Shown here in pieces: positions 1 to 64,000 of a DNA stretch of 64,000 bases. The number at the start of each line of letters is the position of its first letter. Positions within the stretch are counted from its first letter, which is position 1. The notes under the pieces were generated by a model. The model had not been told where the DNA came from. It made no database searches and saw only the letters and a program-made list of their open reading frames with translations. Origin of the DNA: Notamacropus eugenii (taxonomy: Eukaryota > Chordata > Mammalia > Diprotodontia > Macropodidae); contig NC_092879.1 of assembly GCF_028372415.1 (NCBI RefSeq), positions 95,142,241 through 95,206,240 of the forward strand, given 5' to 3'. Both the position numbers and the translations under genes were made by a program.

Positions 1-169
1 AGAAGTGGGAGAAAGAAGCTGAAATTGCTTGGATGAAGGGGTATTTTCTTTATTTTCTAGTTCTTGAAGAGTCCAAAAGTCAATTTTGATTCAAAAGATT
101 CTTCTTTTCCCAAGCCATTAATTCTCATTCACGGAAGCCCAAGTTGTTCTGTTTGAACCACGTCCATCT
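1..169 (-). other. AGTR2: Start of the AGTR2 3'UTR
   Basis: This is the sequence immediately downstream of the AGTR2 TGA stop on the minus strand. No polyadenylation signal could be assigned before the window edge, so the 3'UTR probably continues outside. Confidence 0.75.
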
Positions 170-1321
170 TCATTCCATCAGGGTCTCCACTTCCTTAAGA
201 GAATTCCCTTTTCTGGAAGACATACTATCTCTATTCTTGCGGAGCTGAGAAACTCTCAGCTTAAACAGGCGCCGGCATCTCTCTTGGAACTGGTTTCCAA
301 CAAAACAGTACAGAAAGGGATTGATGCAGCTGTTTGCAAAGCCCATGCAGATACCAAAAGGCATGGCAGTGTCGATGGCTGAGATCACATCACAGTTAGT
401 GATGACATGCAGCCAAGCCAGTGTATCCAGGAAAGTTAAGACGTGAAAGGGAAGCCAGCAGATAACAAAAGCCAGGACAACTGCAGCTGCCATCTTCAGT
501 ACCCTGTCTCTCATGAGCTGGTTCTTCCCAAAGCCACTTGCCTTCATTAAGTGCTTTCGGATGCCAGCATAGCATGTGGCTATGAACACCAATGGGATCA
601 GAAAACCAAGTGCATTCTTCATGAAGGCCATTCCTGCTGACCACTGTGAATACTTCTCAGGAGGGAAGGCCATGATACAGGCATTCACTCCCAGGTGGTC
701 GATGGGCTTGATGTCTCGGAAATAAAATGTTGGCAGTGAGGACACACAGGCTAGCCCCCACACAAGGGGCACAATAAATGACATCTGCCATGGGGTTCTT
801 CTCTGGGACTGGAAGGGGTAGACAACGGCTTGGTACCTGTCAATACTCATGCAGGTGATAAAAAAAACACTGGCATACATGTTCAGACACAAGAGGGCAC
901 TGGAGATTTTGCACATCACCGAACCAAAGAACCAGTTGTAGCCATAAGAGTAATAAGTGGCCCAGAGTGGCAGAGTAGCTAGAAACAGCAGGTCTGCCAT
1001 GGCGAGGTTGAAGATGTAAATACTAGCAACTTTTTTGGGGCCCCGGTGGCAACAGAATAGGGAAACCACCACGCTGTTGCCAATTAGACCAAGGACAAAG
1101 ATAATGTAGTAGAGAGCAGGAATGAAGGCTAGGTGATACCCCGAGAGCTTCAGCAAGCATTTAGCGCTTGACACGTTATTGTTAGAGGTGTTTATGGGTC
1201 CTATGTATGGATCGTTAACCATATTTTCTCTTTTGATGGAAGATGAATAGTTGTTCTTTATGTCAAATGGGATCAGTGAAATATCAGCCTGAAATCTTTG
1301 TGAACTCAGGTCACTGGTCAT
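170..1321 (-). CDS. AGTR2: Angiotensin II receptor type 2 (AGTR2), complete coding sequence in one exon
   Basis: A 383-codon uninterrupted frame encodes a rhodopsin-class GPCR of the plasma membrane that binds angiotensin II and generally opposes AT1 receptor signalling. Seven hydrophobic segments lie at about residues 66-90, 100-122, 138-160, 180-200, 229-255, 277-300 and 315-340. The frame shows D110 in TM2, DRY at 161-163, CWLP at 288-291 and NPFLY at 334-338. C137/C215 form the canonical disulfide pair, and C55/C310 match the second AT2 disulfide. R202 and K235 correspond to the human ligand-site residues R182 and K215. Every landmark is offset by exactly 20 from human AT2 (363 aa), so the extra length is all in the N-terminus, which carries N-glycosylation sites at N24, N44 and N49. 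The first ATG lies 10 nt inside the exon, after a splice acceptor. This matches the known AGTR2 structure, where the coding region is confined to the last exon. Met34 is an alternative start. It is on the same strand as PLS3, as in human. Confidence 0.97.
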   Translation of the reverse strand: MTSDLSSQRFQADISLIPFDIKNNYSSSIKRENMVNDPYIGPINTSNNNVSSAKCLLKLSGYHLAFIPALYYIIFVLGLIGNSVVVSLFCCHRGPKKVASIYIFNLAMADLLFLATLPLWATYYSYGYNWFFGSVMCKISSALLCLNMYASVFFITCMSIDRYQAVVYPFQSQRRTPWQMSFIVPLVWGLACVSSLPTFYFRDIKPIDHLGVNACIMAFPPEKYSQWSAGMAFMKNALGFLIPLVFIATCYAGIRKHLMKASGFGKNQLMRDRVLKMAAAVVLAFVICWLPFHVLTFLDTLAWLHVITNCDVISAIDTAMPFGICMGFANSCINPFLYCFVGNQFQERCRRLFKLRVSQLRKNRDSMSSRKGNSLKEVETLME

Positions 1322-1333
1322 ACTCCGTTTCCT
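1322..1333 (-). promoter_or_regulatory. AGTR2: Splice acceptor and short 5' leader of the AGTR2 coding exon
   Basis: On the minus strand 'ttgtcaatttcag' ends at 1332 and is followed by 'gaaacggagt' and then the ATG. The exon therefore begins at 1331. This fits the conserved AGTR2 layout, in which noncoding 5' exons are joined just upstream of the start codon. Confidence 0.75.
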
Positions 1334-1734
1334 GAAATTGACAAAACAAAAGCATTTTGAATGTTCAAATCTTAGAGCAGATTTTTAATTTAATATTTTA
1401 CCAAAAAAGGCTTAATGTTTACCAAAAGGAGAAGTAATTAAATACAATAAGGCTGAATTCTGCCTTGGTGGGTGAGGGGACGAATGGATTATTCTGGTAA
1501 ACAATTAGGGATCATATGAGAAAAATGACTAAACTACTCATACCCGTTAACCTAACAATGCCAATACCATGTGTATACCTGGAAAATACCTCTACCCCCA
1601 GAGAGGTAATGACAGAAAAGGTCTGTATTTACCCAAATATTTCTGTACTAGCAGAAAACTGGAAAACAAAGTATGTTCAAGCCCTGACTTTAGGGTGAGA
1701 CTTGAATAGGTCTTGAATTTCAACTTTGCCATAC

Positions 1735-1865
1735 ACCACTTTCATGATCCTGAAAATCACTTTACCTCTCTGCATATCATTTTCCTCATCTGTCAAATGA
1801 GGGAGTTAGATTGGCAAACCTCCAGGGTCTCTAAGCTCATAATGCTGTGATCCTATTAGCCTATG
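1735..1865 (+). repeat. MIR-like SINE fragment
   Basis: The order 'cactttacctctctg', 'ttcctcatctgtcaaatgag' and 'agggtctctaagctc' matches the MIR core and 3' part in plus orientation. It is strongly diverged and truncated at its 5' end. Confidence 0.6.
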
Positions 1866-1922
1866 AAGTGTCCATTGATCAGAAAATGTCAATCATGTAA
1901 TAAACAAAGGGCATCGATAAAT

Positions 1923-2160
1923 GTGGTAGCTGGGTGGCACAGTGGATAGAGTGCTGGATCTGGAGTCAGGAAGAACTGAGTTCAAATCTGGCCTCAGACA
2001 CTAGTTGTGTGACACTGGGCAAGTCACTTCACCCTGTTGGTCTCAGTTTCCTCATCTGTAAAATGAGCTGGAAGAGGAAATGGCAAACCACTCCAGTATC
2101 TTGGCCAAGAAAATCCCAAATGGGGTCATGAAGAGTCAGACATGACTGAACAACAACAAG
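1923..2160 (+). repeat. Full-length marsupial tRNA-derived SINE (WSINE1/MAR type)
   Basis: The head 'tagctgggtggcacagtgg', the middle 'tctggcctcagacacta' and the tail 'gcaaaccactccagtatctt' through 'agtcagacatgactgaac' are all present, ending in a CAA-rich tail. It is only mildly diverged, so it is one of the younger SINEs here. It lies within the probable AGTR2 intron. Confidence 0.88.
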
Positions 2161-3376
2161 ATCAATAAACTTTGTTAAAAAAGAAAAAGAATGGGATCAA
2201 ATCTCAGCCTGGGTGACCCTGAACAAGTTGTTTGATTTCCTCATTTCAAGTCCCTTCCAACCCTATCTGTAATGTTATGGATTATGTTTCTCAAGGGAGA
2301 GAAGGCAATATTTTCTCAGACATGGCAAAACAGAAATTGACATTCGTGAATGAATTGAAAGTTCTAAAACAACACCAAGGAAAAGACATTTTCTTCTCTG
2401 TCCTTTTCTTTTTCCTTCTTCTGCCCTATTCACCATCACCCCCATTCCCGCCCCCCAACCCCCACCACCGCCCTTCATATTTTCCACAGGCTTAAGGGAA
2501 AAGGAGCTATTTAAGAAGATTAGCTGTGGGAAGAAAGTGTACAAAACAGAAACAGAATGGAAACTCAGAAAGAAGAAAAGTCCATGTTACAAAGAACCTG
2601 GTTCACACTTCTGCCTCTCCGTATGGTCTTTGGATACCACAGTGCTGCCTGCTTTAACATGAGAAAATTTCCCATTACAAGTTCCTGTAGGTAAATAGTT
2701 TCCAAACCTTGAAGGAGGTCTTCATGTTAAATTACAGCATTTTAGATGGTCTTCTGTGGGGGCTGTTGGATTGGGATCAGGTAGAAACAGCTCCTTGGTG
2801 ATGACAAAATGTGATACAGCATCTCCCAGTTGGACAATTTCAGGTTAATTGAGCCACCTTTGAGAAGTACTAATACCCAAGCCACACATTTTCATGATAC
2901 AAATATATCGGTATCTATTTAATATGCTGCTGTTATTTTGGAATCATGAAAAAGCTAAAGGTAAATGAGTCCCAAGTATTCCTATGAGAAGTATAAAAAG
3001 AACCCGGAACATGGTTTGTGAGTTTAAAATACTGTCAGCTGTCAGCCAAGATGTGTCTTAGAAACAAAGAAAATAATTTGGGGGACAGTTCTTTGATTGC
3101 CCTGACCTAACCAAGGCATCCGAAAACAACTAAAAAATGTACCATTTGAAGGTCGACCAGTGACTTGAGTTGAAAATGTAGTTAAATGATCATCAATCAG
3201 CTTCCCTAATTCCCCACTCCTTACAGTTGCAGAACACTGAGTCGATCTTTCAGATATTTGTGGGATACTGTTATTAATGAGGATAAAAAGGCACATTACC
3301 TTGTGCCCTGAAATATTATCATATAGTTCACTTTATATTTCCCAAAGTTAATTACATGTAAATATCTCAGACTTAC

Positions 3377-3443
3377 CTTAAAAATGTAGGCTGAAAAATG
3401 TTCCACAACTCTGCTCTTCCTCTGGACTTCAGAACATAAGAGC
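3377..3443 (-). other. AGTR2: Candidate AGTR2 5'UTR exon ending in a consensus donor
   Basis: On the minus strand 'TTTTTAAG' is followed by 'gtaagtctgag', a near-perfect 5' splice site cutting after 3377. A plausible acceptor, 'gatctgcag', lies 66 nt upstream. AGTR2 genes have short noncoding 5' exons before the coding exon, so this is a good candidate for one of them. The 5' boundary is a guess. Confidence 0.35.
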
Positions 3444-3724
3444 TGCAGATCTCTGGTTTCCTTCTTAATATGTTCAGTTTGTCCACTGGGAGTCTTGAAC
3501 CGACATAATTTGCTGGCTGACTTCTGAACACGTGCCAGCTTTCCAGAAATTTTTTTTTTTTGGCAGTAAAACATCCATCTGAAATTCTGCCTGCCCTGAA
3601 TCATGAGAGCTCATCCAAATCAATCACACCCCCACTCCCAAACAAAGCACAGTTTCCACAAGTCCACAAATAATCTTGAAGTTGATAGCTCAGTTTAGGG
3701 AAGGAATATCCTCTTTACTTCCAT

Positions 3725-3845
3725 AATCGCCTCCTCCCTTTTCCCTGATGTTTATATTCTAAAATGAGTTGGGCAGGGGAGGGGGAATTATGCAAACATC
3801 CCACGGTTCTGGGCTACCAACGCCCTTGGCAATTTGCATCCTTGA
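3725..3845 (-). promoter_or_regulatory. AGTR2: Candidate AGTR2 promoter with TATA box and octamer motifs
   Basis: Read on the minus strand, a perfect octamer ATGCAAAT (3839-3832) is followed by the reverse-oriented octamer-like GTTTGCAT (3797-3790) and then by TATAAA (3756-3751). This block precedes the candidate 5'UTR donor at 3377 by about 350 bp. The distance and strand suit an AGTR2 promoter, with a start near 3725. No repeat covers the block. Confidence 0.35.
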
Positions 3846-5034
3846 ACTTCTCGCTTATATCTGATATGATTGGACATTAGGATTGGATCCATCATTCGAG
3901 AAACATGAAAAAGATAATATCTAAAGTGCAATCTATGAGTATGCTCAAATTAATATCTTACTCTTAAATAAACAAGCATCATGCTGGGCGCTGAGGGTAC
4001 AAAGACAAAACATAGGAGCCAACATGTTACATTGGAAAGTGGGGTGGGGGGAGTCCCAGGACCAGAATTCTAAGCCCATCACTTCTTACCTCTGTGACCT
4101 GGGACCTTTTACCTCCTCACTGGCAAAATTAGGCAGTTGCGATCTAGTTTGAACTCCGTTATTTCTGATTTCCTAAAGTGGTTTGCCCACAGTTCTAAAG
4201 GAATCAGTAGCAAACTAATTATAATTTCAATGTTATGATATTTCTCCCTTACCTCAGCAAGTCTTCCCTGCCTATAGCTAAAGAATTTCTTTAGTAAGAC
4301 TTGAAGTGTATTCGGTGGAGAAGGGAGGCAAATGGGGGCGGGGAAGATGACTTGCAAGTGATGGAAAGGTGGTATTTACACACTGAATTTCCTCTCAAAT
4401 TTCAAGTTTGAGAATTAGGAAAGAGGAAAAGCTCGTAACTTCTGGAGGAGAAAGGGAAGCCCCCCTTCCAATTTCACCACAAACACATTGATTCATTTTG
4501 CTTAACTGTATTTATTTGTTATAAGAGAGAGTTGGGGAGGGGAACTGCAAGTCGTTTGGAAGCAATTGTGATATAAAAATACATTTTTTTCTTTAGGGAA
4601 AGGAGGGAAAGAAGCAGCAGGACTTTTCTCCTGGTCCCAGGGAGAGGCAGCTGCTGGAGGGAGGAATTGCAGAAAGGGTCAGTACTAACCAGCTCTCCAC
4701 TCCCTTTACCTCAGCCAATGGCAAACATCTGGTTACTCTTAATTTAACTCTGTCTGGGATGGAAAGAGCAAAGTTCGGGATATTCGGAAAGGTTTCTGTA
4801 TTTGCAGGGAATTTGCTCCTTGCAAGGGGCAAAAATAAAAATATTTGTGTCTCTGGGTATTGGGGGTTGAGGTGGGAAGGAGGCCTTTATGTAAGAAAAA
4901 TCTTTTTCTCAGTTTCTCTCAAAATGTGTGGAGGGGAAACGTATGATTGTGTATAAGGTGCATCAACTCAGAGGAGAGAGCATGCAAGCTAACAGCACAT
5001 ATTTTGCTGGCACTTTAGGTGAGGAGGCATTTTG
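3846..5034. other. Mostly unique sequence upstream of AGTR2
   Basis: No gene is supported. A short piece at about 3965-4015 ('atgctgggcgctgagggtac') resembles the old 'constant-width' repeat seen elsewhere in the window. 4050-4140 is a weak MIR-like piece. The remainder is unique. Confidence 0.5.
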
Positions 5035-5225
5035 CCCCCCTTATCTCATTGGATCCTCACAACAACCCTATGAAAGATAATGTTGTCATTCTGATTTTAT
5101 AGATTAGGAAACTGAGGCACAGAGGGGTTGAGTGATGTAGTTAAAGTCCCATAGGTAGTGAAGGTCTGAGGCAGCATTTAGATGCAGGTCTCTCCAACAC
5201 CAAGTCCCACATGCTAGCCACAAAC
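5035..5225 (-). repeat. MIR-type SINE, antisense
   Basis: The strings 'tcatttgatcctcacaaca'-like, 'ggaaactgaggcacagagg' and 'gcaggtctctccaacacc' appear in the order of a reverse-complemented MIR. It is diverged by eye by about a quarter. Confidence 0.75.
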
Positions 5226-5559
5226 GCAAATATCCCTGCTGCCCTTAGCCCTTCTGGAGTGAGCATCTATGGATCATCTCTCTCACGCCTCTTATAGAGA
5301 AACCCCGAGGAGGTCTGGGCAGAAAGTCTGTCCAGTACCTCAGGGATATGTGGCTTTTACCAGCCCAGAGGAGCAGAGGGACTTTGTGTGCAGTTCTTTA
5401 GTCTTCCAGAATGGTGAGTGCTGACGTAAATGGAGTTGAAAGAACCATCCACTTCCCAGAAGATGAAAAGAACATTGACTGTCTTTCTTCATTATTTTCA
5501 GAAGGAAAATTTCACAAGTCTGAAAAACATTTCGCAACTATAGGGAGTTACCAAGCGAA

Positions 5560-5690
5560 GTATATCTGTGTGTGTGTGTGTTTATATATACATATGTGCA
5601 ATGTGTACACATAGGTGTCTGTAATAGACACACATGGGTGTGTATGTGGACATATATAAATACATAACATATATTATAGAGAGACAGATA
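5560..5690. repeat. TG/TA low-complexity tract
   Basis: An imperfect (TG)n stretch passes into alternating TA/CA sequence such as 'tatatatacatatgtgcaa'. It is degenerate and contains no coding frame of note. Confidence 0.8.
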
Positions 5691-5999
5691 GGGACAGCTG
5701 AAGCCAAAAATCCAGTCTATGCCTATGTTGGGCAAAGCCGTTGACAGTTAAGTCAACAACATAAATAGAATGGTATGTAGAGTAAGTGCCTCTCCCACTT
5801 GTGGAAAAATATATGCTTTTTTTTTTAAGTAAAAGACAGACTTTGCAAAGTCTAAGCCATTGGATTTAGCATTCCCAGTGTGTGCTGCCTTCCAGAAAAA
5901 GCACAGCTGGGTTATAGGAATTCAGTCCGAGCCATAACTAAAGAGTCACCAAGGCTTTTCTCGAGGTGACAAATTTAGAAGGTGATGAAATTATTTCAA

Positions 6000-6260
6000 G
6001 TCCAGCAGCAACAGAACAACAGACCTTAGTATCTAGTTAACAAGAAAGCTTATTTAAAGTGGGAAGCTACAATATGGCCAATGGGGCTGAGCTCCCTCCA
6101 GGCCCACCTTCGGCCTTCAGCACTATATCCTCCCTGGCAACCACTGCCACAACTCCTACCCCCACAGGGAAGCATCCCAGCCCGCCTCCCTCTGCTCCAG
6201 GTTAGGGCCCAGCTCAGGGGGGTTTGTGGTGCTTGGCACAAGTGTGAGATTCCCTAGTTA
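6000..6260. repeat. Unclassified interspersed repeat, copy 1
   Basis: The phrase 'agaccttagtatctagtta' and its surroundings recur at about 13840-14040 ('agagcttagtatctcgtcag'). A matching later block, 'ccctagttacccttcgg' against 'cctagttatggctccgg', follows at similar spacing. I cannot name the family. Confidence 0.4.
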
Positions 6261-6549
6261 CCCTTCGGAGCTAAGTCACATAGATGACTTGGCATTCACA
6301 TTGATTTTCCAGCAAAAATGCTGCTTGACCAGGGCCTCCCTAATGAAGTTTGAGGCCCAGGACATTCTGGGCAGGGGAGAGAAGAGGAAAGGTAGAGATT
6401 CATGGCAAGGTCTAGACTAGAGTGTGCCCTGTACCACATGGAGACCACCCCACTCTCACATACACAGATAAATAAATTTAAATATATTTGAAATAAATGC
6501 AAATTGATTGGAGAGGGGGTAGGGGAGAGGGAGGAAGCATCAAGCAGTG

Positions 6550-7075
6550 AAGCTGTGAAACAGGTCAGAAAATGTCTCATCTGGGAAGTGGTACCTGAAC
6601 TGAGTTGTGAAGAGAACTAGGGGTTTGAGGAGAGCATGCCAGGCATGTCAGGTGGGGGGGGACAGTGTGAGTAAAGGCAATGAGATAGGAGGTGGGAAGA
6701 GCAAGAAGGTCAGCTGGGCTGTACCACAGGCTACTAGAGTGAAAATAATATGAATTCAGGCTGAAAAGACAGGTTGCAGTTGAAGAAGAAAGGGTAGCAA
6801 ATGCCAAAAAGAAGTTTGTATTTTGACTTAGAGGTGATAGGGAGCTCCTGAAGGCTTTGAGCAAGAATAGGCCATGGTCAGACTTGGCAGTTGTGTGGAA
6901 AATGTATCAGAAGAGAAAGAGACTAAATGCAAAGGAATCAATTATTACAATAGTTCAGGCAAGAGGCTATAGTGGTGTGTCCTGGGGTAGTGGCCATGTG
7001 AGTAGTGGGGAAGTGCATGTGATAGATGTTGTGTAGGCCTAGGAGTGACTGAGAGTTGGACTGGCAATTGGTCTG
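6550..7075 (+). repeat. Old mammal-wide repeat, copy 1 (body)
   Basis: The markers 'gagcatgccaggcatgtcag', 'gtgatagggagctcctgaag', 'ccatggtcagacttgg' and 'ttacaatagttcaggcaaga' occur in the same order in several other blocks of this window (20.2-21.2, 32.7-33.0, 40.5-41.1 and 56.7-57.3 kb). The family is old and common in mammals, but I cannot assign a name with certainty. Confidence 0.6.
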
Positions 7076-7249
7076 TTAGTATGTATGTGTGCCCATATGG
7101 GTGCCTCTGGTCTCCTTAGCATCCTCCACATGCAACCATGCTCACACTGCCCCTCAGTAGCTGGTTGACTCTCTGAAGTACCACCCAAACCAATCAGCTA
7201 CTGTAACTTTAACTCCTTAATTTGGAGTTAAAAGAGTTTCCCAGGTCTG

Positions 7250-7345
7250 CCACATCCCATCTTTGTGGCCCTGGGCAAGTCACTTGACCTCTTGGGGCCT
7301 CAGTTTCCTTATCTGTAAAATGAGGGGAGTGTTTTGACTAGCAAA
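7250..7345 (+). repeat. MIR-like SINE fragment
   Basis: It contains 'ccctgggcaagtcacttgac', 'cctcagtttccttatctg' and 'taaaatgagggg', which is the CORE region of a MIR-type SINE in plus orientation. Confidence 0.75.
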
Positions 7346-7384
7346 GTCGGTAAACCCCAAGGAGATCAAAGACAAACAAAAGTC

Positions 7385-7905
7385 CAATAGACACCAAGCT
7401 ATTTATAGCAGCACTTTTTATAGAAACCGGCAATTGGAAACAAAGTAGATGTCTGTCTCTTGGGGACTGACTGAACAGTGATAGTTAAATGTGTGTGTGT
7501 ATGTGTGTGTGTGTGTACATGTGTATAATAGTTAAATGTAATGAATTAAGAAATGATGATTTTGAGGACCTCAGAGAAAGATGGAAAGCCTTTAAGAACT
7601 GATGCAGAGTAAAGGATGCAGAACCAGGACAACAACATATGTAGCAGTCCCCCTGATGGAAATGAAAAATCACTAAAGGAAGGCCCAATTCCAAATAATG
7701 GACGTGGAAAACAAAAGAATGAAGTAAGCACGGACCTACAGGGGCAGAATGATACATACTTTATCAAATTCAGGCACAAGATCAAGAAGTTTTATTCAAC
7801 TATCTTTATTTGTTTCAAGGAAAGATTTTATTTGGAAGAGGGTAGGGGACAAATTCCAGATCCATAAATGAACGTGATGTTTAAAAAAAGTTATAGAATA
7901 AAATT
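7385..7905 (+). repeat. L1-type LINE 3' end fragment
   Basis: It matches the same element family as 58505-59078. Shared markers are 'atttatagcagcacttttta', 'ttaagaaatgatgattttga' and 'aactgatgcagagtaaagga'. A (TG)n tract at about 7491-7515 interrupts it. The copy is older than the 58.5-kb one. Confidence 0.65.
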
Positions 7906-8019
7906 CACTGAGGAGGTTGGAGTACATAACCAGTTCTAGATGTACAACCTGCCCCCCTCCCCTTGGTTACACAGTCACCTTGGTAACATTGTCCCAGTAA
8001 TAGCTCAGCGTTTGACACC

Positions 8020-8105
8020 CACCAACCTAACAAGTACTTCTTAAGTGCCTACTATGTGCCAAGCAATGTGCTAGGCCCTGGGGATACAAAAAAGAAAAGA
8101 AACCT
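8020..8105 (+). repeat. Old mammal-wide repeat, head fragment
   Basis: 'ttaagtgcctactatgtgcc', 'atgtgctaggccctgggg' and 'atacaaaaaagaaa' are the characteristic start of the repeat also seen at 20.2, 32.7, 34.0, 40.5 and 58.4 kb. Confidence 0.65.
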
Positions 8106-8729
8106 GGTTCAAGATTGGGTTTTCTTGAACCAAGAGAAGGAAAAAGAGCCTATCCCTAGTACACTCTGTGGTTTCCAGTGTGTACCGAGTGACAGAGGGA
8201 AGCCAATTGGAGAGCTGTGAGGTGACTAGATTGACTGACTGGTTGCAATTGACTTCTCGATTCCCTAATTCCACTGACGAGTTAGTAAAACAGCCCTGGA
8301 TTTTGTTTTTACTGAGCTGTTTTGCCATCCTGTAGATAATCACCTGTGGATGGTCACAGTTGCCAAAGTGTGGAACCAGCAGAGAGTTGAGTGAATGGCT
8401 AAGTCTGAATTTCTGCATGTTGTGAGGCCAAGTGGTTCTGACTGAACCTGGGCCCAGGAGGTCCAGTGCTCACTCCTGCCCTGTCCTTGCCCCATGGGGA
8501 CCTAGACTTTTGGTCTTCTCGTTGAACTCAGTCCAACCAAATAGCAAACCTTTTGTATGCCCAGAATGCACGCAATTGGTAGGAAACTGGAACTTCAAAT
8601 ACTCATTTCTTTGGATACACAACACCAGACACTAAATTTGATTATCCCATTCCCTCACACAGATACTGAATTGACTGAAAGTCTAACTGAATCTACCCTA
8701 TTGTTTTGGCACTACAGAGAGACTGAGAT
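8106..8729. other. Unique sequence, nothing assigned
   Basis: No repeat, RNA gene or convincing coding frame is seen here. Frames of up to 115 codons occur but show no recognisable protein features. Confidence 0.5.
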
Positions 8730-8855
8730 AAGGTGCTCGCCATAGCAGAACTTGAATCTAGGTCATAAATTGAAGGAAGTGGGAATGTTTAGCTTAAAGA
8801 AGACATGGCAGGGAGAGCATATGGTAGCTCCCTTTAAGCCTCTGAGTGGCTATGT
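8730..8855 (+). repeat. CR1/L3-type LINE fragment
   Basis: 'gaagtgggaatgtttagctt', 'aaagaagacatggcaggg' and 'tggtagctccctttaagcc' match the well-known CR1/L3 3' region ('gggatgtttagcctggagaa' type). Confidence 0.5.
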
Positions 8856-9652
8856 CTTAAGTGACTTTTTTCATTATTACCCAGTGCCTTATTTTGACCA
8901 TTGGAACACACCTTGGAGTACATTGCACTATCAATACCAGCAGTTCTTTCTGTAGAAGTGAGGCTAAGCAATGGATCAAGCCAGAATTCTTCTTGCCATC
9001 CTCTCTTTCTCATCTTTTCTGATGGGGTTCAAATAGAAATGGCACAAGTCACTAGCTTTTTCGATTTACTGTTCAGCAGACTGTTACACGGGTGGATCAA
9101 ATTATTGCCTTTCATCTTCAGGACAACTCTCTTGGTAGATAGGACAAGAGGGACAGCATGGACCATGTCTGGGGACCACATGGTTTAAGTTTCTTCCACC
9201 AGCTCACTATTTTGAAAACTTTTCATTCCCTTCAGTGAAGTACCTGTCTGCCATCTTCTTTGTCTACATATTGTTGGTTAGTACATGTAGACGTTGCCCA
9301 GAGAGCGTTCATGGATTCCTCTCTTGAACTTAGCTGTTTCATAAACTGACAAATCATAAACTGACAAGTGTCATATCAACCTTTCCTATTGCTTTGTAGA
9401 ATGAGCTCTGTTTGTTCCAAAAGTATCTCTGTATGTTTTCCTACCTATTTGCCACGGGCTCTGAAAACATCTATCAATCCCCTAGCCTGAATTTCAGAGT
9501 TGCCTTCTGGTCATGGGTCTGGATTCCATTAACATTGTACGGGTTGTTATTTGAACACCTTCTAGAATAATTACTATCCTTTTTGTCATACCACAAGTAT
9601 ATGTTAAGATTGAGGTTGTGGCAATGTTCATTGCTCTAAATGTGTTCTTTTA
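8856..9652. other. Unique sequence with a tiny tandem duplication
   Basis: No gene is supported. A 15-bp unit ('cataaactgacaaat') is duplicated in tandem at about 9341-9370. Confidence 0.5.
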
Positions 9653-9787
9653 TTTGGGCAAGGAGATCAGGGTTAACTGACTTGCCAGTGTCACACAGCT
9701 AATCAAGTATCTGAGGCCAGATTTGAACTCAGGTCCTCCTGACTCCAGGGTCAGTGCTCTATTCATTGTACCACCTAGCTGTCCCCT
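9653..9787 (-). repeat. Marsupial SINE, antisense, 5' portion
   Basis: The reverse complement begins 'ggggacagctaggtggtac' and continues through 'ccctggagtcaggaggacct' to 'ctgtgtgacactggcaagtc'. This is the 5' half of the same SINE family as at 1923. Confidence 0.85.
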
Positions 9788-10469
9788 AAATGTGTTCTTG
9801 GTGTTATTGACTTCAGGATACCAGGTGCTCTCTTAACATAAGCTTTGGCTTTCTCCTTGGCAGCCTTGTGCCTGACCTATCTTGCTTAGAGAAGACTGAG
9901 GTATTTGTATATATGGATATCTTCTCTTGGTACAATTTAACCTCCAGATTCCAGCTCAGAGCCTGTGGGCTCTATTTTGCCTTGGTGAGTAGGAAGAATT
10001 TTACACTTAGCGTCCAAATTTTATACCGCTTTTGTGTGGCTTGTTCATTTATCACTGAATAGACAAAGAGTTACTCTTTACAGACTTGGGACTTTGGCAC
10101 GTACTTTTTGCTCCTCAGTTGATATATTTTTGGTGCGTTTGTAGATTTATTGAATGAATGAAACAAATCACATCAAAATATAACTTACCAATATTTGTAG
10201 TGGTCACTGATGTCCTCACCAGTAATTTGGTAATAAACACATCATGCCTTCTCTTAAGAAAGATGGACCCAGGCTCTTCAAGACAGCTGCTTCTAAGCTT
10301 CTGCTCATATGTCTCTGCACAACCCCAGGAGAATAAGGGAAGCAGCAAGGAAAGCCAAGAGGAAATGAATGTAGGAGCAAGCAGCGACATCTACCGAGAG
10401 GCAAGAGGTCTCCCCAATTCTGCTTCCAGTGAGTCTGGGGCCCGAGTACCCAATCCTAGAATCTGCTGA
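9788..10469. other. Unique sequence, nothing assigned
   Basis: No repeat or credible gene is seen. Short overlapping frames on both strands show no recognisable protein. Confidence 0.5.
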
Positions 10470-10711
10470 GATCTGGAACCCAATTGCCAAGGACTCCACT
10501 CTAAGTCGACCCAAACCTGTCTGACAACCTAGAAGCAAATAAGAATGACTAGCCACCAGGAAAATAGGACCCGACCAGCCCTCCTGCTGCCTAATTATTC
10601 CCACTTGAAACAATCACCTTCTTACCATGGGGCACCTACTCCTATAAGTCAGGTTGTCCAACAGATTTGGGTCAACTTAGAGTGGAGTCCTTGGCAACTG
10701 GGTTCCAGATC
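10470..10711. repeat. Large inverted repeat: 61-bp arms around a 120-bp loop
   Basis: The left arm at 10470-10530 and the right arm at 10651-10711 are reverse complements with 5 mismatches in 61 (92%). Both outer ends start 'gatctggaaccca' read inward. The homology stops abruptly at 10470 and 10711, and I see no target-site duplication flanking it. Confidence 0.93.
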
Positions 10712-10719
10712 ATTCGTGC

Positions 10720-10930
10720 AGTGACTTGGAATGCTCTGCCTCCTGGCTCCCCTGGCCTCCCTCAGGGTTCAGCCCTAACCCCCCCTCCTACAGAAGGTGC
10801 TTCCTGGTCTCTCTCCCTGGCCCCTCCACTCCCCACTGCTCCTGCTTTCCCTCTGAGATTCTCTCCCACTGACCCTGTCCATATCTTGGCTGTACATATC
10901 ATGATTCTCATTATTTTACTGGACCTGTGA
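10720..10930 (+). repeat. L2 LINE fragment
   Basis: 'cttggaatgctctgcctcc', 'tcctacagaaggtgcttcc' and 'ctgtacatatcatgattctc' follow the order of the L2 3' region. The L2 tail is missing. Confidence 0.6.
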
Positions 10931-12529
10931 ATCTGTTGGCATAAGAAGTTCCCTGTGAGGAACTTTCTCTTCCAGGGCAGCCTGCCCCTCGGGCCCTCCT
11001 ACAACTGGCAGTCTTTACAGAGTTGCCTGGGGCAATGAGAGGGTGATGAACTTTCCCAGTCATCCAGACAATGCATATGAGAAGAAGGACTTCACTCAAA
11101 GATTCTTTATGCCATTCTCTATTCACTGCTGCCAACAGCCTCTCGCCATCGCCATCATCATAATCACCACCACCACCATCGCCATCACCATCGTCATCTG
11201 TTAAGCACCCTCCACGTTGGGGGAGACTATTTTCCAAAGTAGGAAGAACTTAAGTATAGCTTCTTGTAACCCTATTTGCGTGCTTGGTGAAAGGATATAG
11301 GCTCATGTTTGCATGCTAAAAAGTTCAATAAGGCATTTTTTCCTTGTAACTTCAGTACAAGGTTTCACTTCCACCCCCAAAATAATCGTGTAGTCAGGGC
11401 CATTTTCTGGATATTTACTAGTGTCCTAGATGAACAGATTGCCCATCCTGAGATAACTGCCACCTCCCAATGTCACTGCCTGTACATCATCTTGAGGTTA
11501 ATTACAAGAACCAGCACACCCCAGGGTCACCCCTCTCCCTCCTCATCACCCCCCTCAGAAAACAGGCGCCTACATCTAAGGCTTCTGAAAGACTTGAATG
11601 TGTGCCAAGGCCAAACTGCCCCAAGGCCAGTTGTGACTATGGAAAAGACTGTCCACAGGCTTAGGAGTCTGTCCCTTGGCCAATTAGAACTCAGAAAAAA
11701 CTGTCCACGAGCTCAGGACCACACAGCCTGAATGTCTTCCAACTCTGAGTTTCTGTGTAAAATCTCTGCCGTCAGTTCAATGAAAACAAATCCCAGTAAA
11801 CCTGATCATTCGGCCTTATGTGGACGTCCAGGGGGGAAAACAGCTGAACTAAATCATTCACTTTTGGAACAGTTGTTATTGTTAAAAGCATATAGCAATA
11901 GATCCATGCTCTGGCCAGAGAATGAGGGGGGTGGGATAGACAAGAAGGTAGGGGAGGGCATGACCTCTCCGAAGCATCTTGGGCATTAGGGCTAAAGAAG
12001 ATTCTAATTCTCTCACTTTGCTGGTAAAGCTTGATACTTTTTTTTAGCTTCTTGGTCTTTGGGGTATTAGAAAATCATCTTGGAGGTTGTGATTGGGATG
12101 TGAAAAGCCATCCACGGCATCCAATTTTCATTTTAAATAGGTTGCATCCCTAAAGCAAACAGCCCTCTTTGTTTTTCTCTTGCCAGGAGTTTTATCTTGC
12201 CCTGGCTCCCCAGGCCCCCCAGCTCTGAGCCACGTGTCCCAAAGTGAGCTCGTTATTTTTGCCTCTGAACCAATTCCTCCCTCGTGTCTGCAGTGCCTCC
12301 TGTGTCTGGAATCAAGAGGTTAGCACTCTCCTTCCCAGTCTTTCATAGAGTCAGTTATCACGCCTTATTGATTCCATTCCCACAACGTCTCTATTTCCAC
12401 AGGCAACACTGCAGCCGGACCGTCCTGATAATAATAACAATAATTAATAATAATAGCCTCCCAGTCAGTCTTACTGGTTCTATTCATTCCTCCAACTAGT
12501 CCATCCTTCATACCACATGCATAGAGACC
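10931..12529. other. Mostly unique sequence with a triplet-rich tract
   Basis: A CAT/CAC triplet-rich tract lies at about 11147-11197, and an AAT-rich tract at about 12427-12455. A 140-codon frame at 11309-11731 on the plus strand shows no recognisable domain. It is treated as chance. Confidence 0.5.
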
Positions 12530-13245
12530 TAGTCAGCTCACTGCTCTGCTGAAAGGTCTTCAAAGTAAAATTCCGACTCCTCTGGTTGGCATGCAAAGCC
12601 CTCCACCACATGGAACCAGGGTACATTTCCAGCCTTCTCTAGTATTAAGCCCTTCTCTATGCACTATGCTCCCTGTAAACTGAGCAACTCTGTGGCCCAG
12701 AACAGGCCCTGAGCTCTCCCACCTCTGCACCTTTACTTGGGCTGATCCCTGTGCCTAGGATGCACCCCCTGACCCTCCTCACCTGTTAAATTCCCCTCAT
12801 CCTTTAAAGGGCATCTTTTCCAGGAAGTCTTGCCTAAGCCTCCATTTCATCGTCTGCCAAGCTGGAAGTGACCTTGTCTCTCAAACCTCACACAGCACTT
12901 TGTTTCATAACTCTCTGATACGCTTATTATGTAATATAAGATCAGAGGAGCATACATAGATCTAGGGAAATGATCTCATCCTAAAAATGGCTACGCTAAG
13001 GCCAGAGCATTTCAGTGACTTGGCCATGGTACACAGGCAGTATATTTAGCAAAGCCAGGGTGGCCAAAGCAGGGCATCTATCCCATATATCAGGGTGGCA
13101 TCCTCTCCTCCTGCAAGACTATAAGTTCACTGAAGACAGGGACCATTTCTTTTCCAAATTTTAAACATTCCCTGATATTAAGCCCAATGTTCTGCACACA
13201 GCAAGTGCTTAATCAATGTTTGTTCCTGCTATTCACTCTCAGAGA
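12530..13245 (+). repeat. L2 LINE 3' portion
   Basis: It runs from 'cagctcactgctctgctga' through 'ttttccaggaagtcttgcc' to the diagnostic L2 tail 'tataagttcactgaagacag', 'ctgcacacagcaagtgctta' and 'atcaatgtttgttc'. A diverged MIR-like piece lies inside it at about 12960-13060. Confidence 0.75.
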
Positions 13246-13839
13246 TGATTATCTTTCATCTTAACCCTCCAGCTGAGGTCTTCGTTTTGGTTTAAACTGA
13301 AAAATAAATTGATTCCTATTCTTGAGATTGACAAGAACAGTGTCAGGGAACTGTATCATATAAGAAATGAGTGGACCAGCTTTCAAAATAGCATTTAGTT
13401 ATTTGCAAGGCATCACTATATGGACTCCCAGGGACTTCAGTAAACTAACCAACGCCATCCTGTAAGCAGTAACAGACCCACTGCCCTCTAAACTGTCCGT
13501 TTCTGTCTTCTTTGGTGTTAAAGCAAAAATACGTGCTCCCCAGAGAGACTTGGGAGCACATTCTCAACTAGGGCTCTCCAAACTTTTGTAAAAAGGAGCT
13601 ACTTTTTGGTTTACATCAATTCCCTGACTGTTCACAAAAAAGCCCATGAATAGGACAGATAGGGAGCTGCACCCTCCTTCTCAGTAGGAATCTAGGCAAA
13701 GATCTGGGGAAAGGAATAGGGGATGTGGAGATGCACCGAGTAAGAGTTCAAAACAAATCCATGAATGCAGAGACATAGCTAGGGCAAGGCAACTTGAGCT
13801 TTGCCCTCAGGGACTAAAATTAGAGGGTACTGGCAGCAC
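13246..13839. other. Unique sequence, nothing assigned
   Basis: No repeats or genes are recognised in this stretch. Confidence 0.45.
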
Positions 13840-14040
13840 TTGCAATCCTTCAACAGCGTAACAACAACAGAGCTTAGTATCTCGTCAGTAAGAACTAGTT
13901 TTACTAGGAAATTACCAGACGTCAGCCTTGGTGAGTTCTTCATCCCTGCCCCTCACAGGACAGTGACTTGGCACCAGGACCCTGCACCCACAACCAAGGG
14001 CCTGGTTTATCCTAGTTATGGCTCCGGGTTGCCAGTCTGC
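13840..14040. repeat. Unclassified interspersed repeat, copy 2
   Basis: It is homologous by eye to 6000-6260, in the same orientation. The shared blocks are 'agagcttagtatctcgtcag' and 'atcctagttatggctccgg'. The copies are too diverged to place the ends. Confidence 0.4.
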
Positions 14041-14389
14041 TAAACATCTACATCACAGTCAAAGTAAAGTGAGGTGGCATCATTTAGAAGCAGAACCACA
14101 ATTATGTAGCAAAGCTAATACGAGTGAATTAATTACTCATTTTCAAGCTGTATGAGAGGCAAGCCTGAAAAGCCATCAGGAAAGGGGAATATCTTCTCTC
14201 CCGCTGGCCTCCTCTTTTGTCTCACAATGACACAGAAATAACTGGAACTACCCAGAGATTCTGCTGGCAGATTCCACTAAACTGATGTTGCTCTATAGAT
14301 CTCTTTCTTTGCCTTATCCTTCCCTGGTTAAGGTATGTGCGCCATATTTGTGTCATAAAAGGAGCTAGATACAGTATGTTCTTTCTCAG

Positions 14390-15990
14390 TTTTGAGGATA
14401 ATTTATATCCTATAGGTACTGATCTTTCTTTAGAAGGTTAATAGAATTCTCTTTTACAAGGATCAGAAACATGAAGTTTTTTTCCTTAGTAGTTCCATTA
14501 CAGCTCTTTTAATCTCCTTTCTGAGGTTAAATTATTTAATATCTCTATTTGATGTTCTGTTAATTTGAGCATTTTATATTTTTGTAGGTATACCACTATT
14601 CCTTTCGAGTTCTCACGTTTTTCTTTTGGCTTATAACTGTGTGATATGTTCTGATTTTTCCTTTCTTCTGGATTCGTTATGACTTCACCTTTTTACTTTT
14701 TTATTTTATTAATTGGGTTTTCTGTCCTTTTAAATTTAATCAAGTTGGCCAAAGTTCTATCAATTTTGTCAGTCCTTTCAAAGAACCAGCTTTTAATTTT
14801 CTTTCTCAGTTCTGAACTCATTTTAATTTCAGTTTTTTTCTCCTCTAAATTTCGAGATCTCTTTTTTTGTGCTTATTTTTGGGTTTATTTGTTGGATGTT
14901 TAATTTTTAAACGCATATTCAGTTCATTAATCATCTTTTGCTATTTCATTACAGTATGTTTTTAAAGATATTTTTTCTTTGAGAACTACTCTAGGAACTT
15001 CTCAGAACTTTGGGCACTTTGTCTCATTATCATTGTTTTTCACAAAGTTGTAATTTGTTCTTTGACCCACTCATTATTTAGGATTTTATTAATAAGTTTT
15101 CATGTAGGTCTGTATTTTTTGTTTGGTGTCTCCAAATCAACTGCCATTTTTATTACATTATGGTTGGCAAAGAGTGTATTTAATGTTTCATCTTTTTTAC
15201 ATTTATTTGTACTTCCTCTGTGCCCTAATACATGACAGATTTCTGTAAAAGTCCTTTGTGTTCAGGGAGAAATATAATATTTAGTGGTCCAATTCAGAAA
15301 ATGCCATAAATGCTCTAAATTCTCTTACACTTTATTCAGTTCTATATTTTCCCTTTTGTTTATCATTCTATTAGAGTTGTCCAGTTTTGAGAGGAAAACA
15401 TTAAAATCTCCTGCTATTATTGTGCTATCTATGTCTTTTTGTAATTCATCTCATGTTTTCTTTATTAATTTTTATGTGCTATATGATTTGGTGCCTCTAA
15501 GTTTCATATTGATATTGCTTCGCTTTCTCTTATTTCTTCAAGCAGGATGAAATGACTTGGATTCTCTCTGTGGCCATCATGAATTTTTATTTTTGCTTTG
15601 CCTGATAGCATGACAGTGAGTCTGATGGATAGTAAATTGTGTTCTGGACCTTCTTTTGGTTTGTATGGCTCTGCTTTTTCTGTGAGTTTCTGATAAGCAG
15701 CAGATCGTGGGTTTTGTTTTTTCATCCGTTCTGTCATTAGCTTTCATTTTATTGGACTTTAATCTATTCACACGTAAGGTTAGGAGAGATGAGTTTACTT
15801 TTTCCTGCATTTGTCTTTCTAGTATTGCTTTTGAAAAAACAACAGATTTTTAGTCACTGCTTTTGTCACTATACTTAAGTAGCTTTGCTTAAACTCCCTT
15901 GATTGTAGCCCTCTTCCCACAAACTTTCTTCTGTTCCCTTACCTTCTTTTCCTATTTGTCAACCCTTTTCCTAGTTTGACACTTTCACTT
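14390..15990 (-). repeat. Old L1 LINE, antisense, ORF2 5' region
   Basis: The plus strand reads as reversed L1 ORF2. Markers in order are 'caaagaaccagcttttaat', 'gttctttgacccactcatta', 'attacattatggttggcaa', 'agttgtccagttttgagagg', 'ttaaaatctcctgctattat' and 'gactttaatctattcacac'. These cover the endonuclease to early reverse-transcriptase part. It is heavily diverged, truncated at both ends and cannot encode protein. The limit beyond 15835 is uncertain. Confidence 0.75.
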
Positions 15991-17609
15991 TTCTGGCCCG
16001 TTCTGTTTGGGCTTGCACTTCCAAACTCTACTCTCACCAGCAGGCTGCCTCTTCTCCCCCTCAGGGTTCTAGGAACAACCCTTGAGGGCTTGGGGGTGGT
16101 TTTTCTAATATTGTAGCTCCTGAATCTCTACCAGGGCATTTGTGTGGCATTTGGGGCTGTATCCCGGGTTCCTTTTGCTCTTCGGAACATATTCATTCCA
16201 TAGAATCCCTGTCTCTCACTTTCTGATGCTGGGCAAACCCCTGAGATTAGACCACAGAGTCCCCTCAGCCTCTTCCCATGTTGGCGGGGGGTGGGGAGGT
16301 TGGTTTCCTTAACCTCGATCCTTGCCTCAAGTAGCTTGCAGTGGTACCCAATTTTTCCTCTATGTGCTTCTGTCTCCTTCAGCCACTCGCCACCCTTCTC
16401 CAGTTCCCTCTCATCTTTCCTTTCTAAACTGGGATTAACCATCAAGGCTGGGACATAACGTTCTCAACAGAGTTCCTGTAGCCATGGGGCCACTGAGCTG
16501 GAACGTAGAGCAAATAGAAAGCAACATGCCCCTTCCCCAGGATCTATCTACCCTGACTGGTGGGGTTGAATGTGCCAGCAGTTTATGCATCAGGAAGGAG
16601 ATTCCTGATGGACACCAGACACAAGCCTATGGCACTGTTTGTGTGTCCCTGCCAGAAGCTGATAGACTGGTGCCAAAGGAGGCCTGAGAGAGCACCTAAG
16701 AAGTAGTGTTCTCCAGTGAGAATTCAGGTGGGTTTTACCTCCAAAGCGTCTCTTACTCTGTAGGTTTAACTGTAATTGTTTTACATCTGACACATAATTC
16801 CTCTTCTCAACTAACTAACGTGGACCAGAAAAAACGGCTAGTTTGCCATCTTGTTGGTCACATGACCCAGAAGATCCAAAGAATAAAATCGCTGTGGCTG
16901 TTGTTTTCTTTTTTCAACTTTGTAGATGTGGGGAGTGAATTTGATCATTTTGATACCTGAAAATGCAGCATGAAACTCTCCCTCAGGCTAACTTTTAAAG
17001 ACTTTCATGGGAGGAAGTGAACACCCTGAGACATCCAAGGCCACTTGGGGGAAATATACTGAATGAGAGTCGCCTCTTTTAATTCACTCTTGTTTACTCT
17101 CTAGGCACTAAGCTATACTTGTTCCTAGAGAAGGAGCGAACGTGTATCAGTGCCCTCTAAATGTCATTGCTGGGAACAGTTCAGGTTCCTCTGCATTCCT
17201 TACAGCCCTAGTAGGGTACATAGGTAAGTGCCCCTAAGGAACAGGATTTCTTCACCTTGTGTACCCCCAGGCCCAGCAGTGAGTCTGGTGAAGGCTTGCT
17301 TCTTGGAGGCATGGAGAGGCTACAGTTAAAAGAAGTCGCCTGGATGTGTAGGTAATGAGAGGAAAGAAGGGCGCTGACCCTCCCCTCTGCCAAAACATTT
17401 GGACATAGAGTTTTGTACGAATTTCATCCCTCCATAGGCATAGACTGGTGTCTATGGAATGATCATGAGACTGATGAGCATATTTAAGGACCCCAGCCAT
17501 CTGTTGTCCAGAGCAGGCCTTGGGGAAGAAGAGGGGCTTTGGTGCATGGTTAGAGGATCTTGTATTGTATTGCTCCTCCAACACATCATTGTGAACTCAA
17601 TGAAAACAG
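15991..17609. other. Unique sequence, nothing assigned
   Basis: No repeat or RNA gene is identified. Frames up to 110 codons (17252-17584, minus) show no recognisable features. The first ~400 bp may be a further L1 extension that is too diverged to call. Confidence 0.45.
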
Positions 17610-18430
17610 TGTCCAAAATGAATCAAGAATCTTCAGTGACTCCCTATTGCCTCTAAAATAAAATACAAACTGCTCACTCTCTACTCCAACTAAATTAGCC
17701 TCTTCGGTGTTCCCCAAACCTGGCATTCTATCTCCCACCTCCACTATATTTGCACAGTCTGTTCCCCCCTGCCCCCACACACACCCCTGGAATATTCTTT
17801 CTCCCTTCTCATTTCTGCTTCTTATAGTAAATAAACTACCTTCAAAGCACAATCTCAGAGCTCTCTCAGAGCAGCTCTTTTCTCATCTCCCCTGGGTCTC
17901 AATGCTTTCTCTTCCCCCAAATTCTCTTACACTTCTCCTCTCCTCCTCCTCCTCCCCAGCCATCTTGCCCCATTAGAGAAAACTCCACCTTGGGGTCCCA
18001 CTCTCCTGACTGGTGACTGAAGTGACTGCCATGTTCCCAGGAGGGAAGCCATGCTTCACTTCACTTCACTTCACTTCACATCACATCAAATGAGAACAGA
18101 TTGGTAAAACAGAGCTTAGCATAGTGCCTGGGACAGAGTAGCATCTCTAGAAATGCTCATTCCCTTCCCTCCTTCACTCATGACTTAACTCTCTTCTGGA
18201 CCTTCTTTTCTTTCTCCTCCTCTTCTCTGCCTCATGCCTATGTAAATACCCTTCCCTGTCCCCTGCTCAATTTCCAGCTCCCCTTTCTCCATTGGGATGT
18301 AAACTTCCTGAGGGCAGGCACTATCTTTCTTGCTTGTATTTGTATCCCCAGCCTTTAGCACAGCACCTCATACGTAGCAAGGATTTAGCCAATGCTTGAT
18401 TTAGCTATCTACTTATTTCTCTAAGCTCCT
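17610..18430 (+). repeat. L2 LINE 3' portion
   Basis: 'agtgactccctattgcctct', 'aataaaatacaaactgctca', 'cctgagggcaggcactatct' and 'tatccccagcctttagcac' are L2 3' landmarks in order. A (TTCAC)n pentanucleotide run interrupts the sequence at about 18055-18080. Confidence 0.8.
18052..18085. repeat. Short pentanucleotide run (TTCAC)n
   Basis: Four to five copies of TTCAC are followed by degenerate 'atcacatca'. It is a minor expansion inside the L2 remnant. Confidence 0.85.
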
Positions 18431-18639
18431 GGAGATTTGTTCTTATGGCCCTAGTAGATGGCATAATAACTGATGCCTAGTAGATGCCTAATGAATACTC
18501 ACTGAATGCTTCAGAGACCTCATCATTGTGAAGATTCCCTTTAACAACTCAGTTCTCAATCATCCATGTCCTCCCATAGGCCCACCTGAAGGGGTCCATC
18601 TTTGTTGGATAATTGAACGAGTGAATGAGCACAGTAGCT

Positions 18640-19340
18640 TTTGGAAATGTATCTCAGACTAGTTATCTGGAGGCTAGAGAAATCAGTTATTTATACTCGT
18701 GTCTACAATATATAGAATGACAAATATTCAGCTGACAAAACATTGGGGTTGACTTTTCCCTCTTGATGCTATCCAAAGAAATTAAAGAGTGACTGAGCAA
18801 TCATGAAAGGGGGATGAAAATAAATAGCAAATTTCTGGAGGCTGATGGGAAAAAAGACTGGAAACCCAGCATCCATCGCGCAGCTTTTATTGCATTCAAG
18901 TTGGTTTCTATTGGTAAACGAGCCTGGTGGAAATGTTCCCAGCTCGGTTTCGTCTGGGTCTCTGCAGGTGCTATTTCACCCTAAACCTGGCTTTTAGAAT
19001 CTGATCTTTCTCACAAGATCATTTCTCATTTTTTTTATTAAGCAGTGGTTAACGCCACCTGATGGCCTAGCCAGCCTTTTTTTCATCTCTCGCTAGCTTT
19101 AATATTTCATCACTTCAAAATTTTATTTAAAGCTCTGGTCGTGACATGCATACTCTACTTCATTTAACTGAACAAATGAATGAGCTTTGGAGACGGCCTT
19201 ATTTTGGCTATCAAAAATGCTTACAGAGTATGTCATGTTAAGTCTAATAATAAACCTTAAAGATGTTAACTACTTAACAGTTGGAGAAAATAAAAAAATA
19301 AATACCCTGTGACCTCAGCACATTGCCTAGTGACCAAAAC
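18640..19340. other. Repeat-free block, candidate conserved noncoding element
   Basis: About 700 bp has no recognisable repeat, balanced composition and many AT-core transcription-factor-like words (for example 'gcttttattgcattcaag' and 'tttaatatttcatcac'). Repeats surround it. There is no coding frame. Conservation cannot be tested from one sequence, so the call is only a suggestion. Confidence 0.25.
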
Positions 19341-20059
19341 CCTTCCTTATCTCTTTCATTGTTTAAGCAGAATTGCTTTGTTTCTGTCCTTCTATCGGAC
19401 TTAATTCCACTAGAGAAGTTTGTACAACTCAGGACTCTTTAGATTCCAAAGACCTTCATCAAGTTGCTCACCCCTCCCCTCCACCCCCATCCCCATCAAG
19501 CTCATTTCTTGTTTCTTCACAAGTTGGTGATGGGACTAGAATGACTGGGGCACTACATAGCAATCCTGATGATACAGTCAGCCTAAATATGGCTCCTCCT
19601 CCTCCTCCACACTGGTTCCCAGTCCTGTGATGTTATTGTCTGGGCACCTCTGTTTGCTCCCCAAAGGAGCCCCCTGGCCAGGAACACCTGAGGGTACTTT
19701 ATACCATTTGTCCTAGGTATAGAAGCCCTTAAGTCCTTAGTTATAGCTCTCCCACCATCCATCGCCCTCAGCAGCTGTAAATCTGGAGTCCATGTTCAAA
19801 GGTCTGGGGAACTCTGACATGAAAAGCAATTAAGTTTTAACAGCCTCAGATCTTTGTTACTGAGAAATGGGAGGAAATGACGATGGGAGACCCGGCAAAA
19901 TGATTGACTACTTTGTCGATTCCAAAGAACTTCTCAAGCTTTCTCACGGCATGTCTAATCTATAGAAATGATCATTTTGATCTAAGGGGAAATTGATCCA
20001 GTTTTCACTCTAGTTATTCTATCTATGGAGAACTCAGGGCAGAACAAGGTGTGCCCCAA
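19341..20059. other. Unique sequence, nothing assigned
   Basis: No repeat or gene is recognised. An 85-codon plus-strand frame at 19373 is low-complexity (Pro/Ser-rich) and not credible. Confidence 0.45.
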
Positions 20060-20215
20060 TGGAAAAAGCATTGTATTCTGCCACTTACTCCTTGTGTGAC
20101 CTGGGTCAAGGCACTTAACCTTTGTAGGCCTCAGTTTCCTCAACTGTAAAATGAGGTAATAGGACCAAATAATTTCTAATGTCCATTCCAGCTCTAAATT
20201 CTATGGACAAGAATT
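20060..20215 (+). repeat. MIR-type SINE
   Basis: 'tgtgtgacctgggtcaagg', 'cctcagtttcctcaactg', 'taaaatgaggtaataggacc' and 'tccagctctaaattctatgg' give a nearly complete MIR core and 3' end in plus orientation. Confidence 0.85.
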
Positions 20216-20234
20216 ATATGGGATGAAAAAGTCT

Positions 20235-21240
20235 AAAGGGTCTTTTCGTTTTAATATAATTCACTAAGTATTTATGAAGAACCTACTCTGTGCCAGATAC
20301 TATGTGAGATGCCAGTGACAAAAATGAAACAATTCCTTCTCACTTATATTCTTATACATTGTAATAGATATTATATTCTATTAGGAAGGTGTAATGTGTC
20401 CACAGAGAAGTAAATACAATGTAAGTAATTTCAGTGAGAAAGAGCACTACTGTTGCAGGGGGTGAGGCAGAGAACAGGAAAGGTCTCATGTAAGAAGTGG
20501 CTCCAGAGCTGAGCCTTGAAGAGAAACAAGAATTCCAAGAGGTAGAGGTGAGGAGAGGTGTGGCATTCAAGGCATGTGGAACAACCTATGCAAAGGTGTG
20601 GAGGTGGGAGATGGAATACCAAATTCTAGGCAACAACAAATAAGCTGCTTTGGCTGCAATAGAATGTATGTGAGGGGATGCGTTATATAAAATGAATTAT
20701 CAAGAAGAGAATACAAGAAGATTGTGAAGGATTTTAAGTACCAAGCAGAAGTCTGATTTTTATGCTAGAGGCATTAAGAAGTCAGTGGAGCTTCTTGAGC
20801 TGGGGGATGGAATGACCAGATTTGTGCTTTCAGAGACTGTGTGGGGGATGGATTGGAGGGGGGAGAAACTGGATTCAGGCTGACCAATGAGGAAGCTATT
20901 ACAATAATCCAGATGAGATGTGTTGGCATTGTGAGTGGAGAGAAAGGAACGGATGGGAGAGCTGTGGACTCGAAATTAATGAGACTTGGCTGTGACTTCG
21001 ATGTGAGGAAAAGAGGGAGAAAGAAAAATCAAAGATAACTCTGAAGTTGTGGACTCTGGTGACTTTAAGAAAGGAGGAGGTAAGGAGGAGAGTCGTTTTA
21101 GGGAGAAAGATGATGATCCAGGCTTTGGACATGTTTGATTGGAAATTGCCTATAGGACATCCAGGTGGTGTTGGCCGGTTGATGATGCAGGCCGAGAGCC
21201 AGAGAAAGATGAGGCTTAGATATGAGTAGGTGGAGGGAGT
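20235..21240 (+). repeat. Old mammal-wide repeat, longest copy
   Basis: It begins 'ctaagtatttatgaagaacc' and continues 'tactctgtgccagatac', 'cttgaagagaaacaagaatt', 'gtggcattcaaggcatgtgg' and 'attacaataatccagatgag'. It ends near 'aaagataactctgaag' and 'ggacatccaggtggtgttgg'. This is the most complete copy of the family in the window, about 1 kb long, and serves as a reference for the other fragments. Confidence 0.65.
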
Positions 21241-21774
21241 GACCACACTCAGGAAGGAAATCAGGGGTCATTCAAAGTAACATTGGATTTATAGGTTTTT
21301 GGCTGCTTTTTGAAAACAGACCTCTTTAATAAGGATGCTCCAGTTTTCCTGGACCACCTCATGCTTCTTAAAATTCGAATCCAACGGCCATGGACTCTGG
21401 AAGCTCCCTGCTTTACAGCTGTAGGGACTTCTGGGGAAACTGTCTTCACTCCCTCTTGGTTTATGCAGCTCAGACAGCTGCAACTGGAGCCATTTTAACT
21501 TTGTATTCTGAGGAAACCCCCTTGCAAGAAAAAGTGATGCTGATGGTCTGGTTATTAATTTGAGGATTCTGGCCTGGTAAAGTGCTGTATTTCTTTTTAA
21601 AAAACACAACCCAGAAATGAGAGACCAACCAGTATGGATGGGTACAATCAAAAGTCAGTCTAGGGGACCAGAGGGCTTTCCATTCCATGAAGGAGTTGAC
21701 TCTCAATTAGCTAGATTTTGTTACCAAGCATTCTCTGATCCTGACAGATAAGTGAGAGAGGGGAGGATCCCCTG
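21241..21774. other. Unique sequence, nothing assigned
   Basis: Overlapping frames up to 120 codons occur on both strands. None has a recognisable domain. No repeat is identified. Confidence 0.45.
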
Positions 21775-22300
21775 CTTTGAAGTCATGGGCCCTGGATTGG
21801 GATTCACTTAACTTGCTGTGTGACATAGAGCAAGTTAGTGTCAGAAACATCCGATTGTAGGTTTGGGTCCAGAAGGGTCCTTAGGCATCTAGGGTACCAA
21901 TGGGGAAACTGATTTGTTCAGTGTTCACTTTGTTCAATGATTTGCCCAGGGTCATATAAGAAGTGGCAGAGTCAGAATTAGAACCCAAGTCCTCTGACTA
22001 CAGCAGTCTTTTATGGTGCCATGTTTGCCTCCTTTTCTTCATCTCTCTCTCTCTCTCTCTGAAGTTCAGTTTCCTCTTCTGGAAAGAACTATATAACAGA
22101 ATAATACATATGTACAATATAAAATATAAAAAACTATGAAATAAAATAAAAACTACATAGTAAAATAAAATATATATAATACAAAATAAAAATATAAAAA
22201 CAAAATAAAAACTATAATAATGATATAAGGCTATTGTGAAGAAAATATCTTGGCCATGTTAAAGCACTCTAGAAATGCCGGTGCTTCTTACTTTCCCTTA
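21775..22300. repeat. MIR-type SINE (+) split by an antisense MIR piece and an AT-rich expansion
   Basis: The plus-oriented SINE start ('agtcatgggccctggattgg', 'gctgtgtgacatagagcaag') is followed by an antisense MIR piece at about 21895-22020. Then come a (TC)n tract, 'cagtttcctcttctgg', about 130 bp of AT-only low complexity, and finally the SINE tail 'gttaaagcactctagaaatg'. Confidence 0.55.
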
Positions 22301-22655
22301 TTCAGTTTTTATGAAAGCTGGTTGTTACCCGAGGCCCAGCTCTAGGGTAACATCCTGGGGTCCATCCATCCCCATGGTCCATGCACCCCAAGCTTCTGGC
22401 ACTTCCCAAAGTACTGAGGGGGGGGATATCAAAGCAGAATGCTTTGATGTTTTGACGCTTTCGGTGCTGACCCCTTCAAAGAGCATAATTGTGCTCTGAG
22501 TGTCTTCTTTCTTGGGCTAGATGATCTCCATGGTCCTATTGGACTCAGAATCTCTGTCTCTGGTCATTTTTTTCATGAATTTATATAAAACCTTCTTAAA
22601 ACTCTAGTATCCTTTAAATATTCTTGGATTGTTGCCAGTGGGCTTGCTTGCTTCC

Positions 22656-23150
22656 TTTCTAAATAGACTGTAACTAGACAAGGATTCTGCATCTGTGCCT
22701 CCAAAAACAGATGCCCAACAAATGTTGACTGACTGATACCATGTCGAATGGCTTCCCATTGCCTCCTGGATGAATGTGCCCTCCTCAGCTTAGCATCCAA
22801 AACACTCACGTGTCTGGCTAAGCCTACCTTATCTGGCTTCTTACACATTACTTCCCTCGCTGTACTCGACCTTCTAGTCATACTGGTCCTCTGAACCTGT
22901 TGGCCTATCTCTTAGCTGCACAGCTTTGCATAGGCTGAGGTACCTCCTCCTACAGAAGGACTTCCTGGGTCCCAGAGATAGTAGTAGTAGTAGGTGCTCT
23001 GTCTCTCCTGGAGTGATCCCCACTGACCGATGCGTGCACATGTTTTTGTTGTAGAAGGATGTAAATCCCTCCAAGGTAGGAATCACATCATTTTCATATC
23101 TGTGTCCCCAGTTTCTTTATGAGCACTTTATACATAGTAAGCATGTAATA
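22656..23150 (+). repeat. L2 LINE 3' portion
   Basis: An L2 tail piece at about 22660-22735 is followed by a second L2 segment. This runs from 'ggcttcccattgcctcctgg' through 'tggctaagcctaccttatct' and 'tacagaaggacttcctggg' to the tail 'catacatagtaagcatgtaa'. Confidence 0.65.
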
Positions 23151-23744
23151 AGTAACCCCCAGACAGGCTGGGAGCACCAGCTACACAGTTCTCAGCATGC
23201 CTGTCTCCAAGATGCTTGCACCAAAAGTACTTTGCCTAAGTGACCCAGGCTACCTCGTAAAACAATCCCATGAGAATATTCAGCTATGTGCTCGGAGGAA
23301 GGAAATCAGAGGGACTCTATGAAAACTCTTCAAGAAGAGATGAAAGAGGCCCATTAGAGAAATCCTAATGTCCAGAGGCAGAGTTAAGAACCCAGCAGGG
23401 TGGAGTGATGTCTCTTCCAAATCAAAGCTGAGGTGTATGGTCAAGGGGTCAGAGTTGAACATATCACCAGGATCATCCCCAAGCCCTCAAAGTTTGGAAG
23501 GTGGTCAAGGACCTCAGGGAAGCCACATGGGTTGTGATGAGACCCAGTAGGGACAAACACCTTTCTGGAACCCTTTGGGGATTCTGGCACACTCTAGCAG
23601 CTCCCTGGGGAAGCCTCTCTTCCTGGATGTCCCATAAGTCCAAGTATCTATCCTTCCAGTTAGGTTCTTAACTTCAGCATTATCCTTAACTCCTCAATGT
23701 CTCTCTTGCTTATCTATGCTCATCATAAGGGGCTTTTCTCACTA
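23151..23744. other. Unique sequence, nothing assigned
   Basis: No repeat or gene is recognised in this stretch. Confidence 0.45.
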
Positions 23745-24009
23745 TTTTTGATTGGGGGGGGGCAAGACTGAAGGAAGGGGAGCCAGGATATTAATAATGA
23801 TGCCAAAAAGGGGGCTACTGAAACATTTTCAAAATGCACAGGAGAGAACCAAGGCAAGTTCAGAAGGAAGTATAGACAAGCAGGACAGTTTTTTGTTTTT
23901 GTTTTTTTTTGCAGAAACAAATTTTACAAAATTTTAATTGTTTTACATCTTTTCGCAAATCTCTTTAATGTCTGGCTTAACGGAATAATAATAATATAGC
24001 AGTTATGTT

Positions 24010-24215
24010 CATCTCATTTGATCCTCACAGCAGTACTGAAAAGTAGGTCTGTTATTGTCACCATTTGACAAGTGAGGAAATTGAGACAAATTTAAATGAC
24101 TTGCCCAGAATGGCACAATTCACTAGGTGTCTGAAGCAGAGTTTGACCTCAGGGCTTCCTCGATCCGTCTCTAGCACTCTGCACTGTGCTACATAGCTTA
24201 CTCAGAGAAGACTTT
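24010..24215 (-). repeat. MIR-type SINE inside the retroposed insert
   Basis: On plus, 'tcatttgatcctcacagcag', 'gaggaaattgagacaaattt' and 'cactgtgctacatagct' read as a reversed MIR. It is therefore in the sense orientation of the insert. Confidence 0.75.
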
Positions 24216-24464
24216 CAGATTCTCCTATCTTTTGCATTTAATCTGTTGTGTTATGTTGTTTTGTTGTAAATATGAGAAGAAAATCCAGTTTCAGATGTGT
24301 TATTCAAAAAAAGGAGGGACATTTTAATAGGTAAATAATGTCTTAATATTGTTATGAACATAGTTTTGATCCCACAGATCCTCTGAAAAGGTTTTAGGGA
24401 TCCTGTACTTTGAGAACCAGATTATACTTGGAGAACTGCTGTCCTACATCTTATCAGTGTGTTT

Positions 24465-24550
24465 GTTTTTAATATGGTGCCCAAAATTAAACGCAGTACT
24501 TAAGATTGTGGTCTGCTCAGTGCAAAATACATCAACGTTGTCATCTCCCT
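24465..24550 (-). repeat. CR1/L3-type fragment inside the insert
   Basis: The reverse complement contains 'gagcagaccacaatctta', 'agtactgcgtttaatttt' and 'gggcaccat', matching the conserved CR1/L3 stretch around 'ttctgggcaccaca'. It abuts the target-site duplication. Confidence 0.5.
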
Positions 24551-24760
24551 GGATCAAGCAGGACAGTTTTGAAAGTCACGCGTATTATGTGTTATATATG
24601 ATTTTTAAAAGCAAGTGGTATGAAAAGGAGCCTCACTGCTTCATAGGCAACGTTCTTTTTGTGTTCTGTTGTGTATTTGGAAATACTCAGGGATGGGGGG
24701 AGCTTAAATTTGAAAAAAACAAAATTTAAAAAGAACAAAAAGAAATGTAATTGAAACAAA

Positions 24761-26089
24761 GGGAAATCAATCACTGCCCCAAGTGAATGGAGGTCACACC
24801 GGGGCAGTGACTGGGCCCCAGTTTTCAATGCCTGGACTTTGGAATGATTCTGAGCAAGAATCCAAATAACCTTGAATAGTTTGCACTTGCCCAAGTGTGG
24901 GCTATTCCAAACTCCTCAGCATTTCAACATGACTTGGCAGGCTGAAGTACTGTTCAGTAGCCTGCCAAGTCCCACATCCAAGTGTGGGACCCAGCTGCAG
25001 GAGGTATTTGAGACAAGACTTTCTTTTCTCCCCCATGAGCTAACAAGTGGCCTTAGCAAGTATTCTGGCCCTCTCAGCCTTGCAGTAGAGGTGAGAGACA
25101 CCGAGGGGACCCTTTGCGGTGTCTCTAGCATTGACAGGCTCCTATCTTGCAGTCACCACTGGCCAGGAACCTGTGCGTTAGGTGTTCTTGGCAAAAAAAA
25201 AAAAAAAGTTTGAGGTTTTTCCTAAATCCTTCCAGTCCAGTTCCTGAAGCCAGCACAGAGCCAGGAACCAGGAAAGACATTTTCAGTTTGCCCACTGAGG
25301 AAAATCACATGGGACAAGCCTCGAATGCAATTCAGGTATATTTAACCTATACTTCCACTAACTTTTTAGTAGTTATGAGGCTCACTTTTAATGTCAATTC
25401 TTGTGCTCTGGAGAGTTATTGTGGTTCCTGTTTCCCTAGGTGAAATGATATTGGGTTGCCAGTGGTTAGATCAGGTAATCTTCTGAGGTTCTCTGCAGTT
25501 CTATGATTCTATTAGCACCCTTTTAGGTAATCAAACTGCTTCTGTAATGAGAACTGTTCCTTACTTTCCCAATGGGTGGTGCCATTATGGACATGCAAGA
25601 CCTTTTCCTGCACATCCCCCAGGTAACAGCCTAGGACATTTTGAATTACCCCATACAGGTGCCCCAAATAGATTTGCTGGGTCTTGAGAGGCAGTTGGGA
25701 TGTTTTGTCAATCTTTTAATCTATAATGATAGTTGTCACATATACAATGCTGTAGGATTTTCCAAGGCTTTACAAACTTAACATTGCAGAGCTATTGTTG
25801 GACCCAATGGGTCTGGAATACTGAGACCACTCCTTTTTTTATAGAGCTGATCATCTATCTTAGACTCAAACATGCCAAGTTCAGCCCTGGGATTTAGCGT
25901 TAGGGTTAGCTCATTAAAGTCTCCACTTCGGGGGCCCTGGGACAAAATATTAAAGCCTAGTCTTAAGTTCATATCTCTAGCATTTCTAGAAAAGGAGGGT
26001 TAGATATACAGTATGAATCAGGTATGGGACAGCTATTAATTTCCTGTAGAAAAATTGGAATGCCAAACATAGAACACTCTTAAGGGCAC
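24761..26089. other. Mostly unique sequence
   Basis: No gene is supported. 25465-25520 ('gaggttctctgcagttctat') resembles the CR1/L3 3' terminus. An A-run lies at 25194-25207. Confidence 0.45.
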
Positions 26090-26285
26090 ATTTGACTAAG
26101 ACAAATAAAATGGTTTGGCCTTTAAAGCCCTCTATAACTTGATCCCTTCCTACCTTTCCATTCCTCTTATATTTTACTCCCCTATAAGCAAATTTGTAGG
26201 ATTGATGCTCAGGTGTTTTACATTTCACCCTGACTCCACCCTTTCCAAACTGCTCCCAGTACATATCTGCTGACAAAATGGGCCA
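26090..26285 (+). repeat. L2 LINE fragment
   Basis: 'tggcctttaaagccctctat', 'aacttgatcccttcctacc' and 'tttccattcctcttat' form a typical L2 internal segment. It lacks the 3' tail. Confidence 0.6.
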
Positions 26286-26821
26286 AGCTTGGGCCAGTCC
26301 TCTTCTTGACAGTTATCCTGTCTAATGAAGAAGCTTCCCCTGCTTCCAGCCAGGTCTGCCCTTTGGAGCCAAAACTTCCAGCCTTCTTGAACTCATAAGG
26401 TTGCCTCCAATCCTGAACTCTTCCACCTTAAGGCTGACCAGGCAAGTTCAATCACCTACTCAGAAAAGGAAGCAAAGCAGAAAAAGGCAGCCAGGGGACC
26501 AGGCATAAGCTTACCTTATTGAATCCATATTTCACAATGTGGGTGTTCAGAGGCCACCACGCTATCACTTCATGGCAAGCCTAGAGACAGAGCACACTAC
26601 TTGCCACACAAGAGAATTCACAAAAGAGAGTCAAAGCTACACGTTGTTCCTTTTCTGGAAAAGCCCCTCCCTGACTTTTTGGCTCCTCTGCCATATCAGG
26701 AAGTGAGGGGATCTGTTCACCATCTCAAAGAACAAGCTTTACAGCAATATGTAACACATATCTGGAAGGCCTCAGGAAGTATAACTCTGAGCATGCTCCA
26801 TGGGATGGCCTTCATAATATA
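26286..26821. other. Unique sequence, nothing assigned
   Basis: No repeat or gene is recognised. The stretch ends in a short TA run. Confidence 0.45.
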
Positions 26822-26985
26822 TATATAATCTCATTTGATCCTTATAATAAGATACTGTACAGATGAGAAACTGAGGCATGGTCATATAGCTACTAAGTGT
26901 CTGAGGCAGGGTTTAAACCCTTTTATTCCTGACTCCAAATCCAACACTTTATCCACTATACCACATTTCCTTTGATAAGACTAGA
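26822..26985 (-). repeat. MIR-type SINE, antisense
   Basis: 'tctcatttgatccttataa', 'agatgagaaactgaggcatg' and 'tttatccactataccacatt' read as a reversed MIR-type SINE with its tRNA-like head at the right end. Confidence 0.8.
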
Positions 26986-29900
26986 GGGGTGTTCTCCCTT
27001 GGCTCAAAGACAACACCTGGTATCTTAAGGGGAGAGGACATAAGGATTTAGAACCTTCCTGTGTGAACCTAGTGTTAGTGATTAAGAACTGCTTGGTAAC
27101 CAAGAGGAATGGGTTATGCCTGAATGTTAGGAAATGTCTTTGTAGTCCAAGATTAGCAAAAAAAAAAAAGGGGGGGTGTCTCGCATCAGCACTAGGATAG
27201 CGAAAATTGTCTCTTGCCAAGGTGGGGCAGCCTTGAGATAGTCCCCTCTACAATGGTGCCCAACAAAGTAGAATTTTCTCTCAGCAAGGGGTTAGTGTAC
27301 CCCCAAAAGTTAAATTCCATTTTTGAGAAATTCTGGGAAGCTGAAGGAGCAACAACAACAGCAGGATGGACATCTCTTCCTGGGAACCATAAGAAGTGCT
27401 GAGGTGAGGAGTAGTGCCAGATACCTTCTCAGGTGTGTTGGGTAGTGATGCCACCACCACCTGCCAGGAGTCATAGAATATGATAGGAAGCCCTGCCTTA
27501 GTTGTGACCATGATGGAGACTAGCAGCAGCTGGTCTTGGGGATAAGGCCCACCCATTGGAGGGCATCATTATTTTCATGAGCTCAGTGGAGAGGTCTCTC
27601 CCTATCTTTGACGTCCATAAGCCCTTGCTTCTGTGAACACTGAACTGTGTGCTTACAAGGGAAGATGATTGACAGTTTCTCAGGTTTTGTTGGTGGAGAC
27701 AGCGAGTAGGAGAGGTAAGAAATCCGTTGTAGGGGGGCCTTTGTGACATGGGAGAGCACGGGAGAGACTTCTCTATATTTAGCTGTTACAAAGAGATGAG
27801 TCTCCTGTGCTGATTCTGGAACCACCCAAGTTCTAGGTGTTGCCTGCCTGACTCCTCCTGAGTTGATTGACTTCCTTCATTCAGTCTTCTTATCTCCCTT
27901 CTAGTCATGCTCCCTTTGTTTAGCTAGACTGGCCTTCCTGACCAATAATGTCTTATTGCTTCCTATTGCCTACCTTGAATGACAGAGAAAGAGAAATATA
28001 TATTCTGGTTTTGCCACCTTCCATCTTCTATATACCAGATTCGGTTCATTCATCTTTTACTGTTGGCACTTACCCAACGCAAAGGAACATCCGTTAAAAA
28101 TGCTTACTGACTGGAGGCTGGAACAAAAGCTTGCCATCCATGTTGTTCTGCCAGAAGAGCTCCTGAGAGAGACATGCAATCCCCTAAAATTCATCAGGAC
28201 ACACATTTGAGGGAATGCCTCACCACCCTCCAGCATCAGCTCTCCTAGGGCCAGACGTACCAATCTGATTTTGGGCTAATCACTATAGGAAGCAATCATT
28301 ATATTCTTGGTAACAGTTCCCTCATGTTATTCCTGAGAATCAACCTGGACTTGAGTTTAAACTTATTCTTCACAATATTTAACCAGTCAAGATTTAGCAT
28401 ATCAGCTCAAATTGTAACGAGAGCCAAATAGTTGGGTTAAAAATAGAAAGAGCATTGTGATGTCAACAGTAATACTCCTAACTCCCAACGGACCACCTTG
28501 TCTCCTGCCACCTCCAAACCCTCTCTGGGGAAGTCCCTTGCATGGCCACCAAAGGAGATGCTTCTCTATGTCTGGGTCACTGACAGATCAGGAATCAGCC
28601 ACCATGGTCCCCGCTGAAGACAGAGTGAGGTCTGCCCCAAGTCTGGAAGCACATGAGCAGGTTAGATATGGGAACACAGCTACAGTCCTGAGAGTAGCCT
28701 CTTCCTTGGTTGCTGGAAGCCTATATCACAAAGAGAAGGTTCTTCTCTCATAGTTATCCAGCTCATATCAAGAAATAATGGCTACAATTTTCCAGGGAGA
28801 TGGCTAATGCCGGTTGTGTCCACTTTTCTGTCCTCACACTTTACATTTGCAGGGCCTTTATCTTTTCCGAACTCTGCCTCAGACTAGACATCAACCAGAA
28901 GTATTGGTTAAGGAAGCTTTTTTTCCCTCCCAGCCCTGATTGCTACCCATGAGACTTGTTCATCTGGTGCATTTGAAGCCTTTTGACTGGTCTTTAGTCC
29001 TGAGACACTGAGCTACAAAATGATCTTTTTGGTCTTTCAGCCACAATGCAGTCATGATATGGATTTCCATCTGTTTCATGGGGAAATTTGGCTCATAATT
29101 TCTCTTTCTAAAGAATAGAATGCCCTAATTGGGTCTGTCTCTAAAGCCCAAGAGCCTGATTTGCTCTGTATGCAACTTTGGACAGGAAAAACATAAGCAA
29201 GGTGGGCAGCCCCTCCAGTGGGGGCTCAGACATCCTCCACCATGTTTCCACTACAATTGACAATGGTTCCCTTAGACTTGTGAGCACCCCACACATCACA
29301 TCTGTTTCTTTTCCTTCTTGAAATCAACAGGGCTGCCTGGGGAGAGCCTCCGGGTGCGAAGGAAAGGCCCTCCCACTCAGCTGTAAAGAGTGTAACAGTC
29401 ACACAGGAACAGAGACAAGGGGACTCAAGAGGAACTGCTTGTTTCTGTCTTCATAACTGCCTCTTACAGACACAACTGGCAGTGTTTGTGGCTTTGTGTC
29501 GTTTTCTATCCCCCCCTTGCAGCAGAATGGGGAAGAAAATATGAAATTCTTTAACTCAGCAATTGGCTGGCTGCATGCCATGCCAATACCACATGCTCCC
29601 GGGACATGATGGAAAACAGAAGGGGGATTCAGGAAGCAGCTGGGGCAGACTCCATACATCCTTGAGCAGGAACATAAAAAATCCTGCAGGACAAACAGAA
29701 GCTATCTTTGAGACTCAGAAACAGAGTTGCCTTTTAACATCTGGGGAACTGAGTTAGCCCATAAATCTGATGGTCTTTCAGGTGCCAATCCATTTTCACA
29801 AACCCTTTTGCCAGCAAGCTGCACTTAGGGGAAAAGCACACATCTTGAAAGTTCCCCTTTGGATGGTGGAATAGAGGTGCAGAGATGAGTTTTTGTGTTG

Positions 29901-30529
29901 TTTTCCTGGTGAGAAGGAAAGATGCCAGCCTGGTGGCCTTTGTTCCATTTTATTGAAGGGTTGCCTGTGACAAGGGTAGGAGGAAGAGTTGTCACCTAAT
30001 GGGTCAAGCAGACAGTCTATCCTGAAAGCCATGGGCTTTCTTTGGCATATCGTGAGAAGGTTACAGGATTTAACTGGAAAAAGTCAAGGCTTAGAGACAG
30101 GACCAACAAAAGAAGGGCCCAAGCAAAGCACCAAGTTCACTTCCCCCTGGCCTGGGACAGTGAGTGACACTCCAAAAGCAGGGCAGCATTGACCACCTCC
30201 AGCCTGGAGCAACAGATGGCATCTCCAAGATGGAATGGAGGAGAACATGGAAGGGATACAATCAAGAATTAAGCAGGTCTCCAGGTCATGGCAGCAGAAG
30301 TAGGAGGCTGCTCTATGGACTTGGTACACTGGTACTGCGAGCTCTCCCTGAACTTCCTGCTCAGGGTTTTATAGGAAGGGGCAGAATCTCCAGAAGGCTC
30401 TTCAACTGACTTCCCACTTCCAATGCCATGGGCAAAAACTAGGTTTCCAACAAAAACGTTTCTAAAAAAGAGAAGAGGACCAAGCCTGAGAAGGAATACA
30501 TCTAGGCCACAAACTACTCATTGTGAGAA
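26986..30529. other. Long mostly repeat-poor stretch
   Basis: A weak L2-like piece may lie at 27870-27990 ('cttctagtcatgctcccttt'). Otherwise no repeat, RNA gene or credible coding frame is seen in about 3.5 kb. Frames up to 98 codons overlap on both strands and lack recognisable features. Confidence 0.4.
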
Positions 30530-30720
30530 AGGCTAGACAATAATATAATTTTAGAGCTGAAAAGCAACCTTAGAGAATATCTAGCCCAATCTTCTCATCT
30601 TACTGAGGAGGAAAGCAAGGTTCAGGCCAGTGACGTACTTTGCCCAAGGTTAGACACCTCGTAAACAGACAAGCTAGAACATAATCCTAGGGGCTCCAAC
30701 TCTAAACCAGGGTTTCCAGG
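30530..30720 (-). repeat. MIR-type SINE, antisense
   Basis: 'ctgaggaggaaagcaaggtt', 'cttcgcccaaggtta'-like and 'ggctccaactctaaaccagg' follow reversed MIR order, preceded by 'tttagagctgaaaagcaacc'. Confidence 0.65.
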
Positions 30721-30984
30721 CAAAGGAGATGGTGTAAGCAAAGGAACAAAAGCCAGGAATGTTTAAGTGTGTTTGGGGAATATCTAGAGTTTTTCCCCCA
30801 AGAAAATTTCCCCAAAAGTTTTTCTAAACAAAGAATTGAGTTTGGCTGGAGTATAGATTACAGTTACGTGGCTGGTGAAAATTCTGTAGGGCTTCCAATA
30901 CCAGCAGGAGAAGTTGGCACATGATTTGCTAGCCAAGGCAGAGACTCCGAAGGGTTCTTTCCCCTCTAAAAGGTTTTGAATGAA

Positions 30985-31165
30985 GAATCACACAAAAATA
31001 TGAGAGCTGAAAGGGACCCTATTGGTTGTCTTGTCCACCCTGTCATTTTATAGGAGAGGAAACTGAGTCCTACTTGTCTAAGACCACATAGCTCTTAAGT
31101 GGAAAAGCCAGATCTTAAAGCCAGGCTGACTGTCTAAATCGAGGGCTATTTCTGTGATCCATCAT
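30985..31165 (-). repeat. MIR-type SINE, antisense
   Basis: It begins 'tatgagagctgaaagggacc' and continues 'ataggagaggaaactgagtc', 'agaccacatagctcttaag' and 'ccaggctgactgtctaaatc'. It is a second diverged copy about 450 bp after the previous one. Confidence 0.7.
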
Positions 31166-32489
31166 TTAAGGGAGTGACAATCTTCATTTATCTGTCTTGT
31201 CACCTGTATTTTAAAATATGACTGAATCCTATCAGTTATTAATGAGCTGAAACCCTTGCCACAAGGAATCAGGAAGGCCCATGTTGCTGAGCTCTATTTA
31301 GATCGATAAGATCAGGAACACCACATTCCTTGTTTCCCAGGTGTGATTTCCACCTTTGGGTGGAGCAGGAGGAAGGCTGTGGCTGGCCCTTCATTATTTC
31401 ATGCTCCTGGGATCCTCTCTATCTCCCACACATCTGAGATTGGCATTCTAGGGGTACAATGCCTTTTCAAGAGTCCAGGACTTTCCCTGGTCGCTCCAAA
31501 GGAGAGGATAATGGTTAGCTTACTGAACTCTGCCAGCTTATTTCCCTCCCACCACACACTTGTTCTACAAAGGACAATCACAGATAGCAAACAGACATTT
31601 ATTCAAGCAAGCAACAAAACTGAAACAGAGGAAGTTCTAAAGATTAAGGTAAATGACAGAAAACACAAAAGTAAATGAATTCTTTAACTTGGGGGCCAGA
31701 TAAAATCTTAGCTCAACCAAGAGAGAATTCACCCGGTGGGAAAGTCTTGTGAGTAGTCTCTGGGGACATGATGGAGGCTGACTTGTTCCTTAGTCTGCAA
31801 CTTCAGGGGTTCCCGTTAGGCACTAGCAATGTTGAACTTTGCCTTTCTTGGCTGTCTCTCTCCCACTCCTTTCTCTCTCCAGGATTTCTGAGGTCTTTCT
31901 CCCTCACCTATGCCATATGTGTTGGTCACGTTTCCCTACACGTACACAGCGGCCAAGGCTTTACTTCAGGGAACTATCCAACCCACCAGAGGCAGCGTGT
32001 CACAATAAGGAGGCAAATTCTTTCTTTAGTCCTTAGAAAAAGGGAAATGGGGAGTCACCTGGGAATGTTCCCCAATTCATGCCCAGCATCAACAACACAA
32101 GGACCATTCAACAGTGACATAGTCAGTGAATGCTGAAATTCACCTCGTTGCTGGATGGGGAAAGAGTAGAAGATGTTGGAGGGAAGGAGGTGGTGGCCAG
32201 GTCTGTCAGGCTTAAGGAGGAATGTGAGCAAAAGCATAGAGGCAGGGAGGTACAGGAGTCATACAGGGGATGGCAAGTGGTTCAGTTTGGCTGGAAGGGA
32301 TGGGATGGAGGAATATAATATAGACTATATAAAGAAAGGATGGCTCCCACTCCTGGGAGAGGCTAAAAAAAATGAGTTGGCAAAATGGGCAACAAGAAAC
32401 ATTATTTCAAGGGGTATTTGGTCATCAGGTATTACAGTGCCAACCATAGGGACTGCCGTAGTGATTTCCCTGGTAGAGGAAACTTTCAC
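31166..32489. other. Unique sequence, nothing assigned
   Basis: Several 60-122-codon frames on the plus strand (31343, 31768, 32173) have no recognisable domain. No repeats are identified. Confidence 0.4.
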
Positions 32490-32640
32490 ATGAGGAAACT
32501 TCCTCTCCCAATGTAATATAGTCTTAGAGAGTTGTCTAGAGTGTTGTGAGGTTATGTGACTTCATCAGGGTCACATAGCCACAGTGTGTCAGAAAGAGGA
32601 CTTGAAAGTTACTAGCTCTTCCCGGTTTTGATGCCCCTGC
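32490..32640 (-). repeat. Diverged MIR-type SINE, antisense
   Basis: 'ttatgtgacttcatcagggt', 'cacatagccacagtgtgtca' and 'aagaggacttgaaag' are the reversed CORE region. Confidence 0.55.
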
Positions 32641-32699
32641 CTGCTGTCTCCTCTGCCAATGAGAAGAATTTGCCAAATGGCCCTCATAAAAAGATTTGC

Positions 32700-33005
32700 A
32701 GTCAGCAAGTAGTTATTAAGCACCTACTACATGTGAAGCATTTTGTGAAGTAAAACAGCCCCTGCCTTCAAGGAGTTTACATTTTAAAGGAGAGAACCTA
32801 TAAATGGCTATGTACATGTGAATTTACACAGAATCGCTGGAGGCAATCTGCCAGTGCAAAGGTGCAGAGGCAAGAGATGAGGAACAGCGAAGAAGAAGCC
32901 AGAGGAAGTAGGAAGGGACCAGTCAGGAAGTTAAAAAGTCCAAAGAGGATTTTGAACTTGAGGTCATAGAGGATCACTGGAGCCCAGCAAGCAGGAGAAT
33001 GACTT
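32700..33005 (+). repeat. Old mammal-wide repeat, fragment
   Basis: 'agtagttattaagcacctac', 'tacatgtgaagcattttgtg', 'ccttcaaggagtttacattt' and 'gtgcaaaggtgcagaggcaa' match the head and body of the copy at 20235. Confidence 0.75.
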
Positions 33006-33770
33006 AGTTAAACCTACCTTTGAGAAAATACTTGTGCTGCTCTATAACAGTGAGATGTGGAACCCTGCTGCCTCCAAAGAACTACCAATGTATATCCCAC
33101 AGAGACACATAGTAGATATGAGTAGACCACAATATATAACCAATGAAGACTTCCAAAGAATGGCAGTAAATGAAGTCATCAAAGAATTATGATAGGAAGA
33201 AAAGATGGGCTGGCAGCTAGGTGGCTCAGTGGAGAGAACACTGGGCCTGGAGTCAGGAAGATCTGAATTTAAATTCAGCCTCAGACATTAGCTATGTGAT
33301 CCTGGGCAAGTCAGTTAACTTCTCTGTGCCTTCATCTACTGGAGAAGGAAATGGCAAACCACTCTAGTACCCTTGCCAGGAAAACCCTGCGGACAAATAT
33401 TGGCAAGCCATGACTGACAGGGTCACCAAGAGTCAGACATGACTGAATGACTGAGCAGAAACAACAAAAAGAAGTCAGAAAGGAATTAGGAAGAACATAC
33501 GGGCTGGTCCCATGACAAGAGAAAAGACACCAAGCAGAGAACCAGAGGGCTCTATGGGTATGCTTGCAATGTCAAGGGAAAGTGAGGAAGTCTTCCAGAA
33601 CAGTGGGTGGACCCCCGTGGTGAACTTTGAGGAAGCCATGCCAAGAGTAGGCCAGGATGGGCAGGCAGGTATGGGTCAGGCCCTCTGGCATGTGGGGGAC
33701 TCTGAGGTCCATTTGAGTATTGAGTACATAAAAGGAAAATTAGGCATAAACCTACAGGATTAACAAATGA
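33006..33770 (+). repeat. RTE-like LINE remnant split by a SINE
   Basis: 'gtgctgctctataacagtga' followed by 'gatgtggaaccctgctgcc' resembles the RTE 'LLYGAETW' segment. After the SINE, 'gggctggtcccatgacaaga' fits the later 'GH-ARM' part. The match is loose and the family call tentative. Confidence 0.35.
33207..33468 (+). repeat. Full-length marsupial SINE (WSINE1/MAR type)
   Basis: The head 'ggcagctaggtggctcagtg', the middle 'gggcctggagtcaggaagat', the core 'gatcctgggcaagtcagtta' and the tail 'gcaaaccactctagtaccct' to 'agtcagacatgactgaatga' are all present. It is inserted inside the RTE-like remnant and so is younger than it. Confidence 0.88.
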
Positions 33771-33849
33771 GTCCCTTCTTATCCCTGAGCCTCAAGTTCT
33801 CCCATTTCCAGACGACCCTGGACAAAATGACCTGAAATATCCCTTAGAC

Positions 33850-34010
33850 TTGGAGTCAGGAAACTGATATGGGCTTGAAAATTAGAAAACTAATTAGAAT
33901 TAGGATTAGAAAATGAATACCGCTACTTACAAGCTGTAGAGCTTTGGCCAGTCAGTTAGCTTCTTGGGTCATCATTTTTTTTCTCCTGTAAGACAAGCAA
34001 CTGGACTAAA
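33850..34010 (+). repeat. Diverged MIR-type SINE
   Basis: 'ccttagacttggagtcagga', 'ctttggccagtcagttagct' and 'tcctgtaagacaagcaact' follow MIR order. Confidence 0.5.
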
Positions 34011-34150
34011 ACGAAAACAATTTGAAGTTTTTATCAAGTACCTACTATGTGCTGAGCACTGTACTGAGTGCAGGGGTATGAATACAGAAACAGCTGGCTC
34101 CTGCTCTCAAAGTGTTTCAGGGGAGAGGAGTACCCAGGAGGGTCCAGAAA
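34011..34150 (+). repeat. Old mammal-wide repeat, head fragment
   Basis: 'atcaagtacctactatgtgc', 'tgagcactgtactgagtgca' and 'cctgctctcaaagtgtttca' match the family head. Confidence 0.7.
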
Positions 34151-35143
34151 GTTACAGGTGTGCTGAGTGAGGCCAGAGGGAGTAGACTGGCATGCCCTTC
34201 CCAGTAATGGTGGCAGAGTAGATTTGATCACGGTTCATGAAGAAGATGGCCAGGGAGTAGGGAATGAAGCAGTCACCAGGCAGGATGTGGGGCCCCAGGG
34301 TGGAAGTTCTGAGGATGAAAGGGCCTAGTCTTTGGTCTGGGGACAAGGCAGTGACACCAAGAAGATGACCAAAGAGCTCATCCGGTGCTCAGGCCCTTCT
34401 AGCTCTGCACCAATGAGTTCTAAATCCTGTGACAAAAGGGACACAAAGGAGCAGATGATACATGGTTTATGTTGACATTCACTTATGCGCACAGAAATAG
34501 AGGGAAAGTATATTTAATTGGTTTTGTCACTATCCAAAGTTAAATGTAGAAGAAAGCCTAAAAAGACCCGATTTCATCTTCCCAGCTGCATCTTTGGAAT
34601 GAAGGAGAAGACAAAGTGGAGGGGAGCCCTGGATTCGTGGGCCCCGGCATGCAGCAGGCTGTGTAACTCCCATTCGGCCCCCGGGGACACGAATGCTTAT
34701 TTTCACTGATGGCAAAATGATTCTGTTCCAACCGAAAGGAAGTGAGGATCAATTGTAAGATTAGCTAACTAGTCAAAGTGCTGTCTGGAGAGTCTCAAAT
34801 CACCCACGGAAAGTGAAACATCCCAAGAAAGCCATTGCTAGGCAATATCTTCCCTCTTCTGTGTTTCTAAGCACTGTGTACTGCCAGTGATTTCCTAGTG
34901 GGATTCAAGATGCTGAGAAAATAGAAATATTTGGCTAGGAATAGGAATGTCTATCCTTCAGGCTTCCTACAGCCACAGGACACATTGTTGCTGCCCTGAA
35001 TATCAGACCCATCTGCCAGAGTCACCATCCCAAGGACCCCAATCGATCCTCAGAATCTTGCCCTAACTATGCCCTGGGAACTGACCATTCTCACTGAAGT
35101 TCCCAACATGGTTTTTGGCTTCTCATAGGAACAAGTCAGCCAA
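34151..35143. other. Unique sequence with one protein-like minus frame
   Basis: On the minus strand about 34390-34155 is open and reads like ordinary protein (for example HILPGDCFIPYSLAIFFMNR). I cannot match it to a family, and the frame ends beside an old repeat. It is left unassigned. The rest of the interval shows nothing. Confidence 0.35.
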
Positions 35144-35247
35144 CCTTCCTTCCTTCCTTCCTTCCTTCCTTCCTTCCTTCCTTCCTTCCTTCCTTCCTTC
35201 CTTCCTTCCTTCCTTCCTTCCTTCCTTCCTTCCTTCCTTCCTTCCTT
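35144..35247. repeat. Perfect tetranucleotide microsatellite (CCTT)26
   Basis: It holds 104 bp of uninterrupted CCTT units (AAGG on minus), a pure polypyrimidine/polypurine tract. Its purity suggests recent expansion and likely length polymorphism. Confidence 0.98.
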
Positions 35248-35339
35248 GTCTTAACCAATTCAATAATACTACATGATCCTCTATCCTTGAATCCCTTGCC
35301 CCCTTCTCCTGTTTCTCTTCAAGCTTTCCCAAAAGGCCA

Positions 35340-37690
35340 AATGTGGGTTACCTCCACCCTCTGCTTGCACTCTGCTGAATGCTGCTGGAGGAAGTCACAC
35401 AGCCTTGCTGGCTGAGCATGGTACAAATGGAAGGACTCTGTTTTCAACCAAGCCCTTATTTCTACACAGCGATCCTTTGATTTCTTTAGTCTCAGATCAC
35501 CTCTCGATCTCCCTCCCCACAGAGGTGATTCCAAAGCTCTGCTTTCTTTAAGCCTCATGTGCTACTCCTTGTCTTCATTCTCAGCTGAGAACCTCATGCC
35601 CTTTACTTAGAAAATCAAGGTCATCTGGTATGAGATCTCCTTTCTCCCTTACTTCACACTTCCAAAGCTTTTGATTTCACCCCCAGCTTGCTTTTCTTCT
35701 GACAAATAAGTGGCTCCCCTTCTTATCAAGACCAACCCCTCTACTTGAACTCTTGATCCTTTCCCTTCCTGGAGATGTCAGGGATTATTATTCCTGGGCT
35801 TTCTCTCATCCTTTCTCTTCACTTCTCCATGGGCTCCCAGATCCTGACATCCCCTACCTAAAGCTATCCTCCTCTTTCCCTTTCACATTGAAATTCCCAT
35901 GATCCATTTCCTTTCCTTCTACTCATTTTTCAACAGTCTCAGGGTGGTGGAGTCTCTTGCCCCAATAGAAAGGGATCTCTCCTCAGTTACAGGTGACGAC
36001 TTAAATGATAATCCAGTGACCTTTTCTGGCTGATTGTCCTGTGATTCCTCAGCTTCTAGCCCTACATCCCCATCATCTTTCTCTCTTTTCTCTTGACTTT
36101 CTGCTCTGTCAGTTCTTCTTTCCTGTCTTGACCAGTGTGGTCCAGAGGAAGGAATGTTGGGTCTGGAATGAGAGGACACAGATTGCATGTTTGCCTCTAA
36201 CACTGACTCACTGTGACCCTGGGCAATTCATTTAACCTCCCAGGTTCCAATTTCCTCATCTGTCAAAAAAAAAAAAAAGTTTCAGGGACTCGATGGCCGG
36301 TGAAGCCTTCCAGCTTCAAGTGATGTTCCTGAGATTCTTCCATTTCTAGCTTTAAGGTCCCTGTCACCATTCTCTCTTTTCTATTGACTTTTCTGCTTCT
36401 TTGCCAGCCTGCACATCCTCCCTCACGCTCCCTCTCATTAAGTGTAGCTGCCTCCCAAGTGGACCTGTGGCCTTTTGTCTTTATTTTTTCAACTTATTTT
36501 TCAATGAGCAAGCATTTGTTTTTCTCTCCCTCCCACCCCACCACACCCCTAATTTAAAAGAAAAAAAATTCTCAGAGCAAAATATGGAAAATCAATCTCT
36601 GTGTTGGCTCCGTCTCATTCTGCTCTTCTTATGGTCTTTTCTCTTCTCTCTCTTGGCAGTTTCATCAGTGCACCTGGCTTCAATGATCATGTCCACGTAG
36701 AAGATGGTTCCTAATTCTGTATAACCATCTCTCACCATTCCTCTGAACTAAAGTCCTGTATTCCCAACTACATGTTGGACATGGGTACCCCTAAGCTTCA
36801 TTGCCATCTCAGGCTCATGTCCAAAGCAGACCTCATCATCTTTTCCCTGAGCCCACCCCTCCTCTGAACTGTTCTGTTTTTTCTTGCTCACCCCCCCCCC
36901 CCAGTCTGCCAGTTCACAACCTCAGAGTCATCCTCACCTCTTCCCTCTCTTTCAGCCCCCTCCCCCATAGCCAATAAGAACTCAGTCTTGTTGTCTCTAC
37001 CTCCAAAACATCTCTTCTCTCCACTCCCACCACCACCACCCCAGTTCAGACCCTCATCACTGCTTTCCTGGACTATGGTACTAGGCTCTTAACTGATCTT
37101 CCTACTTCTCATCTCTTATCTCTCTAGTCAATTATCCACACAACTGTCCAAATCCGATCTAACCTTATCTCTTCCTCATTTTACAATGTTCAGTAGCTCC
37201 CTGGGATAAAATGCCTCTAGAATAAAATGCAAATTCCTCAGCTAGGCATTTCAAGTCTTTCCAGATTTACTTCCCATTACTTCCCATCAGGTACTTGGGA
37301 CCTTCCTCACTTTGTCTCTGAATTTAACCTTCGTCCCCTCCTCTTTGTACAGCTCTCTCCCTTCCCCTCTGCTTCTCAGTATCCCAAACTTACTTCAAAG
37401 GCTCAGCTCGCATATAGCCTTCGATATGCATAGCCCTGCTTAATAATTGCTTTATCTGGCTGTCTGTATCTATCTGTATCCAAGCCTGTCTGCAGCTTTT
37501 CCTGATCAGCCCTCCTCTCGGGAGCTCTCTTCCTTCCTCCCATCATCTTTTCTTTACTTCTCCATGTACCTGTCACCTCCCCCCACAAAATGAAAAGTCT
37601 TTAAAGGGAACTGCTTTGCAGCTTTGCCTTTGCATCTGAGCATCCCAAACAGTTCCTTGCATACAGCAGGTGCTTAATAATTCTATGTTG
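35340..37690 (+). repeat. Long L2 LINE remnant
   Basis: This is the most extended L2 in the window. Later landmarks are 'acagacctcatcatc'-type text near 36825, 'agtcatcctcacctcttccc', 'ccctcatcactgctttcctg', 'ctccctgggataaaatgcct' and the tail 'cttgcatacagcaggtgctt' with 'aataattctatgttgg'. The upstream half (35340-36400) is pyrimidine-rich text typical of the L2 ORF but strongly decayed. A SINE interrupts it. No intact reading frame remains. Confidence 0.65.
36125..36330 (+). repeat. MIR-type SINE within the L2 remnant
   Basis: 'tgaccctgggcaattcattt', 'ccaatttcctcatctgtc' and an A14 run are seen, followed by 'gccttccagcttcaagtgat'. It is inserted into the L2. Confidence 0.7.
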
Positions 37691-37849
37691 GATTAAATTA
37701 AACTGAAATCGCTCAAAGGATCTGTCTATTCGCTAGGAAAAACACATACAACTACATGGACTTCTTTCGATAGATGCTTTGCAAACGCTTGTTCACTTTG
37801 AATGGCATTCACTGGTATGAAAACTTCCAATAATTAACTCATTTCAGTC

Positions 37850-37975
37850 CATTTCAACGAGCAGTTCCTAGTGCCTGTTTTAGGCTAGGTGTGGAGACCA
37901 TCAGACATGGACGACTCAGCCTTTGCCCTCAAGGAGCCTAAATTCTTCTAGGAAGGAGAAACGCAACAACGAGTT
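37850..37975 (+). repeat. Old mammal-wide repeat, diverged head fragment
   Basis: 'gcagttcctagtgcctgttt' and 'cagcctttgccctcaaggag' with 'cctaaattcttctaggaagg' match the head-to-body part of the family. Confidence 0.5.
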
Positions 37976-38649
37976 CCCCAACCTGCCCAAATGATGAGAA
38001 AGGAAAATTTCCAAGGCTTCAAAAATGATTCCATGCTCTGTTGTTTTCCCACTGATGCCTCTGAAAACCATCAGCCTAACTCTCAAAGTCTATTTGCAAG
38101 CATTCAAAAAGACTCCGAGTTCTAAACCCTGCTCAGAATTCAAATACAAAGCAAATACAGATGTAGTTGACAAAGTAGACGGGACCTGCCCACCCCTACT
38201 TTTTGGGCAGGGTCTGATTGTTGACAAGAACCCTACAGAGTCCCCTCACTCCAGAATCCTTCCTCCTATGGTCTTTTGGCTTCCTTGCAGAACAGCTGGA
38301 AATCTTGATGCCACAGAGTTTCCTAAAACCACCTGCCCACCCTGCCCAAAGGAGTAATAACCACGTTTTTAATGATAAAGCAGATGTTGCTTTACATTAA
38401 TGCTGATGTTCTTTTATAGCCTTGTAGATGTAATAATTACAACTTTCATCTGCATCCTTGGGCTTTGGGACATGTATATTACAAAGTCCAACAGTTCCAT
38501 TACAGGTATTTTTCTATTATAGAAGATATTCTTAGAGGAAGATGGAGAAATAATGGACTCAAGGTGCAGAAAGAGACATGCACTTTTGGATATGACCATG
38601 AAGTAGATTTTTTTTTTTGCCTGACTATACTTACTTGTTACAAAGAGTG
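37976..38649. other. Unique sequence, nothing assigned
   Basis: A 110-codon plus frame at 38025-38357 has no recognisable domain. No repeats are identified. Confidence 0.4.
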
Positions 38650-38970
38650 GGTTTTTTTTTTTTCTGTTTTTTACTCGGGGGAGGGTGGCAGGGAGTAAAG
38701 TGATGCTGAAAAAAAGAAAGCCATTAAAGTATTTTTAAATACACGGAAGAGAACAGAAAACGTTCAGAAGGAAGCACAGATAAGTAGGACAGTTTTGAAA
38801 GTAATGCATGAAATTTATTCTGAACCTTTTTTTAAAGCAAGTGGTATGAAAGGGAAGGCCATTGTTTCACGTGTAGATGGAAATGCTCATTTTTATTTTG
38901 TGTGTGTGTGTGAGTTCAGATTAAAAAGTAAAATAAAAAAAACCCTTTTGGCTCAAAGAAATGCCAAGCC
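38650..38970 (+). repeat. Unclassified repeat, copy B (uninterrupted)
   Basis: It aligns with the two flanks of the insertion at 23745-24760. The run 'aggacagttttgaaagta' continues here without a break, which shows the empty-site structure. A (TG)n stretch lies at about 38900-38911. Confidence 0.6.
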
Positions 38971-40169
38971 TTACACTTGCTAACTGGACAGACCTGAGCA
39001 AATCACATAAACTGTCGGTCTTTTGCTTAGCTCCCTACTACTAAGACACAGGAAGGTTATGACTGACCTCAACACAGGCAATTTTTATCTTAAAAGTTCC
39101 TCACATTGAAGGAATTGGAGATAATTCGTGAGTGGGTGAGTAGATACATTTTAGTAAGAAAAAGTACTAGAGGGGATACAGAGGGCACTGAAATAATGTC
39201 AAGATGGAAAAAATGAATAACTTTTTAAAATAGATATCTGTGTAATGGGGGATACTACCTACTACACAGCACTGTGTCTCTTTTGTTTAACCTGCTTCTG
39301 ATTTTTAAAGTGAATATTTGAAACTGAAGATATATTACCATGGTTCACAGGAATAAAATGATTAAACTCCTTATGAAAATTAATCAGTATTTTAAATGTA
39401 GCATTGGCCATGAAGTGGGAGTACAGGGAAGGGGAGACTCCCTTTTACAGGAAGCCTGAAATCTCAGAAAATCCAAGTTTCTTAAGATGATCCAGACACA
39501 CTAACCAGATGCAAAACGAGTGAAAGGGGTAGGTGTAAAGCAGGATATTTCATATTTCAGCCTAAGTGTGTGAAATGTAGGAGAAAAATATGATGGTAGC
39601 TGGTAGATGAATAGAAGAAACCTAAGAGTGATTCAGAAAAACCATGTACTGGCTATTTTCATAACAATCTGTTGGGGGAAGGGAGCACATTTGCCATAGG
39701 ACTAAATAAAATCATCGTCATTCCTCAAAGGGCCATCATCTTGTCGCGGCGGCCTGTGTAGCCCACAATTAAGGACAGGGCTGGAATCTGATCAGTTTCA
39801 CTGAATACACCCCTCTCCCACTCCAGGGAAGACAGCTCTGGAGCCAAGGCCCCTCATAGACAAGGGAGCCACTGTGGTTCTGCTACACTTTTCAGCTGCC
39901 CTGGCCTTCTATCCTAGCAGCTACTTTGGTGCTACTTTGAGGGTTCACCCTTGGGACAGCTACCCAGCATGCTGGGGGCAGGGCCAGACGGAAATCAAGA
40001 GTTCACTGATGCTTTTTTTCAGTTTTGGTGGAAAGGTGAGTCTCACACTGACCCACTGGACACAAGCAACATGGTTTTTTTTTTTTGTTTTTTCAATTTA
40101 AAAAATAATTTAGTAAAAACTTTGTATTGACTCTCAGTACTACTACTGAGATTTCCTTTGTAACTATCT
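38971..40169. other. Unique sequence, nothing assigned
   Basis: The stretch is AT-rich and repeat-poor. It includes a small GC-rich island 'cttgtcgcggcggcctgtg' near 39740. No gene or RNA is recognised. Confidence 0.4.
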
Positions 40170-40189
40170 ACATGGCCACTGGGTGGCGC
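40170..40189 (+). promoter_or_regulatory. CTCF-like motif in the SINE head
   Basis: 'TGGCCACTGGGTGGCGCC' agrees with the CTCF consensus TGGCCACCAGGGGGCGCTA except at four or five positions. It keeps CCAC and GGCGC. It was matched by eye without a score. Confidence 0.4.
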
Positions 40190-40410
40190 CACAGTGCACA
40201 CTGGGGTAGAAAGACTCCTCTTCCTGAATTCAAATGTGGCCTCGGACACTCATTAGCTGTGTGACCCTAGGCAAGTCACTTCACCCTGTTTGCCTCAGTT
40301 TCCTCATCTGTAAAATGAGCTGGAGCAGGAAATGGCAAACCACTCCAGGATCTTGCCATGAAAACTGGGTGACAAAGAGTCAGACACAACTGAAAAGTGA
40401 CATCACATCT
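40170..40410 (+). repeat. Full-length marsupial SINE carrying a CTCF-like head
   Basis: The head 'ggccactgggtggcgccaca', the core 'tgtgaccctaggcaagtcac' and the tail 'gcaaaccactccaggatctt' to 'agtcagacacaactgaaaag' are present. The head substitutions bring it close to the CTCF consensus (see findings). Confidence 0.88.
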
Positions 40411-40479
40411 CAACTATCTACATTTAAATTAATTTCAACCTGGAAATATCCTAAGTTTTCAGTTCCTACAACAGGATTC

Positions 40480-41060
40480 TTTGTCAATCAATTGACAAGC
40501 ATTTATAAAGCTCCTACTATGTGCCAGGCACAGTTAGGCACTGGAGATACAAAGATAAAGATGAAATTGTAGCTTATGTTTCAGGGGAGGAAAAATGTAG
40601 TCATATAGGTAAAGAGAAAATATATGCATATATTTAAAAGAAGATATGAGGTCAGGGGGAGGTACTCAAAACTGGAGCACATCAGAGGTTGGGAGGGAAT
40701 GTACTCCAGGCAGGGGGGACGGTGTGTTCAAAAGCACAGTGACAGGACATGTTGTCGGAAAAGGGAATGGAAAGCAGGCCTTTGGGGGTCAAAGCCATAT
40801 CTTGTGAAGATGAATAATGAGTAATTAGCCTGGACAAGTAGGTCAAAATCAGGTCAGGAAGGGCCTTATAAAGAAACCAAGCAGAAGAGTTTGAATTTTG
40901 TTCTCAGGGCAGTAGGGAGCCAAGTGAAGCTTCTTAAGCAGGGAAGTGACTTGGTTAGTTGTCTTTCAGGACTATCGATTGAGCAGATGTGTGTGGAAGG
41001 TCCATTAGAGATGACAGGTTCGGAAGGGTTGGCTTGGGGGAGAAGGGGAAAGGGAACCGG
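40480..41060 (+). repeat. Old mammal-wide repeat, large fragment
   Basis: 'agctcctactatgtgccagg', 'gttaggcactggagatacaa', 'ggccttataaagaaaccaag' and 'ttaagcagggaagtgacttg' follow the same order as the copy at 20235. Confidence 0.75.
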
Positions 41061-42477
41061 GACTGGGTGGGGAGCCCCCAAGTCTGTGCTGCTGGCTTAG
41101 GGAGTGAGATGGTGCCCTCAGGAAAGGAAGTTCATAAACTAAAAGATGAAATAAAGTGAGTGAAGAAACCTCAGGTTGTATTTACTGCAGGAGAGGAGGA
41201 AAAACCAGAACTTGAAAGAGAACGAATTGTTTTGGACGGGCTGCCTTTGAAAGTCTCTGAAAATGCCGATGTTTTATTAAACAGTTAGCACTGAACCCCA
41301 ACACGATCAACCGCCCTTGCCTAGTAACCACCTCTCATTTCATTCACTGCAACATTTAGGATGCTACTTTTTTTCCTCGCTCCCTTTAGGCTCCCACAGG
41401 GATTCCTCGTGCGCCTTTTCTGCCTCATCGGTGGGCCTGGGCCATGCGGACTGTTCTTTGCGTGATTTCCTCCTTTTTCTTTGAAATTGTAACTTTTCTG
41501 TTTCAGGGGCTCATACTTTAAAAATATTTTCATATTTATTCACTCAAGTTTTTCTCATCCTGAATTTTTTTCAAAGAAAGGATTAACTTTTCCATTTTTA
41601 CTTCGTTTTCAATTTTGATCCTTTAAATCCTTTTTTAAAAGATTGTCTTGTGTCAGGTTTCATATAAGCCTCTCCTGTCGATGGGCCCGTCTCTTAGCTT
41701 CAGAATTATTCTCAATGCCAAATGTCTATTTTTGGGTGCAGCTCATTACTAAATTAAGGCTGTGTTGATGGAATAATATAAACGTGTGATTGATTTTGAC
41801 TTATTGGGTGTTGTTGCCAATTGCTAGTATATTCATATAGTTAGTGTCAGTGACTTCCTATATCTGCGTGCTCTAATCGGCACACTTGCTAGGCACTGAT
41901 CCTTTTAAACCTTGTCTCCTAGTGTTCCCATGTGATACTGGAGGTCTAGTAGCAGGATCTAGTAACACTGTGGGGTTTTGAAATACTTTCACCACAGAGT
42001 AGTCAGTGTCCTGACCCCATGGGGGTGATGGAACAAAAGGTGATGCTTATTGTGGGTAACAAGACCCACTGGGACTTCAGATCCTCAGGGTGGAGACAGA
42101 GAGTAGGAATAAAGCTAGTCTAAGAACACTGAAAAGAAATATGGTCGAGTTGAAGGACTACAAAGTAAGTAATAGGAAGGTCAGGTTTGGGGGACCATCC
42201 AGGAATGACCCAGTTCATTGGATAATTCAAAAATATCGAAAATAGGGACAAAAGAGAGCACTGGGAATCCATCTCTGCCCAACCCCCCCCCCCCCCCAGG
42301 CAAGAGAGCTTAATTAGCAAAGGAGAATTTGCTGGCAGCGTGAAAGGAGGGGCTTTTTTAAATCAGTAAGAGCAGCCTCACCTGGCCTTAAAGTGAATGG
42401 TAGGCCTGTGTGGCAGAAAGAGAAACCTGGCAGAAGGCAGGCAGGGTGGCGGCTAACTAGTTCCTCTTTCCTGGCAG
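41061..42477. other. Unique sequence with a poly-C run
   Basis: A C15 run lies at 42283-42297. 41320-41660 is a repeat-free T-rich block. No gene or known repeat is assigned. Confidence 0.45.
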
Positions 42478-43309
42478 ACCGCTGCCAAGACCCTCACCTG
42501 AATGGATAGTATGTGGACTGGGTGAGCATCAGGTCTGTTAAAGGGGAGCAAGTCCCTGAGTTCTGTTACCCAAGGGAAGTGGCCAAACTCTGCTCTGGAA
42601 TATGTGCAGGCAGAAGACAGCCAAAGTGGCTCTGGGAGTCTGGCATTGCTACTGCATTGAAGCTCAGCAATGGTACTTGGCCCGAAGGGGAACCACCCTC
42701 CCCATTTGTGGTATGGGTAGACAACCTTTTCTTGAGACTGGTGGGGGAAAGAGTGGTACAACCTGAGAAAGTAGATGTGATTACCATGGCCCAGGCTGCA
42801 AAAGGGCTCCAAGAAAGGTCCAAAGGACTGACTCCAAGGATCAGCAAATGATTTGTGCTTTAAAAAACCAGCCCTCCAACTCTCTCTGGAATGGGTGCCT
42901 TCTCCAGTATGGGTCATGGAAGCCCATCGAGAAAACTCCCCTGTCCCTCCCCCCAGAGTTCAAGGCAGGAGCCCAGAGAATGGAAGCGTCCAGACTTGCC
43001 AAGTTTCTGAAACTTATTTGGCCTAGCCCCCCCCACCCCCCTTCAAAAAAAAAAATAATACTACTCAATGCCCCTTGGAAATTTACTTTCTTTAACTCTC
43101 AGGTCTTTTTGAAATCTGCGTCTCCAGAGGCTACTACCATACCCCGCCAGGCGTTCCAGCACCCCCCACTGTGGGAATCTGTGCTAAAGCCTGACACACA
43201 GCAGGACTCAACCAAGGGAGGAAAACCTGGTGGTGGTGTCAACAGGATGGACCATCCCTGGAGGGTCTGCGGGACTGGAACCATCTGCAACCTGAACGTA
43301 ACTCCCAAG
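42478..43309 (+). other. Frame-rich unique block bounded by splice-like sites
   Basis: A good acceptor 'ttcctctttcctggcag' ends at 42477, and a good donor 'ccaag|gtaagacc' follows 43309. Within it lie plus frames of 112 codons (42513-42851) and 176 codons (42848-43378) and a minus frame of 154 codons, more than neighbouring unique DNA offers. None resembles a known protein. It could be a noncoding exon or chance. Confidence 0.2.
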
Positions 43310-43434
43310 GTAAGACCCAATCAGCACCTCACTCATTGTCCTCATACTCCTAGGTCTGAACTACGTGTTAGTCTTTGATCCTCTCCTCCAATTACTTTAC
43401 CCGTTCCCCTGTGGTCTGACATTGACATTTCTTC

Positions 43435-43925
43435 TGGACCCTTGCAATTACAAAGAATGCTGCTCTGAAAGTGTTCGAACAGATTTCTGGCATCTCGTTT
43501 GCGATGAGACTTGCCAGGTATATTCTCCTCAATGCAATTATTTGGTCAAAGGATAAGATCATATTGGTCATTTTTACTGCCTAGTGTCGAATTGTTCTAC
43601 AAAAATGTTCTGCAAATTTGCAGTGTCATCAGCAATGAACCTCTCCCCGCCCCCAACCTGCCGGCATGGACTTGTTTGACTTTTAATGATTCTTTTTGTC
43701 AGTTTTCCGGATCTGTGAAGTGGTGCCTCGAAGGTGTCTTCATTTGGTCTCTTTAATTGTTGGTGAGATTGAGCGTTTTTTCAAGTCATTATTAATGACT
43801 TGTGTTTTCTCTCTTGAAAATTGTTCCCAAATCCTTTGATTAGCTGTCTTATGTCACTGTGATCGTACTAATCCCCTGTAGATTTTTGGAGTCAAAACTT
43901 TTGTCTAATATTTTGACAAGCAACT
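43435..43925 (-). repeat. Old L1 3'UTR-proximal fragment, antisense
   Basis: 'acaaagaatgctgctctg', 'tcgaattgttctacaaaaat', 'ggatctgtgaagtggtgcct' and 'aaaattgttcccaaatcctt' match, in order, the reversed 3' part of an ancient L1. Confidence 0.6.
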
Positions 43926-44135
43926 TTAGAGGAAATTAATAAAAAAGCCAACAGTCTCAGTATAGTAGTAGGATGAAACCTAAATCCATAGTCAACTATT
44001 GTGTGTTAACAAAACCTAAAAGGAAGAGAAACATATCATTTAAAGTAGCCGTAAAATGCATAAAATACCTTGAAATGAGTCTGCCGCTGTACATTCAGCA
44101 TCTATGTAGCACTTCTCAGAAATTCAGGAAGACTT
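43926..44135 (+). repeat. L1 ORF2 fragment in the opposite orientation
   Basis: 'tcatttaaagtagccgtaaa' with 'atgcataaaataccttgaaa' matches the L1 ORF2 'KSIKYLGI' segment read in plus orientation. It directly abuts the antisense L1 segment. Confidence 0.5.
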
Positions 44136-44384
44136 AGAGCTTCAGTGTTCATGGTTGGACCATACAAGGATAATGAAAGTGAGCAGACCACCTCCAAATT
44201 GCTAGTAATCTATTCCCTATGTTGTGCACAGAGGGGGAACTCAGAAGCAAAGGGAGTGGGATGGGGGGGATACAGAACTGTCCCAAAGTGGATAAGTGGT
44301 GAATTCCCCATTCCTGGCTGGACAATCATTTGTGGGGTATATTGTAGAGGGGATTCCTTAGAGCTATAGGTTGTACTAAAGGAC
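44136..44384. other. Unique sequence, nothing assigned
   Basis: It may be a continuation of decayed L1. No landmarks are recognised. Confidence 0.35.
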
Positions 44385-44520
44385 TTCTGAGATGCCTCAG
44401 TTTCCTCATCTGTAAAATGGGGATAATAATAGCAGGATTGTTGGGAGCATCAAATGAGATATTTGCAAAGTATTTGACAAACTTTAAAGCATTATATAAA
44501 TGTTAGTTCTTATTTTTAAC
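44385..44520 (+). repeat. MIR/THER1-type SINE 3' part
   Basis: 'cctcagtttcctcatctgta', 'aatggggataataatagcag', 'atttgcaaagtatttgacaa' and 'gcattatataaatgttag' give the CORE and the distinctive 3' tail. Confidence 0.85.
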
Positions 44521-44915
44521 ATTATTGTACCTTTTAACTCTCAGTTTTGTAATTATGTGGCCTGGGAGCCGGGAGACCTGGATTGGGCTAGATGCCAATA
44601 GTGAATGAAGACGTGATCTCTCCCACCCAGGTCAGACATTCTCTAATTTCAGATTTGACCTTTGATCAGAATCACCCCTTGCAAGGCCTGACTTTACAAA
44701 CCGGAAATACTCTGAAGCAAACAGGCAGTTTTTCCATGTGGGCCCAGATGGAAGCTAGGAAAGGAGGCAGAGACAGAATGTGCCAGGCCAGGGAAGGGAG
44801 TGTTTGAGCAGTAAGAACAATTGGGCTATTGAAAAGTTTGGATGTCATGGAATGTACTTCCCAGTCCAGGGTTTCCTGAAATGAAGGCACTCAGTTTCCC
44901 AGAGATGTGGCAGGT

Positions 44916-44929
44916 GCGCCACCTCATGG
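44916..44929 (-). promoter_or_regulatory. CTCF-like motif left of the minisatellite
   Basis: On the minus strand the site reads CCATGAGGTGGCGC, matching CCASYAGRKGGCRS at 12 of 14 positions. It lies in unique sequence 183 bp from the start of the tandem array and points away from it. It was matched by eye only. Confidence 0.45.
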
Positions 44930-45024
44930 TAATGAAAGGATACAGCAGGAAGGATGGTGAGAAAGAGCCATGGACCCACTGCAAAATGTTATGCGGGTCC
45001 ACATAGCTTGGGTGTCCAGGGTTG

Positions 45025-45111
45025 GCACATGTATACACATGTATACACAATGTGCACTCAGACACAAATGTACACTCACACGTATACACATGCACACACA
45101 TACTTACACGC
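45025..45111. repeat. Degenerate CA/TA-rich tract leading into the minisatellite
   Basis: The alternating sequence 'cacatgtatacacatgtata' continues to 'cacacatacttacacgcg'. It is a likely source of the GCAT/CACA words that make up the adjoining 14-bp units. Confidence 0.8.
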
Positions 45112-46126
45112 GCATGGTCACTTGTGCATGAGCAGTCACACATGCGCACCTGTGCATGCCCACACATGCATGGACACTCACGCATGGGCACTCGTGCATG
45201 CCCACATGTGCATGAGCGCTCATGCATACCCACACATGCATCTGCACACATGCATGGGCACTCTTGCATGCCCACACATGCATCGGCACACATGCATGGG
45301 AACTCTTGCATACCCACACATGCATGGGCACTCGTGCATGCCCACATGGGCATGGGCACACATGCATGGGCGCTCTTGCATACCCACATGTGCATGAGCA
45401 CTCTTGCATACCTGCACATGCATGGGCACTCGTGCATGGGCACTCATGCATGCCCACACCTGCATGGGCACTCGTGCATACCCACGCGTGCATGGGCACA
45501 CATGCATGGGCACTCGTGCATGCCCACATGTGCATGAGCAATCTTGCATACCCACATGTGCATGGGCACTCATGCATACCCACACATGCATCGGCACACA
45601 TGCATGGGCACTCTTGCATACCCACTTGTATGCGCACCTGTGCATGCCCACACATGCATGGGCACTCACGCATGGGCACTCGTGCATGCCCACATGTGCA
45701 TGAGCGCTCATGCATACCCACACATGCATCGGCACACATGCATGGGCACTCTTGCATGCCCACACATGCATCGGCACACATGCATGGGAACTCTTGCATA
45801 CCCACACATGCATGGGCACTCATGCATACCCACACATGCATGGGCACTCGTGCATACCCACATGTGCATGAGCACTCTTGCATACCTGCACATGCATGGG
45901 CACTCGTGCATGGGCACTCATGCATGCCCACACCTGCATGGGCACTCGTGCATACCCACGCGTGCATGGGCACACATGCATGGGCACTCGTGCATGCCCA
46001 CATGTGCATGAGCAATCTTGCATACCCACATGTGCATGGGCACTCATGCATACCCACACATGCATCGGCACACATGCATGGGCACTCTTGCATACCCACT
46101 TGTGCATGGGCACTCACACACTCGTG
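45112..46126. repeat. 14-bp minisatellite, about 72 units, with a ~480-bp higher-order duplication
   Basis: The array divides cleanly into 14-bp units of the form GCATNNNCACNNNT. 'gcatgggcactcgt' and 'gcatacccacatgt' types tend to alternate, giving a 28-bp dimer. A 488-bp block (45144-45631) is repeated from 45632. The second copy is 474 bp, exactly one 14-bp unit shorter, and is otherwise nearly identical. Because 14 is not a multiple of 3 and the unit lacks stops, long open frames arise on both strands (up to 355 codons, 45104-46171 minus). These are composition artefacts. The array is the only sizeable tandem repeat in the PLS3-AGTR2 interval. Confidence 0.97.
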
Positions 46127-46477
46127 TAAAATGACTGAAAATGGTGCTATGACATAGGGCCACCCTGTCACTTATTCCCCTCCTTGCCATCCACCCCACA
46201 CACAGACTGACATCTCTCTGCCTTCACCTGTAATCCTACCTGATGTGGCTCCAACCCCAGGGTTCACTTTCTCTCATGTCTCTTAGACTGAGCTTTAGCT
46301 GGAAAACCTCAGGTGTGTAGCATCTGTGAATCAAGTTTGTCTATTTCCCCTCCTGGGCCTATAAAGTGTGATTTCCATTTTCTAAAAATCATGCATGCCT
46401 TTTTGGTTTTGCTGAGTACCCTGGTTGAGATCCCAGGCTGTTTCATTTTAATAGCATGGAATGATATCTGATGTTCA
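46127..46477. other. Unique or weakly L2-like sequence
   Basis: The pyrimidine-rich text at 46160-46300 could be decayed L2. Nothing can be assigned with confidence. Confidence 0.35.
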
Positions 46478-46540
46478 GTCAGTCATGTCTGATGCTTTGT
46501 GACCCCTCAGACTCAATAATCCCAGCAATATCTGAAGGCC
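46478..46540 (-). repeat. Marsupial SINE 3' fragment, antisense
   Basis: 'cagtcagtcatgtctgatgc' and 'tttgtgacccctcagactc' are the reverse of the SINE tail 'gggtcatgaagagtcagaca'. Confidence 0.65.
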
Positions 46541-46640
46541 ACCTGTAGATGTGCTCAGTCACTCTCGTCACTAAGTTCTATTCTTTTCATCAGTTTCCTT
46601 TGTATTTAGATTGAAATGTCGATTGACACTGCTCATCCTT

Positions 46641-46656
46641 GCCACAAGATGGCGCC
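46641..46656 (+). promoter_or_regulatory. CTCF-like motif with embedded YY1-like core, right of the minisatellite
   Basis: 'GCCACAAGATGGCGCC' matches CCASYAGRKGGCRS at 13 of 14 positions. The inner AAGATGGCGCC also resembles the YY1 site. It lies in unique sequence about 515 bp beyond the array and points away from it. It is the best such match I found in the window. Confidence 0.5.
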
Positions 46657-48114
46657 ATTGGCCCTCATCTTCTAAATCCCAACTCCACCCCCCTCACTTG
46701 CAGCCCCAGGCCAGCCAGGCATGCTCAAAACACTTCCAAGGACGAGCTTCTGAACCCAATTAAGACATTCCAAATTGAAACCATGATCTTGGCAATCATT
46801 TCTCTGTTTGCTCTTCTAAACTCGTTCATGGAAGGCAAGTCTTTGAATGCAATTTTCAGCCCCTGGAATTTTCAGTGTTTCTTTCTTTCTCTGATGTTTT
46901 ATGAGACTAAAATGGATCCTGAAGAAATATCCACCCTGTTCAAAAAAACTACATGCAGAAGCAGGGGATGGAATGGTGGGCACAGGGGCAGGAAGACCTG
47001 GGGTCAAATGTCATTTAATTGGTGGATACCCACAGCAAATCATTTCATAAGATCATAGCCTCATCGAATTTAGACCTGGGAGGGACCTTCACTGGCCTTA
47101 ATTTACAGATGAGGAGACTGAGGCCATCTATGAAATGGGAATAAGAATACTGAGAGCTGTTGTGAGGATCAAATAAGTGTGGAAAGTATCACTTTGTGAA
47201 TGGCTTTGGTGTTTTTGTTTTGAAGTACGGGTAGGAGGTAGACCCTGAGGCTTTGGGTGTAGTGGGATGCATGCTAAGGAAAAGGTGACTTTTAAATCCG
47301 GAATTCTGTGTTTCCCGGGGCCATTCCCAAGTCCTTCCTCATCTAGTTTGATGTTTTGTAGCTAGCTTACCAAATACCTCTAAGGGTCACTCCACAGGAA
47401 ATGTGACCAGCCTCGGAGGAGGGCCAAAGCAAATCTGGGCTGCCCAGGAAATGGCAGACGGGAAGAACTTGGGCGGTGTGGCTCAGGGACCTGCCTGGAG
47501 GGAGGGGCAGCACCCGGCACAGCAGACAAAGAACTCGGGCCTGGCTCAGGAAACCAGAAGCCAGACATATTAAAAACACACATGTGGTGTTTGGAGATGG
47601 AAATGAAAACTGAACACTCATATTTGTTGGGTGCACCAAGAGGCAACAGACAAAGGCTGTAAACATGATTTACTGTGCTCATATTTTGCTTCAACTGGGC
47701 TCATCAAAGGAGCTTTCCAACTGCCACCAGTCCCACCCTTCAGCCCCTTTCAGATGGGGTTGGCCCTGTTAGCCTGAGTCTGGCCCATCTGGATGGGGGG
47801 GTGGGAAGGAGCATTCCCTCAGTGCTGCTGATGTGAGTCGGGGCCAAATGAAAGTGGAAGCTGACTGGAAAGCAAGGATTCCAAGGGTGTGGGAAGCCAT
47901 TAACGCACCCTAGGGGACAGAACCAAAATTAGGTAGAACAGTGATGGATAAATGATAAAAGGTAAGGAGGAAAATGCTGAATCATATCCGGGATGGTAGG
48001 TGTTAGAGCCTCCAAGGAATGGTCAGCATCAGAATTGGAGGCAGGCATTTAGGGTTAGGGTTGAGAGCAGAGTCCAAGGTGGAATCCAAGGCTCGGAAAC
48101 ACCACTGACTCTAA
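46657..48114. other. Mostly unique sequence with small SINE pieces
   Basis: 46960-47045 is a diverged plus SINE piece. 47050-47125 (minus) and 47125-47210 (plus) are MIR pieces. The rest is unique, with no gene. Confidence 0.45.
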
Positions 48115-48345
48115 ATCTCCCTCATTTTACAAATGGGGAAACTGAGACCTGGGGTCACGCAAAATGAGTATTAAAGCAAAGGCCCTAGCTCTGGCCTGCT
48201 GACTCTAGGCAGACTGAGTCTTTGTTTCATTTGGGAAAAGGAATCACCCAAGACAGTTATCCAGTCAATGCTGGAAGACCTCCAGTGCTCAGCATAATGC
48301 CTGGCCCACAATAGGAGCTTAAAAAATATTTGTTGATTGGCCTTG
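48115..48345. repeat. MIR fragment followed by L2 tail
   Basis: 'cattttacaaatggggaaac' with 'tgagacctggggtcacgc' is an antisense MIR. 'agcataatgcctggcccaca' with 'ataggagcttaaaaaatatt' is a plus L2 3' end. Confidence 0.6.
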
Positions 48346-48759
48346 ACTATTTCGGCCTGTTAGGAATTGGAGGAGATAAGGGCGACAAGCTCCAAAGTCA
48401 GGTGGACCCCCAAATCTAGGGGCAGTTAATCACAAAGGCCCCTGGAGTCTCAGAGGCATCTTTTGAGAGGGAAACCCATGAGAACAATCCACACATTAGG
48501 AATGGTCTTAGCCATTGCTAGGAACCCTTCCCAGAAATCTTTCATCCTCTGGTTGAATTTGGAGAGAAGTTAGACATTAAGATTCTTGGGAAGGAAGTAG
48601 CTGAGCTCGAATCCATAAGCAAGTCTGTAATCTTGGTAGTTAGAACAAGTTAGAATAAAAGGAAATGTGTGAAAAACAAAAGCCATCAATGGTGACATTC
48701 TGCAGTCTAGGAAAAGGAGAGGAGAGCCCCTGAAGGCCCGTCATCCATCTTCCTCTCTG

Positions 48760-49465
48760 CAGACTTCCTTCCTTGGAGATCATGTTCATTCAGGTCTCTT
48801 CTGCATTCACCTCTGGGCACATGACTCACTCCCAAATCTCTGTGCCCAGCCCTTGTCTCCCAGGCTTGATATTTTGGAAGTATCCTGGACTCTTCCCTCT
48901 TCCCCATTCTCCAAATTCACTCCATTGTCGATTCAGTCAATTGTGCTTCCTCATGTCCCCTCATCGGTGCTTACACTGCCCCCAACTGGCTTTGGTCCCT
49001 CATCATTCAGTAGGACTACTGTGGTAGGCTGCTAACTGACCTCTACCTCATGCACAAGATGCACCATGTCAGTCCCCTGCCCATCCAGAAGCTTCAGTGG
49101 ATCCCTATTACCTGGAGGATAAGAGAAATTTCTCAACCCTGATTTAAGGCCCTCCATAATCTGATTTCACCCAGGGAGGTGAGCAGCCTCCTTACCTATT
49201 TCTTCCTTTCTAACCTATTTTACACAGAGAGAAAAATGGAAAATACAGCTTTGAATCTTTCTTCCATCTAGATGTGTATGATACACACACACACATATAT
49301 ATACACAATATATGTATATATCTACATATATGTATACATGTGAATACATTTATTTCTATTTCTATATAGTTACCAGGTTCCCAGACTGTCTTTTGCCTCT
49401 TTTTGCATCCCCAGTGCTTGGCACAGTGCCCAGGATAGGAGGCACTTAATATGTTTGCTGATGGA
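48760..49465 (+). repeat. L2 LINE 3' portion split by a CA/TA microsatellite
   Basis: 'tatcctggactcttccctct', 'agaagcttcagtggatccct', 'attacctggaggataagaga' and 'taaggccctccataatctga' belong to the L2 body. After the dinucleotide tract (about 49275-49345), 'gtgcttggcacagtgcccag' closes the L2 3' end. Confidence 0.75.
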
Positions 49466-49479
49466 CTGGGCGTAATGAA

Positions 49480-49770
49480 CACGTGTGTTGTGGAATCAGA
49501 CTTGAGTGACTGAATGATCTCAGTCACAGCCTTACCTTCCTGAGTTTTGGCTTCCTCGTTTGTAAAAACAGGACGATGTTTTATACTCCTCATCTTCCAA
49601 GGTTGTTGTGAGCACCTTGAGAGGGCTCCAGCAATGTGGATGGTTATTAGATTATTCAAATCCCGCTACTGCTTATCTGTATGACCTTAAGCTAGTCCCT
49701 TCTCATGGAGCCTCAGTTTCCTTCTCTGGGGAATAAAACTTGGATTAGATGGTCTCTAGCATTCTGTGGT
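49480..49770 (+). repeat. Two adjacent MIR-type SINE fragments
   Basis: 'agttttggcttcctcgtttg' with 'taaaaacaggacgatg' is the first piece. 'tatgaccttaagctagtccc', 'agcctcagtttccttctctg' and 'tggattagatggtctctagc' form the second. Confidence 0.65.
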
Positions 49771-50519
49771 CATTATTATTATCACATGATCTGAACTTTG
49801 TTTCAATGTGTTTACTTTGTAATAAGTCAATATCATCGCAGTACTGCCCTCCACCATATTGTAATTCATAGGTTGGGTTGGAGCCAAATACAAAATGAGC
49901 AGCCTGAATTCTGTATTTCATGTCTTTATTCCCCACTAGGGCTGATTCGCTCCTTGGACTCAGATATGGTTAGGGGATGTTGAGGCTGGAAAAAAATTGT
50001 GGATGGGGAAAGGATTTGGTAACTGCCATGTGGGAGAGAGGTCAGACCCTCCTGGGCTCCAGAGGGCAAGGAGCAGTGATTGGGGTATGGGGGTGGGGGA
50101 GGGCTGCAGGGATGGAGCAGAGTTGCATGTGTTCTACTCTTTCCTGATGGAATGGAAACTCTCTGAGGGCAAGCATCTGTCTTTGTATCCTCTGCTTGCC
50201 ATATAGACGTTTGTTGATTGATACTGATCAAAGCTACTGAAAGGCTGATGTAGACTTGGCAAAGGGAAACTCCTCCAAAGTGTCAGTACGGATGCCTGCC
50301 TTGGGTGGTACCAGGTACTCTGTTGCCTCCAGGAAACTTCCAGGAAATGCTGGAGGGCTATGCTGGGGCTGGGGTATGGACTTTTGTTTAGCTGTACAGT
50401 GAATGAGCTGAGACACTGCTCCCTTCTGCCAGAGATTTGGGATTCTTTCACCTACTCTCCATTTTGGTTGACTTGTTCCCCATTCTGCAGCCTCCGAGAT
50501 ATGCTGCCTTCTGCCTCTG
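49771..50519. other. Mostly unique sequence with an L2 tail piece
   Basis: 50145-50225 ('aactctctgagggcaagcat' to 'cgtttgttgattgat') is an L2 3' end. No gene is seen. Frames near 100 codons overlap on the minus strand without recognisable features. Confidence 0.5.
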
Positions 50520-50740
50520 GTGAGACCTGGAACATACTTCTTTCTCAACTCTGCCTATAGGACCCCTTTTCTTGTTTCAAGGCTTAGTCCAGGTACCACC
50601 ACCTCCATGAACTCACCTCTGATTGCTACCCCCTGGAAAACCTTTGACATGAGCCCTCTCCTTTGCCTCATCCTTGTCTGTGTATGTAAGGCAATACCCC
50701 CAGATCAGCTCCTTTTGGGATTCCCTAGCACCCAACTGTT
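50520..50740 (+). repeat. L2 LINE fragment
   Basis: 'ttctttctcaactctgccta', 'caaggcttagtccaggtacc' and 'tccatgaactcacctctgat' are L2-type text in plus orientation. Confidence 0.45.
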
Positions 50741-50934
50741 AAGTAAATGGATTTCATTTCAGAGTGAGAATTTATCTGCTTCTTTGCCACTCCCCAGGAC
50801 AGGATGCTGATGTGAATATCTGGTTTTGCAATTATATTTATTTTCAGTGATTAAATGAGCATCATGACACAGAACAACATGGGGCATTTACCTCAGCTTG
50901 ACCATACTTGCATGAGCTGACTACTGAGGTTCTG

Positions 50935-51180
50935 GGGCACTCAGGTAGCTTAGTGGATAGAAAACAAGATTTGGAGTCGGAAAACAAGATTCAGATCTGG
51001 CTCCAGATATCTTCTAGTGGTGTAACTCTGGGCAAGTCACTTAATTCTACCTCAGTTTCCTCATCTATAAAATAGGGATAATAGCACTTACTTCACAGGG
51101 TTGTTATGACGATGAAATGCGTTAACGTTCCTAAAGGGCTTTGCAAAACTTAACAGGCTATATAAACGCTAACTATTGGT
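50935..51180 (+). repeat. MIR/THER1-type SINE, nearly full length
   Basis: The head 'aggtagcttagtggatagaa', the core 'tctgggcaagtcacttaatt', then 'agtttcctcatctataaaat' and the tail 'agggctttgcaaaacttaac' are in order. A short direct repeat 'aaaacaagatt' occurs inside it. Confidence 0.85.
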
Positions 51181-51659
51181 ATGATAATGTTGATATTAGC
51201 CACATAAGGCTTTCACAGTTCTGTGGTACCTTGAAAGTACTACTCTGTGGGACTGACGAGGTCCTATATTCTCCTCTCATAGGGATGTTTGTTTATAGCA
51301 GGGGGTCCCAAGACCAGTGGGCCTCTGGGCTCTGGTATCGTACAAAGATGGCAGGGCAGCTTGCCTTAACAGGTCAGCAGCTGCTACCACCGGTCAGCCA
51401 TTGCGAGTTCCCAGAGACCAATTGTTCCGTTCAGAAGATCTTAGGAAAGAGGAGCAGTCACGTTGGTGAGAAAGGCTCAGAAAATGCGGAGGAAGTTGCT
51501 GTTGGCCTTCATCCAGCCAGCCCCCAAGTTGGTGAGAAGGGATCAGGAAACCAGTCAGAAAAGCAGGTGGAGAAAGAACCAAATGTCGTGAAATCAAACG
51601 CGCAGAAGAGACCAGTTTGTACTTAAATGTTTTTTACTTGAACTAATATTTGCCACCCA
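51181..51659. other. Unique sequence downstream of PLS3
   Basis: A plus frame runs from 51141 to 51626, but its start lies inside the SINE and it shows no domain. Nothing is assigned. Confidence 0.4.
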
Positions 51660-52708
51660 ATTACATCACTTTTAATAGCTTAGAATAACAATATGATCTT
51701 GCAAATAGAGCAAACAGCTTGCCAAAGCAAGAGTACATTAAGACTTCTGGGTACATTATCTTCCTTCTTTGGTGATCACTGCTCCTCGTTTGCCGTGTAG
51801 ACAGTGTATTTATCTTGAGAATCGGCACACTGGCTCTACCCCCTACTTGACTCAAGCTGTTCATAGTACTCCCTCCCCTGAAAAAGAATTCTATTCAACA
51901 TTTTCAAATGAAAAAAAAAGTAGAAGACTTAGATCAAACGCTTCACAAAATGGATTCGTGAAGTTCAGTTTGTGGCAACACCTGCTAGTTGTCTACACTG
52001 GAAAAGCAGATGAAAGGTTACGATATATTCCCCACTCTCTAAAGGATGGATTCTACCTTGAAGATGCTTCTTTAAAGGGGCAGAAAGTGGGGAAAGGTAG
52101 CAGAGACTGCTGCTGTCTTGTTTATAAAAGAACCAGAACTTTTGGATGTACAAAAAAAAAGCACCGTGTAGAAAGCATACTCTAAAAGATCTTAGGAAAC
52201 AAGAGTCTTATGAAATCTTCCATCACTTTCTGCCAAGCAACTTCAAGTCTACAAAAACAAGCCCCGCGTGTCCCGAGTTGTACTATGCAAGTAGAACAAA
52301 ACTGTTCGATAAAATGTGAAATTATTGTCCAGTAGGATCCATACCAATCAATCAGAGAAAACCCAAGAGGTGGAATTCCTAAAGGGAAAATGGAGAAATA
52401 CCCTATCATAATTGGGAACCTCTAGCCTCGAAGGGGAGAGAGTCAAATTGTTTGGCTACGAATACATTTTGTGTGCACTTGACAAATGACACTTTCACTG
52501 TGTGTGGGAAAGAGCAGTTGTTTGTATCATAACTCCTCTCCCTGAGAACTCTGATACTAGTCTTGCAAAGCAAAACTTAAAGTCCTTTAAAGGTCAACAG
52601 TTCATAAGCCAACAGCATTTCATCCTGGAAATAGCTGATCTGGGAGTCATGCAGGGATGGGGTAGGGGGAGGAGGCAAGGGTTTCTGTTTGCATGAGGAC
52701 TGACTTTC
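51660..52708 (-). other. PLS3: Probable PLS3 3'UTR
   Basis: The stretch follows the PLS3 stop codon, is free of recognisable repeats for about 1 kb, and contains ATTAAA on the minus strand at 51676-51671, a usable polyadenylation signal near its far end. A length of about 1 kb is reasonable for PLS3. The exact 3' end is inferred, and AATAAA at about 50838-50843 is a more distal alternative. Confidence 0.5.
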
Positions 52709-63080
<10,372 letters not shown>

Positions 63081-63139
63081 TCATTTGGTTCAAACCAACA
63101 TTTCTTAAATACTTACAAGGTACAAGGCATGCCAGCAGG

Positions 63140-64000
63140 CATTAGGGTCTCCAGTCGTCCAGGTGCCTTCACTATCTCTCCTCTCACTGTCTTCTTCACC
63201 TCTTACAACCTGACTTCTAACTTCATTTCACCAAAGTAACCTGTGACCTCTCTGTCACCCTCTCCTCCTTGATATGCTCTTCTCTCTGGGTTTATGGGAC
63301 ACCCCTCTCTCTCCTGGCTCCCCTCCTCCCTCTGATCGTAAGTATTAGGGCTCTACCCTAATACTTACCCTAGACGTCTCCCACTATACTATTTTACTTG
63401 GTTATCTCAGCTCCTATGGCCATCTCTACACTTAACGATTCTCAAATTGGCCTTTGTTTCCTCAAACTCTCTGCTGACCTCCAGGTTCCCATTTCCAACT
63501 GTCTTTCAGAAATCTCACATGGGATCTTAAGCTAAAAATGTAAAAAACGGAACTCTTTCTCTCTTCTCCCAAGGTCTCTCTACCCCTCCTGTCGTTGTCA
63601 AGGGTAACCTCCTCCCAGTCACCTGGAGTCCCAAGCTATTTTGACATTCTCAAATCTGCAAGCCCTTCCCAACCTACTGCCCCATTACACTTTACTCCCC
63701 AATACATCCGTGAACAAATCCCTCCACCTCTGTGGACTCTGGGCATTTTCCTTCATTGTCCTCCATGCCTGCAATGCTCTCCCCTCCTCATCTCCACCTT
63801 GGTTTTTTTCAAATCCCAGATAAAATCCCACCTTCTCCAGGAACACTTTCCTCCATATCCTTGTTGTCCACTGCCTCAGATTGTCAGCTCGTGGAGGGCA
63901 TCAACTGTCTTTTGCCTCTTTTTGTATCCTGAGCATCTAGCACAGTGCCTAGCACACAGTAGGAACTTAATAAATGTTTATAGACTGAGTGATCCATCAT
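63140..64000 (+). repeat. L2 LINE 3' portion in a PLS3 intron
   Basis: 'aagtaacctgtgacctctct', 'gacctccaggttcccatttc', 'tgcctgcaatgctctcccct', 'gtggagggcatcaactgtct' and the tail 'agcacagtgcctagcacaca' with 'gtaggaacttaataaatgtt' make an unusually complete L2 3' end. Confidence 0.88.
63340..63370. repeat. Perfect 13-bp inverted repeat with 5-nt loop
   Basis: The left arm GTAAGTATTAGGG at 63340-63352 and the right arm CCCTAATACTTAC at 63358-63370 are exact reverse complements around CTCTA. It lies inside the L2 remnant. Confidence 0.95.

Follow-up and report, generated by a model that had tools for sequence, protein, structure and literature searches.

A compact marsupial PLS3–AGTR2 interval with one predicted CTCF/YY1 site directed toward PLS3 and no DXZ4-like macrosatellite in its sequence

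The hallmarks of DXZ4 are CTCF binding that is specific to the inactive X chromosome and a superdomain boundary. Its CTCF motifs appear to point toward PLS3 in cat, human and mouse, a partly inferred generalization. The DXZ4 repeat units of cat and human are described as carrying their CTCF site in reverse direction (PMC8662614), the contacts of mouse Dxz4 are reported to run telomeric (PMC5899087), and the telomeric side of mouse Dxz4 is given as the Pls3 side (PMC3491370). DXZ4 is placed on the 3′ side of PLS3, and one survey reports a repeat 3′ of PLS3 in all the placental mammals that it covered (PMC3491370). In marsupials, X silencing is described as using RSX and not XIST. Our literature searches on DXZ4, marsupial or opossum, and Hi-C returned titles, abstract openings and passages that held nothing on the PLS3–AGTR2 interval in marsupials.

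Gene frame of the interval

The window, by which we mean the whole 64,000-base stretch of Notamacropus eugenii DNA that was analysed, contains no N and carries two genes:

170-1321, minus strand: AGTR2 coding exon (start codon 1319-1321, stop 170-172)
52709-62990, minus strand: PLS3, human residues 164-630, by tblastn with human PLS3 (stop 52709-52711)

AGTR2 occupies one exon, with 363 of 363 human residues aligned at 65% identity (tblastn with the human protein); the type-2 angiotensin II receptor is the top PDB match for this frame, and the AGTR2 of the didelphid opossum Gracilinanus agilis is 97% identical to the window's protein, the start at 1321 matching its start. The PLS3 exon pieces run from 62990 down to 52712, and because they cover human residues 164-630, the window ends inside PLS3 and the 5′ part of the gene lies beyond it. 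In the direction of transcription PLS3 comes first and AGTR2 follows, with a coding-to-coding distance of 51,387 bp; in human, the two genes lie several hundred kb apart. Elsewhere in the window, no Rfam family matched at gathering scores, and eight frames chosen from the 76 listed yielded no Pfam family at E 0.01.

The first-pass annotation had described a compact marsupial counterpart of the PLS3–AGTR2 interval, with both genes on one strand in human order and about 51 kb apart against several hundred kb in human. The genes mapped by tblastn and the 97% identity to Gracilinanus agilis bear out the marsupial source, the interval and its gene order, both genes being on the minus strand with PLS3 upstream; the gap agrees with the measured distance.

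Repeats and the 14-bp minisatellite

A self-blastn comparison of the window returned no repeat pair longer than 193 bp outside an array of about 1 kb and revealed no recurrent unit of more than 500 bp; most of the listed pairs fall in SINE copies recognized by our SINE profile. In a TRF search with periods up to 500, the only sizeable array was one with a 14-bp unit, the rest being about 110 bp or shorter. CpG islands were likewise not found, as no 300-bp segment of the window exceeded both a CpG o/e of 0.5 and 50% G+C. The placental 34-bp DXZ4 CTCF motif has no above-chance copy anywhere in the window; its best score there, 8.68, lies below the best of each of eight Markov sequences (9.36–14.96), and tracing a hidden DXZ4 unit by way of this motif was dropped.

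45141-46113, strand unassigned: 14-bp minisatellite made up of two nearly identical blocks, 45146-45629 and 45634-46103, by TRF and block alignment

The alignment of the two blocks has one 14-base gap and 464 identities among 470 aligned bases; with six differences between them, their doubling is therefore recent. The CTCF scan gave no match inside the minisatellite (best internal P 2.7e-3), and its candidacy as a CTCF bank was abandoned for that reason. Purine-pyrimidine alternation is 0.757 in the minisatellite vs 0.423 in the window, and the folding of one 140-nt piece is somewhat more favourable than that of its shuffled versions (z −1.99, with 7 of 200 doing as well); for a hairpin or Z-DNA function, these are weak hints. 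We regard the minisatellite as most probably a neutral bystander of the predicted CTCF site next to it, and one that changes fast.

Predicted CTCF sites

The window was scanned for CTCF sites with matrix MA0139.1, and the following matches bear on the interval:

46639-46657, plus strand: predicted CTCF site, 21.97 bits, P 2.3e-8
40173-40191, plus strand: strong predicted CTCF site in a SINE head, 21.73 bits (CTCF scan and SINE profile)
48974-48992, minus strand: predicted CTCF site, 15.07 bits, P 3.0e-6
44914-44932, minus strand: weak predicted CTCF site, 12.75 bits, P 1.0e-5

The match at 46639-46657, the top-scoring one of the window and present there in single copy, lies 525 bp from the right end of the minisatellite and 6,051 bp past the PLS3 stop. 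From its P value, the background expectation for such a score is about 0.003 per window. Inside it, at 46646-46656, lies an exact YY1 core, AAGATGGCGCC (the scan used the core AANATGGCGNC), which occurs nowhere else in the window on either strand. This core is expected 0.17 times in Markov sequences and is carried by 249 of 78,700 sampled CTCF sites that score 20 bits or more, in a test that was post hoc, run after the motif had been noticed. The plus-strand CTCF motif points toward PLS3, which sits at higher coordinates on the minus strand. Orientation toward PLS3 would agree by chance half the time.

With a SINE profile based on a single family, represented by just six copies, no match overlapped 46639-46657 at E up to 10, the nearest being a 28-bp tail fragment at 46478-46505 (E 0.063). 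Set against the 34-bp DXZ4 motif, the stretch 46637-46670 scores 3.50 (rank 14 of 127,934) and shares 16 of 34 consensus bases with the placental motif. When 6,000 CTCF sites scoring 18 bits or more were sampled, the IUPAC score of this stretch was reached by 1.5%, but its consensus identity by 7.0% and its 13-bp extension match by 6.3%, which makes the likeness weak.

Real genomes contain many strong CTCF matches. The window's three sites above 16 bits equal the count of the best among 30 Markov sequences (mean 0.53), and the match at 40173 was dropped as an old unique site because it is the head of a SINE, the profile matching 40172-40399 at E 2.9e-65 with that copy among its own six. Opossum SINEs are reported to carry CTCF sites, and CTCF and STAG1 ChIP-seq of opossum liver has been published (PMC3368268). 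The site at 48974 lies between the minisatellite and PLS3 and faces 46639; the site at 44914 lies 208 bp left of the minisatellite, divergent to 46639 and 1.7 kb from it. Given eight sites above 12.5 bits in the window, finding two within 600 bp either side of the array has a P of 0.010.

The first-pass annotation had seen no DXZ4-like macrosatellite, which holds for this sequence, where self-blastn repeats outside the array reach at most 193 bp. Of the one array with CTCF-like flanks that it described, the single sizeable array and the strong right flank (46639, P 2.3e-8) stand, and the left flank (44914, P 1.0e-5) is no better than chance predicts when 64 kb are scanned on two strands. A DXZ4-like role for the array finds no support, the array being a doubled 14-bp minisatellite with no CTCF match inside. 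For asking what preceded DXZ4, 46639-46657, where a strong CTCF match contains an exact YY1 core, offers a better start.

Proposed role, alternatives and comparison with known systems

We favour, at a probability of about 0.5, a reading in which the interval holds no DXZ4-like macrosatellite and one CTCF/YY1 site directed toward PLS3 is predicted to act in it. This predicted site, 6 kb past the PLS3 stop and facing PLS3, would be bound by CTCF and YY1, would likely halt cohesin, so that PLS3 would be kept apart from AGTR2, and may anchor a loop toward PLS3. In our reading, 46639 is probably a single-copy CTCF/YY1 anchor of the ordinary kind, located 3′ of PLS3. Since the interval lacks a DXZ4 repeat and has just a minisatellite and one predicted CTCF/YY1 site, DXZ4 is likely to have originated in placentals, where a site at this location may have been multiplied; placental DXZ4 would then be the later arrival. 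A bolder version, which we regard as doubtful, makes 46639 the single-copy counterpart of the element amplified into placental DXZ4, an inactive-X boundary seed next to a minisatellite that is unrelated to it and that, by having doubled recently, would show the spot to be prone to tandem duplication. If that version were true, the seed of the inactive-X boundary would have been kept in a marsupial.

A possible, if not preferred, account is ordinary intergenic DNA, in which the CTCF/YY1 match would be due to chance or be an unbound relic, and nothing would be connected with DXZ4. The lack of an above-chance 34-bp motif, the SINE head beneath the near-equal match at 40173 and the Markov sequences that also reach three sites above 16 bits are all consistent with this; the expectation of about 0.003 per window for the 46639 score, together with the exact YY1 core, argues against it. 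It is very unlikely that marsupials lost a former DXZ4-like array of which the compact interval is the scar, even though the interval is short next to the human one. The repeat reported 3′ of PLS3 throughout the placental survey would fit such a loss (PMC3491370), but degenerate copies are missing from the window, where no pair beyond the array is longer than 193 bp and SINEs account for most of the pairs listed, and the 34-bp motif is absent above chance.

Very unlikely, too, is a macrosatellite present in the animal and collapsed or dropped in the assembly. DXZ4 is reported as collapsed in EquCab3 (PMC10656420) and as incomplete in, or absent from, many assemblies (PMC8662614); however, EquCab3 is described as retaining one complete copy and three partial ones (PMC10656420), whereas the window has no N, no 34-bp motif match and no recurring unit above 500 bp. 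That the minisatellite is DXZ4's functional counterpart, acting by its DNA shape (Z-DNA or hairpins) instead of by CTCF, strikes us as highly improbable: its alternation and the folding of the 140-nt piece lean that way, but it has no CTCF match, spans about 1 kb and has doubled recently.

Under the favoured reading, the question of what preceded DXZ4 becomes the test of one 19-bp element, a single defined candidate site instead of a bank. Recognizing the minisatellite as free of CTCF matches and 40173 as a SINE head spares others the pursuit of the wrong parts.

DXZ4 is a bank of sites in kb-sized, CpG-rich units and carries a conserved 34-bp CTCF motif, whereas the interval has one site and no tandem array of such units, and the window has no match to that motif above the Markov null. 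Mouse Ds-TR near Dxz4 (PMC3491370) is, like the window's array, a minisatellite located 3′ of Pls3; compared by description, Ds-TR is about 30 kb and satellite-like, and the array here has a 14-bp unit and a length of about 1 kb. The SINE-borne CTCF sites described in opossum (MAR1_Mdo; PMC3368268) resemble 40173, whose SINE we infer to be of the MAR1_Mdo type, and are unlike 46639, which overlaps no SINE-profile match. Single CTCF or CTCF/YY1 insulators and loop anchors share with 46639 a strong, high-scoring lone motif between two genes (here 21.97 bits), and 46639 also has, as such sites do, a weaker divergent partner, 1.7 kb away; relative to single CTCF insulators, the exact YY1 core is the sole sequence distinction of this predicted site. 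With DXZ4/Dxz4, the interval shares its place between PLS3 and AGTR2, 3′ of PLS3, and 46639 shares a CTCF site directed toward PLS3, which appears to be the placental direction, and the joint presence of CTCF and YY1 motifs.

Gene anatomy of the interval

PLS3 precedes AGTR2 on the minus strand, and 51,387 bp separate the PLS3 stop from the AGTR2 start in a window that holds 0 N. The genes were placed using human protein sequences.

Genes and predicted CTCF sites
170-1321, minus strand: AGTR2, one coding exon
884-902, plus strand: predicted CTCF site inside the AGTR2 coding exon, 17.14 bits, P 8.7e-7
40173-40191, plus strand: predicted CTCF site in a SINE head, 21.73 bits
44914-44932, minus strand: weaker predicted CTCF site, P 1.0e-5
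46639-46657, plus strand: predicted CTCF site, 21.97 bits
52709-52711, minus strand: stop of PLS3, human residues 164-630 matched in exon pieces

Over its full length, the AGTR2 protein shares 97% identity with that of Gracilinanus agilis (Didelphidae), the next among the matches listed being placental at 65%, which indicates a marsupial source, most likely a didelphid. Among solved structures, the type-2 angiotensin II receptor comes closest. The window gave no RNA-family match at gathering scores, and no Pfam family was found in the 8 open frames scanned. The entire PLS3-AGTR2 space measures 51 kb here. For seven mammals, or eight by the figure legend, PMC3491370 places a tandem repeat within 28-110 kb of the PLS3 3' end; in mouse it lies 19 kb from the Pls3 3' end.

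Elsewhere, 26 perfect copies of CCTT (35144-35247) open a pyrimidine-rich stretch; several 500-bp windows within 35001-37750 contain 63-67% C+T on the plus strand versus a mean of 50% (SD 7%). The arms of a 61-bp inverted repeat, 91.8% identical, lie 120 bp apart (10470-10530 and 10651-10711).

The minisatellite and the search for a DXZ4-type array

No DXZ4-type array was found in the window by TRF (periods of at most 500) or self-blastn. TRF returned one sizeable array, a 14-bp minisatellite at 45141-46113. Self-blastn listed 25 repeat pairs outside it (the 22 of at least 60 bp were printed), the longest being 193 bp, and many repeat pairs coincide with SINE copies. The 34-bp motif that PMC8662614 gives for placental DXZ4 yielded nothing above chance when scanned across the window; the best score was 8.68 bits versus per-sequence bests of 9.36-14.96 in eight Markov sequences, and the top consensus identity was 20/34 versus 20-21. 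The window has no CpG island; its highest CpG o/e, at 41201-41700 (up to 0.78 in 300 bp, G+C 37-46%), far exceeds the average of 0.18, still without forming one.

The minisatellite consists of TGCATGGGCACTCG and variants, arranged in two blocks (45146-45629 and 45634-46103). Of 470 aligned bases, 464 agree between the blocks and 6 differ, with one 14-base gap, so the doubling is recent; given these differences, the gap amounting to one 14-bp unit, 45146-46103 may vary in length among animals and could be used as a marker. G+C of 45001-46000 is 55.5%, the array holds 26 CpG, and its purine-pyrimidine alternation is strong, 0.757 versus 0.423 for the window. No CTCF match lies inside the array, the best there having P 2.7e-3.

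Predicted CTCF sites

The MA0139.1 matrix gave 31 matches in the window at P < 1e-4 versus 12.8 expected, with 46639-46657 and 40173-40191 far ahead of the others. Ten sites exceed 12 bits (mean 3.6, maximum 6 in 30 Markov sequences) and three exceed 16 bits (mean 0.53); as the Markov maximum above 16 bits is also 3, the strong-site count is by itself unremarkable. The third-best match, 884-902 (+), is directed against AGTR2 transcription.

With the 44914-44932 site (-) 208 bp to its left and the 46639-46657 site (+) beyond it, the array lies between divergent CTCF motifs. Given the window's own site density, finding two sites that exceed 12.5 bits within the 1.2 kb of array flanks has P 0.010; since the 44914 site alone is at chance level, we grade this arrangement as a mere hint. 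Cat repeat B likewise has two CTCF sites pointing apart (PMC8662614).

At 40173 the CTCF site forms the head of a SINE with further copies in the window; the copy there matches the SINE profile (40172-40399, E 2.9e-65) and is one of the six from which that profile was built. Copies of this tRNA-like SINE family occur at 1932-2154, 9661-9777, 33218-33447, 40172-40399 and 50942-51077, and at least the one at 40173 has a CTCF-like motif in its head. The CTCF match at 55885-55903 resembles another SINE head by eye, the profile covering only the neighbouring 55800-55864. MAR1_Mdo-type SINEs bear CTCF sites in opossum (PMC3368268), and the window SINE probably belongs to that family.

No SINE-profile match overlaps the 46639 site at E up to 10; the closest is a 28-bp tail fragment (46478-46505, E 0.063), and the 221-bp surroundings are single copy in the window. 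The site includes AAGATGGCGCC; neither strand of the window has another exact fit to the YY1 core AANATGGCGNC, where 0.17 would be expected. Of 78,700 CTCF sites sampled at 20 bits or more, 249 contain the exact core, in a test run after the motif had been noticed.

A model for the 46639 site and its comparison with DXZ4

From the observed anatomy and motifs, a model can be proposed in which CTCF would bind at 46639 and halt cohesin coming from the PLS3 side, and the halted cohesin would shut off the PLS3 domain from AGTR2; YY1 may occupy the same bases, alternately or jointly with CTCF. Placental DXZ4 could have arisen through tandem amplification of a similar site.

Alternatively, an older array may have been lost in marsupials, or an array may have collapsed in the assembly, a collapse having a precedent in EquCab3 (PMC10656420). 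The strongest rival is plain chance as the source of the CTCF/YY1 match, which is possible.

The 46639 site resembles DXZ4 in place, 6,051 bp past the PLS3 stop, and in combining CTCF and YY1 motifs. It is oriented toward PLS3, and for the comparison of direction we assume the PLS3 strand in cat and human. On that assumption the cat and human sites point the same way (PMC8662614), as the mouse site probably does toward Pls3. Place and CTCF sites are what placental DXZ4 arrays have in common according to PMC10656420, and a review narrows the shared feature to one element in which CTCF and YY1 sites are paired (PMC6985041). The difference lies in sequence: the site fits 16/34 bases of the 34-bp motif consensus, and the family-marking sequence is absent. 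When 6,000 CTCF sites scoring 18 bits or more were sampled, 1.5% attained its IUPAC score for the DXZ4 motif, 7.0% its consensus identity and 6.3% its agreement over the 13-bp extension. We therefore rejected classing the site as DXZ4; it may function as one DXZ4 unit does.
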